A stretch of DNA of 64,000 nucleotides, taken from assembly GCA_021234155.1 (NCBI GenBank), contig JAJEKV010000129.1, positions 1,839,963 to 1,903,962 on the forward strand, given 5' to 3'. Position 1 is the stretch's first letter, and each line of letters opens with the position of its first letter. The position numbers and the translations under genes were made by a program. Positions 1 through 64,000 of this stretch are shown piece by piece. The notes under the pieces were generated by a model. It made no database searches, was not told the DNA's origin, and saw only the letters and a list, made by a program, of their open reading frames with translations. This stretch comes from Isoetes taiwanensis. Its lineage: Eukaryota; Streptophyta; Lycopodiopsida; Isoetales; Isoetaceae.

Positions 1-1246
1 CCCCAAGCTCGTCCAAGATATACTTGGCCATTCCCAAGAATCCTACTGTCTACGAACGCAAATCCCGTGTCATCGCTTGCGTTTTGACGTTTTTGTGCCG
101 TCAAAGAGCCAGGTCCAAATGCATACAATTCACAATCCTACATGAATGGACTCTACCTAATTAGTACCACCAATAATTTTAAAACTTTTTTCACCATAAT
201 CCTTACTTTGTAAAGGGATCTTCCATTCCCAAAGATAAAGTCCACGGACCCTTGAATGTAACAATCCTTGAAATAATGTCGTCCTTGATGGTCATATAAT
301 GTATCTTGAGTTCCTATGAAATGGCACTCAAAGAAAGCTGCTTTATCACCAGAGACTTGCAAGGCCACAGCTTGGCCTATGTGTGAACCTGCTTGCATTT
401 TAGCAAGAGGTTCCGCTGAGTTCTATAGAAACAAGTTGCATGAGAAAGATTCAGACTGTCATAATGATGTAATGAAAGTTGAAGAATTGCAAAATAATGA
501 AAATAATAGAGACCATACTCTAAAGGTAATCCCCCTGGCAATGAAGTATGGAGCATTGACAGAAACAGAGGCAGAATGGAAGGTTTTGAGGTAGGAGCCA
601 TCCTTTCGTCTTTCACCAGCATAATCGTTCCATGAGATTGTGGTGAGGTCGCTACCAGAGCCTTGCAAGGTGATGAAGGGTTTGGATTCAGGTATTTTCA
701 CCTTCTCTCTGCATGGAACACCACACATAAGGCCACAAATACTATGATGGAAAGGATTTTTTTTTCTTTCTTTTTTTTTCTTTTTTTGGTCACATACACA
801 TATATACCCGGTGATATGAATATAACGACACGATCTGTGTTGTTAACGGGGACTGCATTTACAGCAGCCTGGACAGTAGTGTAGTCTCCAGTACCACTCT
901 GGTCTACAAGGATGAAATTGAGAGAACTAATATTTGCAAATGGGCGATGGTGGATCCTTGAAGATTTTACATCCCAATGGTGGAACCTGGGCGATCTCGA
1001 TTCCCATCTCTTTTTCACCACCGAATTCCTGCTTCTGATGCCCTGGTATCTTTGCCAAATCGAGTGCACCCAATTTCCAAACTGCTGCGAAGGAGAAATG
1101 TGTTGATTCTGCTGCATCAAGAAGGCCATATTTAGAGTGGCATTTTGGGTGTCATTTGCAGCCTGGAAGGAGTTTGTAGCAGGGTTTCTTATTACGAGTG
1201 CCAGAATGAACGTGAGAAGCAAAATGAGGGATGGCTTTGGCAGCAT
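1..1246 (-). CDS. Pectinesterase (pectin methylesterase), 3' end cut by window start
   Basis: Demethylates cell-wall pectin; secreted. Four exons are visible: 798-1246, 519-708, 207-422 and 1-137, with GT/AG boundaries that keep frame (intron 1 starts GTATGTG; exon 4 begins [15 protein letters not shown]). The start at 1246 gives a hydrophobic signal peptide ([14 protein letters not shown]); an in-frame ATG at 1345 would add 33 residues before it. Family hallmarks follow in order: [17 protein letters not shown] near the N-terminus, [15 protein letters not shown] with the first catalytic Asp, [14 protein letters not shown] with the second, and LGRAWG (the Arg of the LGRxW motif) at the very edge of the window. 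No PMEI pro-domain is present, so it belongs to the short pro-less class. Intron 1 carries a long A-rich tract (T-rich on the plus strand, 763-788). A G-box core CACGTG lies at 1343-1348. The C-terminal part lies outside the window. Confidence 0.93.
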
Positions 1247-2660
1247 TAGATTATGGCTTGCACGCTTGTTGATGCATTTTAGATTTGACAAAATGAAGGA
1301 GAGGATTATCAAATGGACCAGTGGGTCATGCTTCTCGCGTGGCACGTGGCACCCTCATGTTTAACCTAATGAACGCAAGAAAATAAGCATTTGTTAAGCT
1401 GATTCTGGGAGGTCAAACTTTTGGGGAGCTTTGCTTTCCACAGCTGGGTTCTCAATAAAAAACCCTTTTGCGGCTTCATCACGTTGGCCATGGCTATCAC
1501 AGGGCAAACCTGTAAGTTTCTCATCTCATACGACTTCTCTACCGCATGGCTAGGTTATCCATGAGAGAAAAGTTCTTTGATTGATGATATCTTTTGTTAT
1601 TTATTGCTTTCTGCAAATGCTTTGGATATGCTCAGCTTTAACATGGCAAAGAAACCCTTAAGGTGATGTTAAAACGGATTATGTTTATTAGGGAAACTTT
1701 TGTCACAAATTTCTCGCTAGTGGAGTCATGCACATTTTATTGCCAGTAAATGAGAATACCTCGGCAATGTGAGATGTAATTTGGCAATGCGATTACTTAT
1801 GCCTCAAAACATAATATACTCGGCAATTTATGCTACTCTTTTGGCATATATATGATCTTACCATATTACATCAGAATCTGGAAGTTGGGTATAAGATGCA
1901 AATACACCAGATAAAGGCTGAGATGAAGCAGCTGATTTACATAGTAATATATGAGAATGATAAATGTGGACCTGCAATAATTCTTTTAATTCTAGTTAAT
2001 TCATCCAATGCAGAACATCGTAATGTTTTTCAGCTTGCCAACCATGGGTCAACGACCATGGTTCAGTTCTAAAAAAGGCCAAAATCAAAGCTGCAAGTGA
2101 TATGGGAGCTGTAACAACAAATAGAGCTCTGCAGCTATGGAGCTATACTATATATATTATATATAATTGTACGAATGCTCATCACATGTTCAGCTTTAGT
2201 TTAACTCGCTTCGGCTGTGGACACCATAGACGCAATCAGTTTGTATGTTTTATGTGAGAGGTGTTGCAGCATTTCAATGATTAATTCCTCGCTGTTGTTT
2301 CAGCCATGTGATTGCATCCACCAAGGTTTGCTGGCCCTCTGAATTGCCTTAAAGCAGGTGAAAGATAAGCATACTTTAAACAGGTAACAAACAATCTATA
2401 GTCTTTATTGTGATTGTGTGCTTAATTCGGAATATTATGTGGGAGCTTCCTCCTGGGTAGGTTCTTCCATTCTTTCTGTGTAGATTGTCTCTCACATGCG
2501 ATCTTTGTTAACAGACTAAACGACATGCAGAACATTAAATTGTGGCATGTTTTTTCGGATCTTGTCCACCATTTGAGGTATTTTTATGCCTCTTTCTCTT
2601 GATATTTAGGCTATGCATTACTTCATTGAGCTTTTCCAAATAGGTATCTTATTTTTTTAG
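1247..2660. other. Intergenic, no supported gene
   Basis: AT-rich sequence. An ATG followed by a good donor (ATGGCTATCACAGGGCAAAC then GTAAGT near 1511) and an acceptor-flanked segment at 2305-2357 look exon-like, but joining them gives stop codons in every phase I tried. Possibly the 5' portion of the gene whose last exon is at 2663-2826, or its decayed remains. Confidence 0.3.
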
Positions 2661-2662
2661 AT

Positions 2663-2826
2663 TTAACAGGCAGCGAGAGAGGGAGTTGGAGAAAGTAATT
2701 GATGTCTTAAAGCCTGGACCTTTAGGCATCATTGAGCATAAGTTTTCTGATGCGGAGGTAAAACATGCACAGGACTCTGTAGCCAAAGCATGTAAAAATT
2801 GGACAAGCTCATCAAATCAGCCTTAG
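2663..2826 (+). CDS. Short coding-looking terminal exon, function unknown
   Basis: After a TTTTTTTAG acceptor the frame reads FNRQRERELEKVIDVLKPGP and on through LGIIEHKFSDAE to a stop at 2824-2826, 54 codons in all. Charged helical composition and the ordered KPGPLGIIEHKFSDAE stretch look like real protein rather than chance. I do not recognise the family. Upstream exons could not be joined without stops (see the preceding stretch), so this may be the last exon of a small gene or a pseudogene remnant. Confidence 0.4.
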
Positions 2827-4335
2827 AATAATCAATTAAGGTTTTCTAATGTTAATAAACTATAAGACGGAACTGACCGAGTGACAGTTCTTTGCATATA
2901 GAAGATAATTTTGTCACCAGACAAAGCTTTTTCATTGAGATCCTTTGCTTGTAAAGTATGATTCATAATAAGAAATGGTTGCTTGTCTGCTAGTATTGTG
3001 TACAAGTTTGTTAAGTCAAATCAAGCATTCACCAAGGTTTCAAAACCTGATCATTACTGACAGCCATGATAAGGTAAGCTACACAAAGTGACCTTTAGGC
3101 TTGTAGCTTAATATGCAAGATCGAGGTCTAGAGTCATCTTTCCAAGCACTTTCTTATTGTGCTGCGGTCCAGGGAAGATGGAGCAGAGCAGTGTATTCAT
3201 GTACAGATGATAGAAAGTGGTCTTTATTGGTATTTGTGGCGATTCATTGATTAATATGCATTGGCTTGGAGGAGGGATGTAAAGTCCACTATGAGGTCCA
3301 AAGTTGAGAGGTATATTGCCAATGTGCTTAGTGGTTATGGAGAAAATTAAACGTGGTAGAATATTATGAGAGAATAGCATTCATGCATAATGCCTCCTTT
3401 TAAGTGCTTAAAGGCTTGTCGATATGTGCCATTGAGGTGGGCAGAATCATCCAAGCATCATTAATAAGAGGAATCTTTAGGATGATGATACCATAGAGAT
3501 TACACTTATGGATAGGATGCAGAATCATTTGTTGACAGGTTTTCAAGCAAGATGACAGGTTTTCAATCAAATGCAGGTATGCACAAATTTTAGAGAGCGA
3601 ACAAGAACATGGAATTCGATTTATTTTATGCCCACTCTTCCCACATTTTTGCAGTCATCAGATGTAATGTTTTTTCAAATGTTGGAACTCAGAGGAGCCC
3701 CATAGGAATTTAATCAAGTTGTCAAACCAAGAAGACCATGGTATGGTGCACTTATTGATATGCTTGTCAAATGTGGGAACTCAGAGGACCACATGATTTT
3801 AATCAAGTTGTCAAACCAAGTCGAGTTACACTAGGTCCCAAGTTGCTTCTTCGTCAACATCTTCCCTTGTCCAGAGTGCTATTGGACTGAAGATATTACA
3901 TTTCAACACGCCACGACACTTGGCTTGGTAGTGCTTTAATGTGGTGCTGGTCAAATGGTGCATTCTTGTAAAAGATGTAATGTAAACCTAGGAAAACAAT
4001 GTTTTGATGCATTGTTCTTGACGAGCCTATTATGTCCAACATCTATACTAGTTGCCCTCCAGTTTTACAGTTTCTATAGCCTTGTAACTTAAAGAAAAGG
4101 AAAAACATCCACACCATTGGATCAAACCATTGCCCTCCCAACCAAATATATGAGCCGTACAAATATGAAAGAAGATAACTTGCATTGCAAGACATTACAG
4201 CAGCCACCCAAGTGGCATGAAACACGGCCATCCAAGTGGCAGGAAACAAAACTCTAGCACCATAAGAGGAACACATATAGCAAATGTATATACAAAGAAC
4301 AAGTTTTTGCACATCTAGAACACGAAATCCAGCCC
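2827..4335. other. Intergenic, no supported gene
   Basis: No convincing coding, RNA or repeat structure. The phrase AACTCAGAGGAxxxxCATAxGxATTTAATCAAG is present twice, near 3685 and 3778, showing a small local duplication. Confidence 0.4.
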
Positions 4336-5956
4336 TCAAGAGCGCATGGTGCGTGGATGCACCATGGCAAGCTTTTCTAACTGACGGATCTTGGAGATCA
4401 GCATGGCACGAACATGATTAACCTCAGCACGAAAAACTCTTCTATCACGATCGGTGATCTGCACTTCAGGATCGTCCATGCCTGTCAGAGCCTCCTCCAA
4501 CACATCTAATGTGTTCGTGAGAGCAATCATCGAGTCATGCACAATACGCCAACTGTGATCAACATCAAAGAAAGGTCCTACTACCACAATGGGAGCCGTC
4601 TCCACCGAATCCACATCCACAGAGATGAAAGTAGAGAACGGAGCTGGCATGGAGCCGCCACTGTGTGCTTGCTCCGCATTCTCATCTACAAAACAGAATG
4701 ACAAAGTTAGAACATAGAAACACGAACCATTCACAGCAAAAGGATCTTACTATGAAATAGCTAGGGAATTTTCAGCAAAGTGGAGAGGAATGAAGTCCTG
4801 AAAGGGAAGGGCAGTGCTGTCAATAGGAGGTACAAATGCAGGAGATTCGTCAATATATTCTTCGTCTGGAGGATAGTCTTGCACATCTACATTTGTATCC
4901 TCGTCATCCTCATCATCTTCCTCGTCTAGCATGGCATCCAATCTATCAAGTTCCTTACAGCCTATAGCATCGTCCCAGATTCTACGACGTCTTTTTCCTA
5001 TTTTATCAATGGGCTCCTCATCCGGATGAAGTCCATAAATCATGTACCTGACGTTCCTAATTGAAACATGGTCATGATCAAGCGTGAGATGCCAGGCTGC
5101 CTCTACCCTTATAACTAATTCTGGAAGGGTTGAAGGCAACACCCATACAATGGATAGCACGAACTTCCCAGTGTGGAGCATCCTGGCAACCGTATAACAC
5201 AGACTAGGCGTCCTCAAGCGTCGACCATGATACAACACAAAGTGGCGAGTCCGTCCAAATATAACATAGTGGTTGATCCCCCCCCCCCCCCTTCCCCAAC
5301 CATGATTCTTGTAGTGCATCTTCCCAAAATCCTCTAGACAACACCCCAACATGCCCTCAAAGTGATGCAGGTGAGTGTCCTTGACCGTCTTGCAAATTAT
5401 GACGCCACCTGCAGGCTTATTTACAACCCAGGCCAACGCTTGCTTCACCCTCACATTCACAGCAGCTGGTGTTGTGGCTGACAAACAAAATATGCATTGC
5501 AAGTGAAGGTGGTCCAAACTCAGACCCGCTCTCAACTGCAACCATGTTTGCAATATATTGCTCGTCCAAAAACCCACAATCCATGTCATGCAAGTCATTC
5601 CAGACATCACCGCCACACATCGTGACGGTGACACTGACATCCGGACATTAGACTTCGTTTTTCCTTCTTCCCCATCTTCTCCTCTCTTTCCAGCCTCTGC
5701 TTCTCCCTTGCTTCAACTCTCTGCCTCTTGCATCTCTCACGTTCCTTCTGCCTCTCCCTTTGTTTCCATTCCTTCTCTTCCCTAGCTGCTTCTCCAAATC
5801 CCTCTGCCTTTTCAGCTCATCCTTGGCATTCTGTTCAGCAATCACAATAGCAGAAGGTTTCTTTGACCTACCTTTCTCCCCCCTCCCAATCGATTCATGG
5901 CAGGCATCAGCCAAAAGCATAAGATTATGCTCCACACTCTCCACATCCAATTCCAA
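4336..5956 (-). CDS. Unrecognised open reading region, possibly a broken gene
   Basis: Three consecutive open stretches on the minus strand. 5648-5956 is rich in Lys/Arg with an AEQNAKDELKRQRDLEKQ helix. 4750-5640 runs 296 codons and contains an acidic block (DEEDDEDDED) preceded by KIGKRRRRIWDD. 4336-4734 opens after a TGTTTTGTAG acceptor and encodes a helical C-terminus ending HPRTMRS. Around 5450-5640 the more protein-like frame (VWNDLHDMDCGFLDEQYIA) is a different frame from the one that continues, so a frameshift or an unseen intron is likely. A poly-C run at 5279-5292 (14 C) encodes a glycine string and is a site where base-count error could shift frame. I do not recognise the product; it may be a transposon-derived or lineage-specific gene. 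Confidence 0.4.
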
Positions 5957-6392
5957 CCGCTCATAGGTGATTTCAACGAAGGTACTACTGTGGAAGAGAG
6001 CATGAGCGTCAATTCTGCTGCGTGGACCTCACAAGAGCAGCAGCACTGCTCTCTGGAGGCCTGCCCTCCTCATCCACTGTATGCCCAGAGCATGGCAACT
6101 GCCTGGCTATCCTCTTCAACATCCTACATTCTGAGAAAACAAGGCCTAAAACATATCTGCATTTGTGTTGTTGCCGGCTGCAGAAGAATGAGCAGGAGAT
6201 GCCATCACCAAGACCACTAGATATCAACGCAAACATCCTTGGCAGCCGGAATTGGAAACAAGATGCCTTCAGACATCATGTAGCAGACAGGGTCGCTCAG
6301 GGAATCGGATGCCCACACGCCTTACCTGTGCTCCAAAACTCGGCTTCCTTCCCACAAAGTCGAACTGTCGTCCCAAATTCCGATAGCCCCAG

Positions 6393-6595
6393 CCCATAGA
6401 TGGAAAAGACTAGGATTTATGAAATGGAAATGTGTATTATCACATCTAACAAGATGTTCTATTCTGTCATTGGGAAACCTGAATGGTGGGGCACCTCATG
6501 ACTAATTGCAGCAAGTAACTAGCTTCCACATCTACGTCCGCGACCATGCCCATAGATGGGATTTATGAAATGGAAATGTGTATTATCACATCTAA
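6393..6595. repeat. Short direct repeat pair
   Basis: The stretch beginning CCCATAGATGG and continuing ATTTATGAAATGGAAATGTG occurs at 6393-6449 and again at 6549-6595, separated by 99 bp of unrelated sequence. Confidence 0.8.
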
Positions 6596-6790
6596 TGAGA
6601 CCATCTGGCTATAACTTGTCAAGCAATATTATAGTTTGTAGAATTAGAAGAATCATCGCCAACCCACATTATTTTCCGCCCCGATGTTTCTTGTTGTTCA
6701 ACAATATAGTTGCCTGCCGATTTGGACAAATGCCCTTAAAATTCCGGTTGGAATTCAAAATTTCCAGTTTAGATTTTTGGATGCCTGCAA

Positions 6791-6934
6791 AATTCTAATA
6801 CAAAATAACATAGTTTAGTGTAAAATCCGGAATATCTGAGTCTTGTTTGGTAAGGCTTAGAAAATTCTAATACAAAATAACATAGTTCAGTGTAAAATCC
6901 GGAATATCTGAGTCTTGTTTGGTAAGGCTTAGAA
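6791..6934. repeat. Tandem duplication, 72-bp unit x2
   Basis: The unit beginning AATTCTAATACAAAATAACA is present at 6791-6862 and 6863-6934, nearly identical (one T/C difference seen), so it is a recent tandem duplication. Confidence 0.9.
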
Positions 6935-7324
6935 AGTTTTTCAAACCCAGGGGCAAGCTCTTTGCTTTCAATTTCATCATCCTATTCTTCCAGGTCCAAT
7001 TTCATCATCCTATCATTTATTTGTTTTCCAAGTATCTTCTTCCAGGTCCTTTTCAATGGCCAAATAATTGTGAGCTGGGCTTAAAATATTATGTGGTCTG
7101 GCCAAATAATGAAATGCATCTGAAATAGATGGATTGCATCTGAAATAGACGGATTCATGTTACATGCATACTCTGCCCTTTTTCTTTCTTGCAAATCTTT
7201 TTGCAAATTATTCTGTATCTTCTTTTGAATAACTTCTTGCAGATATTTAAATAATTTTTTGCAGATATTAGATTGAGGACAACCCTCTTATCTTCAGACC
7301 TTTTTATATATCTAAAATTCCACG

Positions 7325-7450
7325 AACCCCCAACTCCCAAACCTCAAGTTGTTCAAACGGGAACTCCAAAACCCCAAGTTGTTCAATTGGAAACATGCCC
7401 AAACCCCAAGTTCTTCAATTGGAAACATCCCAAACCCCAAGTTGTTAAAT
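7325..7450. repeat. Degenerate minisatellite
   Basis: About four imperfect copies of a 33-38 bp unit built on CCAAACCCCAAGTTGTTCAA and TTGGAAAC. Confidence 0.75.
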
Positions 7451-8040
7451 TAGTTAGTCATTCGTTTCAATTGGAAATCTCACCAAAAATAGAACATCTC
7501 CCCAAACCCAACAGAATAGGAGCATTGAGAATTCTTAATCTTGGTAAAGCAGCGTGCTTTTAATATTTTTTAAGCGCAAATACCAGACAATACTGCAGCG
7601 CAAAAGTATTCTAGTGGATGAACTTCATGTAAAATTGATATGAACAAAATGATCATTTGGTGCATTCTATATTGCACTATGACCATTCTATGTAACATCC
7701 ACAAGTGTTCTGATTAAAAGCAGACGAATTCTGTGAATATTGGCCTAAATTGCCAAGTTCTTTAGTATGACAAAACGCTCATTTGGGTCATTCTATACTG
7801 CATTATGACCACTCTATAACAAAGAGTTCTGATTAAAAGACAAAATGCCCCTTCTAGAGTTCTATTAGGTATACACATGGGAAGATTAAAGGCAGGTCAT
7901 CAAGCCAAAACTCAAGAGGGAATAATTCAAACAGAATATTTGCATCGGACTGAACCTAGAGAGCATGTAACACTCCGAAGGCTTCTGTGATGCCGTGCAA
8001 TTTAATCTCAGTTCGTAACCTTAACAACTACCAATTAAAC

Positions 8041-8211
8041 TTAAAATAGCCAGCATAAGGCTACGAAATTCAAACCTTTTGAAGCTACAAACAGATGAAA
8101 ACAGAAAAGCAAACATGCAGGCAACAAATGACAAAATCCAAATAAAAGAGCGAAAAGGGCCTCAGAGATCTTGGTGGGTAATTTCGTCTTCTGACCGACA
8201 GAATCGGCCAT
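8041..8211 (-). CDS. Short ORF behind a TATA promoter, unknown
   Basis: ATG at 8211 opens 56 codons (MADSVGQKTKLPTKISEALF, then a hydrophobic, leucine-rich remainder). Upstream on the same strand there is a TATA box at 8323-8331 and a donor-like GGTAAGTTTTTTT near 8271, so a 5'UTR intron is possible. The first 20 residues look gene-like; the rest may be intron read-through. Not recognised. Confidence 0.3.
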   Translation of the reverse strand: MADSVGQKTKLPTKISEALFALLFGFCHLLPACLLFCFHLFVASKGLNFVALCWLF

Positions 8212-8322
8212 CGAGAGTAGCAAGTATTGAATGTAATCATCGGCCGCTTAACAAAAACACAGCAAAAAAACTTACCCTCATCGACCAGCCCTAAAAACTG
8301 ATTTGATCGAAAAATGAAGCAA

Positions 8323-8331
8323 CCTTTTATA
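8323..8331 (-). promoter_or_regulatory. TATA box
   Basis: TATAAAAGG on the minus strand, about 110 bp upstream of the ATG at 8211. It would place a start of transcription near 8295. Confidence 0.45.
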
Positions 8332-8589
8332 CTGCCTTGCTGCCCTATTTAGGGTTCCATTTAGGGTTCTAATAAGGTATATCCGAGCATATTCTACCAG
8401 CACTTATTAACATGATAATGATTTTTTTCTAGTGATATATCTATAGAACTTTCATGGAGTGGAACTTTCATGTTTTTCGCTTGATAAATGATTTGCAAGG
8501 GAGCAGCATCTATAGAACTTCTATGCTTTTGCCTCGTAAACGACTAGTAAACATGTGCCCAGCGTTACATTTTGTAACAATAACTACAA

Positions 8590-8770
8590 GGGAAAACTAC
8601 CAAACTACCCTTATGAGTTCGTGTAATTACCAAAATGCCCTTATGAGTTTTAAAATTATCAAAATACCCTTACACACCTACTATACACAAGGACATTTTG
8701 GTAATTTTGAAAGTCATAAGGGTATTTTGGTAATTACACAAACTCATAGGGGTATTTTGGTAGTTTTCCC
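8590..8770. mobile_element. Foldback MITE, Mutator-like
   Basis: A 181-bp near-perfect hairpin: it starts GGGAAAACTACCAAA and ends with the complement, both arms about 80 bp with a short central loop. It is flanked by a perfect 9-bp direct repeat TAACTACAA at 8581-8589 and 8771-8779. A 9-bp target duplication with long inverted repeats is what Mutator-superfamily MITEs leave. Confidence 0.85.
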
Positions 8771-8779
8771 TAACTACAA

Positions 8780-9090
8780 ATAGTGCTGATGTATATAAGT
8801 TTATCTAAATAGATATGGATGCGTATTCAAGAATATGGTAACAATTCAAAAATATGGTAACATCATACTTGAAGTGAAAATATTTTTGGCTTGCCCCTAA
8901 AGGGCAAACCCTTGCTCATGTGGGTAATTGGCATTTTTTGGGTATATATAGGTATCAACTCTAATATTCCTTGTGACTGGCCTAAACTTGCTGTTGCAGG
9001 TAATTTACCCATTGCACTGAATAACTGCATTCAAGTCTGCAAGGATTTTCGATTCTGGTGGTAACAGAGAGTGGGATTTTTTCAGAGCCA
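8780..9090. other. No feature seen
   Basis: AT-rich sequence without coding potential or repeat structure that I can support. Confidence 0.5.
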
Positions 9091-9095
9091 GGCAT

Positions 9096-9890
9096 CACTT
9101 CATCGACAGATATGCCAAGCATATTGGCTCTAGCAACGCTTTGTCACGCCTAAGTAAGTGTCCTTTTCACCAGACCCTTTCTATGCTAAAAGAACTTAGA
9201 AATGATACAAATCTAGATTGTGTACTGTTCATTGAAATCCTATGCTTTCTCAGTTTGTAGATAAGTGCGCGATAGAACATAGTGTTATTATGGAAAAGGA
9301 TGTTACTGCTTCTCTTGGCTGGGTCATTTCAATTGGTCGGTGTTGGTAATAGACGTGATCTGCATGAGAATTTTCTTCCAACAAAATTCTTGTCTATGTT
9401 ATACCTACTCGAGTCCTTGTTTTTAAAAATTCTTTTATCTACTTGAATACACCTAAATGTTCATTTCACATAGAAATAGGATTCATCCCCCCATTTACAA
9501 TCATGCAAGGTCTCTGAAGCAGGGCAGATATGCCAAGCATATTGGCTTCGACAACCCTTTATTATGTCTATCCTAAATACACAGATCAAGTAAGAGCTTT
9601 TCATCTAACCCTTTCCATGCTAAAAGAACTTAGAGATGATACAAATCTAGGCTTTGTAATGTTCATTCAAATCCCATGCTTTCACAGTTCGTAGATACGC
9701 GCGTGTTAAGAACATAGTGGATGCTTTCACAGTGGAAAAAGATGTTATTGCATCTCTTGTATGGATCATTTCAATTGGTTGGTGCTGGTAATAGATGTTA
9801 TCTACATCTTTCTTTAGGACTTTTCTTATCTACTTGAATCCATGGAATGTTCATTTCATCTAGAAATGGGATTCATCCATTCATTACAAT
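9096..9890. repeat. Diverged tandem duplication, about 0.4-kb unit x2
   Basis: Both units open with CAGATATGCCAAGCATATTGGC (split here only for reading) at about 9099 and 9524. They then share, in order, GCTAAAAGAACTTAGA, ATGATACAAATCTAG, TTTCAATTGGT and ATTCATCC. The second unit is shorter at its 3' side. Divergence is roughly 10-20 percent by eye, so the duplication is old. Confidence 0.8.
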
Positions 9891-10917
9891 AATGGCACTG
9901 CAAGAAGGCAGCAATTCCACCCTACGACAATAGCAGTCCTATAAAGGAGGCTATCACTTCTAGCAATATGTTGAGATCATCCCCATTGTTGAGCTCTTCT
10001 AGAGTGGAGGTTAGATGATCCAAGGCAACCAATACCTTCCCACACTCATCTAGAAAAGAAGAGGTGCTAGAAATATCACAGCTAGTGTATTAAATCATAG
10101 TCAGAGGAGATCATTAACATAAGTTTTTGTTTGCATTGCACATCCTACATGCAACTTGTTGCATTTGTCTTACTCCCATTTATTTCCCCCAACATCCTCA
10201 AGACTAAACATATCAGTAGTCTCTATTTTTCTCTCCTTTTCTTGTTTGCGGGGATCTTTTCTAATTCTAGTGCACCCTTCTCACCAGTTAATGATACAGA
10301 CTCTTCATCCTCATCATCTCCAACCTCTTTGAAATATGTATAACTAAGCCAATAATTCATCGGCTAATAAGTTTTTGAGCTAACCATCAAACCTTTAATC
10401 ATCCTTACTGAATGGAGTTCTGAAATGGAGCCTACAAAGCACAGAGGACACAAAGTATTCTAAAAGCTGAGGTTGTTCCAAAATGCAGGAACCATTCATG
10501 CAGATTACAATACAAATTGAAAGAATCTGTTTTCTTGAAATTGAACTGCAACAGAAGACAGAGAGCTTAATAAACTATAAGTTTTCCTTGAAATGCCTAA
10601 AAATATAATCCCCAGGGAAAGAACATTAGCTATATTAATGAACTTGGGCATATTCGCCACATGTGGCACAGGATCTCAACTCTATGATCTTATCATGACA
10701 CCGACTACATATATTAGAGGAAACTGTCAAATATAACTGAAAGCTGGCAAGATGAATTCAAGCACTTACGGTTCTATAGCCATTAGCATATGATGCAATA
10801 GAAGAAAGTTTTTACTTTTCTCAAATATTCAACAGCAAGCCAGTTAAAAATAATGTGGATGCCACAAGAACGATGTGAACTCCTTAATTTGTATATACTA
10901 CAAAATATAAATTGTTG
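9891..10917. other. No feature seen
   Basis: No supported gene or repeat. A short ORF at 10131-10343 (plus strand) has low-complexity Ser-rich ends and no recognisable domain. Confidence 0.4.
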
Positions 10918-11040
10918 TCGTCGTCGTCGAGAATAGAATAGAATAGAATAGTTTTTATTGTCCACAAAGGCCAATCGGCCTATGGAACTCGAGAAGGAGC
11001 ACAACAGACAGACATATTACTGTTCGGATTAAAAAACCGA
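10917..11040 (-). mobile_element. LINE 3' end with microsatellite tail (copy A)
   Basis: A (GTC)n tract and (GAATA)n tail at about 10917-10951 is followed by TTTTTATTGTCCAC, AAAGGCCAATCGGCCTAT. The same words follow the tail of the reverse-transcriptase-bearing LINE at 12052, so this is a short 5'-truncated 3' end inserted on the minus strand. How far it extends past about 11040 is unclear. Confidence 0.5.
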
Positions 11041-11906
11041 GGCAATAATAAGAATGTTGTCAAATCGTACAAATATACATCATGATATATATTTATATAT
11101 ATACATGTCAAGTGCATGTCCGAGGACGTAGCTGATCCCACATACCCATTACCTCTTGAAGGTATGATGTTACGAACCAAAATTTTAGTACCAAAAATTT
11201 CAATTTGTATTCACATCAAACCATCAGAGTACACAGAACAAGTACTGCCTCCCACGAGGCTATATACATGAAAGCCACGTATACAGATAACAAGGTGATA
11301 ACACAAGATAACTAAATACACATATACGCTCTGCCAACTCAAACAGCCTGCACAGGCTTTCATGTGTTAGTAATATGCATAAGAGTTATCCAATAGTATC
11401 AACATGAAGCAATGACTGACGGACTGCAAGTACACACATATGGAATCCACCGCACACACCATAGCATTCTGCCAAGCAGACACACCCCACCATATCTAGA
11501 CAGTACATCGTCTAGAACCCCCATGCTGGTGGATCCAAATTGAGGGAGAAACTGCAAGCAACATAAGACCCTAGGCTGTTAGACTGTTGGTTCCACCCAT
11601 CACCGTCCCATACCAGTGACGAGGTTCACCTCACCAACACCGATGGTTCTTATCCGATAAGCCACACTTATCTATGCCATTGCTATGCATAAACCTCCCA
11701 CAGATAGGTACCCGAGGCACCTATCCTCGTATCACAAGGATACATTCGCGGAGGCCTTGCTTTTACTAGGCTGTTGGTGTTCCTATCATGTCGTCCCATA
11801 TCAAGAAAATGCTATTCTCTTAGCAATTGAAACCTTTGAATGGTCTCCTTCCATCCAAATAGAAAGGAGGAGGGAGAGACATTGCCTATTATCTCTATAA
11901 GAGTAA
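11041..11906. other. Unclassified repeat-like sequence
   Basis: No coding signal. A hairpin-like AAGCCACACTTATC... segment and several CACAC-rich stretches are present, but I cannot place them in a family. Confidence 0.3.
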
Positions 11907-12046
11907 TATCTATCTCCTGATGTACATATCTTTTTTAGTCAAGATGGAAGGTAGCCTCTTCACATTTTGTCTGATGCCCTCAGTTGTAATTTTTAAGCAG
12001 TGTGGCATCGTCTGTAACATCTATCTCCTGATGTACATATCTTTTT
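11907..12046. repeat. Direct repeat at a LINE insertion site
   Basis: ATCTATCTCCTGATGTACAT plus ATCTTTTTTA occurs at about 11908 and again at 12018, 108-110 bp apart. The sequence between them (TAGCCTCTTCACATTTTGTC onwards, about 55 bp from 11955) recurs beyond the LINE at 13426-13482. The pattern suggests duplication of the target region around LINE copy B. Confidence 0.6.
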
Positions 12047-12051
12047 TAATA

Positions 12052-13425
12052 AGGAAGGAAGGGAGGGAGGGAGGGAGGGAGGATATTTTAATGTCCACGG
12101 AGGCCAACTGGCCTATGAGACGGTGATACAATATAGCGGAAAGTTTCCAAACACAAAAGAAAACCACAGAAACCCTGTACAACGTGTCTCTACCACTGGG
12201 CCCCCCATGTGGGAGGAAAAACCCTTGTAGTAGGCGTTCATAGGCCCTATCTGGGCGCTCAAATTCCCTGTGTTGTGAGGGACTCCCTGACGGTGGAGAC
12301 TTACAGAATGTAGGACACGAGACGTGCAACCATTGGCGAAGCCAGCAGTTGATGGATTGCTATCTCAGAGCATCTGAGATCGGCATGAGCTGCTCGGATG
12401 TGTGCATATGCTGGGCATTCCTGTAGAGCATGGTGTTCATCTTCTACTATCTGCGTGTGACAGCACTAGCATAATCTCTCATGCCGGGGGATTCCCTGCC
12501 CTCCATCCATACCCCAGCAGCCTGTCTCAATTCTGAGACGGTGGGACCCTGTCCTTATTGCAGCTATAGCTCTCCGTTTCTTGGTAGAGATGTGTGCCTT
12601 CAAGTACTGGTGGGGGCCATGTTCAAGCAACGGATTAACCTGCATGTGGTAGTGCTCTGTTTTGGGCTTTGCAAGAGTGGGCGCATCCCACATAGAGGCA
12701 GCAAAGCACTCATTCAAATGCAGCTCCTGCTCTGCGATATCCGACATATCCATAATGTGTTGATAGTCTATGGACCATCTTGCGAACCATCCCCTACAAT
12801 GCTCCTGCCACACTCTCTTCAGACGTTGTGGCCCTTGTGCCAATAACAGAGCCCGGGGAGGAAGACATTGTGCATCCATTCTGTCAACCTTATGGAAATA
12901 CGCAAGGTGCCTACGCATAGCAGAATGCTGCAGGGGCCAAAAACCAGTCTCATACAACAAAATCGGATAAGGCACCGTGTCCTTGACGCCTAGACTGTAT
13001 GTCAAAAAAGCCTTATGTACCCTCTCTAGCTTATCTCAAGTACCCTTGCTAACCGCTGGCTCTCAGACCTCTACCCCATACAGCAATACTGGTTCCACGA
13101 GTGCTCAGAACAGGTGTGCTTTGCGTGCCCAATCGTAGAGATCTATTCTGTAACAGCTATTCTGCATTGCATACAGGGCTTTCCATCCTGCGTTGACCCT
13201 TCTTTCTACACAGTCATCCCATAGCATGTTAGCAGAGAAATCGATTCCCAGATACTTAAAGGTCCTTACAACTTCCATCCTTTGTCCTCTGTAATAGAAG
13301 TCTGGGATATCATGCTGCGCAGACAGGATTGGCAACAGCTTGGTATTCTGCTGGTTGACTGTCATTCCTGCTATGTCACAGAATTGACTGAGAGCATCCA
13401 AATGTTCCTGCATACTCCTAGCCTC
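12052..13425 (-). mobile_element. 5'-truncated, degenerate LINE (copy B)
   Basis: On the minus strand the sequence encodes the end of a non-LTR reverse transcriptase and its C-terminal extension. 13105-13413 reads FCDIAGMTVNQQNTKLLP and VVRTFKYLGIDF, typical of RT palm and thumb residues after the YxDD block, which is not present. A linker with stop codons reads ALVEPVLLYGVEV. 12466-13005 continues YSLGVKDTVPYPILLYETG and STKKRRAIAAIRTGSHRL. The 3' end is ATTTTAATGTCCAC, GGAGGCCAACTGGCCTAT and a (GGGA)n tail at 12055-12081. Stops and a frameshift make it inactive; N-terminal endonuclease and most of RT are missing. Confidence 0.85.
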
Positions 13426-13789
13426 TCTTCACATTTTGTCTGATGCCCTCAGTTGTAATTTGTAAGCGGTGTAAATAGCATAGTGTTACCAGACAATGTG
13501 CGAGATCTTGTCTTCTTAGATCCATAATTTCCATGTTTCAGCAATTCTATGACCATCTAAGAATAGCTTCCTTCATTTGTAAAACATAGAAATGGGAATG
13601 CCATAGGCTTTATGCCATGCTTTCACGCACATTTGCTTGTTACTCAGCATGAGTTTTTTCACATTACTATTTTATGAGCAAAGATCTAGCATATTATATG
13701 TAAAAGTTGTGCGTTCCGAACATTACATGTTCCAATAGAAGGTTCTTATGCAGGTATTTCTTTAGATGTGAAATTAGCATAACATCTTC
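13426..13789. other. No feature seen
   Basis: Begins with the 55-bp duplicate of 11955-12010 noted above. The rest is AT-rich with no supported feature. Confidence 0.4.
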
Positions 13790-14511
13790 TTAGGCAACAC
13801 AAAATGATGACCTGAAGTCCAAAATAGCTTCAGCAATGGTTTTCTTTTCACACTTACTTTGGGCAAGATGTTCTCTGGGTCTCTGGTTAATCATCTTGTA
13901 CGGTCCTTCTTTTTTTGCTATGCCCACCTCTAGTTTCATGGCATATGGCTCAATGCCTACATCTCTCTTCTTGAACACTTTTACTAGTCTGGAAATAAGA
14001 ACATTTTTAACAAGCACCAGTGCTATTAACCATTCTGTGCAAGCTTGGCAACACATAGAAATCTATCAGGCATAGGGAAATAGGCTCATAATAGTAGCAG
14101 CTAACCATTCTTCACTCAACTTCATGTCAGCTATGGTATGGTTATTTCTGAAAAAATAACGGCACCAGTTCCGTAAGCCAGATTGCAGCATTCATGCAAC
14201 AAAGTCCTTGTCTTCTCTACAAGCCCATCTTTAGAGATTCCTTGCATTGTATTGGTTTCTTCATATACCAGCATTTTGTGTCCTCTGTCCTGCCAATTTA
14301 TGCGCTTTATCTGCCCCAGAGGAATGCAAGCCTCATTTGGTTTATCAAGTAGATAGTGCAGACCAATTCTCATTATCGAGGGTCCGGAGGGGGGGATCCT
14401 GCACAGTAATAAGCCTGCTGCTCTGTCTATTTCTTGTTTAAGTCCCATAGGCCATTTAGTCTCCCCGAATGGCAAAATCCAATTCAATTCAATCAATGCA
14501 ATGTTTCTCAC
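13790..14511 (-). CDS. Unrecognised exon-like ORFs, one possible gene
   Basis: Two minus-strand segments with balanced protein composition. The upstream one (14131-14511) contains RINWQDRGHKMLVYEETN and TRTLLHECCNLAYGTGAVIF. The downstream one follows a TTATTTCCAG acceptor at 13989 and reads LVKVFKKRDVGIEPYAMKLE, EGPYKMINQRPREHL, ending at 13790. Internal AG/GT sites make more exons possible (for example after ATTACTGTGCAG near 14402). The family is not known to me. No upstream promoter or first exon was found, so this could be part of a longer gene or a decayed copy. Confidence 0.35.
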
Positions 14512-17500
14512 ATGTTCGTTTTGTGCATATATGTGTTCCGATTAGCTAAGAGTTAATCATACATTTAGCATGTATCTTGCGTTTTATGAATGGAGCATGA
14601 CAGAGGGCCTCAAGCTTAAGAACTACTGATGTGATTAGCGAGCTAATTCCAAACAACATCATAAAGTATGTGGCATCTAGTAGCTGGCTCCAGTGTGCAG
14701 GCCACAAATATAGGTGTGCGGACACAAATTTACGTGTGAAACAATGGGTTGGAAGCATGCAATATAGATTTCATGACACTGTGATTAGCTCGAGCTAATC
14801 AGAGTGATTGTCTCGAGCGAATCACATGATTCACTTCCAGGAATCTGAAAATTTGCTCAAGCGATCAGAGAGCCAATGAAGTGCGTGGGTTTTCTTTGCC
14901 TTTACCCGTAACAAACATTTTAATCATGCAGATTTTAAAGTAAACCTAAGCCATTAATGTAAGGACATTACAAAAACAAAAAAAAAAAGGGAGGGGGGAG
15001 GGAGGGAGGGAGGGAGGGAGAGAGAGAGAGGCTATTATATTTTCAGATTGCGGTGGGAGCATGCTAGGCGATGCCTGTTTTTGTATCTATTGGGGCCCCA
15101 AAAAGTACCCAGAAAAGTACTCAAAGCACTGGCTAGTTTGAGGGCTTGATAATATTTTATTAAATATGAAGTTTGAATATGGGTGCAATCTTTCTTGTTT
15201 CTAACATCAATGTGTTTTTTATTTGTATTCCAATTTTTGAATTGATTAAGAAAAAGAGAAAGGTACTCACATTTTAAGTACTCAGAGTGTGTACTTTGGG
15301 AGGTGGTGAAAGTAGTACACACCAAACATGCTCTTATCCATTCACAGATCTTGCAAGATTTTTGGAAGATGTAGATTATAAGTATTGGCAGTTGGTTTTT
15401 CTTGCAAAGTGACAGCTCACTGAAGCAGTAGACATCTTATTCTTTGAGCGAGGATTGGAACAAATTCCTTATATAGCCAAGTCCCCCTCCCCTCTCCCCG
15501 GGGCATGTTAGCGGTGTTGTTAGCGGTGTTGTCTGTGTCATAAATCCTAGCCGACATATTTCTAACAAACGAAAACTATTGTGACAAAAGTCTAATGTAA
15601 CAACACCCAAAATATAGAAAGTCGTCCAAACAAGCTAAACTTGAGAAAAACAAGATAATCCTGAGGAAGAAACACACGAAATCCATTCAAACAAGCTGAC
15701 GTTGAGAAAAAAAAGCACCCTAAATTCATTCTTCTTTTATTCCAACCAAATTGCAATGAGATAGATTCAGAATCGATTCACAATTTTGATGTTCCCTGTT
15801 TATTTCGGTGTTTACTCGATACATAATTCCATTGTTCATTGTTCTATTTTCTATCTCTTTGTTAACAGAGAGACGAATCTTTTAGCCCAATCTAGATAAA
15901 ATTCCTTGATATGGAGAGTGGAGGAGGGGGATGTACAAATGACTCTACCCGCAAGGGTTTCGAGGCTGTATAGATAGACTATATACCTTGAGAGACTGGA
16001 TTTCTTGTTATGTTGATCAGCCACTACGATCTTCAAAGTTATAGCTCCTAGAGAAGATGATTTTCGATGGAACATTAGATAATGACATCTCAGTACAAAG
16101 AGCAATCACAGAGAAAGACATTACTGGACATTCAACTCTAGATGAGGAAGCATTGATAGGAGGTGGCAGGACGAGAATTCTGAAGTGGCATTGTAGCAGA
16201 TGGAGTAGTTTGATAAGATCTAGGTTGTAAGAACGTATTATTAAATTTAGAAGATTTATCTAAAAATATTGAAGCACGTTCTTGACCATTTAGGAGAGAT
16301 AACATCAACTTCTTATACCACTTGCTACTTTTGACAATAAATGTGCATACCCACACCATTGGCAATGGGCACTAAAAACTCATGGGCAAACACATTAACA
16401 GGCAACTCAAGAATGGAAAACTGGCAATGCATCTTAGAGATGGAAAGCATACCAAGAGAAAAACCAGGTGCATCAATAGCCAAAAGAATATATACACTTC
16501 GAGAGACCAATTTCTCTGGCCTGAGCGCTATTAAACATTATTAAGAAGAAACTTTTGCCTAATTTCTTCAAAAATTCATACGCTTGTAACCCGATGCAAG
16601 AGATGTGCCGAGGAAGCTATTGAGATAGCCTAGTGTAATAAGAAATAAGTTCTCTGCACAATTATAAGACTCATGGTCAATCTCCAACAAAAGACTGCGA
16701 CACTGACAAAGGAACTACAATATGTTGCATATGACGTCTTTTGGAGGAAGTTTAGAAGCCATTGATCTTGTTTAGCTTTGAACACATCTAAGATAGAGCT
16801 AAGCTATGATCAAAGCTAAATAAGGTCAATTGTGACGTTCCATGGAAATATACATCATAAATACGTATATTTTCAGGTCCGTCACTATACAAGTCTATCA
16901 CCATAGCCTTGTATACCATAGATTAATGGCAATAGGGGGCATGACTAAGTTATTCATACAAGAAATTTATCACGACAGCCAAGGCCTTTGTCCAACTTGC
17001 TGCAAAAGAGATTTTATGTTAAATTCAAAAAGATCTTATTTCTGAACATGCGAAAATTATGTTCAATCTTAGAATTTTAACTTCCATATGTGCCTGCCAG
17101 AATATTTAGAAGAAAGTGAAAACTCTAATCAAATACAAACTCTTTGTCCGAAGTCTAAGAAATTGTTGCTAGTTGTTTTCAAAATTATTTTATATTTAAC
17201 CTATGAACTGGGAGTGGTAAAGAAAACGCAATGCAATGAGTGGGATGTCCTGTAGTGTTTGATCGTTGATCGCTCAACCTTCATAGCTAGAGAGAAAAAC
17301 CCCACTAGGCCCATCGAGATGACGATTTTCTAATTTTTTTACCTCTGTTTTTTACCTCCTTCCATGCTTTGCCCCGTAGCTTTGATTCTTCCCACCCCCC
17401 TTTGCCATAGCCCTTGCCACCTACAATTTAGTATCAAGCACAGGGGCTACCTCCAGCTACTTCCAACTCACTTGTATAGCCTTCCTAGAGGGATTTTTTG

Positions 17501-18949
17501 TTGTGTTGGGTTTTTTGTTGGTACATCATATTGCTTCATTCGATTCACTAAATGAAAATTTTGATCTATAGATTGTTGAACGTGCTTTATCACATGTTGA
17601 TGAATCATCTAAATTGTGATTTTTATGCATAAGAGACCATGGAATAACAATAGTCAAGGGGCAAGGAAATAGCAAGTAGATAGTAAATTAGTAATACCTT
17701 AAAACATCAGCCAAAAAATCAATGCGTAGTGACTCACATCGAGTGACTCCCATTCAATCGCTACATAGAAATGCTTTCGATAGAGTTTTGGCATAACAAA
17801 AAGCTTTGTCCCTGCTTCCGAATCCCTGTTGAAGACCATCTACTCATTTATGTCTGATAGCCCCTAGCCTAAGATATTAGAGCCAATTTTTACCAGGTCT
17901 TTGAATGGCCCAGTTTTATTCTGTCTTACGATTCTGGCAAGCAAATCTTCAGAAATATATCACGCATGCCTATGCATCGAACTTTTGGTGGCAGGACTAA
18001 ATTATTCAACCTGTTAAAAAACAATGTCCTACCATTTTCATATTGCAACAGAGCCTCTAGCCCTACAAATGGAGCATTTGCATATTGCATATTGCATATT
18101 TGCATAATCTATTCTATTCTATATGAAGCTACAATCCCACTGCCCAATATGTAAAAATCGAATTTTGCTTGAATCTACTATGAATTTTGATCATGGAACT
18201 GCCCAACTGGAACAAAAATTCGACTTGGGTCTCTTCTCTAGCAAGGTCTCTTCGTTTGCCAGATTATCCCAGATGTGCTGCATGTGATTCATACCATTTC
18301 CTCCAATTTGGGATGTTGCCAGAGCCTTGACAATGAGGGAAACTGCATCTCGGGCCAGGCTGCATCTCTTTTTCATGTGAAAAGCCCTGGTTCTGTGGCT
18401 TTCGTCTGGTTGGATTGTGTTCTACAAATTTAAACAGTCACCCATCCGTTTGCGTCCAATCCTCCACTTTTTTGCCAAGAAGAAGAATCCAGAAGGTTCT
18501 ACATTCATCAGGAGCTCTCGATTCAAGGCCGATGTTAACATAATGATTTCCTTCCTGGCAGAAAATAAAAGCCTTACAAATGCTCCACCAAATCATCCCC
18601 TAAAAGCAACTACTTCCAGTCCAAACTAAATTCAGAGCTTGCCTTCGGCCCTCCAATACAGCCAAAATAAAAAACCGATCTGCTAGGGCTGCCAAACAAA
18701 CGCCCAACTTTGGGATTCGATTTGCGCCAGTTCCTCCTTTTTATATCAATAGAGAACCGTCTAGATCATTCTAGACCTGTAAAATCGATGATTCTAGAAG
18801 ATGGAAGAAGTTCGGAGTAGCTTCTAGAAAGGTCTCCATTCTTCAAATTTGTTTACTTCCTTACACGTGTGTAATCCTAAGCATAAAAAACACCATATGT
18901 AAGCTGCACCCTTATCGGCCTAATTACATATATATATATTGGAGATAAC
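14512..18949. other. Long gene-poor stretch
   Basis: AT-rich DNA. A G-rich to GA microsatellite is listed separately. A TATATAAGG box on the minus strand near 15470 has only a 17-codon ORF behind it. A minus-strand ORF at 18191-18376 (QIGGNGMNHMQHIWDNLANE) looks somewhat protein-like but is isolated. Short tandem GCATATT copies occur at 18077-18103. I can support no gene here. Confidence 0.4.
14975..15030. repeat. Poly-A, (GGGA)n and (GA)n microsatellite
   Basis: An A-rich run followed by GGGA repeats and then GA repeats; possibly the tail of a retroposon on the minus strand, but no LINE 3' words follow it. Confidence 0.7.
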
Positions 18950-19716
18950 TTAGCCAACCTTAGGTTAAGACCATTTTCCACGTGGTCTTAACCTATTGGG
19001 CACCCGCCACACGGAACCACCCTATTGGAGCCACATGGCAGGTGACATCAACTCTAACCTATAAATGGCCAAACCCTAACCCTAGGCCATTTTTCTGGCT
19101 CCAACAGTCTGGTAACTCTATTCGCGCTCGAAACTCCGTTTTGAGAACCGCCTGCTGTGGCATAGCATAGCACAGCAGCCCCCAGAGCGTGTGCGTGTCA
19201 GTAGGAGTAGGAGCTACTTCGACCACCTCGAAGACTATGGAGATGCCGGGAGTAGGAGGGAGTTCCTCAGGAGCAGGTATTTGGGTTAGAGTTCTTTGTA
19301 GATCATCTGGAAGTTAGGACTCCAGATGAGTTAGCATTTCGTGTCTCTAGTAAAGCCTTCCTAGAATCCTCAGTTTAGATCTTGAACCCTAATCAATAAA
19401 CCCTAATTGTAAGTTAGATGTATATGTTTAGGTTTAGATGTTATTCTCGTTATTATCATGTTATGTGGATATGTGATGTTGGTTGATCATGTTTGCTCCT
19501 CTTGTATTGGGAAGGAGGGTAGAGACCTAGTAGCCATTACTTATCTAGTTTAGACCCTTTAGTTCCTATTATATGCGGCCTGTGCATAGAAACCCATCGG
19601 GCTATGGGGGGCTATGATGTGACTTAGGACCAGATAACGGGGCTAGAGACAAAGTGGAGGGAGGTCCCTGCTGAGCGCGACTACTGGGGACCCATAGCGG
19701 GCTAGGCCTATAGCTG
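18950..19716 (+). other. LTR-like or promoter-like segment
   Basis: Contains TATAAATGG at 19061-19069 followed by AAACCCTAACCCTAGGCC and a long leader without an ORF, a layout common in plant LTRs and their leaders. No second LTR, primer-binding site or polyprotein was found, so the identity is uncertain. It stops exactly where the inverted duplication begins at 19717. Confidence 0.25.
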
Positions 19717-19833
19717 GCTACCATGCATTATCACTATGTTGTGTGATTAGCAAAGAAAATCTCAAGAACCATATACATAGTACTGATAAAGAAGCTGCAA
19801 AGAGACAAGGACCCTATTATGCACCTCATGCTC

Positions 19834-21430
19834 GGAAACGGACCTAGCCCCTTGGCCTAGGCCGTTGCACCAACACGTTTAACATCTAAGTTAAACATCC
19901 AAGATAAGAAGACAGTAGATTTACCTTCTCCACTATGCCCCTGCATTAATTAGAACTCATACTACAAGCATTTTACATTCACATCAATCTTCTGTATGTA
20001 TGCACATATGCCAAACCCCAAGGAGACCACTCTCTCCATCTCTACGTACAAGGTTTTCACAGGGCTCTGCCCTTAATTCATCCGACTGGCCATCTGGCCA
20101 GGATGCGGAGTTTACACGGCCACCCCACCCCTCCGAAGATGGGCCGTAAATGCAACATGCCATCTGTCCATCCATCTGGCACAGATGCGCAGTCTCACAG
20201 CCATTCCACCCCTCCGAAGATGGTCCGTTTGCAATGCAAGATGCAACATCATCCATCATGATACAAGATAGAATATCATTAATATCCTTACAGGCTGATC
20301 AAATACGAGATATCATAGAATCCTCATGCATCTCACTTTCAAGAACAACCACAGAGCAACGCAATATAATAGAATGAGGTTCATACCAAGACATTTCATA
20401 ACTAAGTGACAGCATCTCATTGCCAAATCCCAAAGCAAGAACATAAACTCCCTTAACATATAAACAACTATGACTTCCATGTAATACCATAATTACACTA
20501 ATGTCCTTGAGACAATTCACATATTCTACTTCATCATGAGGTCTAAACTCATGAGACGGACTACCACTCAGAATCTCTACTAGATAGGCCATACCATATT
20601 CCTAGCAACACTCATGCTCCATCCATCTAGCATCATCGAATCCACCCATTACTCTATCAAAAGTACTGGAGGTATATCCTTCTATGATACGGTATCAAGC
20701 TGGCCCCTATTTATAAAGGTTGCATGGAATATCCCATCTACAAGATTATAACTCTAGCAAGGAAACTCTAGGATCCCAAATTATTCAAAAGGAAGACCTT
20801 GGGTGGTGTTATAGAACCAAATTGAAGATCTATTCTAGGCGAAATAGCCGATTGGGTTCGCCATAGCCGCCGGTTCTACTACAAGCAGCACCAAGCAATA
20901 CAACAAACCAAGCACTCATCAAATCCCCAAGCATGCATCAGATCCCCACCTCAGTTTCACGGATTGATTCTGCTTCCTATCGACTGGGTCTGCCTTCCTT
21001 GCTTCTATTTCCTCATCGTCTTCCCATCTGCAAGCTCCTACAAGATCCTTTACCAAAAAAAGATACCATCTCCTTTATTCACATCCAATATATATCCAAT
21101 GAGTAAATCTCAATGCATATGCATAATATACAAGTGTTGTGCATGCAATCACATGCGTGCATGCGCATGTGCATGTACATGCATGCAATCTAATGCATGT
21201 TTATCATATTTTACAAGTCCAATACTCAATAATCTAACATCTTCTGCTTATATAACCTTTGCTAATGTATTTCTATTATTTTAAATGCCACTACTAGTAT
21301 ATTAACCCATGGACGCATATCAACAAGGTCGTTAGATGATCTACTCCATCTTATATTGAGACAAAGTAAGCCACTTTCAGATAACTTACGAACGTCATGC
21401 CCACAAGGCCACTAGGTTCGTTACATGCTC
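19834..21430. mobile_element. 1.6-kb insertion in the left arm, class unknown
   Basis: Absent from the right arm, where the flanking sequences run directly together. The junctions carry a shared CATGCTC (19827-19833 and 21424-21430), a possible 7-bp target duplication. Ends show weak inverted similarity (ACGGACCTAG against ACGAACCTAG). Inside is a diverged 80-bp direct repeat (about 20092 and 20172, sharing CCACCCCTCCGAAGATGG). No transposase or polyprotein ORF was found. Confidence 0.6.
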
Positions 21431-21604
21431 CAATTTTTGCCCTTTTTAGTGTAATGAAACTTCTGGAAGAATGGGCATGTCTTGCATTAAAACCTTGAGA
21501 AGAGAGCGGATATGATTTAAAGCCCTTCTCTTTTGCTCGCATTTGAAAATATCATGATAGATTTGACACATGACATTATTTAATGCTCGTGCTTATAAAC
21601 ATAG

Positions 21605-22485
21605 GTAACTAGAAGTGTTGACACTGTAGAGCCTGGCTTGAGTCCGCAAGCGCAACAAACCATGGATGCCATTGTTGCTGCCTGGTAATTTGCTAAAAGG
21701 GATTCTAGTTGTACCATGTGAGCAACAAATGATGCATAAATCTTATTTTTACAGTAACTATGCATTGTCAATTGTTCTTGTTGAAGTTGGTGATGGTCCA
21801 TGGGACATGATGAAAGAATTTGATGATAACATACCAGCTCGTGCCTTCGATAATTTTCAAGTATCATATCATTATATAATCTATCTTGTAACACCTTGTG
21901 TTGTTAAAGCTATGTGGTGATGTGCCGAGTAATTTTGCTTCTTGCAGTTTATAAATTTCTCTGAGATGATGTCAAGGAATTTACCATTGACCAATAAGGA
22001 AGCAGCATTTGCACTAGCAGCTTTGATGGAAATACCATCACAGTATAAAGACACGTTCGAGCTCAATCTTCTAGGGTAAGTAATTTATTTTTGATGGGCG
22101 CAAGTCACTCCAAATCTTAATGAAAACAATATTGATGCCAATCGTATTACTAGATGATCTAACTTCTGTTCAAAATTATACTTACCTGCAATCCTTGAAG
22201 TACTTCCATGTTTTGTTTCAACATCCCCTTATTAGTTTATCAATTTGTAAGTTAGACATGGAGATGTTCAATCAAGTAGATCTTATATAGAAATTATAAT
22301 TGCAATTCGTGTTTTTTTACCCTTCACAGTTGGAATGAAATCATGAATTAAATTTCAGGTGCAGAAGGGGATCAAAACCTAAAAGATCTCCTCTTTCTCC
22401 GCCGGCAGGCATTCTTCAAGCAACTCCTACCAAGATGGCTTTCAAGAATCAACTTCTGCTAAAGGCTATGGCTCTTAAGAATTAA
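21605..22485 (+). pseudogene. Truncated RGLG-like copine gene copy
   Basis: Carries only the last four exons of the intact minus-strand gene: 21605-21684 (VTRSVDTVEPGLSPQ), 21755-21860 (NYALSIVLVEVGDGPWD), 21948-22075 (FINFSEMMSRNLP) and 22359-22485. The exons for the N-terminus and the metal-binding MIDAS loop are missing. The exon at 21755 ends CAA before GTATC where the intact gene has CAG, weakening the donor. A net 4-bp loss in the last exon (around 22433) shifts the frame, so the C-terminus becomes KMAFKNQLLLKAMALKN. No promoter is evident. It is a decaying partial copy created by the inverted duplication. Confidence 0.85.
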
Positions 22486-22740
22486 GCCAAGGAGCAGTGA
22501 GTCCTTATAAACTTTTGATTAAAGGTTTTATATATGTCATATCTAATTTGATTCAAAATAATCTTATCTAATATGATCTATGGGGTATGGGACAAGCCTG
22601 GAAAGGCTAGGGCCCATTGGATTACGATTTTCTTGAAGGATGTGTTAGCTTGCCCTATGATTTAGGGTGTAACAGTCTTGACTGCAATAAGACTAGCGTG
22701 TTGATGTTGCACTTCAAATATTGTCCTCTGCTTGTAGGTT

Positions 22741-24199
22741 CTTTAGTTAGTGTTTGGGATCTAGAGATCTAGGTAGCTGCTATGGGCAATTTAATAGGCT
22801 AAACCTACTGATTCCATGACTAGAAGACGGTTTAAGCTATTAAATTGACTAAATACCTGATCCTTGGGTGGCTCCTTCTGACCTGAGTTCAACCATCCTG
22901 CTGAGCTGATCGAATCAAGGGAAACTAATGGTGCGATTCGCTTGGGCAGAGTCTGGGAGGCGGTTTTGGCTCCTGGGGCAGCCAAAACAGAGCTCTAAAA
23001 CCCTATGGACGAAAATAGTAAGTTAGGGTTTTCCTACCCTAAATAGACATGGGGTTAGGGCTAGGGTTTCCAATTACCCCTTTTAGCATGTGGGATAATT
23101 GGAAAGGGCCCACTTGCCTTTAATGGCTAGGTGGCAAAATGTGCCCACATGGAAAGGTGTGCCCACATTAATGTGCACATTGGTAAATGTACACATTAAT
23201 AATAAATGCACATACCTAGCAAGTTGCCCCCTAGGGGCTACCCACCTGGCTACACATCGGCGTACGCGTCAGTCGGAGTGGCGTGTACGCGTGACGAGGC
23301 AGTACAGTATACGTCCTGGGACCGTATACTGTGCTGGAACGTCACAATGCTTCTGATGTTGAGTCTGGTGTAGGCATTGAAGAAGTCTTTCCAAGGCCGT
23401 CAACTATAACTGGAGCAAGCAAATCTTTTATTTTCCTAAGATTCTTCCCAGATTTGGAGACCTCTACAGCTTGCTCCAAGAACTCATTGAGGGGTTCCGC
23501 TTGAGGTTTTTCTAGAAGCGTCATTTGTTCACTAGCTTCAGAAATCATATCTGACAGTCTTTCCACTTCGAAACATGCAGCATCAATCATGTTCTGGATA
23601 CTAGATTCTTGTGCTCCTGTAAAAGAGTTTCTAAGCAAATTTTCCACCATAATCTTCTCTTTCTGCAGTCCTAGTATATTTCACTATATTACTAAAAAAT
23701 TCTTTGTCGAACAAATGTTTAGACAATGATCGTGCTTATAGGTTACAAATGCCTTAATGGAAGAGATGTTACTTGAGTTGCAAGATATGAAATGAGCTTT
23801 AACATGGTAGGAAGAATAGAAGGGAAATAAAAGAACCAACGATACTTTAGAAAAGTTTGAATTTATTTTATGAAGGGACCAATTACCTAGTCGTTATTGT
23901 TGTATGAAAAAAATTAGTTGCTAACTATTGCTTTTTAAAATTAATGCTACAAGAAATTTATCGCGATGGCCGAACATTTTTCTTTCCTGATCCCTGTGTG
24001 TATGGAAGTGAACATAACCCCTTTGTTGACTCACTTATTGACTAGAATTTTGTTTGGCAGTAAATAGTTGTAGTTGATCTGGTGTGTCGTGTTTTGATAT
24101 GTAGTTTAGATGAGAGGCAAACATAAATACTTATGTGTGCACTTGGAATGGTAGTTTAGCTTACTATACCGAAGGTCTCAGTTTGTAGTGTTTCTTCTT
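22741..24199. other. Spacer between inverted arms
   Basis: About 1.46 kb. Around 22985-23335 it is TATTTAGGG- and CCCTA-rich on the minus strand, and holds a palindromic cluster (GTATACG...CGTATAC at 23303-23333) reminiscent of an LTR promoter. An ORF at 23342-23650 on the minus strand (103 codons including stop, helical, SEQMTLLEKPQAEPLNEFLE) is unrecognised. Confidence 0.4.
23342..23650 (-). CDS. Helical hypothetical ORF in spacer
   Basis: 102 residues, Glu/Leu-rich with probable coiled-coil segments (FEVERLSDMISEASEQ). It begins with ATG and ends TGA inside the spacer of the inverted duplication. No upstream promoter, and no family that I can name with confidence. It could be an exon of a gene broken by the rearrangement or a retroelement gag piece. 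Confidence 0.3.
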   Translation of the reverse strand: MVENLLRNSFTGAQESSIQNMIDAACFEVERLSDMISEASEQMTLLEKPQAEPLNEFLEQAVEVSKSGKNLRKIKDLLAPVIVDGLGKTSSMPTPDSTSEAL

Positions 24200-25870
24200 T
24201 ACTAGCAAAGGATAATATTTGAAGTGCAAGATCAACACGAGCTAGTCCATAGATCAAATACCCCATAGGTCACATTAGAGACATCCTTTTGGATCAAATT
24301 AGAGAATGCCATACATAAAACCTTTAATCAGAAGTTTATAAAATATTAAATACAAATCATAATGTACAAATAACATTAGACGAGAATCAATCTCTATCAG
24401 GCATCTAAATTAGCCTCTGTAGTCGATGATCGAGGACTCACTGCTTGTTGGCTTAATTCTTAAGAGCCATAGCCTTTAACAGAAGTTGATTCTTGAAAGC
24501 CATATCTTTTGGCAGGAGTTGCTTGAAGAATGCCTACTGGCGGAGAAAGAGGAGCTTTTTTAGGTTTTGATCCTCTTCTACACCTAAAATTTAATCCGTG
24601 ATTTCATTCAGACTGTGAAGGCTTGAAAACACACAATTTGCAATTATAATTTATATATAATACTTTAATGAGCATCTCAATGCCTAGCTTACAAATCAAT
24701 AAACTAATTAGGGGATGCTGAAACAAAACATGAAAGCACTTCAAGGATTACAGATAAGTGTAATTTTGAACAGAAGTTAGATCATCTAGTAACACGATTG
24801 GCATCAATATTGTTTTCATTAAGACTTGGAGTGACTTGCGCCCATCAAAAATAAATTACTTACCCTAGAAGATTGAGCTCTAACGTGGCTTTATACTGTG
24901 ACGGTATTTCCATCAAAGCTGCTAGTGCAAATGCTGCTTCCTTATTGGTCGACGGTAAATTTCTTGACATCATCTCAGAGAAATTTACAAACTGCAAGAA
25001 GCAAAATTACTCGGCACATCACCATATAGCTTTAACAACACAAGGGTGTTACAAGATAGATTATATAATGATATGATACCTGAAAATTATCGAAGGCACG
25101 AGCCGGTATGTTATCATCAAATTCTTTCATCTTGTCCCATGGGCCATCACCAACTCCAACAAGGACAATTGACAATGCATAGTTACTGTAAAAATGAGAT
25201 TTATGCATCATTTGCTGCTCACATGGTACAACTAGAATCCCTTTTAGCAAATTACCTGGCAGCAACAATGGCATCCATGGTTTGTTGCTCTTGCGGACTC
25301 AAGCCAGGCTCTACAATGTCAACACTTCTAGTTACCTATGTTTATAAGCACGAGCATTAAATAATGTCATGTGTCAAATCTATCATGATATTTTCAAATG
25401 CGAGCAAAAGAGAAGGGCTTTAAATCATATCCGCTCTCTTCTCAAGGTTTTAGTGCAAGACATGCACATTCTTCCAGAAGTTTCATTACGCTAAAAAGGG
25501 CAAAAATTGGAAATGAGGTGCATAATAGGGTCAAGGGGGATTCACTGTAAGTGCCATACAATGTGCCTGAGTGACTTGTAGGGGGGTTTTTTCGACCCAT
25601 TTCCATACGTATACGTAAGAGGTAGGGGGGTTTTTTGCCACTACTTGGGGTAAACTTTGTACGGAAGGGGTCGAATTTGCCTTTCAAGAAATCGTATACG
25701 GGGGTGTTTTTGATCACCCTATGCACGCACATGGCATACCCCCCTTACTATAAGTGAACCCCCCGGGAATAGGGTCCTTGTCTCTCTGCAGCTTCTTTAT
25801 CAGTACTATGTATATGGTTCTTGAAAATTTCTTTGCTAATCACACATCATAGTGATAATGCATGGTAGCA
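24200..25870 (-). repeat. Right arm of inverted gene duplication
   Basis: Reverse complement of 19717-22740 without the left arm's 1.6-kb insertion, and carrying its own MITE at 25533-25767. It is contained in the 3' half of the intact RGLG-like gene, so this arm is the parental copy. Confidence 0.9.
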
Positions 25871-27970
25871 TACCTGACCATCAGCAATAATTAGAAGTAT
25901 ATGATATTGTCCACCACTTTCTTCTACAATATCTATAGCTGTTTCAATAATTGGGCCGAATGATGTTGGTCCTACACATTTCCAATTTGTAGAACTTTAG
26001 CACACATAAAAATAGTAAGTTGTACAATTAACCCACATATTGGGTCAAGAAATTTAGCATGTGTGCCAATTGTAACTGACCTGAGAGCCTTAGATGAGGC
26101 ACAATAGCACGATATCTATGCAAAGCATCCTCAAACCCATTACAAGGATGGTTCTCAGGATAGAAACTGAAGACATCATGATCATGTGTAGAAGCTAGAA
26201 CATAGAACAACAAGGTTAAGTTCAAAGAATAATAACACTGAGATTAAATCCATAGCAACGAACCATCTCCAAAACCAAAACAAGGAATTAGGTTGTCTTC
26301 ATCAAATGGAGACAATGTCTGTCCAATAATAGACAGAGCTTGCTCATATGGATTCGGTACTGCTCCAATAGCGTGTAAGCTCCGCCCACCAAGTGTATGT
26401 TTCCCTGCATATATAATACTGAACTTATATAACTATGATATGAATTGATTTTTTAATTTTGGTTTGCCCAAAGGACATACCCTAGGGATGGAGGTTGAGA
26501 ATTTGGCATATGCATATGTGGCTTGTATGTGATTTGAACGTCAGAGATTGGCGTACACCTAAGGCCCTTTTTCCACGGTAGTCTTATCTCTAAAAGTCAC
26601 ATATTTTATACAATGATGTTTGGCCACCTATTGTCTTAAAAATAAATCACTTTTCCACTATTAAAATAAGACATGTCTTATTTAGGTTTGGATACCAAAT
26701 GGAGTCTTATTTTATTCCGGGGGATTTCCCCCGCCGTAAAATAAGACATCTAGTCTTATTTGAATATATAACTAAAAACAACTAAAAATAAGACGTGTCT
26801 TATTTTTTCATGCTTTTCCACTAGTATTTTAGTGGTGTCATATTTTATGACTACCATGCAGTGGAAAAGTAAGTTTAAATTTGTGTCTCAGGCCCTTTTT
26901 CCACGGTAGTCTTATCTCTAAAAGTCACATATTTTATCCAATGATGTTTGGCCACCTATTGTCTTAAAAGTAAATCGTTTTTCCACTATAAAAATAAGAC
27001 ATGTCTTATTTAGGTTCGGAATAGGTTTGGATACCAAATGAAGTCTTATTTTATTCCAGGGGATTTCCCCCGCCGTAAAATAAGACACCTAGTCTTATTT
27101 GAATATATAACTAAAAATAACTAAAAATAAGACGTGTCTTATTTTTTCAAGCTTTTCGACTAGCATTTTAGTGGTGTCATATTTTATGACTACCATGCAG
27201 TGGAAAAACAAGTTTAGATTTGTGTGTCTCATTTTAGCCTTGGAGTCACAAATGGTGTCTTATATGGTATGTGACAGCCATATTTTGTGACTGCTGTGGA
27301 AAAAGGGCCTCATTTTTAGCCATGGAGTCACAAATGGTGTCGTATATTATATATGACAGCCATATTTTGCGACTAGTGTGGAAAAAGGGCCTAAGACACT
27401 CAGTTGAAAAGTTTTTTTTTTCTATTCTGGGCTTGAAGTGATAGTTAACTATGCTTCTTGAAGTAAAATGATGGTTCCGTGGGAGTGTTGACACGCCCAT
27501 CATGGTTTCTATTTTCGTACAAAATATTTAAAACCCAACTCGTGGTGCAATTGTACCCCTTTTTATTTTAATGCTTTGAAGGAACTATAATACAAATTGA
27601 TAATTTAAATCAAGAGACATACCTGTCCACTCATTACTTTTTGTAAAGTCAATTCCCACAATAAGGTTGGATGATTCAAGGCCTCCCGTGTTTAAAGCTC
27701 TCTGGACCTGTATGCAATGAGATACCATATCACACTTGTGAGTAGAGAAGGCAAAAAATTACTTTTGCATCTTAAGCCTGAAACTGGTAAACCAGGCAGC
27801 AAGTAATGGGCAGTACTTACCTCTTCTATACTTGTATAGTTATCCCCAATATAAGAATATTTGGTATCAGGTGGTCTAGATAAGTGTTGAGGAGGATATG
27901 GCTGCTGCTGATAATTGGGAGGATAAGCCTGCGACTGATACCGAGAATGCTTCTTTTGTAAATTCCCCAT
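24460..27970 (-). CDS. RGLG-like copine-domain protein lacking a RING finger
   Basis: Nine exons: 27821-27970, 27623-27707, 26264-26404, 26081-26194, 25874-25971, 25256-25335, 25080-25185, 24864-24991 and about 24460-24583. All have GT/AG borders and keep frame, giving about 341 residues. The start at 27970 gives MGN, a possible N-myristoylation site, then a Tyr/Gln/Pro-rich tail (PPNYQQQPYPPQ). The copine/vWA domain follows: LIVGIDFTKSNEWTG with the MIDAS-like DxTxS, GRSLHAIGAVPNPYEQA, IPCFGFGD, HDHDVFSFYPENHPCNGFE, GPTSFGPIIETAID, ILLIIADGQVTR and LVGVGDGPWDKMKEFDD. RGLG proteins are ubiquitin ligases of the plant plasma membrane that end in a RING finger; here the reading frame stops after KGYGS and no cysteine-rich RING exon was found downstream. 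It is either a truncated copy or a RING-less family member. Confidence 0.9.
25533..25767. mobile_element. 235-bp MITE in RGLG-like intron 5
   Basis: Flanked by perfect 9-bp repeats AATAGGGTC (25524-25532 and 25768-25776). Terminal inverted repeats are imperfect: GGGGGATTCACTGTAAG at the left against GGGGGGTTCACTTATAGTAAG at the right. The left arm of the duplication keeps the uninterrupted site with a single AATAGGGTC (complement at 19810-19818), so the insertion came after the duplication. A 9-bp duplication fits the Mutator superfamily. Confidence 0.9.
26563..27391. mobile_element. Tourist-like (PIF/Harbinger) MITE, internally duplicated
   Basis: Starts GGCCCTTTTTCCAC and ends with its complement, flanked by TAA at 26560-26562 and 27392-27394, the 3-bp target expected of this superfamily. 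A second full start occurs at 26891, 328 bp after the first. A second end occurs near 27295-27310, so the structure is a tandem or nested pair sharing outer termini. Internal short palindromes AAATAAGACATGTCTTATTT occur in both units. It sits in intron 2 of the RGLG-like gene. Confidence 0.85.
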
Positions 27971-28045
27971 AGGTATTCGATTCTCCTATTTTCTTCTGGA
28001 TCCACTAAAAGTGGCCAACCAACGACCTCGTCAACGAAGCACCAA

Positions 28046-28560
28046 CACAACAAGAAAAGGGGCATTTAGCGACGCCAATAGCGACGTCTCGCTGACGGCG
28101 ATCGCTGACGTCGGCGGCAGCGCCCCGGCGTCGCAGCAGACGTCGTTCGGACATTATCGCCGCGATGCGGCGTCGGCGCCGCATGCGACGTTGGCAAGCG
28201 CCGCGTCAGCCTTGACGCAGCCGAGCAGACGTGACACGACGTCGCCTTGGGACGTCGCGGCACGTGACACGTGAAATATACACGGAATATACACGTGGAA
28301 CATCACCAAAATCCACGCAGCGTCGCCGTAAAAAGCCACGCGTGTATCGCCGCATGCGGCGTGACCGTGAACGACGACCGTGGTATATACACGTGGCATA
28401 TACACGTGGAATATACACGTGCAATATACACGTGCGTAAAAGCCACGTGTAGACGTCGCATGCGACGTGACACGTGGAATATACACGTGGAAAATTCGAA
28501 AATCCGCGTATAGAAAAGCCACGTGGCAAAAAAAAAAAGCCACGTGGATACGTCGCATGC
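28046..28560. repeat. Left terminal and subterminal repeats of the CACTA element
   Basis: After the terminal inverted repeat, the sequence is dense in GACGTCG-type and GCATGCGACGT palindromes (28066-28260). This is followed by repeated ATACACGTGG units at about 28278, 28290, 28388-28436 and 28478. CACTA transposons carry clustered subterminal motifs that bind TNPA. Open frames through this stretch are by-products of repeat composition. Confidence 0.75.
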
Positions 28561-28574
28561 GACGTGTAGGAAAA

Positions 28575-28745
28575 AAAAATAAAAAAATATTTATATAAAA
28601 AATATAAATATAAAAATATTTTTAAATAATCACAAAAGTGTTTTTATATTCATATTTTTAAATAGTCACAAAATTATTTTTATATTTATATTTTTAAATA
28701 ATCACAAAAGTGAATTGTATTTATATTTTTAAATAATCACAAAAG
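28575..28745. repeat. AT-rich tandem repeat
   Basis: About four copies of a 40-46 bp unit around TTTTTAAATAATCACAAAAG with TATATTTATA between them. Sharp switch from the GC-rich subterminal block to AT-rich DNA. Confidence 0.8.
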
Positions 28746-28782
28746 ACTCGTTAAGAGGAGTATCCACCCTTTTAGCCTAGAG

Positions 28783-30913
28783 CTACTCTCTCTCAGATTC
28801 AGTGGAGTAGTCATCCGAGTACGTAGTTAGAGAACGCCTCGAACCGCCAGCCGCACGGTTGCGATTGGATGGCTCTCCAAATGACGCTTCGCGGATCCTC
28901 GCCGCCCAGAGCCCCATGTCATGCTCTAGACCTTCATTCATATCCGCCACTGCTTCCTATAAAAACCAAAAGAATATGGCGTTAATGTAGTTCATAGAAT
29001 TATAATAATTTTCTACAACGCACCCCCGCATTCCCGCGAATTGGGAGAGTTCCCTCGTCGTATAACTGTTGATACAGATAAACAGCTCCACGTTCCGTGG
29101 CTACTTGTACCTGCTGCTTGCTAGGGGCAAACCCGTATAGATATTCCTATGACAATATAACGAGTATTAGCTAGTGACATTTAAAGTTCTTATTAAAATT
29201 AATGTGAACTAATATAGCTCTTACGAATCTATAATGAAACCCTTCCGACCACGGAGCCAAATGAGACGGCTTTGGCGTGCTTTTTAGTTGCTTTGTCGGT
29301 CCGAGCTCTATGTTTTTTCCGGATCCTTTGCACGTTCTCAATGCAATCGATTGCAAGGCACACAACATTATCACAAGTTAAAGTGAACGAATGACAAAAA
29401 AAAATAAGAAATACCTTGATATCTTCCTTGTGGAGATTAAGTGGTTTAGGGACTTTTGACCAATCGCCTCCTTCTTTTTCGCAAGTCTGCTTCAGTTCCT
29501 TGACCACATTGTGCCTTTGACATACATCGATAGATCAACGCAATATCAAAATAATAAAAACAAGACTATGACTAGGTCATGTACCTCCTTTTTCGTATAA
29601 GCTCGCCCATCATCGAAGTGAGCTTCTTCCAGTTAGACGCCTTTGCTTTTTCTATCTCTGGGAAACTCTGTTTCATTTTATTTTTGACGCTCTCTATTTC
29701 GCGTTGGTCATAAGCACCAGGCCACTCCCCTATACCGCGGGGAGGCCATAAACGAGAGATATTATTTGTGACCGCGTCCCTCAGTGTAGTATAAAAGACA
29801 CTTCCCTCATCATCCTTCTTAGGAAGAGCGTCCCTGAAGCATAAATGGTGGGTATATAAAAGCGTGTTTATGTCTACCGTCAATATACATATCCCGTCCC
29901 GATTAAGAACCTTTTGAGCACTTTACAATGTATTCTAAGTGAAGAGAATGAACAAAACAACAAATTTAGATGACAAAGTACTAATATTTAAGGTTGATAT
30001 CTTAAATAATATGTTCACATAACTTACATCAAAAAATTATTATTAATATGATAGTCGGGTATATTCGGGGCCAATTCACCCGCAGACTTACGTGTCTAAA
30101 ACAAAGCGAAATGGATGCTCTTCTTCAGTGACACGTGGACGTCGTCGGGATCCTTCCCTCTCCAAGTCGGTGACGACCATGTTCTTCGGATCCCGAACCC
30201 TGTGATGATCGTCGCGATCTTGAACGTTGTGAGTCTGTTGCTCCACTACTTCTTGACCTGGGAAGTAATGAGAGAATGAGCATCTTTAACATGCTGCAAC
30301 CAAAGAAATGTTTGGTACGTAGTGGATATATATTTACCTGTTGAAATCTTCCTCCAAGTTCCTTGCATTAGAAAAATCTGTTCCCGTCTCTTGCCTAGAA
30401 CGGGAGTCCATACTACGTCTAGCATTCTCAATATTCTCGCGAGAACGTGGAGGCCGATAATCAACACTATGTCGTTGGGGAATAGGAGCGGGAGGCTGCC
30501 TAACTGGCGTTGGTGTCAAAGAGGCAAAATATGCTACAATTTGGTCTCTCCTACGGAGACATGTTTATGAGGAAGGCGGGGAGCGGCGGAGGAGCTGCAG
30601 AAGCACAAATATCATGCAAAAAACAATTCATTTATTTATTATTTTTATAAAAAACTATCTTAATACCCAAACCTGCTGGTGTAGTGATAGGTGGAGGTTG
30701 GCGTCTTAGAGGAACATCAGCACGATTGCCCCTACCTCGTGGAGTCCTCCTCCTATTTTCTCTAAACTCGTCCCTTTCCTCTACACAACAAATTAAAACT
30801 CCATGCATAAACTCACATACCTAATTAGAGGGTAAAGCGTATAATAAAAACTATATAAATACTTACCTTAAGTCTTGCTCATTCTCCGATGCGATTCGAT
30901 TACCTCTATTCAT
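28783..30913 (-). CDS. TNPA-like protein, Transposase_24 (Ptta/En/Spm) family
   Basis: Multi-exon gene at the 3' side of the CACTA element. Likely first exon 30867-30913 (MNRGNRIASENEQDLR then GTAAGT). Further exon pieces read: 30680-30785 (TPRGRGNRADVPLRRQPPP); 30334-30519 (RQPPAPIPQRHSVDYRPPRS); 30090-30260 (REGSRRRPRVTEEEHPF); 29572-29883 (ISRLWPPRGIGEWPG, SNWKKLTSMMGELIRKRR); 29229-29507 (KELKQTCEKEGGDWSKVPKP, RIRKKHRARTDKATKKHAKA); 29034-29146 (EYLYGFAPSKQQVQVATERG); and the last exon 28783-28956, which ends STESERE. The W-P-P-R then KKL...MRKRR order, and the final coiled region, are those of plant Transposase_24 proteins. Exon phases could not all be reconciled by eye, so some borders are approximate or the gene is degenerate. 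Confidence 0.65.
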
Positions 30914-31793
30914 CGCCGAGAAAAAAAAGCACACCTAGATCAAAAAGAAATTGTGAGAAAAACATTTGATAACCATGAATGATATTGGTTGCAATAATAG
31001 AATGATACTTACAAACCATAGAGATGAAAAATAGTATTTTTATGGTTCAAATGTGCCACTAATGAGCCCCCTGCAGACTTCTGCGAGTCTTGACCGCCTT
31101 GGACTTGGCCGGAGGGGGGAGACGATAATGCCATGAATATTGCATCAGCCAGAAAAGAGGGCCACAATGAGGAAAACCGCTAAGAATTGAGCCTCCGCCA
31201 TGACTATATATATTAATTTGAACATAACGAGAATTAGCGAGAAAAAGCTTTGAACAAGTGTCTTTGAATAAATACCTAAATTTATATTCTTATCTTCTTA
31301 TTTATATTAGAAAAGTATCTCTATATATAGGTATGGGGTGCATATCGAACTCTAGGTTGCCATATTATCGGGCCATGTATCATGTCATACAATCAACCCT
31401 AAATTATCCCACGTGGCATTTTTTAGTGCCACATCATGAAACCCCCTCGTTGCGTGTGGCACATCATCAAACCCTAGGTTGTGTCGCGTCGCGACTTCCT
31501 ATTGCCACATCATAGTAAGTGCCATGTCATCAAACCCCTAACTTTAGTGTGCCACATCATCAAACCCTAGATTGTGCCACATGGCATTTACAATCTAGGG
31601 TTTGATGATGTAGCACACAAAACCTAGGGTTTGACGTCTGTAGCGACACTTTATCTACAAGTTATGATTAATAATTTATTTACCATTAATAATAATTTTT
31701 TTGATTAATAAATTACTTTTTTCATTAGTAATTTTGACTAAAAACATTTATTGGTTGCAACAAGCCTCAAATAGGAAGACAAAATTATATTAA
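30914..31793. other. Non-coding stretch with short repeats
   Basis: From 31398 to 31640 the words GTGCCACATCATCAAACCCTAG recur four to five times with variations, the last in inverted orientation (CTAGGGTTTGATGATG at 31606). The rest is AT-rich without coding signal. Confidence 0.55.
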
Positions 31794-33527
31794 TCACTTC
31801 TTGCAAGCATTTAACAAGAGCTTAGCCATCTCAAGTGGATCACCACACTTCATATGTCGTCTCTCTCTCACAACTATATCGGGAAGAAAGCCTGTTTTTT
31901 TGAACACATCGACGACGCGAGCAATAGATGGGCGATCCATGTGCACCAGCTCTCTATCCATCATCATTTGGACCTTCATATGTTGGATGATGTCCAATGT
32001 GCTAGAGTATCGGTCGGTTGGGTTTATCTCAACACACAACCCCATAAGCCGCATTGCCTGGACAAAATCAAGGAGCATCTCGTAAATGTAGCCGGGGAAT
32101 ATATGTCGGATATCTCATGCCCCCATGATGCTTGGTCATCGATGATGATGTAAAAACTCTCTTCTCCCACCAAGGATATCGCACTGCTTCCATCTTGTAG
32201 TGTATAACGGCTCTTCAATTTGGGCATTCGGCTCCTTGCAAAAAAAAAAAGGAGGGCCGTGTCCCAATCACCAATAGCCACCCACACATTTGTAAGCGAG
32301 TCATCAAAATGGAGTTTGACCCTTTTGCAATTGAGCTTTGTGTGTGTCCAACCTGGGCGTGGATGGCATAGACTCATTCGCAAGAGCGAGAGCTATTTAA
32401 GGACGCGCCTTATACCACGAGTCTCATTTTGGCTTTCCACTCAAGACTTATCTTCATATCAGCCCTTCTTGGAGCACTATGCATTGCATTTGACCATCTC
32501 CTATAAGAAGAGAATTGGCTCTAAGATGGTCAAGTAATTCGCAAAGGTTCCTCCATTCATGAATGGCGGGACTACCATTGGTCCCCGTGGCTCATCTCCA
32601 CAAAAGACCTCGGGGGCAAGTCCAAGGGGTGTGGCCAATCTTTGGACTTGGGCTCTTGAAACGGATATACTTGTCAGCCAACAACCATGATGCAGCTCTA
32701 TCTTGGCCTCTCCACATAATGCCAGTATAATAATCATCTTGATTAAAGTACAGGGTTCCCAAGATCTGGATTTGGTATATCTGGCAGTCTTGTTTACTAC
32801 CAATGCACTTTACAACTCCAACAGCATCCACATGAATATGTAGCAAAATAACAGGGGGTTCCAGGGGGATTTCATATAGATATAATTCTTGAAACCATAG
32901 ACCATATCCCTAAAACAATTCAATGGGTTATTATAAAAAAAAACATAGATTTAAGATAAAAAATAGTCACATTAGCTCACTGGTTAGATTGGTTAAAGTC
33001 GTCTTATTAGGACATTGAGTTATTTTGGTAGAGGTTCGAATCCCCGTATTTCATATTCTAAAAGCTTAAGCGAAACTGTATAGAGGCTCGATATACCATC
33101 AAAACCTTAGGCAAACTCGTATTCGACATCTTAAAATCATAGGCGTCCCCAATCATAATTGAGCATAATCGAAACGAGAGGTGTCCAGAGGCTCCAACAT
33201 ACAGTCTGGGCCATCGGATTGACATATCCGACGACTGTGGTAGTCCAGGGTGCACCTCGTTTAGAATATGTAGAATATGCTGTCAATAAATGCAGCACAT
33301 TTATCATGAGCATGTAATGATAATCTAGCCCCTGCACCAATAGAGCTCCCACCATGGATAAGACTATCTAACTCCTTCACATGTTCATCATTGAGACCCC
33401 GCATCGGCCATCTTGTGATCTTTTTAAGTGCGGACCTTTGCACCGCCCACGAATTAGCCCATCGTCCCACGTATGCCTCGGCATAGGGGCTCATAAGTGG
33501 CACTTTATACTTAAGTAGCATCCTCAA
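31794..33527 (-). CDS. Unrecognised transposon-internal ORFs
   Basis: Four minus-strand open stretches with normal protein composition: 33261-33527 (RWANSWAVQRSALKKITRWP), 32501-32846 (GTLYFNQDDYYTGIMWRGQD), 32024-32383 (VWVAIGDWDTALLFFFARSR, LVGEESFYIIIDDQASWG) and 31794-32078 (MRLMGLCVEINPTDRYSSTL, ending LLLNACKK). The last two overlap around 32024-32078 in different frames, pointing to a frameshift near 32090. They lie between the array and the TNPA-like gene, on the transposon's coding strand. I do not recognise any domain. They may be a third transposon gene or a captured host gene. Confidence 0.35.
32966..33056 (+). mobile_element. tRNA-like sequence, probable SINE head
   Basis: TAGCTCACTGGTTAGA (32973) resembles an RNA polymerase III A box and GGTTCGAATCC (33033-33043) is a canonical B box, spaced as in tRNA-derived SINEs. 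The arms do not fold into a clean tRNA cloverleaf, so it is not offered as a functional tRNA. Confidence 0.45.
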
Positions 33528-34420
33528 TTAAACCTCGGGATTGCAAACCCAAGACTTTAAGTTCTTTCTCATCATATCTTCCAACTCGGACTCATGCTCG
33601 CCACCTCCCACATAATTGAGGCCAGGCATTCTTTCTCAACCGATGCTACAAAACGGTTAATTCGATCATCGGTTTGCATATGTCGTTAAATTCGGGGTCT
33701 GTGGCGCGCATATGTGATTGATGAGGATCGCCTAATTTCACTAAGCATCTCTGTCCTTCATCGAGGCCATTTTATGCCTACAAACAAAACAAAATAATGA
33801 ATACAAAAAGCCAAGCATGCACAAAGTAAATGCAACATAATACGACAATATCAAACATGTATGCGGACCATATAATCATTACTTATAACACCCTATGGCG
33901 ACTAATACCTTATCCGACCCTCAGCCCCCCCAAAAGCAAGAAAAAAAAAAGAAGAAGAAACAAGAAGAACTAAATAGGTTAGATTAGGGTATTCGGACCC
34001 ACGGTCAATTTACATTCAGATTACTAGTTAATTAGTTAGCGATAGTCCCAAAATTTAGTTAACTTTTTTAACCAAAAACACTACCTAAACTTATCTTCGC
34101 ACCTTGTTCGGATTAGTTAGCAAAATTAACTAAAAATTAACTAAATTAGAAATTAGCACTATAGAGGTCACTTTAAGTTTAGTTAATTGTACATATAATT
34201 TTTTATGCCTTTGACTAACTTAACTAGACATGTTCGAAATAATTTAGTTAATTAGTTAAGTTATTTTTTTACCAACGCTTTTAGTGTGAATTAGTACTAC
34301 ATTAAGTTAGCCTAACCTATTTTTTTTTAACTAGCACGGGTGTGAAGGGAATCATCCAGTTACTGTTAACTTAACCTAGCCCTAGCTACCTCTAGCTAAA
34401 ACTGACAATAAACGTGAACT
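33528..34420. other. No gene seen
   Basis: AT-rich, with many AACTAA/TTAGTTA words at 34010-34290 giving a weakly repetitive, self-complementary texture. No coding signal. Confidence 0.4.
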
Positions 34421-34810
34421 AAGGCCCTAACACCGGTCCTCCCCACTTTCAGCGGTGGAGCCGACCATGTCCTTCTTTGTAGCCACATCTACCTAAGAAT
34501 GAGAAGAAAAGTGGACTTGGACCCGGACACCTAGTCCTCTCCACGCAAGGTGGAGCCGACCGTGCCCTTGAACAAGCCACTACAATTTTATTTTAAACCT
34601 AAAAATAATAAGTGGAACTGGAAGTGGACTTGAACCCGGGTACGTGGTCCTCTCCACTCTAGGTGGAGCCGGCCAGGTGCCCTTGAACAAGCCACTCATT
34701 AACCTAGGAAACATTTATGATTGTAGTGAAAGTGGACTTGAACCCGGTACATGGTCCTCCCACTCTAGGTGGAGCCAGGCCCGTGCCCTTGAACAAGCCA
34801 CTCCATCAAT
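34420..34810. repeat. Tandem repeat, about 110-bp unit x4
   Basis: Units share GTCCTCTCCACTCxAGGTGG then AGCCG...GTGCCCTTGAACAAGCCACT; the GGTCC or AGTCC words fall at 34435, 34533, 34646 and 34753. The same unit core appears three times near the other side of the element at 58762, 58877 and 58992. Confidence 0.85.
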
Positions 34811-34924
34811 TTTTTAACCTACTTAAAACTATAAAAATAAAATGCAAGTGCGATCAACTACTTACCAAAATAAGGACGCGTGTACAAGATCCTGTCGGGT
34901 CCAAATCGTAATAGAAAGCTGCAA

Positions 34925-35680
34925 CAGAAGTAACAAAGCATTAGAAGAATAAGAACAAAGAAGAAAAACATCGAAGAAGAAATAAGGATAGAATAGAGAA
35001 GAAATAAGAGAAGAAACAAGAAAGAATGAAGAAAAATAAGAGGAAATAAGAGAAGGGAAGGGAATAGAATGGAAGGAAGAAATAAGGGAAGGGAAAGAAA
35101 AGGATCGAATGGAAAGTGAGGAAGAAATGTGAAGAATAAGAAACAAATGAAGAATGAAGAAATGAAATTAAAAAGAATGAAGAATAAGAAATGAAAAAAA
35201 ATGAAGAATAAGGAAGGGAAGAGAAGAAAGAAATGAGGGAAGGGAGGGGAAAGAATGAGGAATGAGAAAGCATGAGAAAGAATGGAAATGAGAAACAAAT
35301 GAGAAAGCATGAGAAAGAAATGAGAAAGAAATGAGAAAGCATGAGAAAGAAATGAGAAAGCAAGAAATGAGAAAGAATGAGGAAGAATGAGAAAGAGTGA
35401 GGAATAAAGAATGAGAAAGCATGAGGAAGAAAGAAATGAGAAAGAATGAGGAAGAAAGAATGAGAAAGAAATGAGGAAAGAAGAAATATGGGAAGAAAGA
35501 ATGAGGAAAGAATGAAGCATGGAAGAAGGAGGAAGAAATGAAGCATGAGGAAGAATGAGGAAGAAATGAAGCATGAGAAAGAAAGAAGGAGGAAGAATGA
35601 ACGAGGCATGGAAGAATGGGAAGAAAAAAAATCAAGAACAAAGAAGAAGAGGAAGGAAAGGAAACCAAAAACAGAGGAAG
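34925..35680. repeat. Purine-strand GA-rich low-complexity tract
   Basis: Roughly 750 bp almost free of pyrimidines except T on the plus strand, made of degenerate GAAGAAAGAATGAGAAAG words. The long minus-strand frames through it are Phe/Ser/Leu runs from repeat composition, not genes. Confidence 0.9.
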
Positions 35681-35769
35681 GTTGGGCATGCACCATTCAA
35701 TCCAAAAAACCTATTCAATCTAAAAAACATGATATACTAACCTTAGAATAGTTGTTTTTGGTGTAGATC

Positions 35770-36596
35770 GTTACAAGTACTAGCCATCCATGTCAAATCG
35801 CCCAAGAACCTCGAAGAAGTAGGGCAAAAAGAAGTTCCGAAAAAGCCGGCCGCCCGCTGGGTTTCAAAATATTATCTTAGACCAAGTCGCATCGTCCAGC
35901 GCCACGTCGCCCCAAAATTTTGCGTTATTTCAAAACTCCATTCCTTTGATCTTACGCCCCCGCACGTATTTTTGTTATAGCGACGTTATTGTTTTTTTGC
36001 ATCTTTTTTAATGTGAAGCTCATTAAAGTTTGTCCCTAGGCTTATTTGAACGAATTTATGAATGTCTTGGATCCTTGAACGGAGGATTCAACGGTTCCGG
36101 ATATATAGGGAACCGAAGCTCGGGAGGGTGTTCATTAATTCAGCATAGCCCCCTGAGGGCGGTGCCGTGACAAGTCTACCCCCGAGAACATTTTTGGGGT
36201 CCGCCTCACGGGGGCGGGACTCTCCCCTCTACCGAGGTGGCCATTCAAAGTCGCCTTGTTTGACTTGGGGAAGGGTGCCCTTCATGCTTGCCCAACAATC
36301 CGCTGCGACCGTTCTAACCCCAACGCTTGGGGGCCGGACCTTATCCGAAAATTTTGGAAATTTTCCTGGACAGATCTTTGGTGATGACCATGGAAGCCAG
36401 CTGACCAAAAACCATAATTTAATTCCATGCCATGCATTAACTATGAATTTATAAACCATAAATGCAATAAAATGCATAACTAAAAGAGTGTGCATCGAAA
36501 AAAGGCGAGTCTTTGACCAGGGGGGCAAATTTAAGGCGGTTGGCACTATGAAGCAATCTTTCATCAAGGTACAATTGTTTCTGAGAAACAAAACCA
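35770..36596. repeat. Diverged founder-like unit before the array
   Basis: Contains words of the array unit in the same order (AATTTATGAATGTCTTGG, GGAGGATTCAACGGTT, TTTGACTTGGGGAAGGGTGCC, ATTTTGGAAATTTTCC) with much higher divergence, plus CTTAGACCAAGTCGCATCGTC from the leader module. It may be an ancestral or decayed unit. Confidence 0.6.
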
Positions 36597-39500
36597 GTTC
36601 ATTACAAGTTAGTTATGCCATCCATGTCAAATAGCTTTAGGGAGCAGAAAAACCAAAACAAAAACCCTTCTAGAATCTGGCAAGTCACAGGGTTTACGTC
36701 CAATGCAATCTTAGACCAAGTATAACGTCCAGCGAGCCAAGGTCAACCCCAAGTACAACGATCCCACAAACTCCATTCCTTTGATCTTAGCTAACCCTTT
36801 GACCTAGACCTTCTCCTAAAAATTTCAAAATTGGGCTGTGTGTGGCCGGAGATGGGTTAGGAATCCAAAGTGGCAAAAAATCAGAATTTATTTTCGCACA
36901 ATGCATTAATTGCGAATTTATGAATGTCTTGCCACCGCAAAAGCGCCCCACTTCTACTTGCCACATCGGAGGAGGACAGCCCAAACTCCGCCCGCCGCCC
37001 CTTGCTCCAGATTCTCGGCTGCGGCTTCTCGGCCAGGTCCCAAGTGCAATGGACCAAGTCTCGCCCCCAAAACGCAAACCCTTCTAGAACCTGCAACCCA
37101 CCGGGTTTACGTTTTTGGAGGCCCTCTCCCTTGTCGATTCGGGGACCTTGGCGCGGACTTGACGTGGAGTGGGGGTGTTGGCGCCCGAGCACGGACCCTA
37201 AAATCCCCTCGAAGCTGCTTGCCCCTTTCCTCTCCCCAAGGCCACGGGGCCGGACGGGCGACCTCCCCTCTCCTCTCGCGATTTGACTCGCCAATGGACT
37301 CGAAACGCCGGCGTTGCCACGGGAACCAAGTTCCGTGGCGAAGACCACCCGACCTCCAAGAAGCGCCAAAGTAGCTCACTTCCATCACACTTTCGTGAGT
37401 CAATTGGCCTAGGATGTGGATGCGGGATCTTGTCGTGGAAGGCGTGAGTGTTTCTTTCTTTTGCAAAACCGACCTTGTAACTTGCTCCCTAGGGTAATTT
37501 AAGCCATTCCGGACGATTTGGCGGGGTCGATTTGCCATTCCGAGCCTCCCGGTGCGAGCGACAAGACATCGCGGTTTCTACAAGGTCGACCTCGGGGGCC
37601 CAGCGGTTTGACAAGTTCTCCCCACGGGACCGATCTGGAATCTTTTGGGCCTTCCCGGAAGAGGGGCCCTGAATGGAGGATCCAACGGTTGGGATAGGGG
37701 AACCGGGCCCGGAGGGTGGTCATTAGCGTCTCCCCCGGAGCGCCGCCAGAAGGGCTGCCTCGAACGCTTTTTGGATCCCGCCTCTTGGGGTCCGGACTCT
37801 CCCCCCTTTGTGAGGGATCCCCGCAAAGGTCCCCGCCTCGTTTGACTTGGGGAAGGGTGCCGGCTTTCGGTTGCCGCAGCGGGCTGCCCCGACCGCTCTA
37901 ATGCTAACCCTTTCACCTAGACCTTCTCCCAAAATTTCAAAATTGGGCTGTGTCTTTGGAGATGGGTTAGGAATCCAAACTGGCAAAAAATCAGAATTTA
38001 TTTTCGCACAATGCATTAATTGCGAATTTATGAATGTCTTGCCATCGCAAAAGCCCCCGACTTCTACTTGCCACATCGGAGGAGGACAGGCCCAAACTCC
38101 GCCCGGCGTCAGTTCCCCTTGCTCCATATTCTCGGCTGCGGCTCGGCCAGTCCCAAGTGCAATTGGACCAAGTCTCGGCCCCCAAAACGCCAAACCCTTC
38201 TAGAACACGGCAACCCACGGGGTTTTACGTTTTGGAGGCCCTCTCCTGTCGGTCGGTCGGGCTGGGACCTTGCGTGGTGACTTGGCGGGAGTGGGGGTGT
38301 TGGCCTTGAGCACGGACCCTAAAATCCCCCCGGAAGCTGCTTGCCCCGAATTTCCTCTCCCAAGGCCACAGGGGGCCGGACCGGGTGACCTCCCTCTCCG
38401 GAATGCGATTTGACTCGCCAATGGACTCGAAGCGTCGGCGTTGCCACGGGGACCAAGTTCCGTGGCCAGAAGACCACCCGACCTCCAAGAAGCGCCAAAG
38501 TAGCTCACTTCCATCACACTCGTAGTCAATTGGCCTAGGATGTGGATGCGGGATACTGTCGTGGAGGGCGTGAGTGTTTCTTTCTTTTGCAAAACCGACC
38601 TTGTAACTTGCTCCCTAGGGTAAATTCGCCATTCCGGACGATTTGGCAGGGTCGATCTGCCATTCCGGAGCCTCCCCGGTGCCCGAACGACAAGACACTG
38701 CGGTTTCTACAAGGCCGACCTCAGGACGCCCCGCGGTTTGACAAGTTCTCCCGGACCGATCTGGAATCTTTTGGGCCTTCCCGAAGAGGGGCCCCTGAAC
38801 GGAGGATCCAACGGTCGGATAGGGGAACCGGGCTCCGGGAGGGTGGTCATTAGCGTGCAGCCCCCCGGGGGAGCGCTGCCAGGAAGGGCTGCCTCGGGAA
38901 CTTTTTTGGATCCCGCCTCTTGGGGTCCGGACTCTCCCCTCTTGTGAGGGATCCCTGCAAGGTCCTGGCCTCGTTTGACTTGGGGAAGGGTGCCAGCTCG
39001 GTTGCCCTGCAACGGGCTGCCCCGACCGTTCTAATGCTAACCCTTTGACCTAGACCTTCTCCGAAAATTTAGAAAATTGGGCTGTGTGCTGGAAATGGAT
39101 TAGGATTCCAGCTGGCAAAAAATAAGAATTTATTTTCGTACAATGCATTAATTGCGAATTTATGAATGTCTTGCCACTGCAAAAGCGCCCCCCGACTTCT
39201 ACTTGCCACATCGGGAGGAGGACAGGCCCAAACTCCGCTCCGTCAGTTCCCCTTGCTCCGTATTCTCGGCTGCAGCTTCTCGGCCAGGTCCCAAGTGCAA
39301 CAGACCAAGTCTCGGCCCCCAAAACGCAAACCCTTCTAGAACCTGGCAACCCACAGGGTTTACGTTTTGGAGGCCCTCTCCTTGTCAGATTCGGGGGGGA
39401 CCTTGCGCCGTGACTTGACGTGGAGTGGGGGTGTTGGCGCCCGACCACCCCAAAAATCCCCCTAAGGTGCTTGCCCCTAATTTCCTCTCCCCAAGGCCCT

Positions 39501-42500
39501 GGGGACGGACGGGCGACCTCCCCTCTCCGGAATCGCGATTTGACTCTGCCAATGGACTCAGAACGTCGACGTTGCCCTGGGGACCAAGTTCCGTGGCCAG
39601 AAGACCACCCGACCTCCAAGAAGCGCCAAAGTAGCTCACTTCCATCACACTCGTAGTCAATTGGCCTAGGATGTGGATGCGGGATACTGTCGTGGAGGGC
39701 GTGAGTGTTTCTTTCTTTTGCAAAACCGACCTTGTAACTTGCTCCCTAGGGTAATTTCGCCATTCCGGACGATTTGGCAGGGTCGATTTGCCATTCCGGA
39801 GCCTCCCCGGTGCCCGAACGACAAGACACTGCGGTTTCTACAAGGCCCCTCCGGGCGCCCCCCGGTTTGACAAGTTCTCCGGACCGACGGAATCTTTTGG
39901 GCCTTCCCCAAGAGGGGCCCTGAGCGGAGGATCCAATGGTGGGATAGGGGAACCGGCTCCGGAGGGTGGTCATTAGCGTCAGCCCCGGGAGCGCTGCCAG
40001 GAAGGGCTGCCTCGGGAACTTTTTTGGATCCCGCCTCTTGGGGTCCGGACTCTCCCCTCTTGTGAGGGATCGCTGCAAGGTCCTGGCCTCGTTTGACTTG
40101 GGGAAGGGTGCCAGCTCGGTTGCCCTGCAACGGGCTGCCCCGACCGTTCTAATGCTAACCCTTTGACCTAGACCTTCTCCGAAAATTTCGAAAATTGGGC
40201 TGTGTGCTGGAGATGGGTTAGGAATCCAGCTGGCAAAAAATCAGAATTTATTTTCGTACAATGCATTAATTGCGAATTTATGAATGTCTTGCCACTGCAA
40301 AAGCGCCCCCCGACTTCTACTTGCCACATCGGGAGGAGGACAGGCCCAAACTCCGTTCCGTCAGTTCCCCTTGCTCCGTATTCTCGGCTGCAGCTTCTCG
40401 GCCAGGTCCCAAGTGCAACAGACCAAGTCTCGGCCCCCAAAACGCAAACCCTTCTAGAACCTGGCAACCCACAGGGTTTACGTTTTGGAGGCCCTCTCCT
40501 TGTCAGATTCGGGCGGGACCTTGCGCCGTGACTTGACGTGGAGTGGGGGTGTTGGCCTTGAGCACGGACCCTAAAATCCCCGAAGCTGCTTGCCCCAATT
40601 TCCTCTCCCCAAGGCCACGGGGCGGGACGGGCGACCTCCCTCTCCGGAATCGCGATTTGACTCTTGCCAATGGACTCGAGAACGTCGGCGTTGCCACAGG
40701 GACCAAGTTCCGTGGCGAAAGACCACCCGACCTCAAGAAGCCAAAGTAGCTCACTTCCATCACACTCGTGATCAATTGGCCTAGGATGTGAATGCGGGGA
40801 TATCTTGTCGTGGGGCGTGAGTGTTTCTTTCTTTTGCAAAACCGACCTTGTAACTTGCTCCCCTAGGGTAATTTCGCCATTCCGGACGATTTGGCGGTCG
40901 ATTTGCCATTAGAGCCTCCCGATGCCAGACGACAAGACAACTGCCCGGTTTCTACAAGGCCGACCTCGGGGCCCCAGCGGTTTGACAAGTTCTCCTCACC
41001 GATCACGGAATCTTTTGGGCCTTCTCGAAGAGGGGCCCACGAACGGAGGATCAACGATTGGGATAGGGGCAAGGGCTCCGGAGGGTGGTCATTAAGCGTC
41101 GCGGCCCCCCGCCGAGGAAGGGCTGCCTCGGGAACTTTTTGGATCCGCCTCTTGGGGTCCGGACTCTCCCCCTCTTGTGAGGGATCCCCGCAAGGTCCCG
41201 GCCTCGTTTGACTTGGGGAAGGGTGCCAGGCTTCGGTTGCCACGAAGCGGGCTGCCCCACCGTTCTAATGCTAACCCTTTGACCTAGACCTTCTCCAAAA
41301 TTTTTGGGATTGGGCTGTGTGCTGGAAATGGATTAGGATTCCAGCTGGCAAAAAATCAGAATTTATTTTAGGTACAATGCATTAATTGCGAATTTATGAA
41401 TGTCTTGCCACCGCAAAAGCCCCGACTTCTACTTGCCACATCGGAGGAGGACGGGCCCAAACTCTGCTCCGTCGGTTCCCCTTGCTCAGTATTCTCGGCT
41501 GCAGCTTCTCGGCCAGGTCCCAAGTGCAACGGACCAAGTCTCCGGCCCCAAAACGCAAACCCTTCTAGGAACACGGCAACCCACGGGGTTTACGTTTTGG
41601 AGGCCCTCTCCTGTCGGTCGATTCGGGACCTTGGCGCCGTGACTTGATGTGGAGTGGGGGTGTTGGCCTTGAGCCACGGACCCTAAAATCCCGGAAGCTG
41701 CTTTGCCCGAATTTCCTCTCCCCAAGGCCACGGGGGCCGGGCGGGCGACCTCCCCTCTCGGAATCGCGATTTGACTCTGCGCCAATAGACTCTCGAGCGT
41801 CGGCGTTGCCCTGGGGACCAAGTTAAAGTGGCGAGAAGACCACCCGACCTCCAAGAAGCGCCAAAGTAGCTCACTTCCATCACACTCGTAGTCAATTGGC
41901 CTAGGATGTGGATGCGGGATCTTGTCGTGGAGGCGTGAGTGTTTCTTTCTTTTGCAAAACCGACCTTGTAACTTGCTCCCTGGGGTAATTTATGCCATTC
42001 GACGATTTGGCCGGTCGATTTGCCATTCAACCTCCCTTGTGCCGAATCGACAAGACAACTGCGGTTTCTACAAGGCGCCTCCTCGGGGCGCCCAAGGTTT
42101 GACAAGTTCTCCCGGACCCGATCTGGAATCTTTGGGCCTTCTCGAAGAGGGGCCCTGAGCGGAGGATCCAACGGTCGGATAGGGGAACCGGCCCGGGAGG
42201 GTGGTCATTAAGCGTCAGCCCCCCAGGGGCGCTTCTGCCAGGGAAGGGCTGCCTGGGGAACTTTTGGATCCCGCCTCTTGGGGTCCTGGACTCTCCCCTC
42301 TTGTGAGGGATCCCCGCAAGGTCCTGGCCTCGTTTGACTTGGGGAAGGGTGCCAGCTTCGGTTGCCACACCTGGGGCTGCCCCGACCGCTTCTAATGCTA
42401 ACCCTTTGACCTAGACCTTCTCCGAAAATTTAGAAAATTGGGCGTGTGCTTGAAATGGATTAGGATTCCAGCTGGCAAAAATCAGAATTTATTTTCGTAC

Positions 42501-43144
42501 AATGCATTAATTGCGAATTTATGAATGTCTTGCCATCGCAAAAGCGCCCCCGACTTCTACTTGCCACATCGGGAGGAGGACAGGCCCAAACTCCGCTCCG
42601 TCCGGTTCCCTTGCTCAGTATTCTCGGCTGCAGCTCCTCGGCCCGTGTCCCAAGTGCAATGTAGACCAAGTCTCGGCCCCCAAAACAAACCCTTCTAGAA
42701 CCCGGCAACCCACGGGGTTTTACGTTTTGGAGGCCCTCTCCTTGTCGGTCCGGGCGGGACCTTGGCGGACTTGGCGTGGAGTGGGGGGGTGTTGACGCCC
42801 GAAAGCACGGACCCTAAAATCCCCCTGGCTGCTTGCCCCAATTTCCTCTCCCCAAGGCCCCGGGGGCCGGGCGAGGCGACCTCCCCTCTCCGAACTCAAA
42901 GATTTGACTCTGCCAATGGACTCGAACGTCGGCGTTGCCCTAGGGACCAAGTTGCGTGGCGAGAAGACCAAAACTTCGGCTCCCAAAACAAAACCCTTCT
43001 AGAATGCGGCAAGTCACGGGGTTTACGTTTTGGAGGCCCTCTCCTTGTCGATTTGGTGGGACCTTGCAACCGTATCTTGACATGGAGTGGGGGTGTTGGA
43101 CGCTTGCTCGGGACCCTAAACTCCCCCAGAAGATGCTTGCCCGA

Positions 43145-43489
43145 ATTGAGTTCATTACAAGTTAATTATGCCATCCATGTCAAATAGCTTTAGGGGCAAA
43201 TCCAGTTGAACAAGGGCATTCTCGCTATCCATATGCCTTGATCTTTGAAACACAACCATCATCACAAGCAACCAAATCTAACCCCCAACCCCGCACTAGT
43301 CTTTTTGCTTTTACGTAATCATTTATCTTCATTCTAGTAGTTATGATGCTTTTACGTAATCATTTATCTTCATTCTAATAGTTATGATGCTTATATTCTC
43401 AATGCAATCTTAGACCAAGTATAGCGTCCAATGAGCCAAGGTCAACCCCAAGTACAACGATCCCACAAACTCCATTCCTTTGACCTTAG
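43145..43489. repeat. Array block leader module (copy 2)
   Basis: A lower-GC module (GAGTTCATTACAAGTTAATT, then two TCATTTATCTTCATTCTA repeats, then CTTAGACCAAGTATAGCGTC) that restarts the unit series. A shorter version opens the array at 36597 and another copy lies at 47477, splitting the array into three blocks. Confidence 0.85.
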
Positions 43490-46400
43490 CTAACCCTTTG
43501 ACCTAGACCTTCTCTCCGAAAATTTCGAAAATTGGGCTGTGTCTTTGGAGATGGGTTAGGAATCCAAATGGCAAAAAATCAGAATTTATTTTAGGTACAA
43601 TGCATTAATTGCGGTTTATGAATGTCTTGCCACATCAAAAAGCCCCCCAAACTTCTACTTGCCACATCGGAGGAGGACAGGCCCAAACTCCTCCGTCGGT
43701 TCCCCTTGCTCCATATTCACCGGCTGCGGCTTCGGCAGTCCCAAGTGCAAGAGACCAAGTCCCGGCCCCAAAAAGCGCAACCCTTCTAGAACACGGCAAC
43801 CCACCGGGTTTACGTTTTGGAGGCCCTCTCCTTGTCGGTCGGGGGACCTTTAGCGCACCGTGACTTGGCGTGGAGTGGGGGTGTTGGCGCTGAGCACGGA
43901 CCCTAAAATCCCCCGAAGAACACTGCTTGCCCGAATTTCCTCTCCCAAGGCCACCACAACGGGCCGGACCAAGGCGACCTCCCCTCTCGAATCGCGATTT
44001 GGCTCTGCCAATGGACTCTCGCGTCGGCGGGTAACGTTGCCACAGGGAACCAAGTTCCGTGGCCAGGAAGACCACCGACCTCAAGAAGCCAAAGTAGCTC
44101 ACTTCCATCACACCTTTCGTAGTCAATTGGCCTAGGATGTGGATCGCGGGATCTTGTCGTGGAAGGCGTGAGTGTTTTCTTTCTTTTGCAAAACCGACCT
44201 TGTAACTTGCTCCCTAGGGGTAATTTAATTGGCCATTCAGGACGATTTGGCGGGTCGATTTGCCATTCGAACCTCCAGGTGCCCGAACGCGACAAGACAA
44301 CTAGGAACGGGTTTCTACAAGGACCTCGGGGGCCCAGCGGTTTGACAAGTTCTCCCCGGACTGGCCGTCTGGAATCTTTTGGGCCTTCGAAGAGGGGCCT
44401 GAGCGGAGGATCAACGGTCGGGATAGGGGAAGACTCAAACCACCTGAGGGTGGTCATTAGCGTGCAGCCCCCCGGGGAGCGCCTGCCGAGGAAGGGCTGC
44501 CTCGGGAACTTTTTGGATCCCGCCTCTTGGGAGTCCGGACTCTCCCCCCTCTTGTGAGGGATCATTTGCAAGGTCCTGGCCTCGTTTGACTTGGGGAAGG
44601 GTGCCCAGCTTCGGTTGCCCGCAGCGGGCTGCCCGGCAGTTCTAATGCTAACCCTTTGACCTAGACCTTCTCAGAAAATTTAGAAAATTGGGGCGTGTCT
44701 TTGGAAATGGATTAGGATTCCAGGTGGCAAAAATCAGAATTTATTTTAGTACAATGCATTAATTGCGAATTTATGAATGTCTTGCCAGCACAAAAGCCCC
44801 AGGCTTCTACTTGCCACATCGGAGGAGGACAGGCCCAAACTCCGCTCCGTCAGGTTCCCCTTGCTCCGTATTCACCGGCTGCGGCTCCTCGGCCAGTCCC
44901 AAGTGCAACCGGACCAAGTCTCGGCCCCCAAAGCATAAACCCTTCTAGAACACGGCAGCCCACGGGGTTTCGTTTTGGAGGCCCTCTCCTCCTTGTCGGA
45001 TTAGGCGGGACCTTGCTGGTGACTTGACAACGTGGAGTGGGGGTGTTGGCCCAGAGCACGGACCCTAAAATCCCCGGTGCTTGCCCGAATTTCCTCTCCC
45101 CAAGGCCACGGGGCCGGACCGGCGACCTCCCTCTCCCGGATTGCGATTTGACTCTGCCAATGGACTCGAGGCGTCGGCGTTGCCACAGGGACCAAGTTCC
45201 AGTGGCGAAGACCACCCGACCTCCAAGAAGCCAAGTAGCTCACTTCCATCACACTCGTAGTCAATTGGCCTAGGATGTGGATGCGGGATATACTTTCCCG
45301 GAGGGCGTGAGTGTTTCTTTCTTTGCAAAACCGACCTTGTAACTTGCTCCCTAGGGTAATTTAAGCCATTCCGGACGATTTGGCGGGGTGGATTTGCCAT
45401 TAGAACCTCCCGGTGCGACGACAAGACAACTCCGGTTTCTACAAAAAGAGGGACCCGACCTCGGGGCCCGAGCGGAGCCGTTTGACAAGTTCTCCGGGCC
45501 GATACTGGAATCTTTTGGGCCTTCAGAAGAGGGGCCCCGAGCGTTTGGGAGGATCCAACGGGTGGGATAGGGAACCGGGCTCCGGGAGGGTGGTCATTAG
45601 CGTCTTGCGGCCCCCGACTTCTAGCCGCCTTGGAGAGGAAGGGCTGCCTGGGGAACTTTTGGATCCAGCCTCTTGGGTCCTTGGACTCTCCCCTCTTGTG
45701 AGGGATCCGCAAGGTCCCGGCCTCGTTTGACTTGGGGAAGGGTGCCCTTCGGTTGCCTACCGGGCTGCCCACAGCCAGATTCTAATGCTAACCCTTTGAC
45801 CTAGACCTTCTCAGAAAATTTAGAAAATTGGGGCTGTCTTTGGAGATGGGTTAGGAATCCATTTTTAGTGGCAAAAATCAAATTTATTTTCGGAGGGGCG
45901 GGACAATGCATTAATTGAATTTATGAATGTCTTGCCGGTTTCCCCAAAAGCCCCCAGGCTTCTACCCTTGCCACGACATCGGAGGGAGGACAGGCCCAAA
46001 CTTCCAATGCTCGTCCCGGTTCCCCTTGCTCCGTATTCTGCCGCTGGGGAGGACGGCTCCCTCTCGGGAATCCGGCCCCAATGGACTCGCGTCCCAAGTG
46101 CAGCCAAGTTAGGTGAGACCAAGTCACCGGCCCCCAAAGCCAAAGTAGCCCTTCTCAGAACACGGCAGCCCATGTGGATGCGGGGTTTCACGTTTGGGCG
46201 GAGCCCTCTCCTTGTCGGTTCCCGGCGGGACCATTAGCCTCCCGGCGTGACTTGGCGTGGAGTGGGGGTGTTGGGCCTTCAGCCAAACGGACCCTAAAAT
46301 CCCCGAGGCTGCTTGCCCCTCTTGAATTTCTCTCTCCCAAGGCCACGCGGGACGGGTTCCTCCCCTTCTCGGAATTTAGGCGATTTGACTCAAATTTATT

Positions 46401-47298
46401 TTAGCCAATGGACTCTTGCGTCGGCGTTGCCACGGGACCCAAGTTCAGTGGCGAGCTCGGCCGAACCCACGGACCTCAAAGAAACCTTCTAGAACGCCAA
46501 AGTAGCTCACTTCCATCACACTGGCGATGGATTAGTCAATTGGCCCCCGTTCCTCTCCCCAAGGATGTGGATCCTCTCCGGGGATTTATTTCTTTGTCGT
46601 GGAAGGGACGTGAAGTGTTTCTTTCTTTTTGCAAAGGATGTGGATGCCTTGACCTTTTACCAGTAACTTGCTCCCTAGAATTGGTTAAGCCATTAGGGCG
46701 ATTTGGCGGAATTCTAGATTTGCCCGTTCGAACCTCCCGTGCGGCGACAAGACACTGCGGTTTCCTCTGGTAGACCTCCGGGGCCAGCCCGGCGGTTTGA
46801 CAAGTTCTCGGACCCGTCACGGAATCTTTGGGCCTTCAGAAGAGGGGCCCTGAATGGAGGATCAGCGGTGGGATAGAGAGCCAGGGCTCGGGGAGGGTGG
46901 TCGTGCGTCACGGCCCGGGGCCCTGCCGAGGAAGGGCTGCCTCGAAGGGAACTTTTGGATCAGCCTCTTGGGGTCCGGGACTCTCCCCTCTTGAGGATCG
47001 CTGCAAAGATCCTTTCGTTTGACTTTGGGGAAGGGTGCGGCTTCGGTTATACACAGCGAAATTTTGCCCCGGCAGATTCTAATCACTAACCCTTTGACCT
47101 AGACCTTCGAAAATTTAGAAAATTGAGAACATCTTTGGAAATGGATTAGAGTTCCAGGCAATCAAATTTATTTTGTTACAATGCGTATTGCGGAGGTATG
47201 AATGTCTGCCAGCACGCAAAGCATTGCGACTTCTGCGCACATGGAGAGGACAGGCCCAAACTTCTAAATCCGTCGGTTCCCCTGCTCGGTATTCGGCT

Positions 47299-47311
47299 NN
47301 NNNNNNNNNNN
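47299..47311. other. Assembly gap, 13 N
   Basis: Unresolved bases inside the array, directly after the most disordered units. Confidence 0.99.
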
Positions 47312-47476
47312 TCCCAAAACAAAAACCCTTCTAGAATCGGCAAGTCACGGGGTTCACGTTTGCTGAGGCCCTCTCCTTGTGAGATTTGGTCGGGACCTTG
47401 CCGTATCTTGACATGGAGTGGGGTGTTGGCCCGAGCTGGGACCCTAAACTCCCCCCGGAAGTTGCTTGCCCCGAAT

Positions 47477-47815
47477 TCAGTTCATTACAAGTTAATTATG
47501 CCATCCATGTCAAATAGCTTTAGGGAGCAGTCCGTTGAACAAGGGCATTCTCGCTATCCATATGCCTTGATACTGAAACACAACCATCATCACAAGCAAC
47601 CAAATCTAACCCCCAACCCGCACTAGTCTTTTGCTTTTCTGTAATCATTTATCTTCATTCTAGTAGTTATGATGCTTTTCTGTAATCATTTATCTTCATT
47701 CTAATAGTTATGATGCTTATATTCTCAATGCAATCTTAGACCAAGTATAACGTCCAGCGAGCCAAGGTCAACCCCAAGTACAACGATCCCACAAACTCCA
47801 TTCCTTTGACCTTAG
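47477..47815. repeat. Array block leader module (copy 3)
   Basis: Nearly identical to 43145-43489, including the paired TCATTTATCTTCATTCTA motif. The unit before each of these two modules is truncated at the same place, after TTGCCCGAATT, so the block with its leader seems to have been copied as one piece. Confidence 0.85.
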
Positions 47816-50800
47816 CTAACCCTTTGACCTAGACCTTCTCCGAAAATTTCGAAAATTGGGCTGTGTGCTGGAGATGGGTTAGGAATCCAGCTGGCAAAAA
47901 ATCAGAATTTATTTTCGTACAATGCATTAATTGCGAATTTATGAATGTCTTGCCACTGCAAAAGCCCCCCACTTCTACTTGCCACATCGGGGAGGAGGAC
48001 AGGCCCAAACTCCTCTCCGTCCGGTTCCCCTTGCTCCATATTCTCGGCTGCGGCTTCTCGGCCAGGTCCCAGTGCAAGAGACCAAGTGCCCGCCCCCAAA
48101 GCGCCAAACCCTTCTAGAACCCGGCAACCCACCGGGTTTTACGTTTTTGGAGGCCCTCTCCTTGTCGGTCGGGGGGACCTTGGCGCGTGACTTGGCGTGG
48201 AGTGGGGGTGTTGACGCCGAGCACGCGGACCCTAAAATCCCCGGTTGCTTGCCCGAATTCCCCCTCCCCAAGGCCCAGGGGACGGACCGGGCGACCTCCC
48301 CTCTCCGAATCGCGATTTGACTACGCCAATGGACTCACAGCGTCGGCGTTGCCACAGGAACCAAGTTCCGTGGCAGGAAGACCACCCGACCTCCAAGAAG
48401 CGCCAAAGTAGCTCACTTCCATCACACTCGTGAGTCAATTGGCCTAGGATGTGGATGCGGGATCTTTGTCGTGGAAGGCGTGAGTGTTTCTTTCTTTTGC
48501 AAAACCGACCTTGTAACTTGCTCCCTAGGGTAATTCTCGCCATTCGGGACGATTTAGCGGGGGTCGATTTGCCATTCGAGCCTCCCGGTGCCCGAGCGAC
48601 AAGACATCTTGCGGTTTCTACAAGGCCAGACCTCGGGGCGCCCAGCGGTTTGACAAGTTCTCCGGACCCGTCTGGAATCTTTTGGGCCCTTCGAAGAGGG
48701 GCCCCGAGCGGAGGATCCAGCGGTCCGGGATAGGGGAACCGGGCTCGGGAGGGTGGTCATTAAGCGTCTGGCCCCCGGGGGCGGCTGCGAGGAAGGGGCG
48801 CTCCGGGAACTTTTTGGATCCCGCCTCTTGGGGTCAGGACTCTCCCCTCTTGTGAGGGATCGCTGCAAAAGGTCTGGCCTCGTTTGACTTGGGGAAGGGT
48901 GCCGGCTCGGTTGCCCGCAGCGGGCTGCCCGACCGTTCTAATGCTAACCCTTTGACCTAGACCTTCTCAGAAAATTTAGAAAATTGGGTGTGTGTCTTTG
49001 GAAATGGATTAGGATTCGGTGGCAAAAAATCAGAATTTATTTTAGGTACAATGCATTAATTGCGAATTTATGAATGTCTTGCCAGCACAAAAGCCCCCGA
49101 CTTCTACTTGCCACATCGAGGAGGACAGGCCCAAACTCCGCTCCGTCGGTTCCCCTTGCTCCGTATTCTCGGCTGCGGCTCCTCGCCAGTCCCAAGTGCA
49201 GCAGGACCAAGTCTCGCCCCCAAAACGCCAAACCCTTCTAGAACACGGCAACCCACCGGGGTTTACGTTTTGGAGGCCCTCTCCTTGTCGGTCGGGTAGG
49301 GACCTTGCGCCGTGACTTGACGTGGAGTGGGGGTGTTGACCCCTGCAGCACGGACCCTAAAATCCCCCTGGCCGCTTGCCCCGAATTTTCCTCTCCCCAA
49401 GGCCCAGGGGCCGGACGGCGACCTCCCCTCCCGGGAATTGCGATTTGACTACGCCAATGGACTCGAGCGCCGGCGTTGCCACAGGGGACCAAGTTCCGCG
49501 GGCGGGAGTACCACCGACCTCCAAGAAGCGCCAAAGTAGCTCACTTCCATCACACTCGTAGTCAATTGGCCTAGGATGTGGATGCGGGATACTTTCCTGG
49601 AGGGCGTGAGTGTTTCTTTCTTTTGCAAAACCGACCTTGTAACTTGCTCCCTAGGGTAATTTCGCCATTCCGGACGATTTGGCAGGGTCGATTTGCCATT
49701 CCGGAGCCTCCCCGGTGCCCGAACGACAAGACACTGCGGTTTCTACAAGGCCACCGGGGCGCCCAGCGGTTTGACAAGTTCTCCGGGACCGACGGAATCT
49801 TTTGGGCCTTCGAAGAGGGGCCCCCGAAGCGGAGGATCCAACGGTCGGATAAGGGAACCGGGCTCCGGGAGGGTGGTCGTTAGCGTGCCGACCCCCGGGG
49901 GCTGCCAGGAAGGGCTGCCTCGGGAACTTTTTTGGATCCAGCCTCTTGGGGTCCGGACTCTCCCCTCTTGTGAGGGATCGCTGCAAGGTCCCGGCCTCGT
50001 TTGACTTGGGGAAGGGTGCCAGCTCGGTTGCCTACCTTGGGCTGCCCCCGCCCGTTCTAATGCTAACCCTTTGACCTAGACCTTCTCCGAAAATTCGAAA
50101 ATTGGGGCAGTGTCTTTGGAGATGGGTTAGGAATCCGGTGGCAAAAAATCAGAATTTATTTTCGTACAATGCATTAATTGCGAATTTATGAATGTCTTGC
50201 CAGCAAAAGCCCCCCCGACTTCTACTTGCCACATCGGAGGAGGACAGGCCCAAACTCCGTTCCGTGGGTTCCCCTTGCTCGTATTCTCGGCTGCGGCTTC
50301 GGCAGTCCCAAGTGCAACAGACCAAGTCTCCGGCCCCCAAAGCGCCAAACCCTTCTAGAACACGGCAAGCCCACGGGGTTTACGTTTTGGAGGCCCTTTC
50401 CTTGTCGGTCAGGCGGGACCTTGCGCCCCGTGACTTGACGTGGAGAGGGGGTGTTGGACGCGAGCACGGACCTAAAATCCCGGGAAGCTGCTTGCCCCGA
50501 ATTTCCTCTCCCCAAGGCCCCGGGGCCGGACGGGCGACCTCCCCTCTCGGGAATCGCGATTTGACTCGCCAATGGACTCACAGCGTCGGCGTTGCCACGG
50601 GAACCAAGTTCGTGGCGAAGACCACCCGACCTCAAGAAGCGCCAAAGTAGCTCACTTCCATCACACTTTCGTAGTCAATTGGCCTAGGATGTGGATGCGG
50701 GGATCTTGTCGTGGAAGGCGTGAGTGTTTCTTTCTTTTGCAAAACCGACCTTGTAACTTGCTCCCTAGGGTAATTTCGCCATTCGGGACGATTTGGCGTG

Positions 50801-52870
50801 GTCGATTTGCCATTTCGAAGCCTCCCCGGTGCCCGAGCGACAAGACAACTGCGGTTTCTACAAAGGCCGACCTCGGGGCGCCCAGCGGTTTGACAAGTTC
50901 TCGGGACCCGATCTGGAATCTTTTGGGCCTTCCGAAGAGGGGGCCCTGAGCGGAGGATCAGCGGTCGGATAGAGGAGGGCTCCGGGAGGGTGGTCATTAA
51001 GCGTGCACCCAGGAGGCGCTGCCGGGGAAGGGCTGCCTCGGGGGAACTTTTTGGATCCCAGCCTCTTGGGGTCGGACTCTCCCCTCTTGTGAGGATTTGC
51101 AAGGTCACGGCCTCGTTTGACTTGGGGAAGGGTGCCCTTTCGGTTGCCACAGCTTGGGCTGCCCGGCCGTTTCTAATACTAACCCTTTGACCTAGACCTT
51201 CTCAGAAAATTTAGAAAAATTGGGCTGTGTGCTGGAAATGGATTAGATTCCAGGTGGCAAAAAATCAGAATTTATTTTCGTACAATGCATTAATTGCGAA
51301 TTTATGAATGTCTTGCCGCGCAAAAGCGACCGCCCCGACTTCTACTTGCCACATCGGAGGAGGACAGGCCCAAACTCCGCTCCGTCGGTTCCCCCTTGCT
51401 CCCGTATTCTCGGCGCGGCTCCTCGGCCAGGTCCCAAGTGCAGCAGACCAAGTCACCGGCCCCAAAGCGCCAAACCCTTCTAGAACACGGCAGCCCGCGG
51501 GGTTTCGTTTTGGAGGCCCTCTCCTTGTCGGTTCGGGCGGGGACCTTGCGCCGGGTGACTTGGCGATGGAGTGGGGGTGTTGGACGCCAGAGCACGGACC
51601 CTAAAATCCCGGGAAGGCTGCTTGCCCAATTTCCTCTCCCCAAGGCCACAGGGGCCGGGACAGGCGACCTCCCCTCTCCGAATTGCGATTTGACTCTGCC
51701 CAATGGACTCGAGCGTCGGCGTTGCCACGGGGACCAAGTTCCGTGGCGGAAGACCACCCGACCTCAAGAAGCCAAAGTAGCTCACTTCCATCACACTTTC
51801 GTGAGTCAATTGGCCTGGGATGTGGATGCGGGATCTTGTCGGGAGGGCGTGAGTGTTTCTTTCTTTTGCAAAACCGACCTTGTAACTTGCTCCCTAGGGT
51901 AATTTTAAGCCATTCCGACGATTTGGGGTCGATTTGCCATTCGGAGCCTCCCGTGCCCGAACGACAAGACACTGCGGTTTCTACAAAGGCCGACCTCGAG
52001 GGGGCCCAGCGGTTTGACAAGTTCTCGGGACCGATCTGGAATCTTTGGGCCTTCAGAAGAGGGCCCCCGAGCGGAGGATCCAACTGGGTCGGATAGGGGA
52101 GGCAGGGCTCGGGGAGGGTGGTCATTGGCGTCGATGGCCCGGGGGGGCTTTGCCGGGGAAGGGCTGCCTGGGGAACTTTTTGGATCCGCCTCTTGGGGTG
52201 GGACTCTCCCCTCTTGTGAGGGATTGCTGCAAGGTCCGGCCTCGTTTGATGTGGGGAAGGGTGCGGCTTCGGTTGCCCCGCAACGGGCTGCTGCGACCGT
52301 TCTAATGCTAACCCTTTGACCTAGACCTTCTCTAAAAATTTAGAAAATTGGAACGTGTCCGGAAATGGATTAGGATTCCAGCTGGCAAAAAAATCAGAAT
52401 TTATTTTCGTACAATGCATTAATTGCGAATTTATGAATGTCTTGCCATCTGCAAAAGCCCCCAGACTTCTACTTGCCACATCGGAGGAGGACAGGCCCAA
52501 ACTCGGATTTCCGTCGGTTCCCCTTGCTCCGTATTCACCGGCAGGCTTCTCGGCCAGTCCCAAAGTAACGCTGGACCAAGTCTCGGCCCCCAAAACGCAA
52601 ACCCTTCTAGAACCACGGCAACCCGCGGGGTTTCGTTTTTGAGGCCCTCTCCTTGTCGATTCAAAGGGACCTTGCGCCAGGACTTGACGTGGAGTGGGGG
52701 TGTTGGCCTTGAGCACCTGGACCCTAAAATCCCGGAAGGCGCTTGCCCCGAATTTCCTCTCCCCAAGGCCCCCCGGACTGGGCGCCCTCCCTCTCCGGGA
52801 GTGCGATTTGGCTCGCCAATGGACTCCTAACGTCGACTTGCCACGGGGACCAAGTTCCGTGAAGAAGACC

Positions 52871-53577
52871 ACTCATGTTCACCCAACTAAGAAATGTGTT
52901 TTAAGCGTCATTTGTGCGTGATGCGGCGTCAATCACGCCGCATCGCGGCGATTTGGTTATAGCGGCGTGGTTTAACTATTTTTTATTTTTGTTGTGTACA
53001 TGTTTGATAATGGGGCATGTTTGAGCCTAGACAATGCTTGAGCCTAAGAGGCTTGTTTGAACCTAGGTAGCATGTTCGACCTGAGGGGAAATGCAACGCC
53101 TACACGTTCAACGCCTATAGGCTCCCTCATGCTTCACTCTATGTATTTGGACTTGTTCACCCTACAAAATACCATTATTATTATCTCGTTTGAAAGGTAG
53201 AGCAAATGATCCACAACAGAAAAGCTAGTGGATAGCATCAAATTAAGCAATGATCAGGTTAACTTGGTGGTGGCACTGGTTTAAGGTTAGAGAAAATCGG
53301 AAGTAACTAAGATACCATTGAAGACTCTTTGCATGTTCTAGTCTAGAGGCAATGCTTGAGCCTATGTGGCTTCTTTGAGCCCATGTTCCAGCCGTTCTTT
53401 ATTCCTCCGATATAATGTATACCAAAAGGGGGGGGGGGGAGAAAAAAAGAATTGAATTGAATGGGTTTTTATTGCACACGAAGACCAATAGACATAGCCT
53501 ATCAGAAGGATTATTCGAGGATGTGCATAATATTTGACATATAGAATTTAATGATCGTCTCCTCTAGGTGCTAACTA
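52871..53577. other. Array border and repeat fragments
   Basis: 52915-52972 has palindromic GCGGCGT and CGCCGCATCGCGGCGA words like the element's subterminal repeats. 52998-53100 repeats TTTGAGCCTAG-like words. At 53431-53442 a G run leads to GAATTGAATTGAATGGGTTTTTATTG and ACGAAGACCAATAG, resembling the LINE 3' tail seen at 10951 and 12082 (copy C, minus strand, very short). Confidence 0.45.
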
Positions 53578-56500
53578 GGAGTCGTCATTGTTAGCATTGC
53601 CAACATTTGTATTAAAATGCCTGAAGTACATCTGTATTTCGTGGAATTGATCTGGTGTAAGATGCTGCATGAGAGCTGGTGGTCCAACCTCTTGATGCTC
53701 GTTTTCCGGTGAGTTTGAATGCCTTGATCTGCCAGAGGGCTCTTCAGACGTTATTGACTCCTCTAGCACAACACCTTGGAATATTGGGCGTCCCCTCGGT
53801 GTAGTTTGTATGATAAACCACCATGTTGGGTCTTGTCGACGGCAGTAAAAAAAAAATCTGGTCAAAGAAGCTGGACGTGAGATTGATATTGATGGTCTAA
53901 ATTTTGAAGTGGATATGTGTATGTGTGTACCTGTTCACAGTTGTCTGGAAGGACAAGCGTCTCACTACCAGGGTACATCTTGCTAGAGTTGACAGCGAAA
54001 AAGCCACTTGTTCTATCATACTTTATTGTAGGCCCGCCCCTTAATTGAAGGTCAAACCAATCGACATCATGAATATGAAGGTCTTAAAATTGCCACCAAC
54101 ATCCACCTCCATTATAGTCTTTTAACCTCCCACCCAATCCGCGGGTGGCTTCCCTCGACGATTCACGATCGGCAACACTTGATTGAAACTCCATCGTGAA
54201 TGATGCCATGACTCCAAATACAAGTCTTCCTGTGTATGTCAAGAGAACTCACCGCGATAGTGGGTCCCATGCCACCATATCGGGGAGTAAGATATATCTT
54301 GTCAAAAGCACCATTAATGTCAATAGATACAATAACATCAAAAGAAAATACTCGATTTCGACATCAACATAATTTGTTGCAACTACCTTTTCATGACACC
54401 TTGTGCGTATGCCCATTCCAAAGTCATTTGTAATATACTCCCCCTTGTGATATGCATCGGTCCAAAGCCACGTAGTACCCATTCTCTTTCCATCTTGTCA
54501 GGCAAGGGTTCATATCCATCGTGGTCACGGGGCTCGTCTATTATGTCGTCTCCATTCATGCCTCTTCTCTTCCATTTCTTCCTTTGCGTTCTCATAACGA
54601 GCAATCCATTTTGCCATTGGTGCGAATTGTAAAGAAGAAATTGATTAACCTTAATGATCATATCGGCGGAAATGACTTACGCATACCATTGCCTTCTCGC
54701 CACTACCCCCCCCCACAATCTTCGCCCCTTCATCACTCCATAAGCGAGGTGCATCTCGGATGTACTGGCGGAAATATATTTAAATCATATAGAAAAGTGA
54801 CTCTTTTCGCAAGCCATCCCTCTGCCATACTACCTTCGGGACGTGCTCTTTCTTTGACGCACCATATCCTTCAATACCTTCATAAACCTTTCCAAGAAAA
54901 ACATCCATCGGCATGTACACGGTTCCCATGAGCTCCACTTCCTCAATAAGATGTACCAAAAGATGGGTTTGATCGTCAAGAAAGCTCGAGGGAAACTCCT
55001 TCTCCAACAAGCAACATGCCTCTGCCATTTTCACTTTCATCTCTTCAATTTAAGTCTTTTCGGTATAGTTTTTTACACATCCACCTATGAGGTCCAAAAC
55101 AAAAACTTAGCCACAAATAAAATAGACGGGGGACCACTAAATCAACATGGGTAACAACCTTATGACCTTTGATAGGGCACTTATTGCCTCCAATGGTCCC
55201 TTGTCTAAAACTCCCCTAAAGGTCAGGGGCATGAAGAACTGCATGATCCAAACACCAAATATAAGTTATGGGTTACATTTTATAGTAGTGCATATATATG
55301 TGGACTTCAATTGCTTACATGCAAGAACTTATGCCAGTCATGGGACTTTAAACCCGGTCGACTCCCACTACTTGTGAATGCGGTTCGCAATGATTGCATG
55401 TAACCAGTTGGTGTTCTAAGGGCCCTTAAATCATCATAAATAGCTCGATGGTCAGCCCTAGCAATAACCCATTTTGCCGGAGGAAGTGGTTGCCCTTCAC
55501 CTCGGATCCATGCCTCTTTCTTTGTATTACTTACCTTAAGGTCCATCCTGGCATTTGTTGTGTCTTTTTGACCAAATACATGCTTCCATAAAGAGTTTCC
55601 CACGTTCTTGAAGATATGCATCGGGTCTAAAAGGTGTTGAATCAGTAGGTCGGTCCAATATGGTAGTCTATAAAAAACAGACTTCCTTTTCATATTGGCA
55701 GTAAAGACTTCCTCCTCCGCGGCTTCCTCGCCACCACTGTATAATTCCTCATCCTCACTGTCTAGGTCGGCTACGACCTCCTCAGCTGCAGGTGCCCCCC
55801 CACGGATTTCCCCTTGCGGATTTTCCCCCTCTTCCTTCTTATCCCAACGCTCACCCCATTCTCGTATGGTAATTCTGCTTGGTGGTTCTGTATAGTCTAC
55901 AGTGCCACCGAATTGTGCACGCTGCTTTCTGAAGGGGTGCGTGAGCGGCAAATACTTCCTAAAACCCTCAGATACTACTTTCTTGGATGCTTAGAGTGGA
56001 CGGTTGCTGCAACTTTTCCCCACATATCATGCAAGGGAAGTGCCCGATGTCTTAAACCCAGTAACTTTCGGCAAACCGGGGAAAGTCATGCATAGTCCAC
56101 AATAGTATACCTCTAAGATTAAAAACGTCATTTTTATGGGCATCGTAGACCTGAATACCTGTGTTCCACAAAGGGAGTAACTCATCCACAATTATTCTTA
56201 GGTACACATCTAAATTACTTGGTTTTTTCTTCCCAGGTATCAATAAAGTCATCATAATGTGCCCACTCTTCATCAACAACCATGGGGGTATGTTGTAGTT
56301 CACTATCATCACGGGCCATGTAGACCATGCAAATCGATTGTGTACCATATGGGTTTACGCCATCGGTGGCCAGGCCCAAACGCACGTTACGTGGTTCTTT
56401 TCCAAAGTCAGGCCATGTCGCATCGACATGCTTCCAAGCTGCACTGTCGCTCGGGACTCGCATCACATCATCACTAGATGCATGTGTAGCCGTGAAGTCC

Positions 56501-58640
56501 ATTAGGCTAGCCAATGTCTTGCAACGGAACATCAACTTTAACCTATAGAATAAATTATAGGCAACATATAAGTACCGAAAATAAGTGAATTTACAACTAT
56601 TTGTAAGAAGTGGTGATGCATATACCTTGGGATTATTGGAAAGTGTCGAATAACCTTCTGAGGTACCGTTTTTCCCTTTAGGTCATTCCTGTATCTCGGT
56701 TCATTACATACGAGACAATGAGTGGACTTCTCATGCTCGGCAGGGGGATAGAAGATCATACAATCATTTGGACATGCATGTATGACTTTATAACCAAGGC
56801 CGGTCGCTTGAATCATTTTCTTAACTTGAGATCTGTCGGTAGGCATATTGTTCTTCTCTGGAAGGATCTTCTCGTGCAATAACCTGCGCATCTAAGAGTG
56901 GTAAGATAAAAGATGGAGATGGTGGTAAGATAGAAAGACTTGATAAGTATGTCACCTCAATAGAGCAGAGACACTTGCATTGCTCCACTTGAACTTGGTT
57001 TGGAGATTGAGAATTAGCGGTGCGCTGGCCGACAAGCGAGAGGTTCGAGACGCAGGAAATAACTGCGTTTCTGCTTCGATAACAATAGGGTCATCGTCAG
57101 TACGACCAATCCTCGAAGGGTATCCAACATCTTCTACCATATCCTCTCCACCACCATCCTCGACATCATCTAAATCAATATCAGGTAATTCTTGAAGAGC
57201 GTGCAACATATCGAGCATCGGCCGTCCACGAAAGACTTAGTTCGGGTTCGTCAATAGTTTCATCCTCTTCATATTGATCGTACGCAATATCTTCATATTG
57301 GTGCGCTCTGGCTTGAAATTCACGACGATAGGTTTCCCTTTGCCTGTAACTTAGAACTAATGGATCGGGATGGAGACCGCTCTGAATGAGTTCATTAAAC
57401 AGGAGTAACATATTAACCATCATGTCAAATAATGTAATAAGTATAAAATACATACAACCATTTGTATAGACTCACGAATGACAAAAAACATATTAAAAAA
57501 AAAAAAACCTCTTTATTCCTTTTTTTTAGTACAACAATACTATTGTTCCATCTCAAATGGGAGAGGTCTATCATAGCGATAGTTGATAAATAACTCATCT
57601 CCAATGTTTATGCTTTTAATAGCACACACCATGATATATCGCTTTTCTGGATCTTGTAAAAATCTTCCTCCCCTCCTTGACACTCTAAAATTCACAATTG
57701 CATCGCTCACGGGTTGTCAATAGAACTGTTGATGAACCCCAATATTGCCATGAACCCCGGCCGACCATCAATAAACTTCAACTCCTCATCACATGCCCCC
57801 CACGCCTATCGACGCAAAGATTGGAATTCATTCCATAAATCCTCATCACGCCAAGCATATTTAGTCAAAGTTTGCCAAGTTTTCCAATCGCATTACTTTC
57901 GGGACGTGCATATGGCATTAATGGAATGTGGGTATCTCGCCCACTTCTATACGTGCAAGTCTTGGGAGATAAGGCGAATCCGCCTTACGGACAAATGCGG
58001 CTCCGCATAATGATGTATCTTCTTCCCCAATAAGCAAATTCTTGATCCATAGGGATAGGTAAGTCCCACGGCCACAAGCCAAATGTCTTCGCGATGCCTA
58101 ACAAAGGGTCGGACTAATCTTTGCAATTCTTTCAGAATTTCATTTCAGGCAAATGAGGCCAAGCGTTTTTGGGAAATGTGCGACACATGCAATGTTCTCA
58201 TGATTGTAGCCCTTCCGTGTTCTTTCACGCAGGGGAACACTTTCGGCGTTGAGCCAAGGCACCCATCCACATTATTGATGAATCGGGTTACCGCCCGGTT
58301 TCATATGCCTCTATGGACAACATTAAACCAAAATTTACATCTAGTTTGGAGGAGACATCAGCATCATCTACCTACATATTTAGATATCATAAACATCTTG
58401 AATATATACTTGAATTGGGAGAGATACTCTTAAAAAAAAAAAAAAACAAATAATAATTGTATACCAACCTGATATCCATGACGAGCATCAGATCTGGTGG
58501 GTTGTTCAAATGTACCAAATCTTATCAGATGGTCTTCAACAACCGTTCTAAGTCTCTTCAGCCCCATACATCTTTTACAATCGCAAACTATTTTGTCCCT
58601 CTGCCAATTACAAAAGGTAAGTACTATATACTGCACAATA
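53578..58640 (-). pseudogene. TNPD-like CACTA transposase, broken
   Basis: N-terminal transposase-associated domain at 58430-58640 (IVCDCKRCMGLKR, VEDHLIRFGTF). Linker ORFs follow at 57181-57453 and 56952-57218. Transposase_21 core lies at 56538-56891 (ATGLGYKVIHACPNDCMIFY, HCLVCNEPRY), 56215-56535 (MDFTATHASSDDVMRVPSDS, NVRLGLATDGVNPYGT), 56052-56348 (NYNIPPWLLMK, ELLPLWNTGIQVYDAHK) and 55307-55951 (DPMHIFKNVGNSLWKHVFGQ, GLKSHDWHKFLH). A DUF4218-like part is at 54780-55040 (LLVHLIEEVELMG). The C-terminus has SSKMYPGSETLVLPDNCEQ near 53945-54000 and DPTWWFIIQTTPRGRPIF at 53760-53830, ending at 53578. Frame changes fall at about 56300 (GTQSI to MVHNRF), near 56010 (stops) and about 54925 (before RWMFF), so no full protein is encoded as it stands. 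Confidence 0.8.
57540..57870 (-). pseudogene. SET-domain fragment inside the transposase gene
   Basis: Reading toward the stop at 57540 gives RRGGRFLQDPEKRYIMVCAI, then KSINIGDELFINYRYD, the closing part of a SET domain (the GDEL then NY motif, including the catalytic-site tyrosine of histone methyltransferases). Upstream are WQTLTKYAWRDEDLWNEF and ELKFIDGRPGFMAILGF, interrupted by stops. It lies between the transposase-associated domain and the Transposase_21 core, on the same strand, so it was probably captured into an intron. The N-terminal SET motifs are not seen. Confidence 0.5.
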
Positions 58641-58677
58641 GTTTGAACGGCTGTGATAGATACAATATATGGTAGTA

Positions 58678-58733
58678 TAAACCCTAAACCCTAAACCCTA
58701 AACCCTAAACCCTAAACCCTAAACCCTAAATCC
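58678..58733 (+). repeat. Interstitial telomeric repeat (CCCTAAA)n
   Basis: Eight near-perfect CCCTAAA heptamers, the last with a C-to-T change, just upstream of the transposase-associated domain exon. Too short and internal to be a chromosome end. Confidence 0.95.
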
Positions 58734-58739
58734 TAAATG

Positions 58740-59040
58740 GATGAATTGGGCCCCGGACACGTAGTCCTCTCCACTCAAGGTGAGCCAGACCATGCCCTTC
58801 CCGAAAGTACCCACCCTTATATAAGTTTCAATTTCAATAAAGATCTTTTGAGACGCCGCTAGCCCCCGATACATAGAGTCCCTCCACTCAAGGTGAAGTC
58901 GACATATGACCTTGACTACGCTGACACCTCAATTTTGTAATCTACATTGTACTTAGTAAGGTATGAAGGTGAGTTTGGGCTGGCACACTCGGGTCCTCTC
59001 CACTCAAGGTGGAGGCGACCGTGGTCCTTGACCAAAAACA
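58740..59040. repeat. Subterminal tandem repeat, about 115-bp unit x3
   Basis: Three units with GTCCTCTCCACTCAAGGTG cores at 58762, 58877 (diverged) and 58992. Same family as 34420-34810 on the far side of the array. Confidence 0.8.
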
Positions 59041-59329
59041 CTGCGTTTTTTTACTACTCGCATGAGCACACGCCCTCTCCTAGTTTATATATGTCTAGGC
59101 TACTAAATACAAGAATCATTAACTTACATGTGATCTGGTTCGCATATCCGGCCTCCCCGGTGGTAAGACAACATCAATCGTCTCCCGGCCATCTCCAGCG
59201 CCGATCATGCCGATGACCATGGCGATCCATGTAGGGCACAAGAAAGTATAAGATATGGTTAAAAGAAGAACACCAAAGGTGCTAGTTTTGGAAGAGGAGC
59301 CAAAGAAAATAACAATGAATGCCGAGAAA

Positions 59330-59830
59330 AAGTTGTTTATATAGAAATGTAACGTCGCGATGCGACGCGGACGTCGCCCGGCGGCGTAGTGTCAACTGGT
59401 CACATGCCGTGTCACCTACGACTTGGCAAAGTACACGGCAAGTACGCATAAACGCGTGTCATACGTGTAGACCACGCCGCATCGCGACATATAATCAACG
59501 GTCAAAATCCAGTCACATGCTTTACCCTGGCAAAGACACGGGCGAAAGTACGCATCGACGTGTCTTAGGTTCTCAGACGTCACATGACGCCGCATGCCAC
59601 GCCCCGACATTTGTCGTGACATTTGTCGGAAATTTGTCGGTTATGAAATTTATGTATACCTATGCCGCTCGAAAGCAACCTAAAATGAAAGCAAGTTTTG
59701 TGTAACAACCTAAAATCGTGATACCTCAAAACACTTGAACATAGCTTGATTAGTCGTGATCACGCGGAAGCAAATTATTGGACAGTGTCCGACATTTGCC
59801 GTGACATTTGTCGTGGACGATGCCGGTGGT
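59330..59830. repeat. GC-rich CACTA-type internal repeats
   Basis: GTCGCGATGCGACGCGGACGT and paired ACTTGGCAAAGTACACGGC / CTGGCAAAGACACGGGC words, then GACATTTGTCG repeats at 59607-59640 and 59790-59816. Confidence 0.65.
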
Positions 59831-60103
59831 AATATGGCATTTTTTAGGCAAATTTTGATCAGACGCTTTGACACATGGGACATTAATGCCTTGGATTTGC
59901 AAGGAGTCGTCAGAAGCAGTTCTCCCACTATGCTGGACACCAAGTTCCTCATTCAGATTGCATTTTGTTGCTTCTCTAAAGATGTTGGACTGAGGATATG
60001 GGAGTCCCACTTTTTGACTACCCAATCTTCTCGTTGTAGAAATTCTAGGGGTAAATCCATATGTCATTTCTAATTCCTTCTTTTTTCTCTTTCTCTGGAT
60101 CAA
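59750..60103 (-). pseudogene. Protein-like fragment, unknown, possibly captured
   Basis: 117 codons containing MTYGFTPRISTTRRLG and YPQSNIFREATKCNLNEELG, non-repetitive and unlike transposon proteins I know. It lies in the 5' side of the CACTA element next to other host-like fragments. Confidence 0.3.
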
Positions 60104-60539
60104 CCAGAAGCTAAATTATGAGCCCAAAAATTCTGGATCAACCATCTCCAACTCCATGTCCATCACTAAATTCATCTGCTATTTCAAAATACCCATAGCA
60201 CAAATAGGCCTATATAAATTAAAACAAGCAATATTATTGTCATATCCTTATTCATCGTGGCATTCATCTTCTTGATATCCATCCTGATCATATTCATCTT
60301 CTTCATATTTTTATCTTCAAATTCCATTTTGAAAAACTGATTTCAGAAATCTATATCATATCATATATCCAGTTTTTTGTATTCTACATCATGCTTATAT
60401 ACATAAGGCAGTGCCTCAAAAATTCTGGATCAACCATAAGCTAAATTCTGAGCTCAAAAAATTCTGGATCAACCAGGAGCTAATCTGAGCTCAAAACTAC
60501 CATATTATAGTTATATCAAAAGATAGAATTTAAGTTGCT
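60104..60539. other. No gene seen
   Basis: AT-rich; the phrase AAATTCTGGATCAACCA recurs three times (60128, 60419, 60461), a small dispersed repeat. Confidence 0.5.
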
Positions 60540-60836
60540 TCAATACCAAATATCGACTCCAAACAGACTGAAAACTTTCTGCAAAGGGCTGTTGCATCCT
60601 GCATCAACACTGTAATTTCCAGCACCAGCAGAAGGATCCCTTCGCCAGCTGATGTAAAATTTTTTACCTTGGATATCTCTCTCAAACGAAACCACATCAT
60701 TCACCTGCAAATTCTTTGCCTTGACAAATCTGCTCCAGCCTTTTGTGAAGACATAACTTTGGGAACTATCCCAATAACAGTATCTAAATTTCCACATGCA
60801 TTGATTTTCATCTTTTTTTTTTCTCCACAATTCCAT
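60540..60836 (-). pseudogene. RAV-type B3 DNA-binding domain fragment
   Basis: Reads WKFRYCYWDSSQSYVFTKGW, SRFVKAKNLQVNDVVSFER, KKFYISWRRD and ends QKVFSLFGVDIWY. The order W-F-R-Y-YW-SSQSY-TKGWSRFVK then DVVSFER is that of plant B3 domains of the RAV/TEM group, and the VxLFGVxI tail is their C-terminal repressor-type motif. The N-terminal part of B3 and any AP2 domain are missing. It lies inside the CACTA element's boundaries, so I read it as a captured fragment rather than a working gene. Confidence 0.75.
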
Positions 60837-60916
60837 CGCAAGGCAAATGTGCTTCTGCGTTGATTTTTGGAATGACGAGCTGAAACAAAAAATCCAACGC
60901 AGAATCAGTTATCAAA

Positions 60917-61153
60917 TCAAGCTGCCCACTTGGTTGCACAAGCACGAAATGAAATGCCAGTCTCAAGGACTTTCTTATCTAACCAATCTACACTATCTTG
61001 AGAGCCAACTAGATCCACCACAGAAATATCTGGTGGAGTGTCTAGCATAATATCCTCTAGGCTGAACTTTTGTGGCACGCATGGCTCAGTATCAAACGTG
61101 AATCCAAGCTCTCTTAAAAGATGACGCGCATCATTTTCTATACTCCTTGCCAA
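60917..61153 (-). pseudogene. Helical protein fragment, unknown
   Basis: 79 codons including stop (MARSIENDARHLLRELGFTF, DISVVDLVGSQDSVDWLDKK). Composition is protein-like but the family is unknown to me. Adjacent to the B3 fragment on the same strand but in a separate frame; it may belong to a different captured gene. Confidence 0.35.
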
Positions 61154-61289
61154 CCCTGATTGTTTGCACCTTGATTGTTTGCCCTAAATCGCTTTAAAAA
61201 CAATGGGAACATGAATTGAAGGAAAAAGTAGTACCATCTGTCAAGCTATCCGTACATATACCATGAAGATCGAGAGAAGAATAAATTGT

Positions 61290-61510
61290 GTTGAATTTTG
61301 TAAGCCACGACATTGTGCTTACTACATATGGAACCATTTGTTCGAATTACGAAAAGCCATCCGAAGAGGATGAAAAAGCGACCCGAGCCCGGGCTAAAGG
61401 GGCACCGCTTGTCGAACATTAGGTGGTTTAGAATTATTACGGATGAAGCTCAATCCATTAGAAATGCTCACACTAAAAGTTCATGTGCTTGGGGCTTAAG
61501 GGCACAATGA
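61290..61510 (+). pseudogene. SNF2-family helicase fragment 1
   Basis: One frame reads DIVLTTYGTICSNYEKPSEE (from about 61310), then a +1 shift near 61418 leads to LSNIRWFRIITDEAQSIRN and SSCAWGLRAQ. These are helicase motif Ia/Ib to II (the DEAQ variant of DEAH) of the plant SNF2/RAD5-like group. The frame break and missing ATP-binding P-loop show that it is a fragment. Confidence 0.75.
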
Positions 61511-61574
61511 AGATGGTGCCTTTACGGAACATGCGACCTTCTCGACACATATGTCACATCGTCACACATATAAC

Positions 61575-61600
61575 GAAAGTTCTAGAATGTTCTAGAAAGT
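61575..61600. promoter_or_regulatory. Heat-shock-element-like cluster 1
   Basis: GAA and TTC triplets alternate at 5-bp spacing (GAAagTTCtaGAAtgTTCta then GAA), five consecutive units, the consensus for heat-shock factor binding. Confidence 0.5.
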
Positions 61601-61649
61601 TTTAAAAGTTTTAAAATATAAGAGAATCTTGGGTGAGCCTAAGGAATCC

Positions 61650-61687
61650 TTCTAGAAAATTCCAGAATGTTGTAGAAAGTTCTAGAA
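61650..61687. promoter_or_regulatory. Heat-shock-element-like cluster 2
   Basis: Eight alternating units at exact 5-bp phase: TTC 61650, GAA 61655, TTC 61660, GAA 61665, TTG 61670 (one mismatch), GAA 61675, TTC 61680, GAA 61685. Whether it drives any transcript here is unknown. Confidence 0.5.
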
Positions 61688-61985
61688 TGAATGTTGCGAG
61701 AGAATACACTTATTTTCTTCCCAAAGCATTTTGCTAGATGACCAATTAAAATATTTTGGTTCAACCAACTCCACAATTCTCTTGATTTTCGATGAACAAA
61801 CTTGTCCAAGAAGGCAACAGCCTCCACAACCTCAGAATGGCCATAATGAAGAAATTAAAAAAGACAGTTAAGAGATTTCTCGAAAAAAGCGCATGATTTT
61901 TTGCTGCTGTATGTTGTGACTGTCGGATCATACAATCGATGCTGGAAAGAACCCATAAAAATCTTGGGCTCAAAGCGGAACAAGT

Positions 61986-62329
61986 TCATGAGTCATGAAG
62001 CGAAAACAATCCCGAGCATGGCGTTAAAAAACTGCACCAAAGGATCTGATTTTTGGCATGTAGGAGCAGAAGAGAGGTCTGTTTTTCGGTATTGGGTGTT
62101 CGTGAAGAACCCCCAGCGATGTCGGCAAGCTCAACCGCCTTGTGATCCCTAAGCTCCAGGCTGAAGCCCATTTTCCTTTGCACCATGACATGCTCTGCTT
62201 TGAAGACTTCCAAGGTAACAGCTGGCAGTTTAGATACTCTTCTTGGCGGCATAGCGGCCCGGAGCTATGTTCCAATTCCACTTTCCATGTATGGATCTCT
62301 AGAAACAAGGCCATCAACAGTGTAGCCAC
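61986..62329 (-). pseudogene. Captured-looking fragment, unknown
   Basis: Two overlapping frames; the more protein-like one reads [20 protein letters not shown] then [20 protein letters not shown]. Frame changes within 100 bp suggest decay. Same strand as the ORF at 62314-62742 directly upstream, so possibly one captured gene. Confidence 0.3.
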
Positions 62330-62742
62330 ATAGTATCTCGGCTTTTCAAAAAATCCTCATCAATGGGGTCGGCTTCATATGGAACTTGTGCAATTGAAAC
62401 GCAAATTCCTCCACCATCATATATCACAAAATCATCCAGACGTTTGGCAGGTAAAGTTGCAAGTTCAAGCATTGCTGCTGATTCCAACCTTGATGTTGAT
62501 CTTTCAACTTCCATAGTGCCATTAGAATTACTTGTATACCCAGCATGAGATTTTAGATCATAACCTTCTTCCCCCTGTATTGACGTATCCATATGTGCTT
62601 CTTTGGTTTGCTGATATAGTTCCAGACAATATTTTTCAAGCTCTTGCAAGCTCTCAAAGCCCCCAAAAAAACCATTTTTCCCATGATTCGGTTTTACGAA
62701 GAGTCTAGATGAAGGAGGTAATTCGGGGCGTCGCAAACCCAC
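62314..62742 (-). pseudogene. Captured-looking exon, unknown protein
   Basis: 142 codons: PELPPSSRLFVKPNHGKNGF, GGFESLQELEKYCLELYQQT, AMLELATLPAKRLDDFVIYD. Clearly protein-like and not transposase. It begins immediately beside a CACTA terminal-repeat remnant (62729-62765), suggesting that the captured segment starts there. Family not recognised. Confidence 0.4.
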
Positions 62743-62765
62743 GTCGCTAAATGACCATTCTCTTT
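62729..62765 (-). repeat. Internal CACTA terminal-repeat remnant
   Basis: GCGTCGCAAACCCACGTCGC then TAAATGACCATTCTCTT matches the right end of the element (63807-63843) with only a few differences, but it stops before the last CTTGTTGTG bases. It is a buried end from an earlier or nested element of the same family. Confidence 0.7.
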
Positions 62766-62954
62766 CACATCTAGAGATAAGATTACTTCCAGAAAGACCT
62801 GATGAAGCCGCATTGATATGGACAGATCAATCAGTCAATAATCAATAAATCCCTTTTGCCGGGGATGTTTCAGAATTAACGCTATGTTTCAGAATTCGCC
62901 ATCGACCTAAACCTAGAATCCGCCATTAGGACGTCGGGACAAGCGGCTGCAAGT

Positions 62955-63180
62955 CATATTAAACACTATAATGCTTCGGCGGACAAAAGGTAAAAGTGTG
63001 GGATTTTTCTTGTGTTCTTGCACAAATTTTAAGGCTTTATCCTGTTCTTCTTCTCAGAACAATGATTGACAACAAGCCTATTGTCAAGTTACCTTCAAGG
63101 ATTGTAAACTTGGAACAACTAGATTTTGACACAGAACAACGTCAGTTTTATAATGAACAATTTATAGCGGTAGCATATCT
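62955..63180 (+). pseudogene. SNF2-family helicase fragment 2
   Basis: IMLRRTK at 62968-62989, a 68-bp stretch with GTAAAAG donor and TTCTTCTTCTCAG acceptor, then TMIDNKPIVKLPSRIVNLEQ and LDFDTEQRQFYNE. This is the conserved MLRRTK...LP...FY segment following the SNF2 N-terminal half. Joining the two exons as they stand puts the frame off by one, so the gene is broken. It likely comes from the same parent gene as fragment 1, with other captured sequence between them. Confidence 0.7.
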
Positions 63181-63299
63181 ACTGTGATGATGCATGCGCA
63201 GGCAACACGCTTAAATGAAGCTGCAGGTTGGTCGTCAGAGTCTTTTTTAGACAGGTATCAATCAGACAGCTATTGAATTTGTAATCCTAAAAAACCATT

Positions 63300-63849
63300 A
63301 ACCTTCGTATATAAAAAAATATCGTCACATCGACCACCACGCCACATATCGTCATCGACGTGTCATATCGCCACATATACATACCGACGTGTCATATCGC
63401 CACATATACGTCTCGACGTGTCATATATGTCACATACGCCATATATAATCGTCATCGACGTGTCATATCGATACATACGTCCACATACGTCCACATATAC
63501 GACGCCGCATCGCGACGTCCACGCCGTAAACATCCACCGGGCGAGACACTGCCGTCCACCGGGCGCCTAAGCCCACCGGGGCGAGACGGATGGGCCAAGC
63601 AATCAGACGTCGTCGATGCGACGCGACGTCATAGCTGCCCACTGGCGTGACACACCGTCGATCCACGGGCGCAAGCGTCCACGGCATGACAGATCCGCCA
63701 CGCCACGGTGTCGACGTCGCACCACACGCCGCATGCGACGGTCCGGGCGACGCGGACGCCGCGTGGCGTCGCATGGTGGCGTTATTTGCGACGTCACGTC
63801 GCACAGACGTCGCAAGCCCACGTCGCTAAATGTCCATTCTCTTGTTGTG
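63300..63849. repeat. Right subterminal and terminal repeats of the CACTA element
   Basis: ACGTGTCATATCGCCACATA units repeat at 63358-63480, then dense CGACGTC, GCATGCGACG and GCGACGTC palindromes, ending CACGTCGC, TAAATG, TTGTTGTG. Mirrors the left end's composition. Confidence 0.75.
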
Positions 63850-64000
63850 CAATAAAGCTAATAGATCCAATTTCTAAACAGCAAATCCCATGATTTGATA
63901 TACAGGAAGCAATAGGAACGAGGAAAGAAGCTTCCAGGTTAGTTAGGATGTGCTGCGTTAAGTCTAATTTAGAGCAAATCGCATGACTTCATTAAACAAA
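63850..64000. other. Flanking DNA upstream of the RGLG-like gene before insertion
   Basis: Starts with the CAA target duplication. If the CACTA element is removed, this sequence would lie directly upstream of 28045, so it probably contains the original promoter or 5' leader of the RGLG-like gene. No TATA box stands out. Confidence 0.5.

Follow-up and report, generated by a model that had tools for sequence, protein, structure and literature searches.

Does a single transposon fill the 35.8 kb between positions 28046 and 63849 of the 64,000-nucleotide stretch of Isoetes taiwanensis DNA analysed here (hereafter the window)? An initial annotation had proposed one CACTA element of exceptional size, enlarged mainly by an internal satellite array and carrying TNPD and TNPA genes that both read from right to left. 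We examined the ends, flanks and content of this segment and compared them with other copies in the same genome.

Termini and superfamily membership

The two 29-bp ends of the segment are identical at 26 of 29 positions, carry CATTTAGCGACG at the same offset, as had been claimed, and are both bordered by CAA (Table 1). Terminal inverted repeats of CACTA elements start with CAC, canonically CACTACAAGAA, and the canonical end reads CACTACAAGA. The 10-mer found here, CACAACAAGA, differs from CACTACAAGA by one base; the strict letters CACTA are absent from both ends. Exact CACAACAAGA occurs at two places only in the window, the element's own ends, and no second exact pair of termini was found inside the element. 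One internal CATTTAGCGACG lies at 62742, within a partial copy of the right end; the canonical CACTACAAGA at 32193 (minus strand) has no CATTTAGCGACG partner. The CAA flanks correspond to the 3-bp target-site duplication of the superfamily. Short subterminal repeats were present near both ends in both orientations: GCGACG occurs 22 times in the 1,200 subterminal bp, against 3.6 expected and a maximum of 10 in 500 simulations, and across the family each end holds 6-15 copies (9 left and 15 right ends). An internal tnp2 domain (PF02992) was detected with an E value of 2.7e-33. Ends, flanks and transposase domain together identify the segment as one CACTA (En/Spm) element.

Table 1. Features of the window element and its flanks (positions in the window).
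Feature	Position	Strand	Remarks
Left 3-bp flank CAA (target-site duplication)	28043-28045		
Left terminal inverted repeat, 29 bp	28046-28074	+	family class AAAAGGG; begins CACAACAAGAAAAGGGGCATTTAGCGACG
Left subterminal region	28046-28645		CpG-rich; GCGACG x11, both orientations
Left arm	28646-36593		no Pfam match, either strand, E 0.05
Array of ~1.12-kb GC-rich non-coding units	36594-52872	+	~13.8 units
Assembly gap, 13 N	47299-47311		inside array
DUF4218 piece, downstream of tnp2	54912-55058	-	24.3 bits, below Pfam cut-off of 27
TNPD core, Transposase_21 (tnp2, PF02992)	55859-56472	-	Pfam E 2.7e-33, 4e-14, 9.7e-07; three frames
Telomere-type (TAAACCC)n tract	58678-58737	+	
Captured B3 fragment (C-terminal half), RAV/NGA type	60639-60815	-	
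Captured SNF2 helicase gene fragment	61021-61531	+	two pieces (frame change); same piece in C1071
Second B3 piece (N-terminal half)	62103-62258	+	strand opposite first B3; 26.9 bits, below Pfam cut-off of 30.1
Right subterminal region	63250-63849		CpG-rich; GCGACG x11, both orientations
Right terminal inverted repeat, 29 bp	63821-63849	-	family class GAATGGA; inward from 63849 CACAACAAGAGAATGGACATTTAGCGACG
Right 3-bp flank CAA (target-site duplication)	63850-63852		

A single insertion

The initial annotation had called for an empty site in a related accession; we found two in the same genome. At these paralogous sites, whose sequences are identical, the two flanks are contiguous with no element between them, indicating that the 35.8 kb arrived in a single insertion. 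They read CCAACAAG, for which a single CAA gives the better alignment, although other alignments are possible; the BLAST alignment omits the initial 18 bases of the right flank. A gap-free copy of 37,544 bp elsewhere in the genome (C1106), with TCT on both flanks, is collinear with the whole window element: 99.9% of this copy matches, and 97.7% of the window element is covered. Insertion as a unit with duplication of CAA is thus shown, save for the small ambiguity over whether the empty sites hold one CAA. A pair of independent elements, or an end occurring alone, had been named as findings incompatible with this reading, and neither was encountered in this genome. With paired ends, CAA flanks, empty sites and a collinear gap-free copy, the proposal of a single element stands, and 28046-63849 is almost certainly one member, inserted as a unit, of a high-copy family of giant CACTA elements.

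A family of giant elements

The search for the termini that had been suggested returned 662 occurrences of the pattern CACAACAAGA-N(4-9)-CATTTAGCGACG in the 1.66-Gb genome and none of a backward-read control, so the pattern is not due to chance. Identical 3-bp flanks bordered 11 of the 14 end pairs checked, among them pairs whose ends lie 56.9 and 68.5 kb from each other. All seven pairs found through end searches (19-68.5 kb) had them, and three of the seven checked first, the window included, did not (C907a, C778 and C908a); since C907a and C908a hold repeated arm or end pieces inside, these two may be composites. Elements read whole measured 7.9-56.9 kb, and the largest delimited by its ends alone 68.5 kb. 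The exceptional size ascribed to the window element holds against the published CACTAs found, of ~20 kb; within its own giant family it is a typical member and no oddity.

Seven further right-arm copies were picked because transposase and captured region were both visible in them, and in six of them the right ~9.5 kb was collinear with the window, bar small insertions and losses. The seventh, L019 (C1072), is rearranged, with no exact right end within the stretch read. Another gap-free element, C79 (35.7 kb), includes ~11 kb of an inserted LTR-type element and would be non-autonomous, as it is without the tnp2 region. A left-arm stretch of the window element (about 32838-33276) is missing from C1071, C1106 and C79. 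A purine-rich tract was also noticed in this arm, at 34.9-35.7 kb.

The array as a probable component of the family

Tandem units of ~1,115 bp occupy ~16.3 of the 35.8 kb (~45%), with a copied leader recurring at about 36.6, 43.0 and 47.3 kb; as a long non-coding tandem array, this is satellite DNA. The claim that the size came mainly from an internal satellite is borne out to that extent, but the other ~19.5 kb is already large. A long left arm accounts for part of this remainder, as do host fragments that were captured.

A coding function for the array was ruled out, as gaps between units are mostly not in threes and no long frame is shared. Gap lengths were 1 mod 3 in 1,744 cases, 2 mod 3 in 659 and multiples of three in 323 (all 66 pairs of 12 units of 1,100-1,165 bp, from 14 units cut, pieces of 1,092 and 876 bp being excluded), an argument weakened by the excess of 1-bp indels described below. 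A known RNA or an rDNA spacer was likewise ruled out, with no Rfam match at the gathering threshold.

The array was found in all nine elements read whole (3.4-25.9 units each, non-coding), every time between the left arm and the right end. Its orientation was the same in the eight elements compared, and the ninth, C1106, is collinear with the window. The nine include small elements where no match to the tnp2 region was seen. The array's most conserved unit word occurs at 5,119 exact places in the genome. The array might instead be an independent genomic satellite, captured or hit by CACTA elements and no component of the family, a reading that we regard as somewhat unlikely. Capture of a free satellite has a precedent in Chenopodium, according to the available part of that report (PMC8978399). 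Furthermore, among 13 multi-hit array clusters from the first 100 listed places, only six, judged by eye, lie within 25 kb of an exact end located on the expected side. However, the other clusters may just have decayed ends, as the end searches were exact, and two of them start at a contig edge; the constant position of the array in the nine elements and its presence in the small ones also argue for a family component. Taking the array as such a component, we tentatively suggest that a pair of CACTA ends in this plant can mobilize 35-68 kb as a single unit, with the ~1.1-kb array serving as a working part in every member. The family would then be the origin and main carrier of a genome-wide satellite that amounts to about 6 Mb, in roughly 5,000 units or more. 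Composites such as the 56.9-kb element, with two transposase blocks within one end pair, may be mobile too.

Element length and composite copies

The exact length of the window element is provisional because of the 13-N gap inside the array. In addition, the indel-to-substitution ratio was 0.76-1.19 in element copies, with mostly 1-bp indels, against 0.06-0.08 in three small controls (a host-flank paralogue and two further repeats from the window, with 328-1,073 bases aligned in each); this excess probably reflects unpolished long reads. Both the gap and the excess are what one would expect if the giant size were partly an assembly artefact, the array being mis-joined or over-expanded and the true element shorter or longer. 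This is improbable given that C1071 (56.9 kb), C1106 (37.5 kb) and C79 are gap-free and likewise long, and that the non-array parts of the window element would by themselves make a large element.

The 56.9-kb copy C1071 is internally composite. Besides one tnp2/B3 block it contains a second, of another lineage (substitutions relative to the window 5.2% against 3.1%), indicating that joining of members does occur in this family. Simple unequal crossing-over between arrays is insufficient to explain this second block, since one junction lies within the SNF2 fragment and the blocks belong to different lineages. C1071 offers a parallel for the alternative that the segment consists of two CACTA elements, adjacent or nested, and that their outer ends resemble a pair by chance. 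We reject this as extremely improbable: the window holds a single tnp2 block and no inner exact CACAACAAGA termini, the two family classes of ends are each represented once, left and right, with matching CAA flanks, and the empty sites and the collinear C1106 contradict it.

Transposase and captured host fragments

Pfam placed TNPD on the minus strand, in the direction initially annotated, with all tnp2 domain matches in one block. The TNPA gene annotated alongside it was not recovered by Pfam: no match to a TNPA-type gene appeared on either strand of the left arm of the window element, or on the one strand examined of the C1071 left arm. Divergence may put such genes beyond the reach of Pfam. 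The TNPD core is frameshifted in the copy as assembled, and none of eight copies examined had a long transposase frame, each being broken into short frames; given the 1-bp indel excess, these broken frames prove little. For captured and transposase frames, five in all, pN/pS ranged over 0.37-0.75 in the six stretches compared, with one copy (L018, the same as C1071) counted twice. The 227-aa TNPD frame, the one for which shifted-frame controls were made, scored 0.58 in frame and 0.62 and 0.53 when shifted, and no clear constraint emerged for selection on these frames.

Many family copies carry RAV/NGA-type B3 and SNF2 fragments together with the telomere-type repeat, which add to the initial reading. 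The repeat, with three to six unbroken units, was also seen in seven other loci from six elements; among the matches listed in open-licence PubMed Central, no title concerned telomeric repeats in CACTAs. The second B3 piece had no match in C1071 at E 0.1. As tnp2 accompanies the B3 and SNF2 fragments, the window element is not a Pack-CACTA. RAV proteins target CACCTG. None of nine left ends contained this motif, whereas nine of the 15 right ends did, at a mean of 1.13 where 0.20 would be expected; with left ends devoid of it and B3 reduced to half a domain, a captured B3 replacing TNPA through CACCTG binding is unsupported. Gene annotation of such copies needs care, with host-gene fragments inside and frames apparently blurred by assembly errors.

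From what is known of the superfamily, movement would be, now or formerly, by cut-and-paste, with the 29-bp ends as the substrate of the tnp2-type transposase and the GCGACG repeats near both ends bound by a partner protein, not found here. Comparison of copies shows two sources of size: an inherited ~1.1-kb array between transposase and left arm, its unit number varying among copies, and host fragments captured on the upstream side of the transposase. The array may have grown by unequal exchange, replication slippage or faulty post-excision repair, and would then have spread by transposition (5,119 places counted).

Comparison with other large CACTA elements

Among the matches listed in open-licence PubMed Central, none reported a CACTA larger than about 20 kb, and those for CACAACAAGA had unrelated titles only. 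The window element exceeds the published CACTAs found, and the gap-free collinear copy and the empty sites nearly double the size at which a CACTA is shown to act as one insertion. It is also a clear case of a cut-and-paste transposon whose normal structure includes a long satellite array, a point relevant to satellite seeding across chromosomes.

Its plan is that of the satellite-bearing Chenopodium CACTAs, as far as the available text of that report describes them (PMC8978399). The Jozin/C. quinoa CACTA likewise has subterminal repeats (12-bp there), Transposase_21 with DUF4218, captured gene fragments upstream and a satellite array downstream of the transposase; its ends are 28 bp long, and their CATTTG sits one base deeper than CATTTAGCGACG does in the element studied here. 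The array-bearing quinoa element measures 16,523 bp and holds 5,550 bp of 171-bp units, against ~16 kb of ~1.12-kb units in the window. Complete Chenopodium elements span 8.3-16.5 kb, against 7.9-56.9 kb for those read whole here, their captured fragments are AP2/Neprosin rather than B3/SNF2, and the array is reported in four quinoa elements, whereas it occurs here in every element read whole.

Other enlarged members are known from soybean and a red alga, again from the available portions of the reports. The 20.5-kb soybean Tgmt* (PMC2613891), about 57% as large as the window element, likewise has tnp2 and subterminal repeats and made a 3-bp duplication; it has a TNP1/TNPA-like region and a gene expressed in sister lines, and no ~1.1-kb array is described in that portion. 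A 'large CACTA' lies at the soybean R locus (PMC4219821). The En/Spm elements of the red alga Chondrus, 16-20 kb (cited in PMC6431247), are described as enlarged by extra open reading frames and not, as here, by an array. Wheat CACTAs also capture host gene fragments, and short tandem repeats are called typical of CACTA in the text available (PMC4290129); the 140 wheat captures involve many genes and 11 families, whereas here the same fragments recur in numerous copies of one family.

Ends and flanks of the element

The initial annotation of the window (G000:C940:1839963-1903962, in a genome of 1.658 Gb and 1,110 contigs) had proposed that one CACTA transposon with matching termini and CAA on each side lies at 28046-63849. 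The termini do match. At 26 of 29 positions the left end (28046) and the right end (63849) are equal; both carry CATTTAGCGACG at the same offset, and CAA adjoins the element on each side. The exact 10-mer CACAACAAGA was found nowhere in the window beyond these two ends when both strands were scanned. The canonical CACTA terminal 10-mer, CACTACAAGA, is present at 32193 and 5307, on the minus strand and without partner CATTTAGCGACG in both cases; the copy at 32193 falls within the left arm of the element.

Each of the two outermost 600-bp stretches of the element holds 11 copies of the hexamer GCGACG (22 in total versus 3.6 expected, with a maximum of 10 in 500 simulations). Its mean was 10.9 in nine left ends of the family and 10.4 in fifteen right ends, versus about 1.2; among the fifteen, the entries for C1071 and L018 represent a single right end. 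The CpG observed/expected ratio is 1.8-2.0 at the element ends, 0.79 in the array and 0.46 in the left host flank. Close to the right end, a 187-bp block containing a truncated copy of that same end is also present in right-arm copies L018 and L020 and partly in L019, and is absent from L017, L021, L022 and L023.

A single insertion

We searched the genome with a query in which 330 bp of left flank was fused, through a single CAA, with the right flank. The window aside, an unbroken match over the join at 90% was obtained at two places, C1053:9392407-9392735 and C940:1706340-1706668. On readout of both sites, the left flank passes directly into the right flank with no element between. The two sites (L044 and L045) are identical across the 600 bases compared and therefore count as one independent witness; a recent duplication, or a duplicated haplotype in the assembly, may account for this identity. 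Near the joint, the empty sites read CCAACAAGTCTAA and the joined window CCAATAAAGCTAATAGATC. Multiple alignment retains one CAA there, but the BLAST alignment omits the right flank's first 18 bases; since the paralogue itself reads CAACAA, a single CAA is not provable from the empty site alone. Two other places gave lesser matches, C940:1681k to the left flank only and C1072:395k roughly spanning both flanks at 71-91% identity.

C1106, a family element on another contig, was read whole. It contains no N, is matched over 99.9% of its length by the window element with the order kept, and covers 97.7% of the latter, the main missing parts being 32838-33283 and 46392-46662. The empty sites and this collinear copy confirm that the window element is a single insertion.

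A family with paired ends

The end pattern CACAACAAGA-N(4-9)-CATTTAGCGACG was found 327 times in forward and 335 times in reverse orientation in the genome, and the reversed control gave none. Most ends belong to one of two classes, termed left-type (AAAAGGG) and right-type (GAATGG). Among the first 100 end places listed, six pairs combining a left-type with a right-type end were read (C79, C197, C778, C907 twice, C908); other listed pairs, for example C104, C116, C136, C150 and two more on C907, stand outside the flank count. Seven further pairs came from DNA searches with left and right ends (best 40 of 751 and best 40 of 741, respectively) and from fetched right arms, and all seven have equal flanks. 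Overall, identical 3-bp flanks were observed in 11 of 14 end pairs, the window included. C907a and C908 contain repeated arm or end pieces and may be composites. For three further left ends (C1028:10.5M, C1034 and C101) no right end appeared in the end search, and these were left unpaired. Family ends with equal 3-bp flanks thus pair across 7.9 to 68.5 kb.

Family elements paired by their ends, with 3-bp flanks (left/right) and number of array units
Element	Length	Flanks	Array units	Part read (whole where blank)
Window	35.8 kb	CAA/CAA	13.8	
C79	35,677 bp	AGA/AGA	11.8	
C197		GTA/GTA	3.4	
C778		TAA/TAG	14.9	
C907a		CAA/TAA	10.0	
C907b		TAT/TAT	4.5	
C908		TAG/AAT	4.2	
C1071	56,909 bp	ACT/ACT	25.9	
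C1036	68,523 bp	TTT/TTT		ends
C1019	26,926 bp	TGA/TGA		ends
C1028	19,071 bp	AAT/AAT		ends
C912	27,482 bp	TAG/TAG		ends
C1106	37,544 bp	TCT/TCT	16.2	
C1067	25,047 bp	TAC/TAC		ends, right arm read

Transposase and captured fragments

TNPD and TNPA units had both been claimed. The former stands, with a Transposase_21 match on the minus strand. The left arm gave no Pfam match in the window (both strands) or in C1071 (transposase strand), and a TNPA gene is therefore not demonstrated.

Features of the window element
Feature	Position	Strand	Remarks
Tandem array	36594-52872	single strand	~13.8 units of about 1,115 bp, GC 0.49-0.59
13-N gap	47299-47311		inside array; sole N run in window
DUF4218 piece	55058-54912	minus	below Pfam cut-off
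Transposase_21	56472-55859	minus	three frames (Pfam)
(TAAACCC)n tract	58678-58737		telomere-type
B3 domain, C-terminal half	60815-60639	minus	upstream of transposase; closest solved structures RAV1, NGA1, TEM1
SNF2 pieces	61021-61531	plus	Pfam
Second half B3	62103-62258	plus	below cut-off
187-bp block	62721-62908		truncated right end at 62729-62764

The second half B3 has no match in C1071, where the SNF2 piece scored 1.8e-15 with stops read as X, its closest solved relative being RAD5. Genome searches returned at least 50 matches to 60900-62700 (from the best 40 of 845 candidates) and at least 42 to the transposase stretch (from the best 39 of 619), indicating that the captured fragments are common to many copies. 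Copies L017-L022 and the additional block within C1071 (L040) also carry the (TAAACCC)n tract, in three to six unbroken units; L023 has no run of three units. This TTTAGGG-type repeat, together with B3 and CACTA genes of plant type, points to a plant as the source of the DNA.

The internal array

The internal satellite noted at the outset is indeed a tandem array. Fourteen units were cut, and the 12 measuring 1,100-1,165 bp have a mean pairwise identity of 86.1%. Whole sub-arrays were duplicated, as a leader containing 41-bp repeats is present at 36.6, at 43.0-43.5 and at 47.3-47.8 kb. The unit is non-coding; it gave no Pfam match when a single array stretch was translated in six frames, and no Rfam match. 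The array was present in all nine elements counted.

An 18-base word of the unit has 5,119 exact matches in the genome (control, 0) and is found 82 times among the roughly 88 units of eight elements, which gives a crude estimate of 5,500 units or 6 Mb. For at least six of 13 multi-hit array clusters, judged by eye among the first 100 places listed, an exact end or an end 10-mer lies no more than 25 kb away on the side expected (C1, C24, C35 twice, C70 and C79); the end 10-mer places used were those listed, as far as C52. None of the 51 fetched loci contains a run of N.

Collinear and rearranged copies

C1071 (C1071:6867114-6924022; L018, L039-L043), also read whole, contains no N, consists of family sequence over 99.4% and has no inner exact termini. 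It carries a second block made of array tail, transposase and B3/SNF2 start. Substitutions relative to the window amount to 5.2% in this block and 3.1% in the main block, indicating a composite of two lineages between one end pair. C79 (L001-L003) lacks, among others, the parts corresponding to 52875-59636 and 61157-62935, which removes the transposase and the greater part of the SNF2 piece; its array is interrupted by an ~11-kb insertion of LTR type with ~0.6-kb direct repeats.

Seven copies (L017-L023), picked for having both captured and transposase regions, were compared with the window over the right ~9.5 kb. Small insertions and losses aside, six are collinear with the window, with 90-95% identity over long pieces and 82-94% in some outer end pieces. 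L019 (C1072:2895400-2903600) is rearranged, its captured pieces standing in a different order, and that stretch contains no exact right end. In L023 (C1101), array-unit sequence lies immediately outside the right end (9129-9701).

Sequence quality and reading frames

The transposase frames are split in all eight copies examined. Gaps between element copies are mostly of 1 bp, and gap events per substitution amount to 0.80-1.19 in the right arm (seven copies) and 0.76-0.90 in the left arm (three copies), versus 0.06-0.08 in controls (the host-flank paralogue and two other window repeats; 328-1,073 aligned bases each), a ratio roughly tenfold above host-flank repeats. We infer that the excess of 1-bp gaps reflects uncorrected long-read errors in repeats. 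Because such indel errors are probable, split frames are poor evidence of decay, and percent identities understate the likeness between copies. Substitutions alone reach 2.5-4.2% in the right arm. The pN/pS ratio was 0.37-0.75 (six stretches, five frames); shifted-frame controls, for one TNPD frame only, gave 0.53-0.62 versus 0.58 in frame, indicating no clear constraint.

Comparison with known CACTA elements

Jozin-type CACTAs of Chenopodium, in the portion of PMC8978399 consulted, follow the same plan as the window element: pieces of captured genes lie upstream of the transposase, and one C. quinoa element, 16,523 bp long, has downstream of it an array of 5,550 bp made of 171-bp units. Large elements described elsewhere include soybean Tgmt*, at 20.5 kb (PMC2613891), and red-alga elements of 16-20 kb (as cited in PMC6431247). 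In the portions consulted of the open-licence literature, PMC9659126 included, no CACTA exceeding these sizes was found. The window element exceeds them, and we therefore file it as a CACTA novel in size and in its constant 1.1-kb array.

Members of the family inherit both the array and the captured fragments. By analogy with the CACTA superfamily, TNPD would act by cut-and-paste with a subterminal binding protein. The array may have grown by exchange or slippage, and faulty post-excision repair or template switching could have produced larger rearrangements, among them the composite structure of C1071, the deletion in C79 and the fragment of the right end in the 187-bp block.

Outside the element, the left host flank contains an inverted repeat pair of ~1.08 kb (21429-22505 and 24433-25511, 93.5% identity), and a 320-aa open frame at 4753-5712 (minus strand) has a score equal to the Pfam cut-off of the Replitron HUH endonuclease domain.
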